Shown here piece after piece: positions 1 through 56,105 of a stretch of DNA of 56,105 nt. The notes under the pieces were generated by a model that ran no database searches, had not been told where the DNA came from, and saw nothing but the letters and a program-made list of their open reading frames with translations. This DNA comes from Brasilonema angustatum HA4187-MV1 (lineage in GTDB: Bacteria; Cyanobacteriota; Cyanobacteriia; Cyanobacteriales; Nostocaceae): assembly GCA_019359695.1 (NCBI GenBank), contig JAHHGV010000052.1:1-56105 (forward strand). Direction: 5' to 3'. Every line of letters begins with the position of its first letter. Position 1 is the stretch's first letter. Position numbers and translations under genes: made by a program.

Positions 1-799
1 TAGTAATGCGTTGGAGATAAGCGGTATGCCCACACAACACAGGATTGGTTAACCAGTGATTGAAGCCTGTAGGGGTCCAATGAAATATGCCATCCCGGCT
101 ATTTCTATTGTCACTTCTTTTGATGATTCCATATGTATTGAATATAGCTTTTAAACCTCGACTAACTCCTCGATGCTTAAAAAATATGTCAAGACAACTT
201 TTGGCTACCTCTGAGATAGTCTGACCAGGAAGTTTTGTCAAATCTGATTCATTATACAAGTCTAGATAATTGTCTGGTCTCGCTGAGAGCAGACAAAGAA
301 ATGGACGAGTATCTAGTTGATATTTATCATTAACTATTTGGTAACCCCAAGGATAGGATTCATTAGCTGCTTGTTTATTCCTACGATGTTGTTTACCATG
401 CCTGACTCGCTCTGATAAAAGGTCCGTTTCCCATTCGGCGAGCGAACCCAAGACATTTACCATCAACTTGCCTTGAGATGTACTCAAGTCAATTTGCTGA
501 TCCAAAATTCGGAGATTCACACCAGAAGAGTTATAAGTATCAATACATTCTCGCAATTTTGGCAACGACCTAGCTTTTCGGTCAATTCTGGTAATGACAA
601 CTTCGTCTATTTGTCGAGAACGTACTAGGTTCATTAGTTTTTTTAGTGCAGGCCTATCATCATTGCTACCTGATTGAATATCTTGAAAAATTTCAGTTGC
701 ACCGGCTGCTTTTAGTCTTGCTATTTGCTGTTCTAAGGCTTGAGAGTCTACGGCTTGCTCACGAGAAGAGACTCTCGCATAGCCTACAGTTCTTTTCAT
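1..799 (-). CDS. xisF: XisF-like serine site-specific recombinase, partial (C-terminus beyond window)
   Basis: Reading the minus strand from the ATG at 799 gives an open frame to the window edge (about 266 codons). The N-terminus MKRTVGYARVSSREQ carries the catalytic serine region of large serine recombinases. QSGSNDDRPALKKLM, ITRIDRKARSL and the IDLSTSQGKLMVN / LAEWETDLLSERV blocks are the usual resolvase-domain motifs. The part after about residue 150 (PWGYQIVNDKY, then FHWTPTGFNHWLTNPVLCGHTAYL) matches my memory of cyanobacterial XisF proteins, which excise the fdxN element in developing heterocysts. Such proteins excise or integrate DNA at short direct repeats, often with small partners XisH and XisI, which I do not see here. 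A generic element or prophage recombinase of the same family is the alternative. Confidence 0.8.
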   Translation of the reverse strand, partial: MKRTVGYARVSSREQAVDSQALEQQIARLKAAGATEIFQDIQSGSNDDRPALKKLMNLVRSRQIDEVVITRIDRKARSLPKLRECIDTYNSSGVNLRILDQQIDLSTSQGKLMVNVLGSLAEWETDLLSERVRHGKQHRRNKQAANESYPWGYQIVNDKYQLDTRPFLCLLSARPDNYLDLYNESDLTKLPGQTISEVAKSCLDIFFKHRGVSRGLKAIFNTYGIIKRSDNRNSRDGIFHWTPTGFNHWLTNPVLCGHTAYLQRIT

Positions 800-853
800 T
801 TTTCAGTGAAAACCTCAATAATTACATCAATTTCTCTAATAATTTTATCAATG

Positions 854-891
854 TTTTGTGCATATCCACTCCCCGCTGGATATGCACAAAA
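854..891. repeat. Perfect 15-bp inverted repeat upstream of the recombinase
   Basis: TTTTGTGCATATCCA (854-868) and TGGATATGCACAAAA (877-891) are exact reverse complements around an 8-nt loop, 55 bp upstream of the recombinase start. It could be an operator or a hairpin in the leader. The rest of 800-1093 contains no gene I can support; near 1062-1079 the motif GTGCAGCT occurs twice. Confidence 0.6.
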
Positions 892-1093
892 ACGAGCAAA
901 CTAAACGGGGCTTTTTGACAAGAAAATCGAGCATTTTTCATATTTCAATTAACCTGTTATTCAAGGAGAACAACATGAAAATACTAATAATTAGTACCCC
1001 ATAGCTGCAATATAAATAATTTTTTCTGCACTAAAACTAGTATCTCAGAACGTCAAGTCAAGTGCAGCTTTTGTGCAGCTAAATAGCTAATTG

Positions 1094-1954
1094 TTACTTT
1101 TCTTTACAAAAACCCTTTTTGGACTTAGAGCGCTTTTGACTTTTGCCTCGCTTACCCTTTCCACCCACAAATAGATCGCCTGATTTTTCTAAAGTAGCCA
1201 CTTGTAAATTGGGATTATTGCGGATGCTTCTGATGGTGCGTTTCCGAATTTTGATGTAATTGGAGTAGATAATGTGACAAAATTCAGTATCAAGTTGTGC
1301 AATTTTTTCAGCGTGTATTCTAATAGCTTCTTCTGTAGAGTCCCAGGTTTGAATTTCATTTGGCTCAAAGGCAGAAGCATCAGCAAAGCGTCGTGATGGA
1401 ATAGAATTAAAGTCTGAGCTGATTTGCTTTGACATGGCATCACAGGATTGATGTTTTCCTCTTTGAGGGGTTGTTCCTAAGATTCCTGTGCTTTGAAAAG
1501 TATTTTCCAGTCGTTCAAACTCACAGCTAAACCAAATTTCAGCAGCCAAAAGAGATGCTATTGAGTCTTTCCATCCAAATTGGTCTCGCTGAAAAATTTC
1601 TTCGCAGAGATTTAGCAAAGCCCAAGACTCTTCAGCATGGGGTTTATAATCAAACTCCCAGCCAAGATCTAACTCTGGTGGGTCAGTCGTCAGGCTATCA
1701 TTGGCATTGCATACAAAGTGAACTATCCACTTCTTGATAGCTTTAAAAGCATCTCGATGAGATCTGAGTAATACTCCTAAATTTCCCTCCTCAAGCTCTG
1801 CGCTTAAAATTCCATTAGCCTTGAGGACAAAATCTGGTAGAAGTCCAAAAGCTTGAATATAGTCGTTTCGATTTGGCCGTTCTTTACCCTCTATTTTCAA
1901 TCTTTGGATTGTTAGATTGTATCTACTCGGTTTTGATTGTTCTATCTTCTTCAT
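1094..1954 (-). CDS. Hypothetical protein with highly basic C-terminus
   Basis: A 286-residue protein I do not recognise. It starts at an ATG (1954), and no stronger alternative start is visible. The body is mostly helical-looking and soluble, with no signal peptide or membrane segment. The last ~25 residues are strongly basic (repeated KGK, KRSKSKKG), which suggests nucleic-acid binding. A segment around residues 195-245 (ADASAFEPNEIQTW, then IRKRTIRSIRNNPN) is also basic. It stands alone between the recombinase and a repeat-rich stretch, so context gives no function. A gene carried by the mobile element of the neighbouring recombinase is a reasonable guess. Confidence 0.6.
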   Translation of the reverse strand: MKKIEQSKPSRYNLTIQRLKIEGKERPNRNDYIQAFGLLPDFVLKANGILSAELEEGNLGVLLRSHRDAFKAIKKWIVHFVCNANDSLTTDPPELDLGWEFDYKPHAEESWALLNLCEEIFQRDQFGWKDSIASLLAAEIWFSCEFERLENTFQSTGILGTTPQRGKHQSCDAMSKQISSDFNSIPSRRFADASAFEPNEIQTWDSTEEAIRIHAEKIAQLDTEFCHIIYSNYIKIRKRTIRSIRNNPNLQVATLEKSGDLFVGGKGKRGKSQKRSKSKKGFCKEK

Positions 1955-2044
1955 TATCGAACTAATTTATTTGAGAGTGTTGCATTATATTGGACTTTAG
2001 ACTAAAACGCCCATAGGGCACCGCGAGTTTCTTTGTAAGGCACG

Positions 2045-2070
2045 TTTCTGGGGGAAGCTTCCCCCAGAAA
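2045..2070. repeat. 26-bp perfect palindrome in a GGCACG...GCTGCCGC scaffold
   Basis: The palindrome runs from TTTCTGGGGGAAG to its exact complement with no loop. It is flanked by GGCACG on the left and GCTGCC(GCC) on the right. The same outer scaffold with a different palindromic core lies at 55360-55402. Apart from this and a transposase scrap, 1955-2398 contains nothing I can support. Confidence 0.7.
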
Positions 2071-2248
2071 GCTGCCGCCCCAATGCGTCACACCCCCATC
2101 AAACTGCGATCACTCTTTTTTGGGTTGTGTTGCAAAAACCGACGCTTTCATGAAAACCCTGTTCCCGGATTTCTCACTACGATATAAACCTGTAATACGC
2201 TGTATGTGAAGTTGCATAGAATAGATGGAGTTTATGTTATTGTCTCTT

Positions 2249-2362
2249 ATGGCTCGTCGTTTGCAGGTCGTGATTGAAGAAAGCGTAGAATTTTTAAAAA
2301 AACAACTAAAACAGACTCGTACTGCACTAGATTTTTTCTTTTGGTACTTTTCTTTTTGGTAG
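2249..2362 (+). pseudogene. IS630-type transposase N-terminal fragment
   Basis: The frame starting at ATG 2249 reads MARRLQVVIEESVEFLKKQL followed by KQTRTALD. This resembles the N-terminus of cyanobacterial IS630-family transposases, just before their helix-turn-helix. It then runs into unrelated sequence and stops at 2360-2362 after 37 residues, with no catalytic domain nearby. I infer a remnant. The assignment rests on recalled similarity only. Confidence 0.5.
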
Positions 2363-2812
2363 GTTAGAACTGGTTTTTTGGGGATTCACTGGATTGGTTC
2401 ATTGGCTGTGATCCACGAACCACGAGTGTGCTTTGGCTGTTGGAGTAGTTAGCTTAAGGCGCTCTAACCTCTCAGAAGTAGTCCAGGTAACATCGTCATA
2501 GTAACCATAGAGTAAAGCCACTGGTATTGGGCATATAAATATGAAGAGAAAAACCCCGCAGCTAAAAGCGCTAATGGCTTTGTCACTTTGGCTGTTAGCG
2601 TTCCTTCGTCGGCAGGTGACGGGCGATCGCGTATGCGATCTTAAGCGTTGGACAATCTCAGATATACTGCAATTCATCAAAAGCTGTTAACAGGTTTTAG
2701 TTCTGGGGGAAAGTCAGCTTATAAGCGTACGCTATCTACAGATGAACTTGGATAAATCTTTTGCACCAAATAAACATTAAAATCCTAGAAGCCACGCTTT
2801 CTTTAACTGATA

Positions 2813-3169
2813 ATGAAGTTCAAGTACTTGCTTTACCCAGACAATTGGTCAGAAATTGCTGCTGAAGTTAAACAAGAAGCTCTTTGGCGCTGTCAAAAAT
2901 GCGGGTTGAAGTGTATTGCTCCAGGTGAGAACACATCACATCTAACACGCTCAGAACGGATGGCGTACACGCTCCAAGTACATCATTGGAACCGGAACCC
3001 AGCCGATAACAGAAAAAGTAATTTGGTTGCTTTGTGCAGTGCGTGTCATCTTTTTTACCACCAAGGCGGTAAGTCTAATGTCTCGCCAGGGTTGGGCAAA
3101 CCCAGCCTACGGCTCGCTACGCTAACGACAAAAATGGACAACCCTTGTATTTTGGCGGCCAGAAGTTAA
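2813..3169 (+). CDS. HNH endonuclease with replaced C-terminus
   Basis: A 118-residue protein with an HNH fold signature. A zinc-binding CxxC pair (WRCQKCGLKC, about residues 26-34) comes first, followed by LQVHHWNRNPADNRKSNLV (the HH and N positions), then LCSACHLFYH (second zinc pair and final His). Free-standing cyanobacterial HNH proteins of this size commonly end soon after a GNVSPGQ-like motif. Here SNVSPG is followed by residues encoded by a dispersed repeat (3080-3125) and by the left arm of an inverted-repeat element (3127 onward), so the last ~25 residues are not native. The catalytic core is intact. The role is unknown; mobile-element or restriction nuclease are the usual possibilities. 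Confidence 0.75.
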   Translation: MKFKYLLYPDNWSEIAAEVKQEALWRCQKCGLKCIAPGENTSHLTRSERMAYTLQVHHWNRNPADNRKSNLVALCSACHLFYHQGGKSNVSPGLGKPSLRLATLTTKMDNPCILAARS

Positions 3170-3303
3170 CTCGTTTTACCCAAGAACGCAGGCTAGGCCG
3201 CAAAGTCTGCCGGGGGAAACTTCCCCCGGCGAGCTTTGCGCCAAAATACACCCAGATCTTGAGTTTTACGAGTAGACATTGTGTAGGGTTGTCCATTTTT
3301 GTC
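3127..3303. repeat. 177-bp MITE-like inverted-repeat element
   Basis: The ends GACAAAAATGGACAACCC (3127-3144) and its exact complement (3286-3303) form 18-bp terminal inverted repeats. A second nested pair, TGTATTTTGGCG (3146-3157) with CGCCAAAATACA (3239-3250), lies inside. The centre holds a third hairpin, GCCGGGGGAA/TTCCCCCGGC (about 3209-3230), flanked by GCAAAG/CTTTGC. No coding capacity is seen. The left end supplies the last codons of the HNH gene, so the element probably inserted there. Confidence 0.7.
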
Positions 3304-3456
3304 TATGGAAAATGAAGCGGCAGTTGTCTTTATGGTGAATAGATGTAAATTGCCTGTGTCACGAAATTTAAAAACTCGCGTCGTTATGACGCTCGCTCTT
3401 TGTGGGGTATATCTACGCAAAGAGCACAATCGCAAGGCAGAACAAAGTAAATTAAC

Positions 3457-3870
3457 TTACCCCCTTACATCACAAACTAGCTTTTTAAATAAAGATACGG
3501 AAACAATAGCTGTCTTGACCAAACTTTGAGCTGAATTAAAATCAGAATCACCCGTAACTAAAAAATCTGCCTCTGCTGCTATAGCACAAGCCAAAAACTT
3601 TGCATCCTTTCTGTCTTGTGGAAAATCAATTTCTACATTAACCGAAATGAGTGTCGTCAAATTATCAAGAATTTCAAACCACTCCGAGCGGATTTGGGAA
3701 GTCAATTTGAATTTAGAGCGACTCAAAACCTCCTTATATTCTGTTAAAATTTCTTCAGACACAATCCACTCACAATCTGGATTGTCAACAACAAATTGAA
3801 TAACTGCTCTTGGTTCTCTCCCCCTAAGTACAGCAGAAACTAAAACATTCGTATCAATAATAATCTTCAT
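3457..3870 (-). CDS. PIN-domain toxin of a type II toxin-antitoxin pair
   Basis: A 137-residue PIN-family RNase. MKIIIDTNVLVSAVL gives the first acidic residue (Asp6). WIVSEEILTEYKEVL supplies the conserved Glu. RKDAKFLACAIAAEADFLVTGDSDF carries the second acidic cluster (D, then DxD). Length and order fit the 'putative toxin, PIN family' group. Such toxins cleave RNA with Mg2+ and are held inactive by the partner encoded just upstream. The start codon overlaps the end of the antitoxin gene by 4 bp (ATGA), so the two are translationally coupled. On a plasmid this pair would act as a post-segregational stabiliser. Confidence 0.85.
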   Translation of the reverse strand: MKIIIDTNVLVSAVLRGREPRAVIQFVVDNPDCEWIVSEEILTEYKEVLSRSKFKLTSQIRSEWFEILDNLTTLISVNVEIDFPQDRKDAKFLACAIAAEADFLVTGDSDFNSAQSLVKTAIVSVSLFKKLVCDVRG

Positions 3871-4106
3871 TCGCCCCGACGGTAAGCCTCAACTTCTGCT
3901 GCTATATCTTCTGATGTAATCTCTTGTACTCCTGGAAGTGACTGCGTTCTATCAAATAAATCTCTCATTTTTTGACTCATTGCAGACCTTTCATTATCTT
4001 CTGCTAAGATAATGACTTCTACTCGCTGTCCTCGCTGAAAGGGTAAATTCGATAAAACAACATTATTTGGGTCTTCAATCGTGACGTATATTTTGTAAGC
4101 GTTCAT
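3867..4106 (-). CDS. Antitoxin partner of the PIN toxin
   Basis: A 79-residue protein immediately upstream of, and overlapping by 4 bp, the PIN toxin gene. The N-terminal half (KIYVTIEDPNNVVLSNLPF, then RGQRVEVIILAED) looks like a small beta-rich DNA-binding or dimerisation fold. The C-terminal half (LFDRTQSLPGVQEITSEDI, then AAEVEAYRRGE) is acidic and helical, like antitoxin tails that wrap the toxin. Assignment rests on order, size and composition. It would neutralise the toxin and repress the pair's own promoter in the 4107-4468 gap, where I see no clear operator. Confidence 0.8.
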   Translation of the reverse strand: MNAYKIYVTIEDPNNVVLSNLPFQRGQRVEVIILAEDNERSAMSQKMRDLFDRTQSLPGVQEITSEDIAAEVEAYRRGE

Positions 4107-4468
4107 TGTTACTTAATCCTTATCATTTGAAATCATTGCTCACAAATTGACTCTATCTTTGAATTACCTGACTGTAAAAACATTAGATACTCATACTTTT
4201 AAATCAAGAGTAATATTTACGTTTAGCTTAACGAAAATATAACAATATTACCATTAACTTTTCCCATCGTCTTAAATACCAAATACTGCTTTTTTAGAGG
4301 TTCTCTAATCTACTGTTTGTAGCTAACCATCATAAACGCCATGCCCAAGATAGTAAACCGCGCCACCGCACATCCGAATCGTTGATAACCTCTTTTTCAG
4401 TTCTGAGAGAAACGTACCTCAAAATAGCTGTACAATTTCTACACGCTGGCACATACACAAGTATAGAC

Positions 4469-5074
4469 ATGACACGATTGGAGCGGGAATCAATCAACTT
4501 CAAACTCCCCAAACCCTTAGCAGGAGCGCTACGCAAAGTAGCAAGAGAACGTAAAACCACCGCAACTGATTTAGTTATTCAAGGGCTGCATCACATTTTA
4601 GGGGATGTACCAGGTACAGAATTGAGTGTAGAAACTCGTCTTGCCCAACTTGAGGAAGAGTTTTTGCACATTCGTTCTAGTCCCGATGCGAAAAACACAA
4701 ACCCCCGTCATGAAGAAAGACTAACCAACTTGGAGGGAAAACTTGATGCGTTAGCGAAGCTTTCCGAAGGATTCGCAAACCGACTAGCGCAGTTTGAAGG
4801 AGCATTAATGCAAATGCAACACAACCTCAATGCATCCAAATCGCGCTATAAATCTGGTGGCTACCCCTATCAGCACAACTCCCAACCACCTCAACTCCAA
4901 CCCTTTAGCGAACAAAACCTAGCATTGCGACTCAATACTACTGTCTCGACGCTCCAGGAAAAACGTGCAGTCCTTTCGCAGAAAGATTTTGAACTTTGGA
5001 CTCGTTCGCGCGACTCCAGTCAATATGCGTGGCGATTTAACTCAAAAGATGGGCTGTATCATCCAGTTAAGTGA
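4469..5074 (+). CDS. RHH/coiled-coil hypothetical protein
   Basis: About 201 residues from the ATG at 4469. An in-frame ATG at 4382 would add 29 residues that look unlike a protein N-terminus. Residues 1-40 (RESINFKLPKPLAGALRKVA followed by TTATDLVIQGLHHIL) resemble a ribbon-helix-helix module: a basic beta strand followed by two helices. Residues 55-130 are a charged coiled coil (RLAQLEEEFLH, then RLTNLEGKLDALAKLSEGF). A Pro/Gln/Tyr-rich linker follows. The C-terminal ~55 residues (LRLNTTVSTLQEKRAVLS through YAWRFNSKDGLYHPV) could form a small separate domain. I infer a plasmid DNA-binding protein of unknown function. A hairpin repeat follows 127 bp after its stop. Confidence 0.65.
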   Translation: MTRLERESINFKLPKPLAGALRKVARERKTTATDLVIQGLHHILGDVPGTELSVETRLAQLEEEFLHIRSSPDAKNTNPRHEERLTNLEGKLDALAKLSEGFANRLAQFEGALMQMQHNLNASKSRYKSGGYPYQHNSQPPQLQPFSEQNLALRLNTTVSTLQEKRAVLSQKDFELWTRSRDSSQYAWRFNSKDGLYHPVK

Positions 5075-5115
5075 GTGTGATTACACCCAGTTCTGGGGTT
5101 GGGCCACAACGATTG

Positions 5116-5362
5116 AAAAATCTGCCAGCCACAGGAATTATCGCCCATGTATAAATACTCATTATCTCAGAAAAATCTACGTTTGGGGCATCTTAGCGCC
5201 GACGCATTGTCCCCTAAAATTTTGGCAGCCAATGTGATTGTTGATCGGTGGGGCAAGACGAGTACTCGTAGTAATAAGGCTGCCAAAATTTTTACGTGTA
5301 AGACCCCCGCCCAGGTCGTTGGCGCTAAACCAACTAATTAGTAATGAGGCTGGCAGATTTTT
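5116..5362. repeat. Nested inverted repeats enclosing hairpin repeat copy A
   Basis: AAAAATCTGCCAGCC (5116-5130) pairs exactly with GGCTGGCAGATTTTT (5348-5362). TTAGCGCC (5193-5200) pairs with GGCGCTAA (5321-5328). Both surround the element at 5201-5308. The outer arms resemble the arms of the copy at 55471-55581, so this may be one hairpin element inserted in another. Confidence 0.6.
5201..5308 (+). repeat. Hairpin repeat family, copy A
   Basis: Left end GACGCATTGTCCCCTAAA, right end TTTTACGTGTAAGACCCCC. Perfect 15-bp arms AAAATTTTGGCAGCC (5216-5230) and its complement (5278-5292) enclose a 47-nt loop containing GAGTACTCGTAGT. The outer ends match copies B and C, while the arms differ. Confidence 0.85.
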
Positions 5363-5497
5363 CCGGTTTTAATGAAGCGGGAAAAAATGGAAAGCATTTA
5401 TTGTGGAGACATTAATTTTCAAGCGCTTACGCGACTTTTCTTCAATTCGTCCGCTGTGTGCGGTTTAATGGAGAAGGATTCAACATAAGAGTACACA

Positions 5498-6346
5498 ATG
5501 TTGAATAACTCTTCCACGCTCACTAACTCTGAACTTGTTGACCTTTGGTTACACGGCAAAAGTCTCAACACTGTTGACGGCTACCGTCGCTATGCAGAAC
5601 GGTTCTTTGTTCATGTGAATCATAAACTGCTAGCAGATTGCACTTTGATGGATATCCAAATGTGGACGATGACACTTCATTGTTCTGAGAATTCCAAGCG
5701 GGTGGCTGTGGGTGCAATTAAGAGTCTGTTTTCCTTTGCTAAACAGCTAGGAGTGATATCGGCTAATTTAGGAGTGTTAGTTAAGTCACCCAAGGCAAAG
5801 AACAGATTGGCAGAGCGAATTTTAACTGAAGACTGTGTACATTTACTGATAAAATCTACCACCAATCCACGTGACCGTGCTATCATCCGCTTACTTTACT
5901 TTGCTGGGTTACGGGTATCAGAATTGTGTCATCTCAAGTGGCGTGACCTCAAGGCGCGTGGGGATGGGGGACAGATAACAGTATTTGGTAAAGGTGAGAA
6001 AACTAGGACTGTGCTAGTGGGGAAAGGTATTTGGCGAGAGATTAATGAGTTAAAAGGCTATGCTCGTAAGGATGACCCTGTGTTTGTTTCGAGTAAAGGT
6101 GGTCACTTGTGTCGGTCGATGATATTTCATATTGTAAAGAATACGGCGAAACGTGCTGGACTTGAGGGTAATGTGTCGCCCCACTGGTTAAGACATAGCC
6201 ATGCTTCCCACAGTCTTGATAGAGGAGCGCCGATACATTTGTTGCAAAAGACACTGGGTCATAGTTCGGTGGCGATTACTGAGATGTATTTGCACGCTCG
6301 ACCTACTGATAGTAGTGGGTTGTATTTGGCGGATGAGGATGAGTGA
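5498..6346 (+). CDS. XerC/XerD-type tyrosine recombinase (integrase)
   Basis: 282 residues, the usual size for minimal Xer-like recombinases. The SAM-like N-terminal domain (residues 8-95) has the motif LVDLWLHGKSLNTVDGYRRY. The catalytic domain shows Arg139 (FAGLRVSELCHLKW), Lys165 (FGKGEKTR), His229/Arg232 (HWLRHSHASH), His255 (LGHSSVAITEMY) and nucleophile Tyr264. All six catalytic positions are therefore present and the enzyme should be active in strand exchange. It could act as a plasmid dimer resolvase or as the integrase of a mobile segment. The start ATG follows GGAGAAGGA, although that Shine-Dalgarno lies rather far upstream. Hairpin repeat copy A ends 190 bp upstream; a link between the two is only a guess. 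Confidence 0.9.
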   Translation: MLNNSSTLTNSELVDLWLHGKSLNTVDGYRRYAERFFVHVNHKLLADCTLMDIQMWTMTLHCSENSKRVAVGAIKSLFSFAKQLGVISANLGVLVKSPKAKNRLAERILTEDCVHLLIKSTTNPRDRAIIRLLYFAGLRVSELCHLKWRDLKARGDGGQITVFGKGEKTRTVLVGKGIWREINELKGYARKDDPVFVSSKGGHLCRSMIFHIVKNTAKRAGLEGNVSPHWLRHSHASHSLDRGAPIHLLQKTLGHSSVAITEMYLHARPTDSSGLYLADEDE

Positions 6347-6518
6347 TGAGTTGTGAGGGGGGGTGCGATACGCGCCCGGGCGTCTGCACTCTGTGCAATC
6401 GCAGAGCGCCATCGCATCCCTGGCAAATTTTCAGAAATTGCATCTACAACACATTCTTTGTTACAAACAAGGTGGATCATCAATTGATACAAGCTCAAGT
6501 AAATGCCCTTGCCCTTGA

Positions 6519-6896
6519 TTCCACTTTGATAAAGTCACAAACACTCCTGCTACTGAAACAGAAGTAGGTTTAAACAGCAGCGCCATCGTAAAGTCAAGCT
6601 CAAATAACACCATAGTAGTTAATGCTAGTCATGACGATATTGCAATACAGTGGTTTCAAGAGCGTCGTCGCCAAGCCAAGGCAAGCTTCAACGCTACCGT
6701 CAGTTTATGGACATTGACAGCTACCTTCAGCATTGGGGTTGCTATATCAGTTTGTATGGGGAACTTACCCGCAGCAGTAGCTACAACAGCTGTGGGACTT
6801 ACCACTGGAGTTGCCACTACTCGCTTGTTCAAGCTCTCGGATGATGCCAACAAAAGACTGGATGCAACTGCGAAGGAGCTTTTAGATGACGAGTAA
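6519..6896 (+). pseudogene. Small two-helix membrane protein, probably 5'-truncated (TRADD-N-associated-like)
   Basis: An open frame from 6519 (after a stop at 6516) reads VVNASHDDIAIQWFQERRRQ, then AKASFNATVSLWTLTATFSI. Two hydrophobic helices follow, ending in TRLFKLSDDANKRLDATAKE and LLDDE. This pattern (ERRRQA, two membrane helices, DANxRLDE) resembles the two-transmembrane domain that accompanies cyanobacterial TRADD-N-like proteins. No ATG precedes the conserved part; the first in-frame ATG is 6714, inside the first helix. I therefore suspect loss of the 5' end. If translated from 6714 it would be a 60-residue peptide. Confidence 0.45.
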
Positions 6897-7006
6897 ATAG
6901 GGTTTGTGCAGCGGTTCGCCAATGAACTGCTGCTCTCACGAGATAGCTTTTCTGGTGTCGGTGATTGCGCTCTAGAGCGTGATCGCTCAGAGAAGCCAAC
7001 TCACTC

Positions 7007-7044
7007 CACTAAAAAACCCGGTCAAGATAACCGGGGTTTAGTGG
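7007..7044. terminator. Hairpin, probable terminator
   Basis: CCACTAAAAAACCCGGT and ACCGGGGTTTAGTGG form a near-perfect stem around a 7-nt loop. There is no long U-run on either side, so factor-independent termination is possible rather than certain. Confidence 0.4.
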
Positions 7045-7153
7045 GGCAATATCCCCGAAGGTTTGTTATAGAAGTTAGTTATAAATAAGTAATCTAACTA
7101 AGACTACAACCAGAGCGTTGTCAATTTCGGAAAACTGTCATCCAGTTCTAAAA

Positions 7154-7187
7154 ATTTCCTCACATCGAAACTTCGATGTGAGGAAAT
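7154..7187 (-). terminator. Rho-independent terminator of the parA/parB-like operon
   Basis: ATTTCCTCACATCGAA (7154-7169) pairs perfectly with 7172-7187 across a 2-nt loop. On the minus strand the stem is followed by TTTTT. It lies 39 bp beyond the stop of the ribbon-helix-helix gene, the expected place for the operon terminator. Confidence 0.75.
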
Positions 7188-7201
7188 ACTTCATCATTTA
7201 C

Positions 7202-7225
7202 TTACTGCATTACTGCATTACTGCA
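7202..7225. repeat. Three tandem TTACTGCA repeats (candidate partition-site iterons)
   Basis: TTACTGCA occurs at 7202-7209, 7210-7217 and 7218-7225 without spacers, directly abutting the stop codon of the ParB-like gene. The same octamer recurs upstream of parA at about 8265 and 8401. Iterons on both sides of a parA/RHH pair are typical of plasmid centromeres or operators. Confidence 0.65.
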
Positions 7226-7570
7226 TTATTCGTCTACTTCCTTAAGTGCTTCATCTAGTAGAAACCGCACAATCTCAGCCTTTTTCCTGCCCGTCTTCGC
7301 CGCTAGCACAGATAGCTTGCGGTGCATCGACTCAGGTAAATCTACAGTTAATCGTACTGTTGCTTCTTTAGGAGTCGTCGGCTGAAGTTGAGACATGAGA
7401 TTAGATTTCGTTGGTTGAGTGGATGTAGGTTCTGCAGCTGGTTTTGTCACTGGCACAGTTTCCTGTTCTGGTTTTGGGGATTGGGAGTCTTGAGGTTCTG
7501 ACTGGGACTTACCATAAACAAACTCACTCGCCAGGGCATCATCGAGGGACTTTCGCTTCTTGGTACTCAT
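7226..7570 (-). CDS. Ribbon-helix-helix partition protein (ParB-like)
   Basis: 114 residues. The first ~65 are disordered and rich in Pro, Gln, Ser and Thr. The C-terminal ~48 form a ribbon-helix-helix (ATVRLTVDLPESMHRKLSVL followed by GRKKAEIVRFLLDEAL). The ATG overlaps the end of the ParA gene by 4 bp (ATGA). In type Ib partition systems the RHH protein binds centromere repeats, represses the operon and stimulates the ParA ATPase through its flexible N-terminus. The disordered N-terminus, operon order and adjacent TTACTGCA repeats all fit that role. Confidence 0.8.
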   Translation of the reverse strand: MSTKKRKSLDDALASEFVYGKSQSEPQDSQSPKPEQETVPVTKPAAEPTSTQPTKSNLMSQLQPTTPKEATVRLTVDLPESMHRKLSVLAAKTGRKKAEIVRFLLDEALKEVDE

Positions 7571-8217
7571 GGCACCATCCCCATAATTTCTTTGAACAGT
7601 CGCTCATACTCGCGTGCAGATTCAGTCGCTGGACGACCTGATAAATCCCAAATTGTTGCGGCTTGACCAAAAGTGTCTGCGATCGCTTGTTTATTGTGAA
7701 TCACTGTCTTGAGCACCGTCACTTCTTTTGTTTTAGATAACAGTGCGATCGCTTCATCTAGTAGCTTTGTCCCTTTAACGGCACGGCTGATGAATATAAC
7801 CGCTTTAGGTAAACCACCGCGCACAGATTGAGCTTGCTTGATTAACCGCACAGAATCAGAAGCCGATTGCAGGTCTAAACCTGTTGGCTGACAGGGAACG
7901 ACAGCCAAATCAGCCCGAAACAAAATCGCCCTGGTGGACTCAGTTAGCCCAGCAGGTCCATCCACAATCAGATAATCACACTGCTTGGCTAACTCTGGAA
8001 TTTGTTCTAGTAGTTCATCAGGTGATTGCAGTACAGTAGCTGGAATTGGGTTATCTTCCATCGAAGTCAGCCAAATTGAACTGCTGCGTTGAGCGTCAGC
8101 ATCTAAAAGCTGAACCTTATGACCTTTTTTAATTAGCCAGCAGCTCATGTGAACAGCAGATGTGGACTTGCCACACCCCCCCTTTTGATTCAAAAATCCT
8201 ATCACTGTGCCCATCAT
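7567..8217 (-). CDS. parA: ParA/MinD-family partition ATPase
   Basis: About 216 residues. The deviant Walker A is at the N-terminus (VIGFLNQKGGCGKSTSAVHM). The A' motif LLDADAQRSSSIW and Walker B-like YLIVDGPAG follow, then VVPCQPTGLDLQSA. This is the compact ParA without an N-terminal HTH, as in type Ib systems. The frame stays open to a TTG at 8232. AAGGAAGGA lies just before the ATGATG at 8217/8214, so an ATG start is preferred. ParA dimerises with ATP on nucleoid DNA and moves plasmids bound by the partner encoded by the overlapping downstream gene. The leader carries repeats likely bound by that partner. Confidence 0.88.
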   Translation of the reverse strand: MMGTVIGFLNQKGGCGKSTSAVHMSCWLIKKGHKVQLLDADAQRSSSIWLTSMEDNPIPATVLQSPDELLEQIPELAKQCDYLIVDGPAGLTESTRAILFRADLAVVPCQPTGLDLQSASDSVRLIKQAQSVRGGLPKAVIFISRAVKGTKLLDEAIALLSKTKEVTVLKTVIHNKQAIADTFGQAATIWDLSGRPATESAREYERLFKEIMGMVP

Positions 8218-8245
8218 TCCTTCCTTGCTCAAGCAATGACTGTTG

Positions 8246-8416
8246 TACTCAATTACTTACTGCGTTACTGCATTGATGCAGTAAGTAAAACTGGAAAGTC
8301 GCTCTGTTGTTGTATAAGTTTTCAGCAAGCAGATTCTAACTGCGCCCATCATTTCTTCTCTTACTCAAGTAATAATTTATATACTCAATTACTTACTGAA
8401 TTACTGCATTGCTGCA
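8246..8416. promoter_or_regulatory. parA leader: duplicated TTACTGCA array, candidate operator/centromere
   Basis: TTACTTACTGC (8253-8263) pairs with GCAGTAAGTAA (8278-8288), and within it TTACTGCATTGATGCAGTAA (8265-8284) is almost palindromic. A diverged second copy of the block, TACTCAATTACTTACTG then TTACTGCATTGCTGCA, lies at about 8383-8416, about 133 bp away. The duplication also covers the ATGATGGGC start region (8210-8217 versus 8342-8350). Beyond it, 8417-8670 shows nothing I can name. Confidence 0.6.
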
Positions 8417-8670
8417 TTAATGTTATTAATTCCTGTGGGCGCACAATCGTAATGCTTGACGTAACGTACCAAAGTACCAAATCCTTATCGAGTGGGAGAA
8501 GTCTTAAGGTTTGTTGTGAAAGATAATCCAGAATTGGATGTAGCGATCGCATAATTCATATTGTGATTCAGCAACACCGTTTTTTCCTTACCCAGTCAAG
8601 CATTAATTCCTCTCACCCTTCAAAAATGAGCGAATGTACAGTATAAAGTGGGGCTATGCACTACCTACGC

Positions 8671-10479
8671 TTATAGGGAATCTTCTGGCGGTTCGGGAGT
8701 AGTGACAATTTCTTTTGCTTTTCGCAGCTGATAATCCTGTACAGTCACAAGTTGCCAACTGGAATCAGGTGAAAGCTCCAGAACCCATTGATGATAATTA
8801 AATAGACTTTCCCGATGTCCAACACTGATAAACGTTGTTTTCGTTGATTGTAACTGTTGATATAAATTCCCTTCATTTTTCAAATCCAAAGCACTCGTTG
8901 CTTCATCTAATATAGTAAAGCTAGGACAAGTAACTAATAGTCGTCCGAAAGCTAGCCGTTGTTGTTCCCCCAAAGATAATATGTTCTCCCAAGGAATTTC
9001 TGTATCAAAACCATTGACGCGACTTAGCAAGTTTTGCAGGTTGACTTGTTGCAAAACTTCTTTAAGTTCTGCGTCGGTCATTTGACGATTCGTATTAGGA
9101 TAGAGTAACTGTTCGCGCAAAGTTCCTAAGATTATATAAGGACGTTGGGGCAAAAATAAGACGGATTCTAGCGGCGGTCGCATCAGACGACCAGTACCTG
9201 CATTCCACAAACCAGCGATCGCTCGTAGGAGAGAACTTTTGCCTATACCACTCGGTCCAACAATCAGTAAACCCTCTCCAGGTTGAACTGATAGCGATAA
9301 ATCTTCAACGATCACTTGTTCATAGTTAGGCGTTTGTAAAGTTACATTCTCAAAAGCGAGATGATTTTCTTCTATTGTTTTAATAGTACTAACGTTTTCT
9401 GGTTGTTTAGTAACAGCTTCTAAGGCATTTGAAAACTCAGCTAAACGTTCAGCGTAACTGGAAAAGCGTCCGGAAGTTCCAAATTCATTGATTAATTCTG
9501 CTAGAGCATTAGCAAATAGATTGCAGGCTATAGCCGCTTGAGTAACTTCTCCAAATTCCATTTCGCCTCTTAGCTCTAACGGCCCAAGTACTATAAATGG
9601 AAATATTTGGATAGCCGCCTGATATCCTCTCTTAAAAAAGTCTTGATTTCTCTCCCAATTTATTTTACTTTGAGCATTTTTTACCAGGTGACTAAATTTT
9701 CGTTGAATGATATTTGATTCTTGGCTTTCTCCTTGGAAAAAGGCTATAGACTCAGCATGATTGCGAACATGAGTCAGGCAATAATTATAATCTGCTTTAG
9801 ATTCGAGTTCAGATTGATTAATCTTAATCAATTCTTTATTTAAGTAAATAGCAATTAAATTTCCTATGATAGTATAAGTAATTAAAATTACTGCAACTTG
9901 CTGAGAAATTGACCAAAGAACTATTAAAAAAGCTGTCATTTCCAGCACTTTCTCAAGGAAAGTAGCTGAAAAGCTTAGAGCATTGCTGGCAAGCGGTTCT
10001 ATTTCTTGTGATAGACGTTGATCTGGATTATCTATATCAGACTTGAAATTGATTTTATAATAGGCTCGATAACTTAAATATTTTGATATAATTTGATTAT
10101 TTAGCCATTGATACCAATCAAGAGCAATTTGCTTTCTGAGAAATTTAGAAAATCCTATCAATAGTGTTACTAAGAATAGGGCAACGCCGTAAAGGGCTAA
10201 CATTTTAAAAAACTTATCTATATCTTTCTCTCCAATAATAATATCGAGTAAATAGCGATTAATGAAGCTATTAAAAACAGTTGCACCTACAAGTGCAATT
10301 ATTAATAAGATCAACATAAAGAGCATTCCCCATGATCGAATCACGTCTGAAAATGCTCTTCCCTCTGGCTTTGTTGGATACCAGTAAGGACCTGCGATCG
10401 CTTTTACATTCTCCCAAAATTGAGTAAAAGCTGAAGAAGTATTTGTTGAAGGTTGATTGCGAAAAACTTGGCTTTGCAT
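8671..10479 (-). CDS. ABC exporter (half transporter, ABC-D/YddA-like), probable lipopeptide export
   Basis: 602 residues. The N-terminal permease (about residues 25-340) has several hydrophobic helices, e.g. LFMLILLIIALVGATVFNSF and VALFLVTLLIGFSKF. The nucleotide-binding domain (about 365-580) has Walker A GPSGIGKSS near residue 406, signature LSLGEQQRLAFGRLL near 498, Walker B/D-loop FTILDEATSALD near 518 and the switch His in ISVGHRES. The signature form and the order membrane-ATPase are typical of the SbmA/YddA/peroxisomal-like group often found in cyanobacterial NRPS clusters. It would work as a homodimer in the cytoplasmic membrane. It is the last gene of the minus-strand cluster but is separated from the methyltransferase gene by 611 bp with a transposase remnant, so it may have its own promoter. 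Confidence 0.88.
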   Translation of the reverse strand: MQSQVFRNQPSTNTSSAFTQFWENVKAIAGPYWYPTKPEGRAFSDVIRSWGMLFMLILLIIALVGATVFNSFINRYLLDIIIGEKDIDKFFKMLALYGVALFLVTLLIGFSKFLRKQIALDWYQWLNNQIISKYLSYRAYYKINFKSDIDNPDQRLSQEIEPLASNALSFSATFLEKVLEMTAFLIVLWSISQQVAVILITYTIIGNLIAIYLNKELIKINQSELESKADYNYCLTHVRNHAESIAFFQGESQESNIIQRKFSHLVKNAQSKINWERNQDFFKRGYQAAIQIFPFIVLGPLELRGEMEFGEVTQAAIACNLFANALAELINEFGTSGRFSSYAERLAEFSNALEAVTKQPENVSTIKTIEENHLAFENVTLQTPNYEQVIVEDLSLSVQPGEGLLIVGPSGIGKSSLLRAIAGLWNAGTGRLMRPPLESVLFLPQRPYIILGTLREQLLYPNTNRQMTDAELKEVLQQVNLQNLLSRVNGFDTEIPWENILSLGEQQRLAFGRLLVTCPSFTILDEATSALDLKNEGNLYQQLQSTKTTFISVGHRESLFNYHQWVLELSPDSSWQLVTVQDYQLRKAKEIVTTPEPPEDSL

Positions 10480-10594
10480 ATTCTAAAAATAAACCTGAAA
10501 TCTTTTGTAACCAAATCCAATACTTAAAAAAAATAAGTAAAAATTATTTTAGATGATGATAAACTATCTTTACACTTATTAAAATCTTCATCCC

Positions 10595-10915
10595 TTATGA
10601 TATCAGATCCGTTAACATCGGACTAATAAAAATGGAGTTAGAGGTCATTAATGATAGTAAGTAATAGCTTGAATTAAAGACTGCTGTTATAAAAGGACAA
10701 TAAGAGCGTCGGTATAAAACCCCCTCTAAGTCCTTAAGTTGATCAAAAGAACGATTTGCAATTGGTTTGTTAACTAATGACCACAAGCGTTCAGCAGCCT
10801 GTAATTCAGGTAAGTAAGAAGCCAAATACTCGCTTGTGCAAACTTTTTTACTACCCAATTTATATAAGCCATATTTTAAATGGGAACTCTTAACGGGCAA
10901 CAGGGGAATCCCCAT
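10595..10915 (-). pseudogene. IS630-family transposase C-terminal remnant
   Basis: The frame contains YLPELQAAERLWSLVNKPIA then NRSFDQLKDLEGVLYRRS. This corresponds to the end of the DDE domain of cyanobacterial IS630 transposases (usually YSPELNPAERLW with the last acidic residue). After YRRS the frame is lost: the shifted frame reads QQSLIQAITYYH, the normal family ending. No N-terminal or catalytic part is found nearby. It is a decayed insertion between two cluster genes. Confidence 0.7.
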
Positions 10916-10958
10916 AATAAAAATTAGGGGATTTGAACAAAGACCATTTTTTCTTGCG

Positions 10959-11002
10959 CCAAATCGATGAAAAAAATAAAAGTATTTATTTCATCGATTT
11001 GG
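10959..11002. repeat. 19-bp inverted repeat between methyltransferase and ABC genes
   Basis: CCAAATCGATGAAAAAAAT (10959-10977) and ATTTATTTCATCGATTTGG (10984-11002) pair with one mismatch around a 6-nt loop. It lies 89 bp downstream of the methyltransferase stop. It could terminate the biosynthetic transcript, or be an end of the decayed insertion next to it. Confidence 0.6.
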
Positions 11003-11090
11003 AGGCTTGGAACCCAATATTCGGGCAGGTTTTTTCTTACTGTTCCCTGTTTCCTGTTACTAGTTGCCTGCCTGAAGGGCATGGTCATTT

Positions 11091-11942
11091 TCACAAAGGA
11101 TTTAACCAAGCTTCATACGCTAGAGTCGTCTCCGTAACAGTGAGCGATCGCTCACCCTGCCTGTAATGAAGTACGCAAAGATACAAGTGAGAAACATCAT
11201 TATCTTGTGCCATTTTTTTTATTTCTTCTACTTGTTTTCGAGTCGCCTGTTCGTTTTCAACATATCTGTCTACAAACTCACCAAATTTGATTGAAATCGG
11301 ATTCACTTTGATTTTTGTCTCCCCCTTTAAGTACTTTTGAGCCATATCCATCAGCATGAATGGTTCTTGGGCATTTCCGGGAGCAAAGGTAACAATCTGC
11401 CCATGACCTGCTGCTGTCAGATGATCATCGAGTTCTTTGAGTATTGCTTCTACAAAATCAAGCCCCCAGATGCCAGCAGCAGAATGCAGATAGTGACTCA
11501 TTCCCTGTGGTGTCGGCTCGAAAGGTGGATTAGAGATCATATAATCAAAGCGATCGCCACGTACTGGTTTCCAGATGTCGCTCACATCGCCATCCCTAAT
11601 TTCGATCTTGCCTTCTAGACCGTTAGCGAGAATGTTGAAGCCAGCATAGTTCTTCGCGCGTGGATTGATTTCAAGAGCAGTGACATGAATTGCCCCTGCT
11701 CTAAGTGCACCAATAGATAATACGCCCGATCCAAGGCCGATTTCCAGCACCCGTGCATCAGCAATCTTTTCCTCTATAATTTCATCAAGAAAGAACTGCT
11801 GCTCAGGATGTAAAGGAAAGACTTGATCTGGCTGTTGGTAGCTGACTAGATCGGTAGCAACTGTGTATTCTCCTGTGAGCTTTGAGGAAATGGCGCTGAT
11901 GCGCTGATTACGAAAGTTTGAGTTGATTAATTCGCCGATCAT
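11091..11942 (-). CDS. SAM-dependent methyltransferase with NPPF motif
   Basis: 283 residues, class I Rossmann methyltransferase. SAM-binding motif I is VLEIGLGSGVLSIGALRAGA (residues 65-84), the acidic ribose-binding residue lies in ALEINPRA (89-96), motif IV is SNPPFEP (137-143). NPPF is characteristic of enzymes acting on planar nitrogens (RsmC, HemK/PrmC, N6-adenine), though some small-molecule enzymes share it. The gene starts 13 bp after the carbamoyltransferase stop, so it is co-transcribed with the biosynthetic genes and is most simply a tailoring enzyme. The substrate cannot be told from sequence. No membrane segment or signal peptide is present. Confidence 0.75.
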   Translation of the reverse strand: MIGELINSNFRNQRISAISSKLTGEYTVATDLVSYQQPDQVFPLHPEQQFFLDEIIEEKIADARVLEIGLGSGVLSIGALRAGAIHVTALEINPRAKNYAGFNILANGLEGKIEIRDGDVSDIWKPVRGDRFDYMISNPPFEPTPQGMSHYLHSAAGIWGLDFVEAILKELDDHLTAAGHGQIVTFAPGNAQEPFMLMDMAQKYLKGETKIKVNPISIKFGEFVDRYVENEQATRKQVEEIKKMAQDNDVSHLYLCVLHYRQGERSLTVTETTLAYEAWLNPL

Positions 11943-11955
11943 CGTAGTATGTGTT

Positions 11956-13656
11956 TCAATTTTTACGTTCTATAACGAAATCTTGCATTATCAAGGCATC
12001 AATTGCCGTGCGTTTAAAGGTTGAAATGGCATCCTTAGGCGAGCAGACTATAGGCTCACTATCATTGAACGATGTATTAAGGATTACAGGAATCCCTGTA
12101 CGCTGTTCAAATCTTTCAATTAATCGGTAGTAACTGGGGTTAAGTTGTCTTTCTACTAGTTGCACTCTTGCAGTTCCATCTATGTGAACGACAGCAGGAA
12201 TTTTTTCTCTTTTTTCAGGTCGTACCGGACAAGTAAATAGCATATACTTTAGACTTTCACTCTTGCGACCAATTTCAAACCATTTTTCGGCTTTTTCAGC
12301 TAAAACGCTAGGGCCAAAAGGTCGGAAATCTTCTCGGTGCTTTACCTTTTGGTTGAGCAATTCCCGAGTAGTAGCGTAGCGCGGATCGGCTAACAAAGAA
12401 CGATTACCGAGAGCGCGAGGACCAAATTCCATACGACCTTGGAACCAGCCAACTACCTTACCATCTGCTACCATATCAGCCGCTTCGATCGCACTATCTA
12501 TTGAGCGTCTGGTAGTTAAACCAGATTCCTCAATTGCTAACAGGATTTCCTCAGTTGTAAATTCCGGTCCTGTATGCGGGGTGAGTTGCGGAGTATGAAC
12601 TTTTTGTTGATTGCATTGCGTATGATAAGCGTACAGAGCCGCACCGACTGCGGTTCCAGCATCGTGCGGAGCTGTCGGAATAAAGATATTTTTGAACGGT
12701 CCTTTTTCTTTAATTAACCAGTTAGTAACGCAGTTGAGCGCTACTCCTCCCGAATAGCAAAGGTTATCCGATGGACAGAGGCGGTAAAGGACTTCGACTA
12801 AATGCAGCACAGCTTGATCAGTAAATGCTTGTAAAGAAGCTGCAATCTCTTTGTGATGTTGTTCTATCGGTTCATTTTTCTTTCTACTTTTACCTAGTAG
12901 CGCTTCTAATAGTTCAAATTCGCCAACGCGAAAGCGAAGAACCTCTTTTTCTAGGGTAAAGTCTTTATCTGTTATCCGTGCAAACTGAGAAAATGCTTCT
13001 CGCATGGTTTCGCTTTGCCCATAAGCTGCTAGTCCCATGACTTTGCAAGCATCGTATTCCGAAAAACCGAGGAATTGAGCCAGTTTTTCCCACAAAAAAC
13101 CTAAAGAATGAGGATATTGGATTTCATGTAATACACCGAGCCTGTTCTCATTACCATAAGCCATGATTGAAGAGGCATTTTCGCCAATACCATCTATGAC
13201 TAAAATTGCTGCTTCTTCTAATCCTGAAGGGGAAAACGCAGAGGCTGCATGGGCTAAATGATGGGGAACCCAGATGAGTTTTTCTGCTGCTTTTTCGCCT
13301 AAAGCTTGAATTAAAGAAAGTTTGACTTGTTCCAACCCTAAAAGGAATGTTTTTTCTCCTTCTATACTCCCCCAATCTCTTGGAAGACTGATGGGGTCAA
13401 ATTCAAAACTTTTCTTGCGGAGCTTAGGGTCAAAAGAAAATGCAATTAAATCGATATCTTTAATATCTAAATTGGCATTTCTTAGACAAAAATTAATAGA
13501 ATGGATAGGGAGAATGTGAGGATTATCGATACGTGCAGCTTTGCCGTGTTTATTGCGATTAAATCTTTCCTCTTCAACTGCTGACACGATTCGACCATCA
13601 ATAATACAAGATGCTGCTGATTCATGATAAACCGAGTTGATACCTAAAACAATCAT
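11956..13656 (-). CDS. Carbamoyltransferase (NodU/CmcH family)
   Basis: 566 residues, normal for the family. The N-terminal ASKHA-fold domain starts MIVLGINSVYHESAASCI and carries the metal-binding HHLAHA motif (residues 132-137) and ILVIDGIGENASSI (nucleotide phosphate loop). The C-terminal Carbam_trans_C domain (about 375-560) shows VVGWFQGRMEFGPRALGNRS and HREDFRPFGPSVLAE. Family members transfer a carbamoyl group from carbamoyl phosphate via carbamoyl-AMP to a hydroxyl (or amino) group of a natural product. Between the NRPS-thioesterase and methyltransferase genes it probably carbamoylates a hydroxyl of the lipopeptide. It is preceded by a 137-bp gap (13657-13793) in which I see no clear promoter or terminator. 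Confidence 0.9.
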   Translation of the reverse strand: MIVLGINSVYHESAASCIIDGRIVSAVEEERFNRNKHGKAARIDNPHILPIHSINFCLRNANLDIKDIDLIAFSFDPKLRKKSFEFDPISLPRDWGSIEGEKTFLLGLEQVKLSLIQALGEKAAEKLIWVPHHLAHAASAFSPSGLEEAAILVIDGIGENASSIMAYGNENRLGVLHEIQYPHSLGFLWEKLAQFLGFSEYDACKVMGLAAYGQSETMREAFSQFARITDKDFTLEKEVLRFRVGEFELLEALLGKSRKKNEPIEQHHKEIAASLQAFTDQAVLHLVEVLYRLCPSDNLCYSGGVALNCVTNWLIKEKGPFKNIFIPTAPHDAGTAVGAALYAYHTQCNQQKVHTPQLTPHTGPEFTTEEILLAIEESGLTTRRSIDSAIEAADMVADGKVVGWFQGRMEFGPRALGNRSLLADPRYATTRELLNQKVKHREDFRPFGPSVLAEKAEKWFEIGRKSESLKYMLFTCPVRPEKREKIPAVVHIDGTARVQLVERQLNPSYYRLIERFEQRTGIPVILNTSFNDSEPIVCSPKDAISTFKRTAIDALIMQDFVIERKN

Positions 13657-13793
13657 ATATAGTTCCTTAAGTAAATAGTTGTAAGGAATTTACAGCAGTT
13701 TTCACCTAAATGAACCACACTTTTTGTAAGGGCGCAATGTCTTGTGCCCGTATGACTGTGGTCTATTTACCTAAAAATGGCTGTAATTTGTAA

Positions 13794-16700
13794 TCACTTC
13801 AGTGGTACCTCGTTCCTTGTGACCGCTTGTACCTTTTGGATGCAAACTTTCAACTGTTTGGCTAAAACCTGGACGTGGGGTTGAGTCATCATCGTAATAT
13901 GGTTGCCTGGGACAAAATAGATATCTACAGGTTCACAAGAAAACTTGCCCCAGCCCCAGACTGTATCTTGTAAAATCTCAGAAGGTAACTCACTAGTAGA
14001 ATCATCAACAGAAGCTTCGCTGGAGCGCAACAGAGCAATTCGGGTTGGATAGACCTGTTGTGGTGGTACATAATCAACTAGATGGTTAGCTTTGAAAACT
14101 TGCACCAAATTATCAAGTTGTGTAGTTTCAGCGTCAGGAGGCATGATATTAACCATTTGGAAATGCTGTAGAACGCATTTCAGTTGCTCCTTTGGTTCCA
14201 AAGCTTGGAGAGTTTCGTAAGAAATATCCAAGTTCTTTGCAAATGCAATTTCTAGTGCTTTGGCAAACTCAGTCAGCCATTTAGTATCATCCCAATCAAC
14301 ACCTATTTTCTTTTTCTGATAAATAGGTGCTTTAGTATCAAAAATGGCAACTAAAGCAACCACATGCCCCTGATGAAGCAACTGTTGCGCCATTTCAAAA
14401 GCTACTTTACCGCCAAAAGAATGTCCTCCTAAAAAATATGGGCCTTGGGGCTGAACAGTTTGTATTGCTTGAATATAATGGTCAGCTATATCCTCAACTC
14501 GGGTGATTGCCTGCAATCCTCCATCCAAATTATTTGCTTGGAAACTGTAGAACGGTTGGTCTGGGCCTAAATAACGGGCTAAGTTATACAAGTAGAAAGG
14601 ATAGCCACCAGCTCCTGGAAGACAGAAGAAAGGCAACTTGGAACCGTTTGGCTGAATTGCTACCAAGGGAGAATAACAAGAAGAAACCGAATCTTGTTGC
14701 AGGATAGTCGCTAACTGTTCAATAGTTGGATTTTGGAAGAAGGTTACTAAAGGAACATCTTTAAGTAGCTGTTGCTTAATTCGAGCCATTAAGTAAGTAG
14801 CTAAAAGGGAATGACCACCGAGGTCAAAAAAGTTATCTTGTACTCCCACCTTGTCAACCTTGAGAACTTTTGACCAGATTTGGGCAAGTTGCAGTTCTAC
14901 AGTGTTTCGGGGTGAGACAAATGTGTTTGAAGCACTGCGGTGAGAAGGTACGGGTAGGGAGAGGCGGTCTACTTTGCCGTTGGGAGTCAGGGGTAAGGAC
15001 TCCAATATGACGAACGCACTCGGTACCATGTACTCTGGTAGCTTATCCTTTAGGAATTGTCGCAGTTCACTGATTGTCGGTGTCACCTCTGTTTGCAGCA
15101 CGACGTAAGCGACTAAGCGTTTATTACCAGGAGTATCTTCGCAAGCGATGACGACAGATGCCTGCACGTGGGTATGTTGGCTCAGGGCTGTTTCGATTTC
15201 TCCCAACTCAATGCGGAAGCCCCGGATTTTTACTTGATTGTCGATGCGTCCTATGTATTCGATGTTGCCATCAGACAAATAGCGTGCCAAATCTCCAGTT
15301 TTGTAGAGACGGGAATGAGGGTCAGTGCTAAAGGGATTGGGGATGAATTTCCCTTGTGTCAACTCTGGACGGTTAAGGTAGCCTCGTGCTAATCCTGCTC
15401 CCCCAATGTGCAATTCTCCTGGTACGCCAATCGGTACTGGTTGAAGGTAAGTGTCTAAAATGTAGATTTGCGTGTTCGCTATCGGTCGCCCAATGGTCGG
15501 TGAGGAGCTTGTCCCTTTTTCTATCAAGCTAAATGTAGAGTAAGTGGTGTCTTCTGAGGGACCATAGAGATTGAATACACGCTCGATTTTTCTGTGCTGA
15601 TAGATTTGCTGCACAAGTTGATTTTGCAAAGGTTCACCCGCTAAATTAACCGTGCATACCTGCTGTGGTAAATTATTTTCTCGAATTAACTCAGCCATCG
15701 CACAAGGAACTGTATTAATCAGAGTGACTTGGTTGGCTGTAGTAATAGTAGATAAATGTAAAGCATTTTCAGCTAAAATGACTTTTCCTCCCAGGCTCAG
15801 AGGCACAAACAATTCAAAAACCGAGAGGTCAAAACAGATAGAGGTAGAAGCTAAGACACCAGCAAGCTGCTCTGGTGTAAAAACCGCTTGCGCCCAACTC
15901 ACTAAAGCGACTGGACTGTGATGCTCTATGGCTACTGCCTTTGGTTTACCTGTAGAGCCAGAGGTATAGAGCACGTAGGCTAGGTTTGATGGTTTTACCT
16001 GGCTGGCGTTGGGAATTTCGTTGGCTTGGGCAAACTTCTGAGAGTCAGTATCTAAATAGACAAGGTGGACTTTGTGTTTAGGTAGTTTCTCAAGTAGTTG
16101 CTGTTGGGTCAGTAGCAGCGAAAGTTGAGCATCTTCTAACATAAAGCTCAAGCGTTCTTGGGGATACTGTGGGTCGAGAGGTACATAAGCCCCACCCGCC
16201 TTAAGAATGCCAAGTAGCCCTACCACCATTTCTATTGAGCGTTCCACACACAACCCGACCAGCACCGAAGCTCCCACACCCAAAGATTGCAAGTAGTGCG
16301 CCAACTGATTCGCGCGACAATTCAACTGGCGGTAAGTCAGTTGTTGATTTTCAAACACTACCGCTACTGCATCGGGTGTGCGCTCAACCTGTGACTCAAA
16401 CAACTGATGAATACATTTATCAACAGGGTAATCCGCCTGAGTATCGTTCCACTCAACTAATAACTGCTGTTGCTCAGGTTCTGTTAGCAGAGGCAATTGT
16501 GAAATCCGCTGCTGTGGGTTAGCAACAATTCCTTCAAGCAATGTTTGGAAATGCCCCGTCATCAGCTCAATGGTGCGCTCATCAAACAAATCAGTATTGT
16601 ACTCCCACACACCCATCAGTCCGGTCGATGTGTTTTCCATTGCCAAGGTAAGATCAAACTTTGCCGTTGTCCTTTCTCCTACCAATGGACTGACACTTAA

Positions 16701-19700
16701 CCCAGCAAACTCTACTTCAGACATGGGAGTATTGTGCAAGACAAACATCACTTGAAACAGGGGTGTATGACTTAAGTTTCGTTCTGGTTGCAATGCTTCC
16801 ACCAGCATTTCAAACGGCAAGTCCTGATGAGCATAAGCTAAAAGAGCCATTTCCCGAACTCGCACCAGTAATTCTGAGAAACTGGGATTGCCTGAGACAT
16901 CAGTACGCAAAACTAAAGTGTTGACAAAAAAGCCAATTAACCCTTCTATTTCACTGCGATTACGGTTCGCAATTGGTGTCCCCACCAAAATGTCTTCTGT
17001 ACCTGTGTAGCGGTAAAGTAATGTATCAAACGCTGCCAACAGCGTCATGAATAACGTGACTCCTTGTTGCTGACTCAATTGTATTAGCCCATTAGTTAGC
17101 TCAACTGAGAGTGCAAACTTTTGATATGACCCATTGAAGGTTTGCACCGCTCTTCGGGGTCGGTCTGTGGGTAGGGACAACAAAGCGGGTGCGTTTGCCA
17201 GTTGTTGTTGCCAGTAACTCAATTGGGTTTGCAGTACCTCGCCTTGCAACCAGTATCTTTGCCAGATGGCGAAATCTGCATACTGAATTGGCAGTGGCGC
17301 TAAGGGTGTTAGCGTAGCGTGCCGCAGGCTTGGCTGACCTTGAGAATAAGCATTGTATAGCGCTGCCAGTTCCTGGACAAATACACCTATTGACCAAGCA
17401 TCACTGGCAATGTGATGCATACAGACAAACAATCTGTGTTCTGTCTCGGACAAAACTACTAATTTTGCTCTGACTAATGCTTCATTCGCTAGGTCAAAGG
17501 GTTGAATAGCTTGTTGTTGCGCTAATTGCTGTGTTGCAATTTCTTGCTCGGTTGTTGGCAGATGCTTCAAGTCAATTACTGATAATGTCCAAGTAGTTGC
17601 CGTTTGAATGATTTGAGTTGGTTGTCCTTCAACTATGATGAAGTTGGTGCGTAAGGCTTCGTGGCGAGCAATAATTTCTTGTAAGCTTTGTTCTAAGGCT
17701 GGGACTTGGAGAGTTCCTTGCAGTCGCAAAGCTATAGGAATATTGTAGAAGGCACTGTTTGGCTCTAACTGGTCTAAAAACCACAGCCGAGTTTGGGCAA
17801 ATGACAGTGCTAGTTGTGCATTCTTTGCCCTTGGTAAAATAGGTGGTGCAGAAAGTTCTAAGTTTTGTTGCTGTAACTGCCCAATTAGATGCGCTAATTC
17901 GGCTACTGTCACGGCTGCAAAAACGCTACGCAAAGGGATTTCTACTTTTAAACTGTTGCGGATGCGGGAGAGCAACTGGGTTGCTAGTAGCGAGTGTCCC
18001 CCAAGTTCAAAGAAGTTATCATGTATGCCTACTTGCTCTAGTTTTAGGACATCAGCCCAAATTAGTGCTAGTATTTCTTCGATTGGGCTACGTGGAGCGA
18101 CATATTTGTCTGATAGCTCCTTCGCCAAATCGGGCGAAGGTAAGGCACGACGGTCTATCTTGCCGTTGGGTGTTAGTGGCAAACTATCTAAGAATACAAA
18201 ACTTGAAGGTACCATGTACTGTGGCAGCTTAGTGGAGAGGAAGCGTCGGATCTCACTAATGGTGGGTGCTGACTTCTGATTCAAGATCGTGTAAGCCACT
18301 AAGCGTTGATCGCCAAGAACATCTTCACGGGCAATTACTACAGTTTGATGTACAGATGGGTGCTGTGCTAATACTGTCTCAATTTCCCCAAGCTCAATGC
18401 GTATCCCACGGATCTTAACTTGATGATCTTGGCGACCGAGAATTTCTAGAGAGCCGTCTAAACGATAGCGTCCGCGATCGCCTGTATAGTACAGCAAATC
18501 TCCTTCGTCATTTTGAAAGGGGTTTTTAACAAATCGAGAATGCTTTTCTTCTGGGGCGTTAATGTAGCCCAAACTGCAAAATGGTGTCCGCAAAACAATC
18601 TCACCCAGTTCACCAATGCCGCACAGTTGGTGATTTTGGTTGAAAACTAGTGCTTGAGTTTCAGGAAGTGGCCATCCCACTGGCTGCACCCCTGGTATGA
18701 GTTCGCTAGGTACTTGGTAATAACACTTTGCTAAAGTTGTCTCTGTTGGTCCATAGAGATTGACAATTTCACCTGCTTGTGGAAAAGCATCCCGCCATTG
18801 CAGTACAAGTGTGTCTTTAAGAGGTTCTCCGGCTAAGAATAACCAGCGTAAGTTTTCTAAAGAAACTTCTTTTGGTACATTAGCTAACCATGATTGTGCC
18901 AAGGAAGGTACTGTGTGGAGAACAGAAATCTGCTCGCGTTGCAAGTAACGCAGAATTTTTGTCGGTTCTAAGTTCTCTCCTTCTGCTGGCAAACACAAGG
19001 TTGCACCACTGGTCAAAGGTAAGAAGATATCTCTGAGGACGACATCAAAGGAAAGTCCTGTCAGTTGGGCAATGCGGTCTTGTTGCCCAATTCCAAAAGT
19101 CTGTCTTTGCCAGTTGAGAAAATGCGCCAACCCTTTGTGACATCCCAACACTCCTTTAGGAACGCCAGTAGTACCAGAAGTAAAGAAAATATAGGCTGCA
19201 TCATCAGCAGATATTTCCGGCAGGGGTATTGCATGACTGCTTTCTAAAGAATTTATCGCTTCTGCTGTATCTGGATTTACACAGATGCTAGTTAATGACT
19301 GCCATTTATTTTGGTCTTCTGGGGGTTGACTATCGATGTACAATATGTATTTAGCTTTAGCTTCTTGAAGCATCAGCCGTTGGCGATCACTGGGAAGTTG
19401 GGGATCGAGGGTCAGCAACACTCCTCCACTCAAGAGGACGGCGATTATACTGGCAATCATTCCCAAACTTGGTGTTCCATACACAGCTACGACATCTTCC
19501 CGCTCGATTCCGTGGTTTAGCATCACCTGTGCTAAAGCTTGAGCTATTTTGCCTAATTCCCCATAGTTCCAAGTGCGAGATTCTTGAGACAATGCTGACT
19601 GTTCTGGGGTGCTATTTACCCAATAAGTAAACTCTGTTGTGACTAATTCATATTGCGGTTCTAGTAAAACTGTTCTTGGATTTGGCAGCAGAGATTGAGC

Positions 19701-21251
19701 TTGTGGTGTCACAAGAGAATAGGAAGCGATCGCACTATCAGGAGCAGCAACAATCTGACTCAGCAAATAATGAAATTGTTGCAGCATTTCCAATATTCGT
19801 TCTGAAGAAAATAGGTCAGTATTATAAACTAATTCCAGTTTTATACCTTGTTCTCGTTCTGTAATATATAGGCTTAAGTCAAACTTGGAAGCTTCTGCTG
19901 TTGGAATTGATATAGATTCTACAGATAATCCAGACAGTTCTAATTGATTGTCCCCCAAGTTAAGTAGATTAAACCACACTTGGAAAATCGGATGATAGCT
20001 AAGATTCCGTTCTGGCTGCAATGCTTCCACTAACATTTCAAAAGGTAAATCTTGATGAGCATACGCTCCCAAGCATACTTCTCGCACCTGCGCCAGTAAT
20101 TGCCTAAAACTGTGATTATCTCCCAAGTAGGTATGCAACACAAGGCTATTGACAAAAAAACCAATCAGTCCTTCTGTCTCTGCACGGTTGCGATTGGCAA
20201 TCGGTGTACCTATGCAAATATCATCCTGCCCACTATAGCGCCATAGCAATGTTTGGAATGCTGCTAACAGCGTCATAAACAAGGTAACATTTTCTTTTTG
20301 ACTCAATTGTATGAGCGCAACACTAAGCTTCTGTGAGAGTGTAAACTCTTGATTTGCACCGTGGAAAGTTTGTACAGCAGGTCTGGGTCGATCTGTAGGT
20401 AACGACAATAAAGCTGGTGCTGAAGCCAGTTTTTGTTGCCAGTAAGTCAGTTTGGTTTGCAGTACATCTCCTTGCAACCACTGTCTCTGCCAAACCGCAA
20501 AGTCAGCGTACTGGATGGGTAATTCAGCTAGAGGGTAGGGTAATCCTTGAGTGAAAGCTTCATACAGTTGAGATAACTCACGAATGAAGATGTTAGAAGA
20601 CCAGCCATCATAGATAATGTGATGTATCTTCAATAGAAAGATATATTCTTGCTCACCCAATTGCAGCAGGGTGAATTGTAATAAAGGCCCGACAGCCAGA
20701 TCGAAAGGCTTGGATACTTCAGCATCCGCTATTTGTTGAATCCGTTCGGTTTGCTCTTGGGCTGACAATCCTTGCCAGTCTATGATTGGCAGAGTTAAGG
20801 TAGGGGGGGGGACAATAATTTGGACAGGTTTTACGTTTACCGTTGGGAAAGACGTTCTTAAGACTTCGTGACGTCGAATGAGTTCACTGAGACTCTGCTC
20901 CAATGCAGCTACATTTAGCGACCCGCTTAGCCGCAGAACCAGTAGCATATTGCTAAGATGAGTGTCGGGTAACAACTGTTGCAAAAACCAGAGTTGCTGT
21001 TGAGCAAAAGATAGTGGTAGCTCACCGTCTTTTGGCACTCTTTGAATAGGCAAGTGATTATTAGAAGCTTTAACTTGCTTTGCTTGCTGTAATAAAAGAA
21101 TAATTTCTGTTTTGCGCCCAGCTATTTCCTGTCGCAGACTTGGATTTAACACCCCTTCAGGTGCGTGGCAGCGCAAGCGTTCACCATCGGTTTCTAGGTT
21201 AATACTCAAGTTGCTCAGGTGACGAAGGAATTCGACGGTGCTGTTGGTCAT
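13794..21251 (-). CDS. Dimodular NRPS, C-A-T-C-A-T-TE
   Basis: About 2485 residues from the ATG at 21251, 2 nt after the upstream stop; the in-frame TTG at 21257 is less likely. Residues 1-58 look like a TubC-type docking domain. Order: C (76-510, HHIIYDG at 210), A (540-1040, FFTSGTTGVPKG at 689), T (Ser1087 in LGGHSLLAT), C (1146-1590, HHIASDA at 1279), A (1610-2105), T (Ser2148), thioesterase (2200-2470, GHSFGG with Ser2278, later Asp in IFDTKAP and His in GNHITMM). My hand-read pocket codes are DVRHFALLAK for the first A (unassigned) and DLFNNALTYK for the second, the classical Ala code. No epimerase is present. It extends the chain from the upstream PKS/NRPS by two residues, and the thioesterase releases or cyclises the product. 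Confidence 0.95.
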   Translation of the reverse strand: MTNSTVEFLRHLSNLSINLETDGERLRCHAPEGVLNPSLRQEIAGRKTEIILLLQQAKQVKASNNHLPIQRVPKDGELPLSFAQQQLWFLQQLLPDTHLSNMLLVLRLSGSLNVAALEQSLSELIRRHEVLRTSFPTVNVKPVQIIVPPPTLTLPIIDWQGLSAQEQTERIQQIADAEVSKPFDLAVGPLLQFTLLQLGEQEYIFLLKIHHIIYDGWSSNIFIRELSQLYEAFTQGLPYPLAELPIQYADFAVWQRQWLQGDVLQTKLTYWQQKLASAPALLSLPTDRPRPAVQTFHGANQEFTLSQKLSVALIQLSQKENVTLFMTLLAAFQTLLWRYSGQDDICIGTPIANRNRAETEGLIGFFVNSLVLHTYLGDNHSFRQLLAQVREVCLGAYAHQDLPFEMLVEALQPERNLSYHPIFQVWFNLLNLGDNQLELSGLSVESISIPTAEASKFDLSLYITEREQGIKLELVYNTDLFSSERILEMLQQFHYLLSQIVAAPDSAIASYSLVTPQAQSLLPNPRTVLLEPQYELVTTEFTYWVNSTPEQSALSQESRTWNYGELGKIAQALAQVMLNHGIEREDVVAVYGTPSLGMIASIIAVLLSGGVLLTLDPQLPSDRQRLMLQEAKAKYILYIDSQPPEDQNKWQSLTSICVNPDTAEAINSLESSHAIPLPEISADDAAYIFFTSGTTGVPKGVLGCHKGLAHFLNWQRQTFGIGQQDRIAQLTGLSFDVVLRDIFLPLTSGATLCLPAEGENLEPTKILRYLQREQISVLHTVPSLAQSWLANVPKEVSLENLRWLFLAGEPLKDTLVLQWRDAFPQAGEIVNLYGPTETTLAKCYYQVPSELIPGVQPVGWPLPETQALVFNQNHQLCGIGELGEIVLRTPFCSLGYINAPEEKHSRFVKNPFQNDEGDLLYYTGDRGRYRLDGSLEILGRQDHQVKIRGIRIELGEIETVLAQHPSVHQTVVIAREDVLGDQRLVAYTILNQKSAPTISEIRRFLSTKLPQYMVPSSFVFLDSLPLTPNGKIDRRALPSPDLAKELSDKYVAPRSPIEEILALIWADVLKLEQVGIHDNFFELGGHSLLATQLLSRIRNSLKVEIPLRSVFAAVTVAELAHLIGQLQQQNLELSAPPILPRAKNAQLALSFAQTRLWFLDQLEPNSAFYNIPIALRLQGTLQVPALEQSLQEIIARHEALRTNFIIVEGQPTQIIQTATTWTLSVIDLKHLPTTEQEIATQQLAQQQAIQPFDLANEALVRAKLVVLSETEHRLFVCMHHIASDAWSIGVFVQELAALYNAYSQGQPSLRHATLTPLAPLPIQYADFAIWQRYWLQGEVLQTQLSYWQQQLANAPALLSLPTDRPRRAVQTFNGSYQKFALSVELTNGLIQLSQQQGVTLFMTLLAAFDTLLYRYTGTEDILVGTPIANRNRSEIEGLIGFFVNTLVLRTDVSGNPSFSELLVRVREMALLAYAHQDLPFEMLVEALQPERNLSHTPLFQVMFVLHNTPMSEVEFAGLSVSPLVGERTTAKFDLTLAMENTSTGLMGVWEYNTDLFDERTIELMTGHFQTLLEGIVANPQQRISQLPLLTEPEQQQLLVEWNDTQADYPVDKCIHQLFESQVERTPDAVAVVFENQQLTYRQLNCRANQLAHYLQSLGVGASVLVGLCVERSIEMVVGLLGILKAGGAYVPLDPQYPQERLSFMLEDAQLSLLLTQQQLLEKLPKHKVHLVYLDTDSQKFAQANEIPNASQVKPSNLAYVLYTSGSTGKPKAVAIEHHSPVALVSWAQAVFTPEQLAGVLASTSICFDLSVFELFVPLSLGGKVILAENALHLSTITTANQVTLINTVPCAMAELIRENNLPQQVCTVNLAGEPLQNQLVQQIYQHRKIERVFNLYGPSEDTTYSTFSLIEKGTSSSPTIGRPIANTQIYILDTYLQPVPIGVPGELHIGGAGLARGYLNRPELTQGKFIPNPFSTDPHSRLYKTGDLARYLSDGNIEYIGRIDNQVKIRGFRIELGEIETALSQHTHVQASVVIACEDTPGNKRLVAYVVLQTEVTPTISELRQFLKDKLPEYMVPSAFVILESLPLTPNGKVDRLSLPVPSHRSASNTFVSPRNTVELQLAQIWSKVLKVDKVGVQDNFFDLGGHSLLATYLMARIKQQLLKDVPLVTFFQNPTIEQLATILQQDSVSSCYSPLVAIQPNGSKLPFFCLPGAGGYPFYLYNLARYLGPDQPFYSFQANNLDGGLQAITRVEDIADHYIQAIQTVQPQGPYFLGGHSFGGKVAFEMAQQLLHQGHVVALVAIFDTKAPIYQKKKIGVDWDDTKWLTEFAKALEIAFAKNLDISYETLQALEPKEQLKCVLQHFQMVNIMPPDAETTQLDNLVQVFKANHLVDYVPPQQVYPTRIALLRSSEASVDDSTSELPSEILQDTVWGWGKFSCEPVDIYFVPGNHITMMTQPHVQVLAKQLKVCIQKVQAVTRNEVPLK

Positions 21252-21253
21252 TT

Positions 21254-24200
21254 TCAAAACTCCACTACTTCGCTACTGACTTCTGTAACTGGTAAATCTT
21301 TTGCTGCCCAATCCATTACTTCCATGTAAGCTGCTATACCAGCCACTGTAGGAGACTCAAATATCATCTGTATAGGTAGGTCAAGTCCAAAAGCTGAGTT
21401 TACCCGTGATATCACTTGGGTGGCTAGCAGAGAATGCCCACCTATTTCAAAGAAGTTGTCCTTGACCCCAATCCGTTCTAGTCCTAGGACTTCACTCCAG
21501 ATTTGAGCCAGTTGAGCTTCAGTGGGCGTCCGAGGTAAAACAAAGCCAGTTGAGAGATTTCTGGTGGCTGTATCAGGTGCTGGGAGGGAGCGGCGATCCA
21601 CCTTGCCATTGGGTGTCAGGGGCAGGCGATCGAGGAGGACAAAAGCTTGGGGCACCATGTAATTGGGTAACTTCAGTTGGATCAATTCGCGCACTTGAGG
21701 CACTAGCTTCCGGACTAACTTGCCCCGCAAGGGATTGTTAGTATAGTCAGTCCAGGGTTTGGCAGTGACTGTCTCGTTGTCCCAGAAGGCCATAGCTTTC
21801 TGGGGATCATACCCTGGCGTCGAACTGGTGCGGCAAAACACCACATCATAGCAACCATCCTGACTACTCTCCCACCAACTCAGGTTAACAGTGTAGCCTA
21901 GATGCTGCCCCAGTTCCCAAAACTGCTCTGGATTTATCCCACCTGCTGACTGTTGTGCTAGCAGTTGCCGCAGTTGGCTCACTGTCTCGACACCAGGGGG
22001 ATGTTCCAACCATTCCCAAATCTGTAGTGCTTGCTGTACCCGTTGATTAGGTACGCGCCTGATTCCCAACAGTTCTGGCTGCTCTTGAAGCAACTGGTTT
22101 TGAATTTGTGTGAATGAAAGTTGGTCTAGTTGCCAGTTTAACCAAGGAACTACCGTTGTTTGGACATTAGTATTTACATAGATGGTGACATCATAGCGAA
22201 ATTGGATTAACTCATTTTGAAAGCGACCGCGTTTGGGCTGAATCTCCACCCAAGTAATTTGGGGAAAGCGTTGCGTTAGGGCGATGAAAAAACTGGGGTC
22301 GATGGCCAATTCTTCTTCCCCATCTATACTCTGATGTACCTGCTGCTGCCATTGCTCGACACTTTTGGACTCAGGGACTTGGGACAACTGCACAGCCGCA
22401 TGGTATGGCTCCAATAACAACAAGTTTCGGACATCACCCACGAAAATAGTGCCGCGATCGCAAATCGTCGCCATGACTCCTTCTAGAACTTGCAACAGAT
22501 ACTCAACGCTGGGAAAATACTGTATAACTGAGTTCAAAATTACAGTGTCAAATTCAATGGGGATACCTTCAAAGTTATCCGCCGTTTTGTGCAGCAACCG
22601 AACATTTTCTAGACCATCAACTGCGTGGCATAGCTGCTCAACATGCTTTAGGGCGGCTTTGGAATAATCGGTTCCCCAATACTGTTGGCAGCGTTGGGCA
22701 ACACGAGATAACAATAACCCCGTGCCACAACCAATTTCTAACACCCGCTGCGGTAACAGAGACAAAATTCGTTCCACGGTACTCTCTACCCACTCCTGCA
22801 TCTCCGGTGCTGGGATTGGTTGCTTGGTGTACGAACTGTTCCAACCCGCAATATTGAACGTTAGGTCATCTGTAGATGCTTGAGACTGACTATAAGCTTG
22901 CTCATAAAGCGTTTGCCAGTCCGAAACGTACTCATTCTGCCATTGGTAAATCTGCTCCGATAATGCTTCGCTTTTGAGAGCCGGCACTAAATAAGCCACT
23001 AGACGTTGATCGCCAGGGATGTCAACTCTAGCTACGACAACACTCTCCCGCACCAAGGGGTGTTGATTCAAAACTGCTTCAACTTCCCCTGTTTCGATGC
23101 GAAAACCGCGAACCTTCACCTGATGATCTATCCGACCGAGAAACTCGATATTCCCATCACTCAGGTAACGAGCTTTATCTCCAGTTTTGTAAATGCAATC
23201 GCCAGATTCTGAACTGAAGGGGTGGCGAATAAATTTCTCAGCAGTCAACTCAGGCCGATTTATGTAGCCACGAGCCAAACCAATACCCCCGATGTGTAGT
23301 TCGCCCGGAACACCGATGGGAACCGGTTGGCAATGTTGGTCTAAAATGTAGATCTGTGTGTTAGCAATAGGGCGACCAATGGGTGGTTTCTGGCTGCCGT
23401 CGCTACAAAAAGCTACCGTTGCACAGACAGTCGATTCAGTAGGTCCGTAGGCGTTGAACAAGCGTCGGTCTCTAGACCATTGCGCCACCAGATCGGCTGG
23501 CATGGCTTCTCCGGCCACAATGATATTCTGCAAGGCTGGCAATTTATCAGCAGGCAGAACCGCCAGTGCTGAGGGTGGAAGTGTAACGTGAGTAATGGAC
23601 TGGGAATGCAGTAACTGCATTAAATCCTTACCCGGAAGTAATGATTCTGACGTTCCCAAAACTAACCTCGCTCCGGAACCAAAAGCCATAGCAATTTCCC
23701 AAATTGAGGCATCGAAGCTTAAGGAAGCGAACTGGAGAATGCGGCTGTCTGGCTGTACGTCAAACAGGCGAGTTTGTGCAGAAGCTAGGTTGCACAATCC
23801 TTGGTGAGCGACTAAAACCCCTTTAGGTTTGCCTGTAGAACCGGAGGTGTAAATCACATAAGCTAAGTTCTTGGGCTTAGCACCACTAACGGGGTTTTCT
23901 TTACTTTTTTGAGAAATTACTCCCCAGTCTGTATCCAAATAGACCACTTGTGCCTCATGTTTGGGCAATCGGTCCGCTAACGGAGACTGAGTAACCAGCA
24001 CCTGCAATTGAGCATCACTCAACATATAGGCAATGCGATCGCTGGGATACTTTGGATCTAGAGGCACATAAGCACCACCAGCTTTGAGAATTCCTAACAA
24101 TCCCACAATCATGGACACAGAACGTTCGACACAAATGCCTACCAGCATTTCTGGTTTCACACCCAGTTTTTGCAAATGATGTGCCAATTGATTTGCCTGT

Positions 24201-27200
24201 GCATTCAACTCCCGATAGGTGAGTTGTTGCGCCTCAAACACGACGGCTACTGCATTACTGTTCCGTTCCACCTGGGCTTCAAACAGTTGATGCAGACATT
24301 GCGAACTCGGATAATCCGTTTGAGTCGCGTTCCACTCCATTAACAATTGCTGCTGTTCGGCTGCTGTGAGTAGGGGTAATCGGTTGACTGGTTGTTCTGG
24401 GTCAGCAACAATAGCCGCTAACAACGTTTGATAATGCTGCATCATGCGGGCGATCGTTGCCGCATCAAATAAATCAGTACTGTAACAGCAAAAGCCGTTA
24501 AGACCTTCCGGAGTTTCCCAGAAGTGTAGTTCTAGGTCAACCCGAACCGTGTCAAGATGCCAAAGCATCTGCTCTACGCTTAAACCAGGCAAATCCCAAT
24601 CGGAGGTAGGAGCATTTTGCAGTGCGAATGCCACCTGCACTAGTGGGTTGCGATTCAATTTTCGCTCTGGTTGCAACTCTTCTACTAATATCTCGAAGGG
24701 CAAATCCTGGTGTTCATAGGCATTGAGGGTGACTTGCCGCACTTGCGCCAGTAAGGCTTCAAAGGACGGTTCTTGGGATAAATCGAACCTTAAGGCTAGA
24801 GTATTGACAAAGAATCCAATCAATGGTTCTGTTTCTTTGCGGTTGCGATTGGCAATCGGAGAGCCTACCACCAGATCCGTTTGTCCACTGTAGCGAGACA
24901 GTAATACGACAAAACCTGCCAGCAGCGTCATAAACAGAGTGGCTTCTGACTCCTGGCTGATCTGTCTTAGTTGAGAAGTCAGCAAGGCATCTACTTGAAA
25001 GCGCTCTACACCTCCGCGAAAACTCTGTACAGATGGGCGGGAACGGTCTGTGGGCAATTCGATAAGAGGTGGCGCTCCAGCCAACTGTTGCTTCCAATAG
25101 TTTAACTGACGCTCTAGAACCTGACTGGTCAGCCACTGGCGCTGCCACACGGTGAAGTCGGCATACTGCACAGATAACTCTGGTAACACAACAGAACTAC
25201 TTGTTGAAATAGCTCGATAATGGGCAGAAAGTTCGCGACTAAAGACGCCTATTGACCAACCATCAGCAGCAATATGATGAATCGCCAACAGCAGTATGTA
25301 CTCGTCGGTCGCAACTTGCCACAGCATGACTCGCAGCACAGGGCCATTAGCTAGATCGAATGGTTTGTGGGCTTCTTTTATTGCCTGTTGCTTTGCTTGT
25401 TTCCAAGAGTCTGCCACATTCTGGAGATCCACGACTGGCAATGTTATGGTTATCTGAGGGGCAATCACCTGTACTGGCTTGTCATCCTTGATCTCAAAGC
25501 GAGTACGCAGAACTTCATGCCGCCGCACAATTTCTTGGAGCGCCCCCTCCAAAGCTTTGACATTCAGATTTCCCACCAGACGCACGGCATAAGACATTGT
25601 GTAGGCACCACTTTCGCCTTCCAAGTGATGGAGAAACCACAAACGCTCCTGTGCCCATGACAGGGGTATATCTTTCTCTCTGGGGACGGGCACAATCGCT
25701 GGAACCGTCAGACCTGAATCGGTTTGAAGTTCAGCTAAGATCAGATCATTTAACTGGGCTATCGTAGGTGATTTAAATAGATAGCGCAATGGCAAGGAAA
25801 TCTGGAAAGCTTCCTGCAAGCGAGAAATTACTTGTGTAGCTAGCAGAGAATGTCCGCCGAGTTCAAAGAAATTATCGTAAATGCCTACTTGCTCTAGTTT
25901 AAGGACATCAGCCCAAATTTGTGCAACCGTTTTTTCGATTGATGTACGTGGGGCAACAAATTTGTCTAGCAGTTGAGATTCTAAATTTGCTGCAGGCAGG
26001 GAGCGGTAGTCTACCTTGCCGTTGGATGTTAGTGGCAAAGTTTCTAGTACCACAAAAGCATTTGGTACCATGTAAAGAGGCAGTAGACTGGAGAGGAACT
26101 GGCGGAGTTCACGGTTTGTGGGTGTGTGCTGTTGATATGGCACCACGTAGGCGACTAAGTGTTTATCCCCGGTCGTGTCTTCACGGGCGGTAACACAAGA
26201 TGTTTGCACATTGCTATGTTGGTTTAGTACTGCTTCAATTTCTCCCAACTCAATGCGGAAGCCACGGATTTTGACTTGGTTGTCAATACGTCCTAGATAC
26301 TCAATGTTGCCATCAGGCAAATAGCGTGCTAAATCTCCTGTTTTGTAAAGCCGTGAATCTGAGTTTGTACTAAAGGGATTAGGGATAAATTTTTCTTGTG
26401 TCAATTCTGGGCGGTTGAGATAGCCTCGTGCCAAACCCGCACCACCAATGTGCAGTTCTCCTGCTATACCAATGGGGACTAGTTGTAGGTATTGGTCTAG
26501 TATGTATATTTGAGTATTATGGATGGGGTATCCAATTGGGATGTTTTGCTCATCAATTTCTGTTGTGGCTGAACCCGGTAATTTGCATAGCGTTGCGGCT
26601 ACAGTCGTTTCAGTCGGACCATATGCGTTTATTAGCTGAGGATACTCACCTATATGTTGCTGCCAGATTCTTAATTGTTGCTTGAGCAGACGCTCTCCGC
26701 CAATAGTTACCAGCCGGATGGAATCAGGTAACAGCAAATTGGCATTGGCTAATTCAGTAGTAACCTGATACCAGTATGCTGTTGGCAAGTCTAACACTGT
26801 TAAATCCCAATCCCTGCATTTTTCGATAAACATCTGTACAGAACTCAACATTTCATCGGTTCGCAACACTAAGGTTGCACCGCAACTCAGGCAGGGATAG
26901 ATTTCTGCTGCCGCCACATCGAAACTAATAGAGGAAAACTGGAGTGAGCGATCGCTATTGCTTAATCCATATTCAACAATTGCTGTCTGCGTAATATTAA
27001 TTAGGGAGTGATGTTGAATCATTACTCCTTTAGGCTGACCTGTAGAACCAGAAGTATAAATTATATATGCTAAATTTTTTGGGATGGTACTATTAACCAA
27101 GTCAAGAGCGCTCGACTGGGAGATAAGTTGCCAATCAGTATCCAAACAGACAAGCGGCGCGTGATGCTCAGGTAGTCTCTCAAGGAGTGGCTGTTGAGTC

Positions 27201-30200
27201 AGCAGCACTTGAACTTGAGCATCTTCGAGCATAAAGTTCAAACGCTCTTGGGGATACTCTGGGTCAAGTGGCACATAAGCCCCACCTGCTTTGAGAATGC
27301 CCAAAAGTCCCACCACCATTAACAGTGAACGTTCCACACACAACCCTACCAGCACCGAAGCTCCCACACCCAAAGTTTGCAAGTAATGCGCCAATTGATT
27401 AGCACGACAATTCAACTCGCGGTAGGTAAGTTGTTGATTTTCAAACACCACCGCCACTGCATCGGGGGTGCGCTCAACCTGTGACTCAAACAACTGATGG
27501 ATACACTTATCAAAGGGATACTCAGCTTGAGTATCATTCCACTCGACTAATAACTGATGCCGTTGGTCAGCAGTCAGTAGAGGTAATTCTCTCAGATGTT
27601 GTTTTGGCTGGGTGACAATTGCTTGCAGCAAAGTCTGGAAATGACTCAGCCAACGCCCAATCGTGTCTGCATTGAATAAGTCGGTATTATAATCACATTC
27701 AACTAATAGCTCACCTGCTATCTCTGCGACATTTAAAGAGAGATCCAGATCCTTAAATTTAACGGCTGAAGGCGATAAGCTAACGTCCAGTTGAAACATC
27801 TGTGGCAGATTAATCGGCGGCTCTAAATTAAAGCTCACGTCAGCCAAGGGAGAACGACTAGTATCTCTTGGTAGGTTCAGTTGATTTAGCAATTGGGCAA
27901 AGGGGTAATCTTGGTGTTCGTAAGCTTCTAATAAAACACCCCGCATCTGTTTAAGATATTCTCCAAACGTAGGATTACCCGTCACCTGACTGCGTATCGG
28001 TAATAAATGGGCACAGTAACCAACCATTCCCTCACCCCCCAAGAGCGATCGCCCAGATGTCGGAACTCCAATAATAATATCGTTCTGTCCCGTGAGGCGG
28101 TGAATTAACGTCATGTAAACCGACAGCAGGGTCATTAATAAGGTGCAACCCTGTTGCCGACTGAACAGTTTGAGGTTGGTGGTCACTTGAGCATCAAGCG
28201 TTATGGTTTTCCGACTGCTGTTATACGTTTGTATGGGTGGGCGAGTGCGGTCAGTGGGTAAGTCTAAAACAGGAGGTGCGGTCAATTTCTCCAACCAGTA
28301 GGATTGGTGAGTTTTCATCTCCTGCATCTGGTAATGCTGATTTTGCCACTCTATGTATTCCCGAAATTGTTTCGGGGGATTCAGGTGGCAAACCATTCCT
28401 TGAGACTCGGCTGAATACAAAGCCCCCAATTCTCGGAGAATGATTCCTATTGACCAGCCATCAATGACGATATGATGAGCGCTCAAAACCAATAAATGGA
28501 TTTCTGGCTCTAATTTGAGCAGATGCACACGCAACAGAGAACCCTGAGTCAGATCAAAGGGTTTTCGGCTTTCTTGGTCGAGCCACTGGGCGACTTTAAC
28601 AGTGCGATCGCCCTCTACACAACTGAAATCTAATACAGGACAATTGACTTTGAAAGTAGGTAAGACTTCTTGCACATCCCCCTTGGGGCTGATTTTCGTT
28701 CGCAGTGCCTCGTGGCGGTCAACTAGTTTCTGTATCGCCTTGTTTATTGCTGTTGCGTTCAACGAACCTCGTAATTGCAGCGTTACAGATTCGTTATAGG
28801 CAACTGAGCTATCTTCTCCCAACTGAGCTAATATCCAGAGTTGCTTTTGAGCTTCAGTGAGAGTAACTTCAGATGCAGCCGATGCTATGATGACAGTTTG
28901 TTTGGATAGAATTCCTACCTGCTGTTGGTTATCAGGAATAGTTACAACTTCTTTAAATTGACTTTCCTTTAATAGATCCTGCCATTGGTAAGGAGAAAGC
29001 AAAGGGTGAGATGGTCTCAAATCCAGATCGGCAAACTTCCACCAACCTTCTGTCAACCCGAATGTCAAATCCAACCAGCGCTGGCGAACGGTTACTTCTA
29101 ACAGTACTAGCAGCCCGCCAGGAACTAACAACTGCTGTATATGCTGTAATGTCTGACGCAAATCCTTGGTAGCGTGCAACACATTAGCCGCTATGATCAA
29201 ATCGTACTGACGAAATTCATCCGTCTGTGTTTTAGGATCTTGCTCAATGTCTAAAATCTGACAGCATACAAATGGATAGTCGCAAAATTTCTTTTGAGCT
29301 TTGGAAATCAACACAGGGGAGAGATCGGTAAACACGTATTCTGCCTGATGGTCTAGCAGTTGAGCCAGAATATAGGATGTTGTTCCCCCAGTTCCGCCGC
29401 CAATTTCCAGAATTCGCACCCTGCATTCCTGTGGTAAACGCTCCAGTACTCCAGAAACTGCCTTTTGCACCAAGGTGTTCATCACCTGTGAACCAGGTGA
29501 ATCCTGATATAGTTTGGTTAACGCGGTTGAATTACCCTTTGGGAACAACAACTCCAATGGGTGGCACTCTCCCTGTAAAACTTGTGCGAGTTTCTGACCA
29601 CAGCGCTGGAGCAAGGTCAGTTCTGCTTCTACTTCTGGGTATTGAGCCAAAAATGCAATTTCTTGTGCTTGTGGGTTTTGAATCTCTACTACCTGAGTGA
29701 CTTCCCAATGATCATCTACTTGATGTAGCACTTTTTCTTCTACCAGCATCTCCAGTAAGCGCTCCAGCAACCGTTGGTGCTGCTCAATGATGCCTAATTG
29801 CTCTGCAATAAATTTTGTTGAGAAGCGTCCGGAAGGTTGAAATTCCCATCCCATTTGCTGGAATGCTCTCAAAACATAGGTAATGCTTAGAGCTTCCAAC
29901 TGAGCTACTGCTTCTCCATAAACTTTGACATTTTGTTGGCAAGTTACTTGATTGAACTCCGACAGAAGGCGATCGCCAATCTCTGAGGCGGTAGGCATAT
30001 AATCTCTTAGACGGCACTCGTCTCGACTCACCCTCAGATGTGTCAATTCCTTACTGGCTTCTGCATCAATTGTTTGTTGCGTATCCCAGAACAAGGCGGA
30101 TGGCGTAAAGTTTTTATCCGAAAGGGCTGGTATCAAATCGCTTGATGTTCCACTAGTGATCTTATTAGTTGTTAGTAACTCGCTTAAACCTGACTGGAAA

Positions 30201-33200
30201 AAACCACCATTCCGCAGTTCCTTGACACTATCTTTGACTGCTTGGATAACATAATTAATATCCGCATTGGTATGTGCTGTAGAAAGAAAACAGTTACGCC
30301 CTTCCCAGATATAAACACCTTTGTCAATTAAATGATAAAAAAATAAATCTAGATTTCCTGAGAAAGCAAAACGAAACAGCGAACCAAAATGCACAATGCG
30401 GATGGGCACATCTTCTTCTTCAAAGTAAGAGTTAAGTGTTTGGGCTAACTGCGATGTGCGCTGATTTAACTGCTGCTGAAGTTTAGGGCCTTGTTTCTTG
30501 AGATGCTGAAGCACTGCTAATGCCGCAACCATGCCTGTGTGATTTTTATTGAAAGTTCCGGCAAAAAATATCTTTTCTACTTGTGGATACGAAGCATCTC
30601 CATAGTTCCACAAACCACCATCAATTCCATTCATGTAGGTGGCTTTCCCTGCTACCACTCCTATTGGAGTCCCACCGCCAATAATTTTTCCATAGGTGAC
30701 GATATCTGCTTTAACGCCAAACCATGTTTGTGCCCCACCTGAATGTATCCGAAACCCTGTGAGAACTTCATCAAAAATCAGTGCTGTTCCTGATGCTTGA
30801 GTCAATTGCCTTAACTGCTGTAAAAACTCTTTGGGCTGTAAATCCGGTCGGCGGCTTTGCACAGGCTCAACTAATACAGCAGCTAGTTCTTGAGCATGAA
30901 CTTGCAAAATCTCAATGGATTTTGGATTTCCATAATCCAGTACTAAAACATTTTCAACAAAGTTCTGAGATACTCCTGAAGCCAGGGGTACAGCTGTAAT
31001 CTTACCCTCTAACGCTGTGGCTAAGATTCCATCAAACTGACCGTGATAGGAACCAGCAAATAAAGCAATTTTACTACGACCTGTCGCTGAGCGTGCTAGA
31101 CGTAGCGCTGTCATCACTGCTTCTGTACCTGAATTACAGAAAGTAACACGCTCCATACCAGTCAGTTCGCAAATTAACTGGGCAACTTCTCCTGCTAACT
31201 TAGACTGTGGACCAATTTTTAAACCTTGTTGATAGTGCTTTTCAACAGCTTCAGTAACGAACTGTGGATCATGTCCAAAAAGAAGCACCCCGAATCCCAT
31301 AGTGATATCTACATACTCATTCCCGTCCACATCCCAAAATCTAGAACCTTCCGCTCGCTCTCCAGCGATAGGATAAACCATCTCCTTAATGGAGAGACGG
31401 AACCCAGCGGTAGCTCTGCTATCAGCTAGTACCGGACGATAGCTTTGTGCAAGCTGTTTTGATTTTGGATGGCGCTTGTTATAATGATCGCTCAGTATTT
31501 CTATATGATGCTGTTGTCGCAGGCTGAGTACATTTGCTTGAGTATCTGCGCCTGGAGAAGAAAGAGGTGAAAATACCTGAGGTGAGGGTTGCTTTAGCTC
31601 CGGCTTGGCTCTTGTCGAAGAAGGTGTTGCTTCAGAGATTTGGTTGTGTTGCTCTTTCTTTTGCGAATCAACAGCAGGCATTATAGCTGGAGTGGATTGA
31701 AACTGTTCATGGGATGACAATGAACTTTTTGAAGTCGAACCGTTGCCGCCCAAAACCTCTAATTGCTGAGACATTAACTGAGACATAGCTTGGATCTGCT
31801 GCGTCATAATTCGTTCTAAGGTTGTCTCAGACGATATTGTTCCTTTGTCTTCAGAATCTTGTTTACTATGAAGGCTCGATTCAGGAATTGAGTGAGCAGA
31901 GGTTAGTTGCTCTGGCTGCTGTGGTTGTACGTTTAAATTAGATCGTTGAGGCGATGGCTCAACCCATTGTGAAGATAAATTTTGGTCTATGTACGTAGCT
32001 AATGTATAAATAGTTGTCAACTCTTCAAATAACTGACGAATTGCAATTTTGATGTCATAGGTGTTTTCTATCTGACGCACGGCGTCAACGAGAATAATAG
32101 AATCTGCACCCATTTCCAGAAAAGGAGCATGAATGTTAACATCTGATGGAGAAACTTGCAGTAAATTCCCGACTAAGGCTTGTAATGTAGCTAAAATTTC
32201 TTCTCGTCTGCTAAATGTGGGAGTCGCATCTAACTTTGACTTCTGTTTGTTGCCATTTACAGCCAAGTCTTTTTCATTCATTGTTTGTTCTACTTGTTGA
32301 ATCCAATAGCGCTGTCTTTGAAACGGATAAGTCGGTAGTGCAACTTTCGCGTGCAGAGAGTCTCCCTCAAACCCTAACCAATCAATTTTGACTCCTTGAA
32401 CGTATAATTGACTCAAGCTAGAAAGCAGTTGTTGCCATTCTGGTATTCCTGTACGTAAAGAAGGTAGCCACAAACACTCGTTTTCTGGTAAGCATTGACG
32501 ACCCATGCTCAACAAAATCGGCTTGGCTCCAATCTCTAAGAAGACTTCATACCCTTGCTGATGTAATGTCTGCATACTAGTGGCAAACCGTACCGTTTGG
32601 CACGCATGACTTACCCAGTATTCCGCTGTGGTAATCTGCTCGTCAGCTAGTTGTCCAGTGACATTGGATACTAATGGAATCTCGGGCTGTTTGTAGGTGA
32701 CATGATTGGCTACTTGCTCAAACTCCTTCAACATTGGTGTCATCAGCGGGGAATGGAAGGCATGGGATACTTGTAAACGCTTCGTCTTGATTCCCTGCGC
32801 TTCTAACTGGTGGCAAATAGTACTAATGTCTTCACTAGCTCCCGATATTACCACACTTTCCGGACCATTGATGGCAGCAATCGCCACTTTGTCTTGTAAT
32901 GGTGCTATGATTTGCCGTACTTCCTCAACGGATGCCATCAGCGAAACCATCTCGCCTCCCGGTGGCAGCTGCTGCATCAACTGTCCTCGACGGGCGATGA
33001 GTTTAAGTCCATCTTCCAGACTAAAAACCCCTGCTACAGTTGCCGCCACATATTCCCCAACGCTATGACCCATAACCACATCTGGTTCAATCCCCCAAGA
33101 TTTCCACAATTGATACAGGGCATATTCAAAAGCAAACAGCGCAGCTTGGGTATAAGCGGTTTGATCAATAGGCATGGATGAGGAAGATGAGGGAGAATTT

Positions 33201-35146
33201 TCAACAAACTTCTCCCCACCTTCCCAGCTCCCCAGCTCCCCTACTTGAGGAGGATAGAGTACTTCTAACAGTGAATGCTCCAGGAATGGGCGAAGAATTT
33301 CATCACACTGATCCAATGTTTGACGGAAAATGGGGTGAGTGTCGTAGAGTTCGCGTCCCATATTGATATATTGGGAACCCTGACCCGTGAATAAAAACGC
33401 TATTTTTGGACGTTTTCTAGATACTTGTCCGCTTACCAGTCCAACAGTTTCGTTACCAGCAGCGATCACGCTCAACTTTTCGCCCAACTCTGCGGTTGTT
33501 CGCGCTACGACAGCGAGGCGGTGCGCAAAATGTGATCGCCCGGTATTCGCCGTAAAACACACATCTGCTATGAATGCTTCCGGATTAGACTTCAAATAAG
33601 TTTGATAACGGTTGGCAAGAACTTGCAGAGCCAACTCACTTTTTGCGGAGAGGGTGAGTAGGTGGTAAGGACGCTCAATAACATCTTCATTTTGACTTTT
33701 GAGTCGCACCAAAGGTGCGCTGGAAGCGTAACTTGAATTTTGACTTCCTATTGGTGCTTCTTCTAAAATTAAATGCACATTAGTCCCACTCATGCCAAAT
33801 GAACTGACTCCAGCCAGACGAGGCTGTTGTTTTGCAGACCAGGGAGTAAGCACAGTTGGCACTTCAATCGGGAGTTGCTGCCAAGGAATGTAGGGATTCG
33901 GCTGTTGCAGATGTAAAGTGGGTGGGATTAACTTGTGCTGGAGAGCAAGCACAACTTTCATGAGACTTGCTATCCCGGCTGCTGCTTCTAAATGACCAAT
34001 ATTGGTTTTTACCGAACCAATCGCTAGGCGATCGCTCTGTGAGCGTCCTTGATCCAATACCTTTGCCAAGGCTAACACTTCGATGGGGTCTCCCAAAGGT
34101 GTCCCCGTTCCATGAGCTTCCACATATTGGATCTGAGTTGGCTCTACCCCAGCATTGAACAATGCTTGACGAATTACCGCTTCTTGAGCAGAACCGTTGG
34201 GAGCTGTAAGTCCATTGCTCTGACCATCGTGATTGACCGCCGAACCTTTAATCAGAGCTAAAATATTATCGCCGTCTGCGATCGCTTCACTCAGACGCTT
34301 CAGCACTATGATCCCACACCCTTCTCCCCGCACGTAGCCATCAGCACCAGCATCGAAGCTTTTGCAGCGTCCGTCAGCAGCTAAAGCTTTCAGCTTGCAA
34401 AAGCCAATTGTAGTTGTTGGCGAGAGCATCAAGTTTACCCCACCCGCTATAGCGAGATTACACTCTCTTGAACGCAGACTGGAGCATGCTAAATGAACTC
34501 CCAGTAGCGAAGAAGAACAGGTAGTATCTAGTTGCATAGTAGGGCCTTGTAGACCCAAGATGTATGACAAACGACCAACAGCAATACTTTGGCTATTACC
34601 TAATAGCGTGTAAGCATCAATACAAGTCGGGTCGCCAGAGTTTATGCTTAATTGTGAATAGTCATCAAAGCCAACTCCAATAAATACTCCTGTTTTGCTC
34701 CCTCTCAAACTTTCTACTGCAATTGAGGCGTTTTCTAATGCCTCCCATGTTACCTCTAGAAGCAACCGCTGCTGGGGGTCTATACTTGTCGCTTCTCGTG
34801 GAGAAATCCCAAAGAACTGAGGATCGAACTTGTCTACCTCATCTAAAAATCCACCGTACCGCGTGTACATCTTCCCTGGTACATCGGGATCTGGGTCATA
34901 GTAAAAATCAATATCCCAGCGATTTGATGGTACTTCTTGCGTTGCATGTCTTCCCTCGTACAAAAGATTCCAAAATGCTTCTGGATTATTTGCATCTCCC
35001 GGAAAGCGGCACCCCATACCGACAATAGCAATTGGTTCTGTTCTTGCTTGCTCAATAGCATCAAGTTGAGAACGCATATCTGTTAGCTCTAAATATGCAT
35101 TTTTTAATAATTGTCGATAGTTTATATTATTTGAAGTACCAGTCAT
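21254..35146 (-). CDS. Hybrid PKS-NRPS, KS-AT-ACP-AMT-MT-C-A-T-C-A(nMT)-T
   Basis: 4630 residues. KS (35-464): Cys210 in DTTCSSS, His345 in EAHGTGTP, His385 in NIGHLEAAAG. AT (582-900): Ser695 in GHSVG and HAFH at 795-798, the malonyl-type signature. ACP: Ser1016 in GADSIIL. A Ser/Gln-rich linker leads to a class III aminotransferase (1215-1645) with PLP lysine 1487 in TYGKIIGGG, as in iturin/mycosubtilin synthases. Methyltransferase 1720-2075 has LEIGGGTGGTT and resembles PKS C-methyltransferases. C (HHIVIDG 2224), A (code read as DVADTGAVAK, unassigned), T (Ser3100). C (HHIAADG 3290), A with pocket DAWTIAAVCK (Phe) and an N-methyltransferase inserted at about 4060-4420 (LEIGCGTG), T (Ser4572). 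It extends the fatty acid by C2, aminates C3 and adds two residues, the second N-methylated. It follows the FAAL gene by 59 bp. Confidence 0.95.
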   Translation of the reverse strand: MTGTSNNINYRQLLKNAYLELTDMRSQLDAIEQARTEPIAIVGMGCRFPGDANNPEAFWNLLYEGRHATQEVPSNRWDIDFYYDPDPDVPGKMYTRYGGFLDEVDKFDPQFFGISPREATSIDPQQRLLLEVTWEALENASIAVESLRGSKTGVFIGVGFDDYSQLSINSGDPTCIDAYTLLGNSQSIAVGRLSYILGLQGPTMQLDTTCSSSLLGVHLACSSLRSRECNLAIAGGVNLMLSPTTTIGFCKLKALAADGRCKSFDAGADGYVRGEGCGIIVLKRLSEAIADGDNILALIKGSAVNHDGQSNGLTAPNGSAQEAVIRQALFNAGVEPTQIQYVEAHGTGTPLGDPIEVLALAKVLDQGRSQSDRLAIGSVKTNIGHLEAAAGIASLMKVVLALQHKLIPPTLHLQQPNPYIPWQQLPIEVPTVLTPWSAKQQPRLAGVSSFGMSGTNVHLILEEAPIGSQNSSYASSAPLVRLKSQNEDVIERPYHLLTLSAKSELALQVLANRYQTYLKSNPEAFIADVCFTANTGRSHFAHRLAVVARTTAELGEKLSVIAAGNETVGLVSGQVSRKRPKIAFLFTGQGSQYINMGRELYDTHPIFRQTLDQCDEILRPFLEHSLLEVLYPPQVGELGSWEGGEKFVENSPSSSSSMPIDQTAYTQAALFAFEYALYQLWKSWGIEPDVVMGHSVGEYVAATVAGVFSLEDGLKLIARRGQLMQQLPPGGEMVSLMASVEEVRQIIAPLQDKVAIAAINGPESVVISGASEDISTICHQLEAQGIKTKRLQVSHAFHSPLMTPMLKEFEQVANHVTYKQPEIPLVSNVTGQLADEQITTAEYWVSHACQTVRFATSMQTLHQQGYEVFLEIGAKPILLSMGRQCLPENECLWLPSLRTGIPEWQQLLSSLSQLYVQGVKIDWLGFEGDSLHAKVALPTYPFQRQRYWIQQVEQTMNEKDLAVNGNKQKSKLDATPTFSRREEILATLQALVGNLLQVSPSDVNIHAPFLEMGADSIILVDAVRQIENTYDIKIAIRQLFEELTTIYTLATYIDQNLSSQWVEPSPQRSNLNVQPQQPEQLTSAHSIPESSLHSKQDSEDKGTISSETTLERIMTQQIQAMSQLMSQQLEVLGGNGSTSKSSLSSHEQFQSTPAIMPAVDSQKKEQHNQISEATPSSTRAKPELKQPSPQVFSPLSSPGADTQANVLSLRQQHHIEILSDHYNKRHPKSKQLAQSYRPVLADSRATAGFRLSIKEMVYPIAGERAEGSRFWDVDGNEYVDITMGFGVLLFGHDPQFVTEAVEKHYQQGLKIGPQSKLAGEVAQLICELTGMERVTFCNSGTEAVMTALRLARSATGRSKIALFAGSYHGQFDGILATALEGKITAVPLASGVSQNFVENVLVLDYGNPKSIEILQVHAQELAAVLVEPVQSRRPDLQPKEFLQQLRQLTQASGTALIFDEVLTGFRIHSGGAQTWFGVKADIVTYGKIIGGGTPIGVVAGKATYMNGIDGGLWNYGDASYPQVEKIFFAGTFNKNHTGMVAALAVLQHLKKQGPKLQQQLNQRTSQLAQTLNSYFEEEDVPIRIVHFGSLFRFAFSGNLDLFFYHLIDKGVYIWEGRNCFLSTAHTNADINYVIQAVKDSVKELRNGGFFQSGLSELLTTNKITSGTSSDLIPALSDKNFTPSALFWDTQQTIDAEASKELTHLRVSRDECRLRDYMPTASEIGDRLLSEFNQVTCQQNVKVYGEAVAQLEALSITYVLRAFQQMGWEFQPSGRFSTKFIAEQLGIIEQHQRLLERLLEMLVEEKVLHQVDDHWEVTQVVEIQNPQAQEIAFLAQYPEVEAELTLLQRCGQKLAQVLQGECHPLELLFPKGNSTALTKLYQDSPGSQVMNTLVQKAVSGVLERLPQECRVRILEIGGGTGGTTSYILAQLLDHQAEYVFTDLSPVLISKAQKKFCDYPFVCCQILDIEQDPKTQTDEFRQYDLIIAANVLHATKDLRQTLQHIQQLLVPGGLLVLLEVTVRQRWLDLTFGLTEGWWKFADLDLRPSHPLLSPYQWQDLLKESQFKEVVTIPDNQQQVGILSKQTVIIASAASEVTLTEAQKQLWILAQLGEDSSVAYNESVTLQLRGSLNATAINKAIQKLVDRHEALRTKISPKGDVQEVLPTFKVNCPVLDFSCVEGDRTVKVAQWLDQESRKPFDLTQGSLLRVHLLKLEPEIHLLVLSAHHIVIDGWSIGIILRELGALYSAESQGMVCHLNPPKQFREYIEWQNQHYQMQEMKTHQSYWLEKLTAPPVLDLPTDRTRPPIQTYNSSRKTITLDAQVTTNLKLFSRQQGCTLLMTLLSVYMTLIHRLTGQNDIIIGVPTSGRSLLGGEGMVGYCAHLLPIRSQVTGNPTFGEYLKQMRGVLLEAYEHQDYPFAQLLNQLNLPRDTSRSPLADVSFNLEPPINLPQMFQLDVSLSPSAVKFKDLDLSLNVAEIAGELLVECDYNTDLFNADTIGRWLSHFQTLLQAIVTQPKQHLRELPLLTADQRHQLLVEWNDTQAEYPFDKCIHQLFESQVERTPDAVAVVFENQQLTYRELNCRANQLAHYLQTLGVGASVLVGLCVERSLLMVVGLLGILKAGGAYVPLDPEYPQERLNFMLEDAQVQVLLTQQPLLERLPEHHAPLVCLDTDWQLISQSSALDLVNSTIPKNLAYIIYTSGSTGQPKGVMIQHHSLINITQTAIVEYGLSNSDRSLQFSSISFDVAAAEIYPCLSCGATLVLRTDEMLSSVQMFIEKCRDWDLTVLDLPTAYWYQVTTELANANLLLPDSIRLVTIGGERLLKQQLRIWQQHIGEYPQLINAYGPTETTVAATLCKLPGSATTEIDEQNIPIGYPIHNTQIYILDQYLQLVPIGIAGELHIGGAGLARGYLNRPELTQEKFIPNPFSTNSDSRLYKTGDLARYLPDGNIEYLGRIDNQVKIRGFRIELGEIEAVLNQHSNVQTSCVTAREDTTGDKHLVAYVVPYQQHTPTNRELRQFLSSLLPLYMVPNAFVVLETLPLTSNGKVDYRSLPAANLESQLLDKFVAPRTSIEKTVAQIWADVLKLEQVGIYDNFFELGGHSLLATQVISRLQEAFQISLPLRYLFKSPTIAQLNDLILAELQTDSGLTVPAIVPVPREKDIPLSWAQERLWFLHHLEGESGAYTMSYAVRLVGNLNVKALEGALQEIVRRHEVLRTRFEIKDDKPVQVIAPQITITLPVVDLQNVADSWKQAKQQAIKEAHKPFDLANGPVLRVMLWQVATDEYILLLAIHHIAADGWSIGVFSRELSAHYRAISTSSSVVLPELSVQYADFTVWQRQWLTSQVLERQLNYWKQQLAGAPPLIELPTDRSRPSVQSFRGGVERFQVDALLTSQLRQISQESEATLFMTLLAGFVVLLSRYSGQTDLVVGSPIANRNRKETEPLIGFFVNTLALRFDLSQEPSFEALLAQVRQVTLNAYEHQDLPFEILVEELQPERKLNRNPLVQVAFALQNAPTSDWDLPGLSVEQMLWHLDTVRVDLELHFWETPEGLNGFCCYSTDLFDAATIARMMQHYQTLLAAIVADPEQPVNRLPLLTAAEQQQLLMEWNATQTDYPSSQCLHQLFEAQVERNSNAVAVVFEAQQLTYRELNAQANQLAHHLQKLGVKPEMLVGICVERSVSMIVGLLGILKAGGAYVPLDPKYPSDRIAYMLSDAQLQVLVTQSPLADRLPKHEAQVVYLDTDWGVISQKSKENPVSGAKPKNLAYVIYTSGSTGKPKGVLVAHQGLCNLASAQTRLFDVQPDSRILQFASLSFDASIWEIAMAFGSGARLVLGTSESLLPGKDLMQLLHSQSITHVTLPPSALAVLPADKLPALQNIIVAGEAMPADLVAQWSRDRRLFNAYGPTESTVCATVAFCSDGSQKPPIGRPIANTQIYILDQHCQPVPIGVPGELHIGGIGLARGYINRPELTAEKFIRHPFSSESGDCIYKTGDKARYLSDGNIEFLGRIDHQVKVRGFRIETGEVEAVLNQHPLVRESVVVARVDIPGDQRLVAYLVPALKSEALSEQIYQWQNEYVSDWQTLYEQAYSQSQASTDDLTFNIAGWNSSYTKQPIPAPEMQEWVESTVERILSLLPQRVLEIGCGTGLLLSRVAQRCQQYWGTDYSKAALKHVEQLCHAVDGLENVRLLHKTADNFEGIPIEFDTVILNSVIQYFPSVEYLLQVLEGVMATICDRGTIFVGDVRNLLLLEPYHAAVQLSQVPESKSVEQWQQQVHQSIDGEEELAIDPSFFIALTQRFPQITWVEIQPKRGRFQNELIQFRYDVTIYVNTNVQTTVVPWLNWQLDQLSFTQIQNQLLQEQPELLGIRRVPNQRVQQALQIWEWLEHPPGVETVSQLRQLLAQQSAGGINPEQFWELGQHLGYTVNLSWWESSQDGCYDVVFCRTSSTPGYDPQKAMAFWDNETVTAKPWTDYTNNPLRGKLVRKLVPQVRELIQLKLPNYMVPQAFVLLDRLPLTPNGKVDRRSLPAPDTATRNLSTGFVLPRTPTEAQLAQIWSEVLGLERIGVKDNFFEIGGHSLLATQVISRVNSAFGLDLPIQMIFESPTVAGIAAYMEVMDWAAKDLPVTEVSSEVVEF

Positions 35147-35205
35147 ATCATTCTTATTATGTAATTTTACTGATGCTAGGAGAAAAATTCATAACTTGAT
35201 TAATT

Positions 35206-38200
35206 CTATTTTCTCTTTTTATTTACTGCTATCTCCTCGCTGAGTAATTTAGCTAGCTCCTCTTCAGAGAGTGTTTCTATATCCGTTAAAACTTTTGCAA
35301 TCTGCTTATTAGATTCTGGAGATTTCAGTCCTAAGTTCTTAGAGCTTTCGATTTCACTGTTGAACCGTTGCTGTGAATTTACTTGAGAAGTTTGTTTTGA
35401 TATGCTGAGTTTGCTAGCTATATAATGCGCTAAAGCTTCAGTTGTGGGAAAGTTCCAGGCAATTGTAGCTTCGAGTTCTAGAGCTTGTCCTAGCCAGTCT
35501 TCTAACTCCTGTGATAATTCCACCACCATTACTGAATCCATGCCATACTCAGCAAACGATTGACTAGAGTTCACTAATTTGACATCAATTTTTAATTTTT
35601 TGACCAGCCAATTTTCTATCCAGTTCTGAATCGTCTCGCCTGTATGGAGATAGATATGTTGAAACTCAGCAGAGCTAGCCTCTACAGCCTTGGGCATTTC
35701 AATCGGGGTAGAAATTTCTACCTGGTTGTTGGATTTTTGATCCCAACTGATTATAGAACGGTCTTGCCGTAGCAGCTCATCTAGTTCATGGTCTTCGCCT
35801 GCGAGGGTTTGTTCAATATTGCCGATCGCTTCTGTATAATCCAATATGATCTCACTAATGGCATCTGCACCTGATAGGATAGATTCAGCCGAGGTACCAC
35901 GCAGGGCTGTTTCGAGCTTTCGTTGAAAGTGAAGTTGTGTCCACTCAACAGCACGGCGTAGGGGTTCTGATTGCATTCGCTCAAATGCCTGTTGAGTTAC
36001 AGCCCACAGAACGGCAAAGGAGACGAGTTCGCCGATCAGCAGATATCCCCAGCGGGTTGCGGAGATTTGGTCTGGAAAGGGAGCCTGAGCTTGGGTGTAG
36101 CGATTGCGGATTTGTTCTACAGCTACTCTCAAGCGATCAGAAATTGTTGATGCTGCCAGTTCCTTACTGAGAAATTGGTGTATTCTTGCACTATTGTTGA
36201 CAACACAGGAGCCTACAAACATTTGTAGGGTTTCAGTAGGGCCTTCAAAAATGCGAATTACTCTAGCATCGCGGAGGAGCTGAGGTGCGATGTTCGTCTC
36301 TATATAACCGCGACCGCCTAGTAGTTGAACGAGACTATCAGCAGCCTTCCAGAAAAACTCTGGGCCAGTTGTCTTGCAAATTGCATAAACTTCTGGTGGA
36401 ACAAAATTCCCATCGTCAAGTAACTTGCTTACCTTGGCAACCAGGGTTTCCACAGATGTAATAGCCGCCGTGAGATCGCTCAATCGCATTAGCGTTACTG
36501 AGTTATCTAGCAAGCGACCCGTTGATATGCAACGGCGTTCAGCATAGCGAAGCATCAACTGGGCACAGCGCTTCATCCCGCCTACGCTCATAGCCGCCAG
36601 ACCTAATCGAGCATACATCATGGCATCCTGAGCAGCTTTCATTCCTTGCCCTGGATTGCCCAACAAATGGTCTGAATCAACGGCTACGCCGTCTAAATGT
36701 ACGGTATTCTGAACCATGCCCCGCATCCCCATCGTCAGGGCTTCGGTTCCAGAGCGCAAACCTCGCATTCCTTGGCGGACAACAAAACCACTGATTCCGC
36801 TAGATTTGCCGTTGGTATCGAGGTGTTGAACAAAAACATTAATCGCACCTGCCCATGCTGCTGAACCGCTCCAAATTTTGGTACCTTGTAAGAGCCAGCC
36901 ACCATTAGTATCTGGTATTGCTTTGGCTGAGATGGCTTGGGGATTTGACCCTGCTTCTGGTTCTGTAATTGCAAAAGCAGCCAGTTCACGACCTGTGGCT
37001 AAGATGGGAAGAAGTTCATCCCGAACTGGATTTGAGGCATAGTTCTGCATAGGACGAATCCCTAAAACGTTGTGAACAACCACAAAGGAAGCTAATGTTT
37101 GGTCGATCGCCCCAAGTTGTTCTATAACCCGCATAGTATCATAGTTGCTAAGACCGATACCCCCATATTCGAGTGGCACCTGCATACCCAAAAGACCATG
37201 ATTTCCAAAATCGAGCACAATATAGGGTGGGATGCACCGACGCTCATCAATGAGTTGGGAATTTATTCGTTCGTTGGCGTAATGGCGCAGCCATTCGATC
37301 AAATTGCTAGCACGTTCTTTACTAGAATATCCTGTCACTGTGATATTGGTACTCTGAATGCGAGAATCTGATTTTTGGCGAGTTTGAATTGGTTTTGCTA
37401 GAGATTCTGCTTTAGCTTGAGACTGATCTGAAGTTTGGCTGGTCGAATCGCCCCAAGAGGCTACCACCTTTAAGCTTTTTTCAAGAAATGCACTTTGGCA
37501 AGCAGAGCGTTGAATTTTACCACTAGAAGTTTTAGGAATGCTCCCAGTATCGAGCAGGACTATTGCAAAAATCTGCAACTCATGTTCTAGCGAGACAAAT
37601 TTACGGATAGCTCTCACTACCATCTCTACATCTAACTTCCGCCGCCAAGTGCGCTCTACCTCTTGAACAACCACCAATTGCTCTTTACCCTCAACCTCCA
37701 CTGTAAAAGCTGCCCCACAACTAGGTCGCAGTGCTGGGTGGCTCTGCGCCACTGTCCATTCAATATCTTGGGGATAATGGTTTTGACCCCGGATAATGAT
37801 TACATCTTTAAGTCGCCCTGTGATGAACAACTCGCCATCTTTCAAGAATCCTAAATCCCCCGTTCTCATAAACGGTCCTTCTTTGGTGTCTTTTAAATAA
37901 GCACCAAAAGTTTTCTTAGTTTCTTCTGGTCGCTGCCAATATCCTTGAGCAACGCTAGAGCCAGAAACCCAAATTTCCCCAATTTCTTTTGGGACACATT
38001 GGGTTAATAATTCGGGATGAACAATGACTACTTTGGTATCAATTCCAGGTTGTCCACATCCTACAAGAGTTTGTAGTTTCTCTTCAGTTTTACTCTCTAT
38101 TACCTGATTGTGTGCTAGTGCTTTTGCTTGAACTGGAAAGAAACTCGGTAGCTTTTGGTTTTGCACTCCAGCTACTACTAAGGTTGCTTCTGCTAAACCA

Positions 38201-39195
38201 TAGCCGGGACAAAACGTTGCTAAGTCAAAACCACAAGATTGAAAAGTTTGGGTAAATTGTTTGATGGTGTCTGATCTGACTGGTTCGGCACCATTTAAGG
38301 TCATGTGCCAGCTGCTTAAATCGAGGGTGGCGCGTTCTTCGGGTGTAGTCTTAAGCACGCAAAGTTCGTAGGCAAAATTAGGAGCGCCACTATGAGTAGC
38401 TTTGTAGCGCGAAATTGCCTGAAGCCATCGTATCGGTTTTTGAATAAAAGATACAGGAGCCATCATGTAACAGGGAAACCCTTGATACAGAGGTTGGAGA
38501 ACTCCATAAATCAGTCCCATGTCATGGAAGACAGGTAGCCACGTTACCATGACGCTTTGTAAGTTGTACTCCCATATCTGTTGCGTATACTTGGAATTTT
38601 GCAGCAGGTTGCCATGACTGACCATTACACCTTTGGGCGTTCCCGTAGAACCAGAAGTGTACTGGAGAAAAGCTAGAGTATTCCTATTTATTTGCACTTG
38701 TTGCCAGTTTGCAGCCTGATCAATAGCGATACTATCGGTAGCTAACAATGGCATATTGGCAAACTCTGGCTCTTGGGCAAATTGACTTTGGATTTGGGTG
38801 AGAGTAGAGCTAACACTCAGTGCTATTGTTATTTGAGCATCTGATGCGATCGCTCGCAGTCTCGATAGACTTTGATTGCGTTTAGGTGGATAAACTGGAA
38901 CCGCTACAACACCAGCATACAGACATCCGAAGAAGGCAGCAATGAAGTCTAGACCTGGTGGATATAGTAGCAGAACACGTTTACCAGCAGCTTTTAAAGA
39001 CTGAAGATGGGTGGCGATCGCCCGTGCTTGTAAATCTAGTTCTCGATAAGTCAAGCTGATTTCTTCAGTTTCTCCATCTTGCAGAAAAGTGTAAGCCCTT
39101 TGCTCTGGTTGAATTTGTGCTCTGTAACGTAGCAGATCTACTAAATTTGAAAATTTATCATCTAGAGGATTTTGGAAATTATCTAAACAAGTCAT
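35206..39195 (-). CDS. Fatty acyl-AMP ligase / acyl-CoA dehydrogenase / ACP fusion (starter loading)
   Basis: 1329 residues. Residues 1-570 form a fatty acyl-AMP ligase (LQYTSGSTGTPKGV at 177, PGYGLAEATLV at 330, RTGDLGFLKDGELFITGRLK at 444), which activates a free fatty acid as acyl-AMP. Residues 625-1150 form a flavin acyl-CoA dehydrogenase-like domain with AFAITEPEAGSNP (740), the WSGSAAWA region (775) and IFEGPTETLQM with Glu984 at the usual catalytic-base position. Residues 1185-1262 form an acyl carrier protein, Ser1221 in YGMDSVMVVEL. The acidic tail (LSEEELAKLLSEE) may dock with the PKS. I infer loading of a fatty acid onto the ACP, alpha,beta-desaturation by the dehydrogenase and transfer to the KS. 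First gene of the operon; no strong Shine-Dalgarno is visible. Confidence 0.93.
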   Translation of the reverse strand: MTCLDNFQNPLDDKFSNLVDLLRYRAQIQPEQRAYTFLQDGETEEISLTYRELDLQARAIATHLQSLKAAGKRVLLLYPPGLDFIAAFFGCLYAGVVAVPVYPPKRNQSLSRLRAIASDAQITIALSVSSTLTQIQSQFAQEPEFANMPLLATDSIAIDQAANWQQVQINRNTLAFLQYTSGSTGTPKGVMVSHGNLLQNSKYTQQIWEYNLQSVMVTWLPVFHDMGLIYGVLQPLYQGFPCYMMAPVSFIQKPIRWLQAISRYKATHSGAPNFAYELCVLKTTPEERATLDLSSWHMTLNGAEPVRSDTIKQFTQTFQSCGFDLATFCPGYGLAEATLVVAGVQNQKLPSFFPVQAKALAHNQVIESKTEEKLQTLVGCGQPGIDTKVVIVHPELLTQCVPKEIGEIWVSGSSVAQGYWQRPEETKKTFGAYLKDTKEGPFMRTGDLGFLKDGELFITGRLKDVIIIRGQNHYPQDIEWTVAQSHPALRPSCGAAFTVEVEGKEQLVVVQEVERTWRRKLDVEMVVRAIRKFVSLEHELQIFAIVLLDTGSIPKTSSGKIQRSACQSAFLEKSLKVVASWGDSTSQTSDQSQAKAESLAKPIQTRQKSDSRIQSTNITVTGYSSKERASNLIEWLRHYANERINSQLIDERRCIPPYIVLDFGNHGLLGMQVPLEYGGIGLSNYDTMRVIEQLGAIDQTLASFVVVHNVLGIRPMQNYASNPVRDELLPILATGRELAAFAITEPEAGSNPQAISAKAIPDTNGGWLLQGTKIWSGSAAWAGAINVFVQHLDTNGKSSGISGFVVRQGMRGLRSGTEALTMGMRGMVQNTVHLDGVAVDSDHLLGNPGQGMKAAQDAMMYARLGLAAMSVGGMKRCAQLMLRYAERRCISTGRLLDNSVTLMRLSDLTAAITSVETLVAKVSKLLDDGNFVPPEVYAICKTTGPEFFWKAADSLVQLLGGRGYIETNIAPQLLRDARVIRIFEGPTETLQMFVGSCVVNNSARIHQFLSKELAASTISDRLRVAVEQIRNRYTQAQAPFPDQISATRWGYLLIGELVSFAVLWAVTQQAFERMQSEPLRRAVEWTQLHFQRKLETALRGTSAESILSGADAISEIILDYTEAIGNIEQTLAGEDHELDELLRQDRSIISWDQKSNNQVEISTPIEMPKAVEASSAEFQHIYLHTGETIQNWIENWLVKKLKIDVKLVNSSQSFAEYGMDSVMVVELSQELEDWLGQALELEATIAWNFPTTEALAHYIASKLSISKQTSQVNSQQRFNSEIESSKNLGLKSPESNKQIAKVLTDIETLSEEELAKLLSEEIAVNKKRK

Positions 39196-39419
39196 AAACC
39201 AATTTTTTCTTTTTTAGACATTCGTCTTACAACAAAGCAATTGGATTTTTTACTTAGAAATCCATACGATTAAGACATTGCTTTACTTGGATAGACATCC
39301 AGCTTTCTCTAAAAAGCCATTGAAATTATTTCTGAACAATTTTAACTGTTTTTATGAGCTTAGCCTCTTACACATAAATACTGAGTTATGGGCTAAATTT
39401 ATTTAGTATTGCATCAGTT

Positions 39420-39476
39420 AATTCAGGGGTAGCATTATACGCTTTGCCTAAAAGCGTATAATGCTACCCCTGAATT
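39420..39476. repeat. Perfect 26-bp inverted repeat with 5-nt loop upstream of the biosynthetic operon
   Basis: The left arm (39420-39445) begins AATTCAGGGGTAGCATTATA and ends CGCTTT. The right arm (39451-39476) is its exact complement; the loop is GCCTA. It lies 224 bp upstream of the FAAL start. Lacking a U-run, it looks more like a repeat or regulatory structure than a terminator. The rest of 39196-39634 is AT-rich leader with no gene I can support. Confidence 0.75.
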
Positions 39477-39502
39477 TCGCGAAGCGTGTCCCGAAGGGAC
39501 AC
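39477..39502. repeat. Nostoc-type short dispersed repeat
   Basis: CGCGAAGCGTGTCCCGAAGG followed by GACACA contains the palindrome GTGTCCCGAAGGGACAC. It is a common small dispersed repeat of heterocystous cyanobacteria and directly abuts the 26-bp inverted repeat. Confidence 0.6.
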
Positions 39503-39634
39503 AAATTTTGAAGTTTGGCAAGTTTCTTATTAACAGGTGAGAGTCGGTAGCTCTTGTCTGTGCTTCTTCCTAAATGGAATCTGTCTTCAATCAATATACT
39601 CCTTTTTTCCTTGAAAATTAACATGGATTATGAC

Positions 39635-39883
39635 CTAACTCCAGTTTATTTGAAAAAATCTTTTTATACTTCGCTTACTAAGAATCTCATGTTTCTCATT
39701 AAAATGCAATACAACTAACAGCATATTATCGGTTGCCGTTATCATACTATAGTTGTGACTTTGCAAATACGTTTTCGCTGCAAATAAATTATATTTTGTA
39801 ACTATTCTTGATTTACTGTTTAAATCTTTTTTAATTCTTTGAAATATCTGCTTAATTCCTATGAAACACATTTTGAAACCCAT
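39635..39883 (-). CDS. Possible small protein, unrecognised
   Basis: An 82-residue frame rich in Lys, Ile and Phe, starting MGFKMCFIGIKQIFQRIKKD. I recognise no motif, see no clear Shine-Dalgarno, and the region is AT-rich, so it may be chance. It lies upstream of the biosynthetic operon on the same strand. A decayed regulator is possible but unsupported. Confidence 0.2.
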   Translation of the reverse strand: MGFKMCFIGIKQIFQRIKKDLNSKSRIVTKYNLFAAKTYLQSHNYSMITATDNMLLVVLHFNEKHEILSKRSIKRFFQINWS

Positions 39884-40068
39884 ATATAGCAGGGCTTTTA
39901 TATATTTCAGGAAAATAATGTTTTTCTTAAATATTTCACTTGCGGTACGCCGCTAGTTGGAGGCTCACATCTTGCACTTAGAAAATTTAATGTCAATTCC
40001 ATGACATTGAGCCAACGTCTGTACATAGTGACATTTAATCTGGAATTTCACCGAATTTTACAGTGAAA

Positions 40069-40461
40069 TTATTCATCGACAATTTCAACTGTCCTTGGTT
40101 CCTCATTTGGTACGGTGTAAGTATTGGTATCTGGGGTAAGTTGATTTTTCAGTTTGAGTTTTAGCTCGTCTGAAATGGGTAAATCATTAATTTCTTTGAG
40201 GAGAAATCTTACAGATTCCGTTTTGCTACGTTCTGCATAGACGGCCTTAAGAATGGCTTCAATTCCATATCCTGCTATAGTATCCCCCAAAACTGTTAAT
40301 AGACCAAGTAATCCTATACCTCCTACGATGCCAAACGGTCCTCCCGCTGCTGTGAGGGCAGCAGCAACAGCAGCAGAACTACCTCCTGCTGTGGCTGTTA
40401 GAATCACGAGAATTATGCCAGGAAGACCCAGACCGGCAAGTTTTTTAACGATTTCGTCCAT
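40069..40461 (-). CDS. Small glycine/alanine-rich membrane protein
   Basis: 130 residues from the ATG at 40461, chosen because GAGGT lies 6-8 nt upstream. An in-frame start 11 codons earlier lacks this. Residues 1-10 are a short helix (MDEIVKKLAG). Residues 12-75 form two or three very hydrophobic Gly/Ala-rich segments (LPGIILVILTATAGGSSAAV, then FGIVGGIGLLGLLTVLG), followed by a charged tail (RSKTESVRFLLKEINDLPIS). The glycine-zipper-like composition is that of small integral membrane or pore-forming proteins. I do not recognise the family. It lies between the lipopeptide operon and the IS nest, so no functional link can be claimed. Confidence 0.6.
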   Translation of the reverse strand: MDEIVKKLAGLGLPGIILVILTATAGGSSAAVAAALTAAGGPFGIVGGIGLLGLLTVLGDTIAGYGIEAILKAVYAERSKTESVRFLLKEINDLPISDELKLKLKNQLTPDTNTYTVPNEEPRTVEIVDE

Positions 40462-40827
40462 TGGAATTACCTCAAATTTTCGGTTTTGGTTCAAACATTA
40501 CTCAGGGTATAAAACTGGAGTCTTTGTAAACAAAGAAACCTATTTTAAATCTAGATTAAGGGAGAATAGGGTGACTCACGCTCAGATCAAGTTAAAATTT
40601 TAGAAAATTTTCTCTATTTATCCTAACCTGATAGTTGAGTCTTGAATCAAGATTGTGACTGATTTTCCCGAAAAAGCCTGAGATCGCCACCGTTCTTGGG
40701 GAGGCGAAATAGTTTTTGACTTTTTGATCGCCACTGCGCCCTTTAAAATTGTGATTGGTTGCATAAACTCCTGTTTTTTCGTAAGCGTTCAGGGCAGGGC
40801 TGTTTCATTCCACAAGGGAGAATAAGT

Positions 40828-40861
40828 ATTGGACTTTGGACAAAAAAGTCCAAAGTCCAAT
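40828..40861. terminator. 14-bp perfect hairpin, possible terminator
   Basis: ATTGGACTTTGGAC (40828-40841) pairs with 40848-40861 across AAAAAA. It lies just outside the left end of the IS1 element. There is no downstream U-run, so its role is uncertain. Confidence 0.4.
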
Positions 40862-40963
40862 GTGAACAGCCACGGGAGAGACCTGCACAATATGAACAAC
40901 AAAAGAAGTGGTAGTAATGCATAGTAATGATAAAAGAAAAAACTGTCGTTCAACACAGAATCT

Positions 40964-41634
40964 ATGCACTGCCCTCAATGCAACTCGAATAACATAGTCA
41001 AAAATGGACGTACTCACTACGGAAAACAACGGTTCAAATGCCAAAATTGTGGACGACAGTTTGTCGAGAGTCCAACAAGACAACCGATTGATAACTCAAC
41101 ACGTGAATTAATCGATAAACTCTTACTTGAACGGGTTTCATTAGCGGCGATCGCCCGTGTCACTGAAGTTTCACTACGTTGGCTTCAATACTACGTTAAC
41201 CAGAAATATTACCAGGTTCCCAAATCTGTTGAAGTGACTAAAAAAAAACCAGGTCGGCTGATAATCCAGATGGATGAGATGTGGTCATATGTAGGGTCGA
41301 AAGCTAATAAACAATGGATTTGGCTTGCAATCGACGCGACAACCAGAGAAATTGTTGGGGTACATATTGGCGATCGCTCTAGCCAATCAGCAAAACAATT
41401 ATGGCAATCGCTACCACCTATCTATCGACAATGTGCAATGTGTTACACAGACTTTTGGGAAGCTTATGAACAGGTTTTACCCAGTAAACGACACCAATCA
41501 GTAGGCAAAGAAAGTGGTAAAACGAGCTACATTGAAAGATTCAACAACACCTTGCGACAACGAGTTGGACGACTAGTTCGTAAAACATTATCGTTCTCCA
41601 AAATGCTGGACAATCATATTGGTGCTATCTGGTA
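40964..41634 (+). pseudogene. IS1 transposase, 5' part, interrupted by IS66
   Basis: MHCPQCNSNNIVKNG with a second CQNC pair forms the zinc ribbon. A helix-turn-helix follows (SLAAIARVTEVSLRWLQ), then the DDE nuclease (IQMDEMWSYVG, CYTDFWEAY, SYIERFNNTLRQRV). The frame hits a stop within the IS66 end at 41633-41635, right after NHIGAIW. The natural continuation (YFIHHYNASLQ) is found at 44649-44685 after the IS66 element. The gene is therefore split 223 residues in and lacks only its last ~20 residues. Confidence 0.88.
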
Positions 41635-41964
41635 GTAACCGTTCAGGGGGCGATCGCGAACTAAAACACAATGTATTTCAATGAGCGTAGGAGTTATGGA
41701 GGTTAATTCCGGAGACTCTCCTAAATTGAATAGAAGTAAATAACCGGATATGAGAAATGTGGATTAAGCAGCATTTGTTACTTGCTTAGAAGCAAGAGGA
41801 ACTTTAGGGAGCAAAGAAGGAGAAGCTTTGCCAACACGCGCAGCACTCACTGCTGATGTGATAAAATCCAAGACATTTCGACGCTGGGACTTGAGAGTAG
41901 TCACAACGGTCAACATCCTTTGTACAAAAGTACTGCCAGCCTGGGTTTGAGAACCAAAACTGGT

Positions 41965-42070
41965 GACGCATTGTCCCCTAAATTTTTGCCAGCCTTATAA
42001 CTACGAGTACCCGACTACGCCGACAGATCAACAAACAAAGGCTGGCAAAAATTTTACGTGTAAGACCCTC
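41965..42070 (+). repeat. Hairpin repeat family, copy B (inside IS66 tnpC)
   Basis: Left end GACGCATTGTCCCCTAAA, right end TTTTACGTGTAAGACCCTC. The arms AATTTTTGCCAGCCT (41981-41995) and their complement (42039-42053) are perfect. The 43-nt loop reads in the opposite orientation to that of copies A and C. Removing it restores TnpC (RRT|SFGSQ), with a 2-3 bp target duplication (GTG). Confidence 0.9.
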
Positions 42071-42841
42071 GTGCGTCGCCAGATCACCGCAGGACGAATT
42101 GCTCTTTCAGCAGCATTATTTGTCGGTTCAACGCCATCAACCGTCACAAATAACCATAAAGCAGGTTCAACTTTCAGTATTTGGCGGCAAGTGCGAACAG
42201 TTTTAGCTAGTGGTGTTTTTTCTTTAGAACCAATCTCACAATCGGCAGCCTCTTGTAGAGAGGACTTGAGGGAGTTACGAATCTCTGATACTAAAAGTTG
42301 AAACTCAAAACGTGTCAAGGTTCCATCTCGAACCCGATGCCATAACTCAAATAATTTCTCCTGTTGTTTTACTAGAGCATTACCGATCTCGTTTGAAACT
42401 CCAGGACGCTCAGAGATTTTGATAAATTCTCGTCTCAGATGCGCCCAACACAATTGTCGCTGTTCTAAACTTACCCAGTTGTATGCCGCATATCGGTCTG
42501 AATTTAAAATACCGCTAAAGTTTTCACCCAGGAGATTACGGGCAGTATCGGAACAACGGGAAAGGGCAATCTGAAAATAAGTCACTAAGGGGAGCCACTG
42601 CGTTGGGCGGCTTTGCCGACTTGAAGCATGTGGCGTTGTAACCGCTACCCAGAGCCAACCTTGATTTTTTTTGTTATTGCATCCATCAACATTCCCCTGA
42701 GCAAAGCTTGTTTCATCTGCCCCAATTACTTCGGAGTTTTGGACGTATATTTTTGCTTGGTCAACTGCACTTTTGACTGCATGGCTGGCTTCAAGTCTCA
42801 GGTTGTTGACTGTACCCAAAGACATGGAAATTCCGAATATA

Positions 42842-43962
42842 TACTTTGCCAGGGTATAGATTTTACTTTTTTCCAGAGCTAAAAATAGAGGAGAACTCTT
42901 ACTCTGGTGACCAACTTGATCAAACTCACGTTCACTGCCGACGAGATTAAACAACTGCATTACGAACGCTTTCATCATCCCCACCCACGTGTGCAACAAA
43001 AAATGGAAGCGTTGTACCTCAAAAGCCAGGGTTATCCTCATTGGGAAATTGCCCAATTGATTCGAGTTACTAAACCGACCTTGTTGAGTTACTTTCAGGA
43101 CTACCAAGCAGGAGGAATTGCCAAGCTCAAAGAGATCACCTTCTACCGACCACAGAGTGAACTAAAGCAGCATCAGGAAAGTTTGTCAGCTTACTTTCGA
43201 GAACATCCTCCCAAAACTTTGGCTCAAGCGGCTGCCAAGATTGAAGAGCGAACGGGGATTGTTCGCAGTCGAGAGCAAGTGCGTCAGTTTCTCAAGTCGA
43301 TGGGGATGAGTTGTTGCCGAGTGGGGGTACTCCCTGCCAAAGCAGATCCACAGGAGCAAGAGGAATTCGTTAAAAAAAACTAGAACCTCGGTTGGAAGAG
43401 GCGAAAGCAGGCAAACGAGCAGTGTTCTTTGTCGATGCGGCTCACTTTGTCTTGGGTGCATACCTTGGGTTTTTGTGGTGCTTTGAGCGATTATTCATCA
43501 AATCTGGTTCAGGACGGCAACGCTTCAATGTTCTAGGTGCCCTCAATGCCGTAACGCGTGAGTTAATTCTAGTCACAAATGAAACTTACATCAATGCTCA
43601 AAGTGTCTGCGAACTACTGAATAAGCTAGCTGCTTTAGGGTTGAGTATCCCAATTACCCTGGTGTTGGATAATGCTCGATATCAGAAGTGTGCGCTGGTG
43701 ATGGAGTTGGCTCAATCGTTGAACATCGAACTGCTTTATCTGACTGCTTATTCTCCCAACTTAAACTTGATTGAACGCTTATGGAAATTCGTTAAAAAGC
43801 AGTGCTTATACTCGATTTACTATCCTGATTTTAGTGCATTCAAGGCGGCAATCACTTCCTGTCTTAATCAGTGTCACACAACTTACAAACAAGAGTTGGA
43901 CTCATTGCTAACCTTGCGTTTTCAATCCTTCAATAAAGTAAAAACTATCCCCTGACAAAGTA
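42842..43962 (+). mobile_element. IS630-family element inside IS66 tnpC
   Basis: About 1.12 kb with inverted ends TACTTTGCCAGGGTATAG (from 42842) and TACTTTGTCAGGGGATAG (complement, ending 43962), flanked by a duplicated TA, the standard IS630/Tc1 target. Excision with one TA retained restores the TnpC frame. Confidence 0.9.
42907..43955 (+). CDS. IS630 transposase made from two overlapping frames
   Basis: The first frame (42907-43383, 158 residues) has a helix-turn-helix N-terminus (YLKSQGYPHWEIAQLIRVTK) and a second winged segment (LAQAAAKIEERTGIVRSREQ). The second frame, open from 43374 to 43955, has the DDE core: FFVDAAHFVLGA, ITLVLDNARYQK and YLTAYSPNLNLIERLWKFVK. The frames join at 43374-43380, A AAA AAC, a canonical -1 slippery heptamer just before the TAG that ends the first frame. 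A -1 shift would give one ~350-residue transposase, a normal IS630 size. This arrangement is known for some IS630 members. The element looks intact and possibly active. Confidence 0.85.
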
Positions 43963-44710
43963 TATCTTGCATGGCACTCTGCACCATCCGAGTACTGTGG
44001 CGGTACAGTCCGCTCAACACGGTTACAAGAGCCACAACTCTCACACCATAACCACTTGGATATACGTCTACGGGTAATGTTGCACGGGTTAAAGTCCCGC
44101 ATTCAGAGCACATTAGTTGGTGCAGGCGATGTTCTACGATTATTGGACTGATGGGAGGAATTTCTACTATCTGGTGACGGTAAGGGTTGGTATCTTCTCC
44201 CTTTAATTTTTCTGCACAACCGCTACAGGTTTGTGGGTGGTGGTCTAAAACGCTTTCACACTCGGATAACTCATACAGCTCGCGACTATGACCCTTGTGT
44301 CCTGGTTGCCCTCCTCGCTTTTTACCACTCTTGTTTTTTTCTTGGTGTTTTTCAGCATGAAGTGGATCTGAGGACGGCGCAGATGACGAGTTTTTTGATG
44401 TGCGATTGATTTTTTCTAACAGTTCTTGGTGTTTGACCTCTTGTTCAGCCAGCTTTTCTTCTGATTTTTTGATGTGCTGCCCCATTTTCTCGACCAATTC
44501 CTTGACATTGGCTGGAGTCTTTTCCCAATCAGAGTCGGAAATTTCAATTCCGTAGGCGAGGCAGTTTTCATCCATGCAATTTAATCTACCACCTCAGTAA
44601 CCCATTTTTCACGCTCTGCGTTTCAAATCCTGTGAACGGTTACATCTGGTATTTTATTCATCACTATAATGCTAGTCTACAAAATGAAATCATTACTATG
44701 CATTACTACC

Positions 44711-44838
44711 CATGAGATAAAATCTCATTTTTTAGTTCAAGTCACACTAACCGCCTTGGTGGTTGCTATATTTTCAAATCACAAGAATCAAGTTCATGCT
44801 CAAGCACTGGCAGTCGATACCCGCTAGTGCTTTTTGAT
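44711..44838. other. Gap between IS1 and parR-like gene
   Basis: Contains ATGAGAT-AAA-ATCTCAT followed by TTTTTT (44712-44732), a small plus-strand terminator-like hairpin, and AGCACT...AGTGCT (about 44802-44830) just past the parR-like stop. A 47-codon frame from an ATG inside the IS1 end (44684-44827) has a hydrophobic stretch, probably a truncated gene; I do not annotate it as coding. Confidence 0.4.
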
Positions 44839-45105
44839 TTAAAGCTCTATCCCCCCGTCAAATTCGTCCGGGTCATCAGTTTCTATCGGCGCTGGTTTAA
44901 TAACCACATGTTCCTGATATCCGTTTAAGCTTGCAGGTGCTGTCGCTGCTAGAGTGGGTAGAATTGGGTACTTTCCTTCTAAATAACGTAAGTAAAACCC
45001 TATTGCGTCCTCAACAAACCGACTCTCAGTAATCTCTAAAGATTCACACCATTGCTGTACTTTGAGCTTTTGATACTTCTTAATCCTGATTTTGTCAGCT
45101 GTCAT
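44839..45105 (-). CDS. ParR-like small DNA-binding protein
   Basis: 88 residues. The N-terminal half (RIKKYQKLKVQQWCESLEIT followed by RFVEDAIGFYLRYLEGKYP) looks like a ribbon-helix-helix; the C-terminal half is acidic and Pro-rich (TDDPDEFDGGIEL). It lies directly downstream of the actin-like ATPase gene, the standard parM-parR order, where ParR binds the centromere and caps ParM filaments. Assignment rests on order, size and fold pattern. Its ATG directly abuts hairpin repeat copy C, whose end supplies AGGGGA about 8 nt before the start, so its ribosome-binding site comes from the repeat. Confidence 0.65.
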   Translation of the reverse strand: MTADKIRIKKYQKLKVQQWCESLEITESRFVEDAIGFYLRYLEGKYPILPTLAATAPASLNGYQEHVVIKPAPIETDDPDEFDGGIEL

Positions 45106-45211
45106 TGCATTGTCCCCTAAAAATTTGGGCAGGCTTTGTTTGTTAATCTGTCAGCGTAGTCGGGTACTCGTAGTTATAAGCCTGCCCAAATTTTTTACGT
45201 GTAAGACCCTC
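45106..45211 (+). repeat. Hairpin repeat family, copy C (fills the parM-parR junction)
   Basis: Left end GCATTGTCCCCTAA, right end TTTACGTGTAAGACCCTC. Perfect arms AAATTTGGGCAGGC (45121-45134) and complement (45180-45193). The 45-nt loop is nearly the reverse complement of the copy B loop, although the outer ends are in the same orientation. It is bordered by CATT on both sides. Confidence 0.88.
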
Positions 45212-45212
45212 A

Positions 45213-46295
45213 TTACCCAACCTCCGCTATGAGTCCCATGAGGTTATCAAAAGCACCATTGGCTGAAATCAAGAAACCTTTCTTCTTTAGTGCAGCATTC
45301 AGCAGTGGAAGCTTAGAACCACCTCCGATTATCAGGATTTGGTCACCACTAAGCTTATACTGTTCTAGCTGCTTAATGACTTCGCGCAATCTGCAATTGA
45401 TGAAGTCCTGTAGCTCGAACTCATAGACTTTGTAGAAATTGAGATCTGATTCACCATAAGCCAGAAACGGAATTTTCTCACTTAACTCCGATTTTTTGAA
45501 CTTTACTCCTACCTCAATACTCCTGTTGATGACATCCTTACTAGGTGCTTGTTTGATAAGTGCTTTGAGATCAGAATTACAGCTAATTCGCTCAATTAGG
45601 TATTCAGCGCCAAAATCCTTAACTGCAACTTCTCCCACTGGCTCAGAATTAAAGAATCGACTGATAGACGTGTTACCGCCACCAATATCACAGATAGTTA
45701 CTGCTCCGTCTAGCTTCTGGCTTTTAAGCGCTGCAAATCCTTCGGGTAAGATTGCTTTAATGGTAATAGTTACACCACATGGGACGCCACACAATTCTAC
45801 CTTGTGCGTCCCTTCGTTCTTCCTGATAATTCCTGAGTGGCGCTTAACATCATTGGTAGTTACCGTAACTTCTAGATTCATTTCTGGGTTAATCTGTGGT
45901 AGATGAGCTAAAGTGCCTAAGAAGTACTCAAGCCACAGAGATGACTTACCCATGTAATCTTCCACCAATCTCATCAGGTCACTGCTACCACTGCGGACAG
46001 CTTGATTGCCGATTAGCCAGCAGCTGTTAATTAGGTCAGTCCTCACACCATTGACATAACGGACGTGACCAGGTAATTTATTGGAAGTGTTGGATAAGCA
46101 GCGAGCATACCAGCTTGGTTCCCTTATAAGTTCGTAGCCTTCGACATAAGCTTTAATCCAATGATTACCCAAGTCAGTCACGGACTTGAACTGCTTCTTA
46201 TTTTTCGCTGGTATTTTAGGTGTTTTTACTCCCTCTATTTGGGGGGTACTTTTGGGTACATTTGCGGTTGTGTCAGTGGTCTTAGAATTCGTCAT
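45213..46295 (-). CDS. parM: ParM/StbA-like actin-family partition ATPase
   Basis: 360 residues. After a ~35-residue Pro/Thr-rich leader, the actin-fold phosphate-1 motif is VTDLGNHWIKAYVEG, phosphate-2 is VTICDIGGGNTSISRF and the adenosine motif is QILIIGGGSKLPLL near the C-terminus. This three-motif order defines the actin/ParM/Alp superfamily. ParM-type proteins polymerise with ATP and push plasmid copies apart, with an RHH partner bound at parC. The downstream 88-residue gene fits that partner, and parC may lie in 46296-46521. Phage or plasmid Alp-type filaments with other roles are the alternative. Confidence 0.85.
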   Translation of the reverse strand: MTNSKTTDTTANVPKSTPQIEGVKTPKIPAKNKKQFKSVTDLGNHWIKAYVEGYELIREPSWYARCLSNTSNKLPGHVRYVNGVRTDLINSCWLIGNQAVRSGSSDLMRLVEDYMGKSSLWLEYFLGTLAHLPQINPEMNLEVTVTTNDVKRHSGIIRKNEGTHKVELCGVPCGVTITIKAILPEGFAALKSQKLDGAVTICDIGGGNTSISRFFNSEPVGEVAVKDFGAEYLIERISCNSDLKALIKQAPSKDVINRSIEVGVKFKKSELSEKIPFLAYGESDLNFYKVYEFELQDFINCRLREVIKQLEQYKLSGDQILIIGGGSKLPLLNAALKKKGFLISANGAFDNLMGLIAEVG

Positions 46296-46357
46296 AAGTC
46301 TTACCCCATCTAGATTCTAGTGATTTTTAAGTCGGATAACAGTAGGTTAGCAGAGAT

Positions 46358-46521
46358 TTGTACCCGAATGTACCCAAAACTAAATCTAACCGCTTTTTCT
46401 CTGGCTTGCAAGCCAAGTCATGTATTAATTTTAGCTATTCTAAATTATTAGAAAATAGTCAAAAGTAAGTATAAATACTTTTTTTTTCAGAGAGAAGGAA
46501 GGGTGTACAAATTTGTACACC
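46358..46521. promoter_or_regulatory. Candidate parC/operator with 20-bp perfect palindrome
   Basis: GGTGTACAAATTTGTACACC (46502-46521) is a perfect palindrome. The related half-sites TTTGTACCC and TGTACCC occur at 46358-46366 and 46369-46375, upstream of parM. This would suit a dimeric RHH repressor/centromere binder. The region 46296-46501 is otherwise AT-rich with no gene. Confidence 0.5.
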
Positions 46522-46524
46522 TAT

Positions 46525-46596
46525 TCATTCTTCGTTTTCTGTTTCTGTCCAGATAAACTCAGCATTTGTCTGCATACACATAGCAATCGCTTCTTG
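46525..46596 (-). pseudogene. 3' end of a small gene truncated by the second IS1
   Basis: From the IS1 border the minus strand reads EAIAMCMQTNAEFIWTETE, then NEE and a stop at 46525. The frame looks protein-like, but its 5' part is not found on the other side of the IS1. I do not recognise it. Confidence 0.35.
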
Positions 46597-46655
46597 GGTA
46601 GTGCTAAAGAGGAAAGGATGGGAGAATAGAGATTATTGTGATTGAATGATGCATT

Positions 46656-47549
46656 ATGTCTCCTGCCTTGCCTCAGTGTTCAAGTTGTCATGCTGGGGAT
46701 GTCGTGAAAAATGGTCGAACGCGGCATGGGAAGCAAAATTATAAATGCCGTGAGTGTGGGCGTCAATTCGTTGAAGACCCGCAGTGGCGACCGATATCAG
46801 ATGAAACCAAAGAGATATAGGACTACTATTTGATTTTTGACGAAGCTAGGTACACTTCAAGAGCCTTTTTTCCTGTTAAGCGTTAAGCGTTAAGCGTTCC
46901 CTCCCTACGCAAACAATTTCACAAATCAAACCGGATTCCTATAGTTGAGCGGTTGCTGTTAGAAAAAATTTCGCTTGTAGGCATTGCCCGTGCCTTACAG
47001 ATTTCAGAATTGTGGTTGCAACAATACGTCAATCAAAAGTCGAAGACGATGCCTCAGGAGGTACAAGTACGCCCAAAGCCGAAACGTCGCTTGACAGTTC
47101 AAATGGATGAGTTGTGGTCGTTTGTGGATCACAAAGGTAATGAACAATGGATCTGGCTGGCGATGGACGTTGGCACACGCGAGATCGTTGGTTGCTATAT
47201 TGGCGATGCACATAAGGGAGCAACCATTGGTGATCGCAGTGGCAAATCGGCTCAGGCATTGTGGGACTCTTTACCCGCCGTGTATCGCCAGTGTGCCGTT
47301 TGTTATAGTGATTTCTGGGTGTCCTATCCTGTAGCGCTACCGAGCAAACGACATCGGGCAGTTGGTAAGGAAACAGGTTTAACAAGCTATGTTGAGCGAT
47401 TTAACTGTACGTTAAGACAACGAGTCTCACGGTTAGTAAGAAAAACTTTGTCATTTTCCAAAAAGTCAGAGAATCACATTGGCGCGATTTGGAATTTCAT
47501 CCATCACTACAATGCTTCTCTCCCAGCCAACTCATCCTTTCCTCTTTAG
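46656..47549 (+). pseudogene. IS1 transposase disrupted by a MITE
   Basis: From ATG 46656 the zinc ribbon (CSSCHAGDVVKNG, then CRECGRQFVEDP) runs to a stop at 46818-46820 inside the MITE. After the MITE the frame resumes as VERLLLEKISLVGIARALQI, and continues through the DDE core (VQMDELWSFVD, CYSDFWVSYP, SYVERFNCTLRQRV) to NHIGAIWNFIHHYNAS and a normal C-terminus. An in-frame 27-bp insertion (AHKGATIGD, about 47209-47235) is present relative to the first IS1 copy. The gene cannot make full-length protein; the downstream part could only start at internal codons. Confidence 0.85.
46818..46941. mobile_element. 124-bp MITE in the IS1 transposase gene
   Basis: Ends TAGGACTACTATTTGATTT and, on the complement, TAGGAATCCGGTTTGATTT, flanked by a duplicated TA. 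Removing it gives GAGATAGTTGAGCGG and restores the transposase frame. TA target and TIR type suggest mobilisation by an IS630/Tc1-type transposase. The centre carries GTTAAGC three times in tandem. Confidence 0.8.
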
Positions 47550-47556
47550 CACTACC

Positions 47557-47741
47557 CAGTCTTGTTTTATCTCATCTGAGTATCCTTTTGGTGGACTATA
47601 GGCATCAATAAATTGACGACCACATTTTACACAAATGTGATGCGTGCTTACCTCTTCGTTTACCGTTTTTTCTAATCTCAGTAGAATCATAGTATGGACA
47701 ATACACAGTAGAACGCCGAAATTCATCCCTCTATTATGCAA
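47557..47741 (-). pseudogene. Fragment of a divergent IS1-type transposase (zinc ribbon)
   Basis: The minus-strand frame reads HICVKCGRQFIDAYSPPKGY followed by SDEIKQD up to the edge of the second IS1. This resembles the region after the zinc ribbon of another cyanobacterial IS1 subgroup. The catalytic part is missing, so the second IS1 or an associated deletion removed it. Confidence 0.5.
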
Positions 47742-47802
47742 CGCCCGATTTCATTCTTAAAGCTTTATTTAGCGCAGCTGAATAAAGAATTGGTATAATC
47801 AC

Positions 47803-49671
47803 TTAATACTTGGTAATGATTTCTGGATGTAGCCTGTAACCGTTCCCATTGCGTAAATTTCCATTTATATCCTCTATCGATTCAAGGCTTAAATTTTTGC
47901 CCATCGCTTTGCCAATGAGTTCCATTAACGCTTTTGCTCTTGCTTGGAAAAATGCTTCAAAGTCGTCATTGCGTAAAATTTCTAGTTTGATGCAATGCGA
48001 GCGCATTATTTCTTCCAAGCTAGCGGTCGCAGTTCCATGCAGCTCAAACTCTTTCAAGTAAGCCGAAGGTGCTTTACTACCAATTCTTTTATTAGTTTTA
48101 GCGCTTAATGGGGTGCGATTAACTAAGCAGTTATATTTTTTGGGATCAATGCCTTGTCTGCGACACCATGCGACGGGGAAGATATGATGTGAGTCGATTT
48201 GTTCTTCAAAATAAACAACGTCGTTAATTTCCTCGCCTGTGATCCAATCTACTGCACCTTCACGCCGTAGTAATGCCGCGAACCCCTGATAAACTGCACC
48301 AAGTCGCTTTCTGACGCTAAGAAGTCTTTCAAACGAGAAATTTGCTTGCGTGATGCCAAAAGGAACCGAACCACCTGAGAGCCATGCTGGTACTTCGACA
48401 ATATCGCGTCCAGCTTGCGAATCGTGCCAGTGGGTATAAATTTCCCCAAACATCCCGCACCACAACCAACGCTCTAACATCGAACGTACTTGAAACGAAC
48501 GAGAGCGATCGCCAATAATAGTCAAAATTGCGCTTAAGGCTACTAATTGGATGGGGTAAGCAATATCATTGGCATCAAAGATTTTTTGACCGCGTAGAAA
48601 ACGAGCTGCTTCTTCAAAACCTTTGTTAACAGGATCAGCCCATGTTTGATATTCTTCTTTTGTTAGTTTTAATACTTCGGCACGACCGCAAGCGACACCA
48701 GGCAATTTATCTACATTCCAGCCTTGTTTAGCTGCTGAGATTCTGCGAGCGTAACCAGTTACTAAGGTTACAGCTTGCATAAAATCGGTACTACGGACTT
48801 GACGGAGAACTTTGAATGCCTGAAAGCGCCTTTCGCGCTGTTTCCAATCATCTCGAAGGCTAAAATCATCTGCACAGTAACTCGAACTCATTAAATCAAA
48901 GAAGTTGAGATCGCACCCAGCTGTATTTGTTTCCTCGAAAACTTGGCATACTGCCTCTTTCGGTAATGAATCGCGCAGTTGAATTACTGGTATTTGATAA
49001 TGCTCAAATTTTTTGAGGACTTCTAATTCTAAAGTGTCAATTAGTTCGAGTTTTTGAGAGTCGTACTGCCAGTATTTAGAAAATTTGCTACGCCATTCAG
49101 AAAAAAAGAATACTTTGGATAACGGAAATAAAAGCGCTTCATACTCATTTTCTGGAGTCGAACAGTCGATAAAATCGCCGTTTCGAGTTCGCATAACTTT
49201 CGATTCGGGTAAAGCAATAATGGCGGTTTTGCGGTCGCACTCTGGTGAAAGGCATTTTTCAATATCCAGGTAATACCACTTTGTCGTTAATTTCTGGCTT
49301 TTGGGATCTTTGACGACGACGGGTTGCCCAGATAGCAGCACCATGAACGAAGTTGTTAGTCTTTGCTGTCCATCGAGTACTAGTAAATTTGGTGTTTGGG
49401 TTGCGGTAGTTGCGACACCATCAAGTAAACGCGGTTTAAATTGTTGGCGTGAAATACCTTGTTGGAGCATCATGACTGCACCAATAGGATAAGCCAGCGA
49501 TATACTTGCTAGCAAACGGCGCACATGGGTATCATCCCAAATCCAATCTCGCTGAAAGTCTGGTAGTTGAATGCGTCCTATTTTTATATCCTTCATGACA
49601 TCGAATAAGGGATATTTTGTAATATCAAATGTCGAAATCGAATCCATTTGGTGTTCTGCTGTTGTTGTCAT
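47803..49671 (-). CDS. DUF262/HNH (GmrSD-type) protein, probable defence nuclease
   Basis: 622 residues. The N-terminal DUF262 (ParB-like nuclease/NTPase) domain shows IGRIQLPDFQRDWIWDD (31-47), PIGAVMML and VLDGQQRLT (98-106), the conserved DGQQR motif. The C-terminal DUF1524-type HNH domain shows IDSHHIFPVAW (about 492-502) and NRTPLSAKTNKRIGS. This two-domain order is that of fused GmrS-GmrD type IV restriction enzymes and relatives, which cut modified (e.g. glucosylated hydroxymethylcytosine) phage DNA using NTP. Phage defence is likely by family; the target is unknown. It stands alone; a strong terminator lies upstream at 49707-49739. Its Shine-Dalgarno is not obvious. Confidence 0.82.
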   Translation of the reverse strand: MTTTAEHQMDSISTFDITKYPLFDVMKDIKIGRIQLPDFQRDWIWDDTHVRRLLASISLAYPIGAVMMLQQGISRQQFKPRLLDGVATTATQTPNLLVLDGQQRLTTSFMVLLSGQPVVVKDPKSQKLTTKWYYLDIEKCLSPECDRKTAIIALPESKVMRTRNGDFIDCSTPENEYEALLFPLSKVFFFSEWRSKFSKYWQYDSQKLELIDTLELEVLKKFEHYQIPVIQLRDSLPKEAVCQVFEETNTAGCDLNFFDLMSSSYCADDFSLRDDWKQRERRFQAFKVLRQVRSTDFMQAVTLVTGYARRISAAKQGWNVDKLPGVACGRAEVLKLTKEEYQTWADPVNKGFEEAARFLRGQKIFDANDIAYPIQLVALSAILTIIGDRSRSFQVRSMLERWLWCGMFGEIYTHWHDSQAGRDIVEVPAWLSGGSVPFGITQANFSFERLLSVRKRLGAVYQGFAALLRREGAVDWITGEEINDVVYFEEQIDSHHIFPVAWCRRQGIDPKKYNCLVNRTPLSAKTNKRIGSKAPSAYLKEFELHGTATASLEEIMRSHCIKLEILRNDDFEAFFQARAKALMELIGKAMGKNLSLESIEDINGNLRNGNGYRLHPEIITKY

Positions 49672-49706
49672 CGCGCACGTCTAATAAACTTTCTGTATGC
49701 CAGCCT

Positions 49707-49739
49707 AAAAAACCCTTGTACTAACTACAAGGGTTTTTT
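49707..49739. terminator. Strong bidirectional Rho-independent terminator
   Basis: AAAAAACCCTTGTA (49707-49720) pairs perfectly with TACAAGGGTTTTTT (49726-49739) around a 5-nt loop, with a T-run on each strand. It lies 29 bp beyond the stop of the small gene at 49769-50116. Confidence 0.85.
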
Positions 49740-49768
49740 CTAGTAATTGGTAGCGAGTAGCGACTAAA

Positions 49769-50116
49769 TTATTCCTGGGGAAAACCTGAAGGTAAATTGA
49801 TAATCCCTTGAGCAACAAGCTGTTTAAATTGGTTTATTAGATCCGCTTGCCGCAAAATTCGAGTAATGTATTTTGGTCGTAAGCAAAAATCTTTTCCCCA
49901 GTCTTTTACAGTTTTGGGACTCGTCCCCGTAGCTTGAGCAATCGCATTAATACAAGTTTTGCGATAATTACGTCCTGGTGAGTGAGTAACCCAGCGACGG
50001 CAATACTCCATCGGTTCCAGGGGCAACTGACAGAGGGTATCAATTTGATGTTTGTTGTGGTGGAATTGCCTCCCAGTTTGCATTTTGAGGATTCGTGACA
50101 TGTGATGGTACAGCAA
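49769..50116 (-). CDS. Small HTH-like protein, paralogue 1 beside rep
   Basis: 115 residues from ATG 50116; internal ATGs allow a shorter form. The conserved part from about residue 27 (HQIDTLCQLPLEPMEYCRRW) continues with YRKTCINAIAQATGTSPKTV, KDWGKDFCLRPKYITRILRQ and QADLINQFK. ATGTSPKTVKDWG looks like the turn and recognition helix of a helix-turn-helix. It ends GFPQE, as does the next gene. The two are tandem paralogues (many identical positions) on the minus strand, next to the divergently transcribed rep gene. A role in copy-number or transcription control is plausible by position only. I do not recognise the family. Confidence 0.6.
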   Translation of the reverse strand: MLYHHMSRILKMQTGRQFHHNKHQIDTLCQLPLEPMEYCRRWVTHSPGRNYRKTCINAIAQATGTSPKTVKDWGKDFCLRPKYITRILRQADLINQFKQLVAQGIINLPSGFPQE

Positions 50117-50227
50117 CAGGAAATTGTGCAGGCATTAAGCTACTGCACGCAAAACCCATACTGCTAACCTCAACTTAAGAAATATCTGCCTATAATACAA
50201 CTCTTTTAGTCACGAATCACGAGTAAA

Positions 50228-50464
50228 TTATTCTTGAGGAAAGTCACCAGGTAAGACGATTTTTTTGATTTGGTTGAGCTGATCCGCCATTCGTAAAATA
50301 TGCGCTACATAATTGGGTCGCTTTTCAAAGTTCGCTCCCCAATTGCCTATAGTCCTTGGACTCAGCCCAGTTGCTTCAGCGAGCGCGGCTATGCAGGCTT
50401 TTCTGTACCCCCGGTCATCAGGGGACATATCAATCCATCTTTTGCAATATTCTATCGGCTCCAA
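50228..50464 (-). CDS. Small HTH-like protein, paralogue 2 beside rep
   Basis: At least 78 residues; the frame is read from a TTG at 50464. Similarity to paralogue 1 extends about 15 codons further upstream (YRIDALSEKPLEPIEYCKRW), with no ATG, GTG or TTG before the stop. The true start may therefore be an unusual codon or have been lost. Core: YRKACIAALAEATGLSPRTI then GNWGANFEKRPNYVAHILRM, ending GDFPQE. It shares the putative helix-turn-helix with its neighbour 112 bp downstream. Either this is a second regulator of the replication locus or one copy is degenerating. Confidence 0.5.
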   Translation of the reverse strand: MEPIEYCKRWIDMSPDDRGYRKACIAALAEATGLSPRTIGNWGANFEKRPNYVAHILRMADQLNQIKKIVLPGDFPQE

Positions 50465-50862
50465 GGGCTTTTCACTAAGTGCGTCGATTCTATATTCAGC
50501 CTTTGGGGGAATGATGTCTATTATCCCGCGTGATTTGAGTCCTAACTTTACTCACGATTCATGACTAATTGAGTCAGCTGATGAAGTGACCGCTGCAATA
50601 TTGCAGCTGAACAGATGTATCTTACGATTTTGAGAGCTTGGAGTTTCTGTTGTACCAAACAGTCGCCCATAACATTTATGAAGTGGAAACTCTATCACCA
50701 GCTTCATAATAAAAGAACAATGGGCAAGTGGAGCATCAAAGGAGATGCCGAAACCAAAGCCAAAACCACAGCAGTAGTTACTTAATGACATTCCTTTGCG
50801 TATTCCGAAAACTTCGTCTACAAAGTGATGTCAACTAAGTGGAAACACTCAAAAAGCAAAAA

Positions 50863-51151
50863 TCCTCCCAAAAAGGAGGAAATTATTTAAAAAATGATCA
50901 GCAACGCAGATTTGTAGAGTATAAACTTAAAAAGGAGGCTCATCTTTTGCTGATTCGCCCCCGTTCGCTGAAAAAGTACCTTTCGGATACTTAAAAGCTT
51001 TTAAACATATATATCTTTCAGTTTAGCTAATTTTTTAAAAAATTATAACCCCGTAATTTTAAAAGATTAGTCAAGAAACAAAAAGCTTCAACGACGAAAT
51101 CAGCAAAAAATAGAGCCTCCAACGTAAACGTAGGTTTTCTTGGAGGCTTTT
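50863..51151 (+). promoter_or_regulatory. rep leader with alternative RNA structures; candidate origin region
   Basis: GGAGGCTC (50934-50941) and TTTTGCTGATTCG (50945-50957) are complementary to GAGCCTCC (51113-51120) and CGAAATCAGCAAAA (51095-51108, one bulge), forming a long-range stem. Alternatively AGCCTCCAA (51114-51122) pairs with TTGGAGGCT (51140-51148), which contains the Shine-Dalgarno GGAGG of rep. The two pairings exclude each other. A first hairpin, TCCTCC-CAAAAA-GGAGGA, is at 50863-50880, and 50995-51070 is very AT-rich. Between 50465 and 50862 I see nothing else. Confidence 0.65.
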
Positions 51152-54100
51152 ATGGTTCGCATAACAAATTCTGAAACACAATTTGTATCATCAGATAATA
51201 CAAAACGCCAAGCGACCCCTATTCCCAAAAAAACTCTCACTGGCGAAATAGCGTTTAAGATTTGGCTAAATCTAGCGTTTAAGGTTGGCGAAAAGATTTG
51301 GCTTAAATTTAGTCACAATCAGTTTTTAACTGGGACTATTAACCAATTAGGTAACTTCCCTATATGCGAGACGCGCGGATCTGGAACGAACCGAAGAAAG
51401 ACAGCTTACCACGCAGATGCTTTTAAATTTTTATCTCAGCGCACGACTCAGCTAGATGGTGGTGCATTCTATATTCCTGGGAAACCGGGCGACTACCCAC
51501 TCAAGGAATTCTGTCCAGCCTCGGATGATATCGGCGGTGAAATGGACGATGGTACAGCCCTTGAGCAGTGGGAACGCATTGAATTGCTAGTTCAACTGTC
51601 TGGGTTAACTCCGGGGTACATCATCGGGTCTGGTGGTAAATCTGCCCACCCCCACTGGAAGTTATCAACTACGGTTGATATTGCCCAAAGAACTTTCTTT
51701 GCTCGGATGTTAGCGATCGCACTGTTGGGTGATCCAGCCGTAACCAATCCCCACCAACCAATGAGGGTTCCTGGGTTTTATCGCAAGGAAAAAGGTAAAG
51801 AGCAAACTCTAGAATTTTACAGTGAAGCGCGTTATAGCCCAGAAGAATTTGAACAAGGGATGCAACGTTGCTTTGTTGCTTTAAACTTTACTTGGTATGA
51901 CTCACTCAGCCAAGACCGCTGGCAAGAAGTACGTCGGGTTTTAAGCAGTAAGCTACCACGGGGGGAAAAGGAAATTAGCATTCGTCAGCTGCTAGCTCTG
52001 CCTGAAAGTGATTTACCAGAGAATGTACGTCGTCGCGAACTAACGGAAAAACGTAACCAACGGCAGTACAGACGCACCGTTACGGGATTTATCGGCGATA
52101 CTGCCAACAGTTTGATCGATGCCGTTACCCAAACTTCAGAAAACCTAGGTGCTGATGCTTTTTACTGGACCGGACATAACTGGCAGTGGACGGGCAACAA
52201 GGCACGTGGTTGTTGTCCCTGGCATGAATCTACTACTGGTACAGCTGGATGGATTGCACCGCTACAAAATGGTAATGGGTGGGGCTTTGCTTGCCCGACT
52301 TGCACCGACAATAAGCAACTCAATGCTTTTGGCTATTGGTGGCATTTCAAGAATGGTATTAATGCACAATACCCCAAGGGTAAAGAATGGGCAGCAGCGG
52401 CGAAAGAGTTTTGTCAACAGGCTGGTGTAGATGTACCTGAGTTGCAAACTGCTTTTGCAAATGATTATAGTCGCAGAGATGCCCAGCAAGAGCAATTTGA
52501 AAAATGTTGCGCTCGCCACACCGAGCAACAACAAGAAGAATCATTAAAATCTTTCTTCATCAATGGTTTGGGTAGATTAAAAAAATATCTTAGTCGCACC
52601 CGTCCCTTTGTAGGTTTTGGTCCACAATCTGAGACCAAAATCAGCCCAGAGAAAGAAAATAATTCTGGGATTATTAAGTTTGCAGAAGGGCAACATCAAC
52701 AAACTATAGAGAGCTTGGCACAGGAAGCCAAAGCATCTGGCAAGAAATTAATTATTCTTGACAACAGTTCTGGTGGTACTGGAAAATCCCATCTTGCAGG
52801 TGAGCTTACACCGCAGGGATTGGGAATAGACAAATTATTCTATACCAGCTCTACGCACCGGAATCCTACCGTTGCAAGCATTGAGCGGAATTATGCTGAT
52901 CTACCTGTGCGTAACGATGGACTGTTCGCGGATGACAGCAAACGAACTCCTTTAAATAATCCTTCCGTCCGCTGGCCCCAAAAAGGAGAACAAGCAAATC
53001 TAGAAGGCAACTGCTTTAAAGCACCTTTATTTTACAAGTATGCGGAAAAAGGATACCGAACGGAAACTTCATTAGAAGCAGGAGAAAATCCGCTCTGCTT
53101 GAATTGTAAGCTGAGGATTTCCTGTATAGGCGCAGAAGAGACAGATGATGTAGTTCCTGGGAGTGGCTTTAGATGGGAGCGTAGAAGTGCACTTGCTTAC
53201 AACATGATTCGATGCTCCTTGGATTCCTTGCCTGATATCGCTGAAATGCAGAAGCCTGTACCGGAGAAAAAAGAAGATTCAGATAACGAAGAGAATATCG
53301 AAGAAGAAGAAGACACAGGAAAAGACACAGGAGAAGCGCGGCGAATTGCGATCATTGTAGACGAATTGACGCAATTTCATTCACATGATTCGTTGGAAGC
53401 GTCGCTTAAAGATTTTGATACCACATGGATGTATTTACAAGGCAGGATGCATTCAGATGCGGATGAAGATTTAGCTGAAGCGCTAAAAACATTAGAACCA
53501 ATTGTTTTCTTTTTGCGACAGATTTTAAACGGAGAAGAAAAAACAGACTCAGATACCCGCAACGGTTGGTCAGAGGCGATTCTGCGAGAAAAGCTAGGTG
53601 AACTACTGATTTCAGAAATTCAGCAAGCCTTAGAAACCATTCGCCGGTTCACACCCAAACTAGAAGAATTGTTAAAAGAAGCCGACAGCGTATCCCAAGA
53701 CAGCATGGCACGGAGCGATCGCAAAGGAAGTGCTGCATCTCTAAAATACGTTCGTAACGTAATGCAGAAAGAAGCAGATAAGGAGAATCGGGATGCGATC
53801 GCGAACATGCCATCAAACTGGCTGGTTCCTTTGTTGGAAATTTTGCTAGGGGAGCAAGATGGCTCTTTCCGCATCCAGTGGGGTAAATTAATCATCTATA
53901 CAAACAACGACCGTCACCGCGATCATCTGAAGCAAGCTGATTTTACCTTAATTTTGGACGGCACGGAAAACAGAAAATCGGTAGCACAGAAGCTTAAATG
54001 TGATCCAAGTGAGATTGTTGTTATCCAACAGAAAGTCAGACCTTATAAGAACTTAGTAATTACTCAAGTTACTGGCTTTGGCTTGTTAGGGGCTGACAGA

Positions 54101-55063
54101 AGCGCTAGCGCCCAGAAACGTGTAAATGCCTTAACAGCAGGCATAGAAAGGAAACATGAATCTGTAGGGGTTATAGATCATAAAGGTGCTCTAGATGAGG
54201 AATCCGAAGCCGGATACTGGTTCAAGGACAACCGAGGAAGTAATAGATTTCAAGAGAATTCGGCACTTGTGAGTTTTGGAACACCTTTCCAGAATATTGG
54301 ACACTTACAAATGCTATACACTACGTTGACAGGCGATCGCAATCCGGATAGAGGTAATGCCAATTTTGATGCTTTTGTGCAAGAACACGTACAAAATGAA
54401 ATGCAACAAGCTGGCTGGCGTCTCAGGAGCACCAGACGCCCGGATGAGCAGCTGTACTGGTACATTGCTAGTGATGCCGATCTATCTTATCTGAAAGATA
54501 AATTTCCTGGTGCAGAATTTGAAACGAAACCAGCATTTCAGATTACTCCAGATGCAGGTAGTGCCAGTGAACGTATCCACTGGTCAATTCTGCAAGCCTT
54601 CAAAGTTTTGGATGAGGCAAAGCAGAAAGTCACCACTGGTGCTCTAGCCAAAATTGTTGGTTGTCACAGAAGCAGGATATCTCAAATTGCTAACGAGGTT
54701 GCAGGTGGGTTTGACAGCTTCCGAAAAGTGTTAATTCACCTATTAAGTACTTTATATAGGGGAGTTAACACTTTGGGAGAGCCGCTAACTGAGGATGAGC
54801 AGTTTGCCGCCAAGACGTACTTACCCTTGTTACTGGAAGAAGATACGCCTGACCCAACTGACTTGGTAAATGAAGCGGTTGCGATCGCCTCAAGTCTTGG
54901 GTGGAAATCATTTGCTCGCGTTCTCGCTGCACTGGACCCGCACCATAGATCAACTTTGCTTGGTAACATGCTTATCTTCTTGCCGGAAGAATGGCAGCAG
55001 GAACTGCTAGAAATTCCGATTCAGGCGATACGCTCTGCGTCAGCCCAAAGGGCTATCGCCTAA
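51152..55063 (+). CDS. Plasmid replication protein, primase/helicase-like (possibly CyRepA type)
   Basis: About 1303 residues from ATG 51152, preceded by GGAGG; an in-frame TTG at 51140 is inside that Shine-Dalgarno stem. Residues 120-235 resemble an archaeo-eukaryotic primase core: GGEMDDG (about 128), IIGSGGKSAHPHWKL (157-171) and NPHQPMRVPGFYR (199-211). A CHC2-like zinc segment follows (CCPWHEST, then WGFACPTC, about 350-385). The P-loop SSGGTGKSHL is near 538-547, a CLNCKLRISC zinc pair near 650, Walker B IAIIVDEL near 730, and a C-terminal HTH (IVGCHRSRISQIA) near 1165. This build suits large cyanobacterial plasmid initiators that prime and unwind their own origin. The last residues (AIRSASAQRAIA) are encoded by a dispersed repeat. 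Confidence 0.82.
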   Translation: MVRITNSETQFVSSDNTKRQATPIPKKTLTGEIAFKIWLNLAFKVGEKIWLKFSHNQFLTGTINQLGNFPICETRGSGTNRRKTAYHADAFKFLSQRTTQLDGGAFYIPGKPGDYPLKEFCPASDDIGGEMDDGTALEQWERIELLVQLSGLTPGYIIGSGGKSAHPHWKLSTTVDIAQRTFFARMLAIALLGDPAVTNPHQPMRVPGFYRKEKGKEQTLEFYSEARYSPEEFEQGMQRCFVALNFTWYDSLSQDRWQEVRRVLSSKLPRGEKEISIRQLLALPESDLPENVRRRELTEKRNQRQYRRTVTGFIGDTANSLIDAVTQTSENLGADAFYWTGHNWQWTGNKARGCCPWHESTTGTAGWIAPLQNGNGWGFACPTCTDNKQLNAFGYWWHFKNGINAQYPKGKEWAAAAKEFCQQAGVDVPELQTAFANDYSRRDAQQEQFEKCCARHTEQQQEESLKSFFINGLGRLKKYLSRTRPFVGFGPQSETKISPEKENNSGIIKFAEGQHQQTIESLAQEAKASGKKLIILDNSSGGTGKSHLAGELTPQGLGIDKLFYTSSTHRNPTVASIERNYADLPVRNDGLFADDSKRTPLNNPSVRWPQKGEQANLEGNCFKAPLFYKYAEKGYRTETSLEAGENPLCLNCKLRISCIGAEETDDVVPGSGFRWERRSALAYNMIRCSLDSLPDIAEMQKPVPEKKEDSDNEENIEEEEDTGKDTGEARRIAIIVDELTQFHSHDSLEASLKDFDTTWMYLQGRMHSDADEDLAEALKTLEPIVFFLRQILNGEEKTDSDTRNGWSEAILREKLGELLISEIQQALETIRRFTPKLEELLKEADSVSQDSMARSDRKGSAASLKYVRNVMQKEADKENRDAIANMPSNWLVPLLEILLGEQDGSFRIQWGKLIIYTNNDRHRDHLKQADFTLILDGTENRKSVAQKLKCDPSEIVVIQQKVRPYKNLVITQVTGFGLLGADRSASAQKRVNALTAGIERKHESVGVIDHKGALDEESEAGYWFKDNRGSNRFQENSALVSFGTPFQNIGHLQMLYTTLTGDRNPDRGNANFDAFVQEHVQNEMQQAGWRLRSTRRPDEQLYWYIASDADLSYLKDKFPGAEFETKPAFQITPDAGSASERIHWSILQAFKVLDEAKQKVTTGALAKIVGCHRSRISQIANEVAGGFDSFRKVLIHLLSTLYRGVNTLGEPLTEDEQFAAKTYLPLLLEEDTPDPTDLVNEAVAIASSLGWKSFARVLAALDPHHRSTLLGNMLIFLPEEWQQELLEIPIQAIRSASAQRAIA
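55024..55060. repeat. Nostoc-type dispersed repeat forming the end of rep
   Basis: GGCGATACGCTCTGCGTCAG followed by CCCAAAGGGCTATCGCC: inverted ends GGCGATA/TATCGCC with an inner GCCC/GGGC. It encodes the last ~12 residues of the replication protein. Confidence 0.6.
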
Positions 55064-55124
55064 AGAGAAGAACCGAGTTTAGCATCCATGCTTGAATAAA
55101 TTGGTCAACCGTCAAACGACGATC

Positions 55125-55260
55125 TGAGTCACGGGGTCTAACACGAAAAAATTGGAATCGAATTTGCCGCAAAAAATTGGCAGCCTTAATACAACGAGTA
55201 CTCGTCTTGGAACACAGATAACCAATCACATTGGCTGCCAATTTTTCAGGACTAGGCTCC
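55125..55260 (-). repeat. Hairpin repeat family, copy D (diverged ends)
   Basis: Arms AAAAATTGGCAGCC (55172-55185) and complement (55233-55246) are perfect. The loop in minus orientation, AATGTGATTGGTTATCTGTG then AAGACGAGTACTCG, matches that of copy A. The family's right end survives only as TCGTGTTAGACCCC (minus strand, near 55125-55140). A half element, CCCCTAAAAATTGGGCAGGC (minus strand, about 55340-55360), lies beside it. Confidence 0.65.
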
Positions 55261-55359
55261 GTGGGGCTTAATACGATACGCGTCTTGTCCCCCCGATCAA
55301 TCAGAGGGCTTGTAGCAAAGCGGTTCCTCTTAGGAACTAGCCTGCCCAATTTTTAGGGG

Positions 55360-55402
55360 CGGCACGTTTTGGGTAAGAATCTTCTTACCCAAAAGCTGCC
55401 GC
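55360..55402. repeat. Nested hairpin in the GCGGCACG...GCTGCCGC scaffold
   Basis: GCGGCA (55360-55365) pairs with TGCCGC (55397-55402), enclosing TTTTGGGTAAGAA (55367-55379) and its exact complement (55382-55394). It shares its outer scaffold, but not its core, with the palindrome at 2045-2070. Confidence 0.65.
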
Positions 55403-55470
55403 TGACTTTGCGTCACCAACCCGCAACCTTAATACACGGTTGACCGGGCGAATGACTGGAGAAATGAGCC

Positions 55471-55581
55471 GTCGCATTTGGGTCAAAAAAATCAGCCAGC
55501 CCTTGTTTTTGTTGATCTGTGTTGTCATCTCATGTACTCGAAGTATTCGGGCTGGCTGATTTCTCTACGTGTAAGACCCCC
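55471..55581 (+). repeat. Hairpin repeat family, copy F
   Basis: Left end GTCGCATTTGGGTCAAAAA (diverged), right end CTACGTGTAAGACCCCC. Perfect arms AAATCAGCCAGCCC (55489-55502) and complement (55549-55562). The loop contains TTGTTGATCTGTG and GTACTCGAAGTAT. No gene is seen in 55064-55644 apart from repeats. Confidence 0.75.
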
Positions 55582-55644
55582 TGTAAAAACTAGTTTTGGA
55601 GATGGAACTAGAGTTACAGCTGCCGGATTTTCGTGCATCGTTTT

Positions 55645-56004
55645 CTAGAACGGTAATTTGAGGTTTTGTAACTCAATTAAACTCAATTTACGTAAATCAT
55701 CCACCTTCTGCTTGACAATTTCCAAAAACTCTTTAAACTGAGGGCAAGACTGACACTTTAATTGATTTCCTGGAATCAAGCAATCACATTCGAGCAGAGG
55801 TCTTTGTTTGAAATTGCGGTGGCAGTTTTTACAGAAATATCGTTGTACGCCACCACAATGGCCATTTTTCCCTATCATTGTGGAATTGCATTTTGGGCAT
55901 TCCATTCCATAAGTTTGGGGTTTTACTTGCCATGACTGCAACGCTTGTTGCATAGCTACTTCACATCTGCGCTTGTTTAAGTCAAAACTTTCCTGAGTAT
56001 TCAT
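55645..56004 (-). CDS. Zinc-ribbon hypothetical protein (IS1 InsA-like N-terminus)
   Basis: 119 residues. After ~33 helical residues comes a four-cysteine zinc ribbon (MECPKCNSTMIGKNGHCGGV, then RYFCKNCHRNF) of the kind found at the N-terminus of IS1-type transposases. A second Cys group follows (ECDCLIPG, then LKCQSCPQF) and a helical tail (EIVKQKVDDLRKLSLIELQN). The complete start and stop and the absence of a DDE domain suggest a small domesticated or plasmid DNA-binding protein rather than a truncated transposase, though I cannot exclude the latter. The final 100 bases of the window (56005-56105) show nothing I can support. Confidence 0.6.
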   Translation of the reverse strand: MNTQESFDLNKRRCEVAMQQALQSWQVKPQTYGMECPKCNSTMIGKNGHCGGVQRYFCKNCHRNFKQRPLLECDCLIPGNQLKCQSCPQFKEFLEIVKQKVDDLRKLSLIELQNLKLPF

Positions 56005-56105
56005 AGTTATAAGTTACAGATTTAAATTTTCAAAATGACTTCTTCAACATCTGCATTGCGGATAGTTATCCGATGCACAATCTGGTGATAAATTTTTACC
56101 TTGTC

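Follow-up and report, generated by a model that had tools for sequence, protein, structure and literature searches.

How can a short repeat keep its two ends and a perfectly paired stem while the sequence of that stem changes from copy to copy? This question is raised by the window, by which we mean the whole 56,105-nucleotide stretch of DNA analysed here. A sequence-only reading of the window had described a family of hairpin repeats with shared ends. The family is real, and all of the copies were found close to where that reading had placed them. The copies and the features around them are as follows.

5204..5306, plus strand: copy 1, both ends intact, stem arms 5216-5230 and 5278-5292 (15 bp, perfect)
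41968..42068, plus strand: copy 2, both ends intact, arms 41980-41996 and 42038-42054 (17 bp, perfect)
45107..45209, plus strand: copy 3, both ends intact, arms 45119-45136 and 45178-45195 (18 bp, perfect)
~55473..55579, plus strand: copy 4, left end divergent and right end exact, arms 55489-55502 and 55549-55562 (14 bp, perfect)
~55133..55359, minus strand: diverged composite copy, reversed and nested, delimited by reading, similarity comparison, the hairpin list and a fold of 55140-55265
about 55133-55146: reversed right end of the composite copy
55172-55185 and 55233-55246: inner hairpin arms of the composite copy
55337-55359: stump of the other outer arm of the composite copy
5115..5130, plus strand: left arm of an outer perfect hairpin around copy 1
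5348..5363, plus strand: right arm of that outer hairpin
45103..45106, plus strand: left CATT beside copy 3
45211..45214, plus strand: right CATT beside copy 3

The left end GCATTGTCCCCTAA and the right end ACGTGTAAGACCC are both exact in copies 1 to 3, while the left end of copy 4 reads CGCATTTGGGTCAA, so that the claim of common outer ends holds on both sides for the first three copies and on the right side only for copy 4. The arms had been described as perfect over 14-15 bp, which is correct for two copies (15 and 14 bp) and too short for the other two (17 and 18 bp). The orientation of the loop, on which the earlier reading was silent, is opposite in copies 2 and 3, whose 77-nt inner parts are 87% complementary to each other. 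When five stretches of the window were folded as single-stranded DNA, two of them on both strands, the seven folds gave z values of -2.8 to -4.7 against dinucleotide shuffles. As a separate observation, which the earlier reading also did not mention, copy 1 itself sits within the loop of a second perfect hairpin of 16 bp.

Scattered relatives of this element of filamentous cyanobacteria occur in Brasilonema, Scytonema and further members of the Nostocales. A blastn search with copy 2 gave 17 matches in its own genome, some of which are pieces of one copy. The two-ended pattern was present in 11 of 99 relatives, including all seven searched genomes of the window's own genus, and the backwards control gave 0 matches. 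A scan of a genome set of 84,980 species found 85 stretches with the pattern, and the 80 that were listed carry the titles Brasilonema, Scytonema, Fischerella or 'Nostocales cyanobacterium'; Fischerella and Scytonema belong to Nostocales. In the plasmid search two records matched, one of them covering over 80% of the query. A phage origin was rejected upon 0 matches in viral_contigs. Single ends searched in the own genome with mismatches allowed gave weak signals, at 72 places for the left end (43 in the control) and 18 for the right end (8 in the control). There are also 24 further hairpins that share the core and lack the exact end pair.

Across 97 copies, the left end GCATTGTCCCC, often preceded by TNAC, and the right end ACGTGTWAGACCCC, followed by G, are nearly invariant, and this is partly built in since the loci were mostly fetched by exact or near-exact end patterns. 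One position of the right end, left open in the two-ended search patterns, is variable (A in 56 of the 97 copies and T in 39). We therefore also consider a separate fetch by similarity to the loop and the right end, in which a script found a stem in 23 of 30 loci and none in the other seven. The left end, which was not in the query, lay within two substitutions in 15 of the 23 stem-bearing loci, compared with 0 of 255 random stretches, and the remaining eight carry ends that are diverged or of another kind. The same hairpin core is also found with a second family of ends, which sits at TNA-like sites. The two ends form at most 5 pairs with each other (shuffled mean 6.0; 1920 of 2000 shuffles as high).

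We then examined the pairing of the stem. Among 104 hits in the fetched loci that were defined by their ends only, with up to two substitutions in each, 98 have a stem of 10 or more bp between the ends; the stem is perfect in 81 of these, mostly over 17-18 bp, and the loop is 41-43 nt long in 73. In the other six hits the stem has fewer than 10 pairs; of these, L048 and L121 resemble chance matches or decayed copies, and the remaining four are bulged or mismatched. When 93 unique hairpins were tallied in whichever stem register pairs best, positions 6-17 from the loop contained 2 non-Watson-Crick cells out of 1,103, with three or four kinds of Watson-Crick pair at each position, and positions 1-5 contained 18 out of 465. 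A set of 42 copies was restricted to those with 16 or more pairs and a loop of 42 nt, which favours pairing and makes the counts on the 104 hits the less biased ones; in this set 99.9% of 672 cells are paired, 108 changed on both sides and 1 on one side. None of 500 shuffles matched the pairing, the both-side changes or the covariation score, and slid alignments pair at just 28-63%, while further standard pair types were no more frequent than in shuffles (109 of 500 as high). The covariation of the arms pointed out from the sequence is therefore strict.

G-T or G-U pairs are nearly absent from these stems, which suggests a constraint at the level of DNA and not of RNA. A structured RNA such as a terminator, a ribozyme or another non-coding RNA, kept by selection at its sites, would account for the stable stem and for the intergenic position of some copies. 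We consider it very improbable, since in addition to the lack of G-T or G-U cells the loop occurs in either orientation about evenly (40 versus 32 of 92 unique copies, with 20 assigned to neither), the window contains no Rfam family at gathering score, and several copies interrupt transposase genes. The 72 copies with an assigned orientation were used for a Mantel test, from which the other 20 of the 92 were left out, and the similarity of the arms correlated with that of the loops (r 0.369; 0 of 1000 permutations as high). This correlation rules out that arms and loop are wholly independent.

The element is also mobile. For 34 loci, out of 96 flank rows, the fetched sequences include one or more homologous sites that lack the element, with identities of 68-100% per side; one further comparison, which covered 33 of the 96 rows and scored five candidates per genome, gave additional examples. 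L145 and L166 are 100% identical over 118 bp, and L155 and L189 over 114 bp, and at 1e-10 BLAST finds nothing else in common between the loci of either pair. Since these identical copies have unrelated flanks, the unit of about 110 bp moves alone. A role of the loop as a target guide was dropped on the same two pairs. The element is carried inside larger insertion sequences as well, as in L128 and L130, which are 98% identical over 1,567 bp, and in a 2,100-bp IS605-type element of G023; other insertion sequences hold or adjoin many of the copies. The copies are more than parts of one long IS end, although some of them ride inside an IS. Taken together, the hairpin element is real, mobile and strictly covarying.

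Comparison of copies at shared insertion sites revealed that the hairpin can diverge further than the flanks, with the ends kept. By BLAST, both flanks are shared in twelve pairs of copies, five with the same arms and seven with different arms. Within the five same-arm pairs, the loop is the same in three, inverted in one (L171 and L081, flanks 90 and 89% identical) and different in one (L118 and window copy 3, L003, flanks 85 and 91%). The arms differ between L077 and L067 (flanks 83 and 91%) and between L168 and L165 (90 and 93%). They also differ in L172/L137, L187/L073, L188/L142 and L195/L059, but there at least one flank match covers only 27-60 bp. In L152 and L070, the hairpins are identical and the flanks just 72-78% identical. 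Some shared-site pairs may have arisen by separate insertion into a preferred site; this is less likely for L118 and L003, since they have an unusual junction in common. Because one-sided changes are almost absent and hairpins differ at shared sites, concerted replacement of the hairpin is favoured. The sequence-only reading had offered selection or a copying mechanism; the data do not separate copying from exchange between copies.

Quasi-palindrome correction is a known mechanism for perfecting imperfect palindromes. Replication would copy one arm onto the other without any exchange between copies, and mobility would be a separate matter. Such correction would act on DNA and on either strand, leaving mismatched or one-sided states almost absent as found here; template switching could also invert the loop, as in L171 and L081, and the correlation between arm and loop similarity is in line with it. 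However, it leaves unexplained the replacement of the loop at the site shared by L003 and L118 and the near-identical loops that carry different arms (L001 and L061, with 98% identity in the loop and 75% in the arm; likewise L001 and L079), and loops of about 42 nt seem long for it, so that we judge it unlikely. A rather more daring idea, still doubtful in our opinion, is that an enzyme reads any perfect hairpin between fixed ends and swaps or flips it among dispersed sites; the ends would then be exchange boundaries and the stem would be nearly free in sequence. If true, hairpin swapping between fixed ends would be a kind of DNA exchange that we did not find described for any transposon in the literature searched.

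The junctions were compared next. The tetranucleotide preceding the element is TNAC in 45 of 97 copies, CGAC in 38 and neither in 14, and many of the CGAC copies sit within other conserved hairpin contexts. In 21 of 87 copies the tetranucleotide on the left agrees with that on the right, compared with a shuffled mean of 9.8. When the CGAC copies are removed, the agreement is 21 of 51 with a shuffled mean of 16.0 and is reached by shuffles, and the agreement therefore proves no duplication. Empty sites allow the sides to be compared directly, although their identities of 68-100% per side make some of the readings uncertain. First, in L148 and L185 the target tetranucleotide is retained at the left junction but not at the right one. 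Second, it is rather on the right in L074, L156 and L178, and, with weaker homologues, in L001 and L002; the L001 junction rests on a homologue of 73/79% identity, and one of the three homologues of L002 reads GAC instead of GAG and so does not fit. Third, short target duplications are suggested by L003 and L118 (CATT) and by L006 (ATC). Finally, the TnpB IS of two copies (L128 and L130) has a similar boundary, with TTAAC before its left end and GTCAC at its end. Since the sides differ both ways at known empty sites, the junction overlap is short and variable, often TNAC-like; no target duplication of fixed length was found, as the overlaps vary and the two sides can differ.

These junctions bear on the possibility of an ordinary MITE that a DDE transposase mobilises, leaving a short duplication of TNA type, the covariation being incidental. 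The overlaps are short, the second end family with the same core lies at TNA-like sites, and L003/L118 and L006 resemble short duplications. We nevertheless find this distinctly unlikely: the ends are no inverted repeats of each other, the overlap varies, several copies with known empty sites have unlike sides, and a MITE alone would leave the strictly paired, variable arms unexplained.

As a tentative reading, whose chance of being right we put just short of even, we propose a non-coding, non-autonomous element of about 105-110 bp that would be moved in trans by an IS200/IS605-like single-strand transposase and whose hairpin would be exchanged between copies. In this scheme, an HUH Y1 transposase would act in trans on the folded single-stranded element, recognise the hairpin mainly by shape and cut next to TNAC on either strand. 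On one reading of the junctions, the element might bring one TNAC and react from either strand. The hairpin would be renewed by exchange or conversion between copies, and could thus stay perfect while its sequence changes and its loop comes to lie either way round. Since the ends are kept while the hairpin is rewritten, flipped or replaced and is yet nearly always paired, we suggest that the enzyme recognises the shape of the element more than its sequence, and we infer, as the earlier reading did, that a hairpin-recognising enzyme is behind it. The Y1 mechanism fits the anatomy best, but not every junction. Studied Y1 elements retain the target tetranucleotide on the left, and several copies here look reversed, so that the Y1 reading needs a second-strand reaction in those cases. 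It should be noted beside this reading that TNAC precedes only the 45 copies counted above and that no autonomous copy with the same ends was seen, either among the own-genome end matches listed or in the 80 named loci checked. The loci listed with the related GGGAGATCCA ends were paired, truncated, nested or chance matches, with no autonomous copy.

We also considered a cassette of the tyrosine-recombinase type, in which a folded or circular unit would recombine through a short overlap and be recognised by structure as in integron attC. Such cassettes use a short overlap called the 'coupling sequence', and here either junction seems able to match donor or target. With its ends around a hairpin of variable sequence, the element is similar in kind to attC sites, whose hairpin is conserved in structure but variable in sequence and lies between conserved end boxes. 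A tyrosine recombinase ORF (5498-6346), XerA/integron-integrase-like and below curated cut-offs, adjoins copy 1. However, this ORF was rejected as the mover, since it was undetected at 1e-20 in the carriers G001, G002, G004 and G023, four of the ten searched. Further, the ends do not pair as inverted arms, the copies are scattered, no cassette arrays were seen, and the hairpin itself is the mobile unit here. The attC R''/R' boxes are RYYYAAC and GTTRRRY. Both are not present together, in agreement with the sequence-only reading: the second T of GTT would be A in 56 of 97 copies, and the left end is without an AAC box. We therefore regard this possibility as rather unlikely.

We scanned 103 ORFs near insertions, out of 168 candidates (148 listed), mainly the longest per insertion and with insertions late in the list missing. 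The raw counts were OrfB_IS605 20, Y1_Tnp 4, DDE_5 8, DDE_Tnp_1 6 and DDE_3 4. A TnpB-like cluster ORF was found in 25 of 80 named loci, and 18 such ORFs lie within 300 bp of a copy. This transposase neighbourhood may reflect targeting, hitch-hiking or survival in neutral DNA. Copies with a Y1 gene next to them occur in G002, in G003 and in G023, where one IS is present three times. Y1_Tnp genes, RAYT and other subclasses taken together, occur in 56 of 59 relatives, and Y1 presence was discarded as a marker of carriage because it is too common to discriminate. Neither this recombinase nor the Y1 genes were found to track the element, a point that the sequence-only reading had proposed to check.

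Among known systems, the nearest kinds are REPINs and IS200/IS605 ends. REPINs, or REP doublets with RAYT, are likewise about 100 bp long and non-autonomous, with conserved ends and a hairpin spacer of constant length in which compensatory changes occur and length matters (PMC3116915). The element shows the same near-constant length and compensatory changes in its spacer hairpin. Unlike REPINs, whose ends are two inverted REPs, its ends do not pair and its loop is inverted or replaced, and reading of the aligned ends revealed no GTAG/GTGG tag 5' of the hairpin foot. The Y1 mechanism of the IS200/IS605 family combines hairpin binding with a guide that engages the tetranucleotide where the DNA is cut (PMC6006769). 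A hairpin near the ends and cleavage beside a tetranucleotide are common features, and the TnpB IS described above has TNAC-like boundaries. By contrast, one hairpin would serve both ends here, both junction polarities occur and there is no internal gene; inspection of the hairpin foot by eye turned up no guide that could pair with TNAC. The repetitive and double hairpin elements of sponge mitochondria are also small, gene-free, located in and between genes and taken as mobile, but as described their stems are conserved and their loops differ (PMC2800124), whereas the stems vary here. The repeats of Elhai et al. (2008), which going by the title are likewise cyanobacterial, mobile and very small, may have priority.

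Around 90 different hairpins, in which the stem sequence varies and the pairing is kept, constitute a natural library together with their empty sites and with identical copies elsewhere. This library makes shape recognition of mobile DNA directly testable, and it lets the causes of palindrome perfection, namely selection, copying or exchange, be tested as well.

Two copies in the window touch neighbouring genes. Copy 2, for which the empty-site homologue has 73/79% identity, overlaps the 3' end of an IS66 transposase ORF (42028-43107, minus strand). Copy 3 lies at a gene pair that, from motifs, we take to be a ParM-like actin and its small partner; this assignment is without Pfam, NCBIfam or meaningful PDB support, as the ORF at 45213-46295 gave no Pfam or NCBIfam match and one PDB match at chance level (E 0.03). 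The empty homologue of this site in the same genome, L057, has TAATG, in which the stop of one minus-strand gene overlaps the start of the next, and the CATT on either side of copy 3 preserves both the stop and the start codons.

The hairpin core of the element was also found between other ends. At loci L222-L266, which come from the relative genome G013 and further relatives, the same core is bracketed by a second family of ends, GGGAGATCCA ... ACTGGYAAGTGCC, whose insertion sites are TNA-like. When one mismatch was allowed, the left-end pattern of this family gave 151 matches in G013, versus 4 for the control. At loci L063, L111, L175 and L188 the same core lies between ends of a third type, roughly GACGCAYTKGGRCAAA ... 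CCAGTCGGAACCCCG, and in some cases this variant is nested inside the loops of the other two.

The element is also embedded, at one fixed position, in two kinds of larger surroundings that share short conserved motifs, the first at L005, L069, L105, L120, L179 and L193, and the second at L117, L137, L142, L165, L168, L172 and L188. Judged by eye, the small hairpins belonging to these larger contexts themselves also seem to vary in step.

In the window, several transposase ORFs lie near the element copies, and two minus-strand genes flank copy 3 (45107-45209):

40964-41635, IS1 transposase ORF
42028-43107 and 43922-44575, IS66 transposase ORF, in pieces
43392-43955, IS630 transposase ORF
44839-45105, minus strand, gene flanking copy 3
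45213-46295, minus strand, gene flanking copy 3
46953-47549, second IS1 transposase ORF
55645-56004, InsA-like transposase ORF

From their motifs, we take the two flanking genes to be a possible ParM/ParR-like partition pair, and the contig may be a plasmid.

Elsewhere in the window, the region 13794-39195 contains ORFs of 2487, 4630 and 1329 aa. All three are very long, with repeated stretches, and may form a non-ribosomal peptide cluster. Other features were as follows:

3457-3870, PIN-family toxin-like ORF
7186-8427, short runs of 8-bp period at separate spots
39420-39476, 26-bp inverted repeat without mismatches around a 5-nt spacer
47803-49671, GmrSD-type ORF
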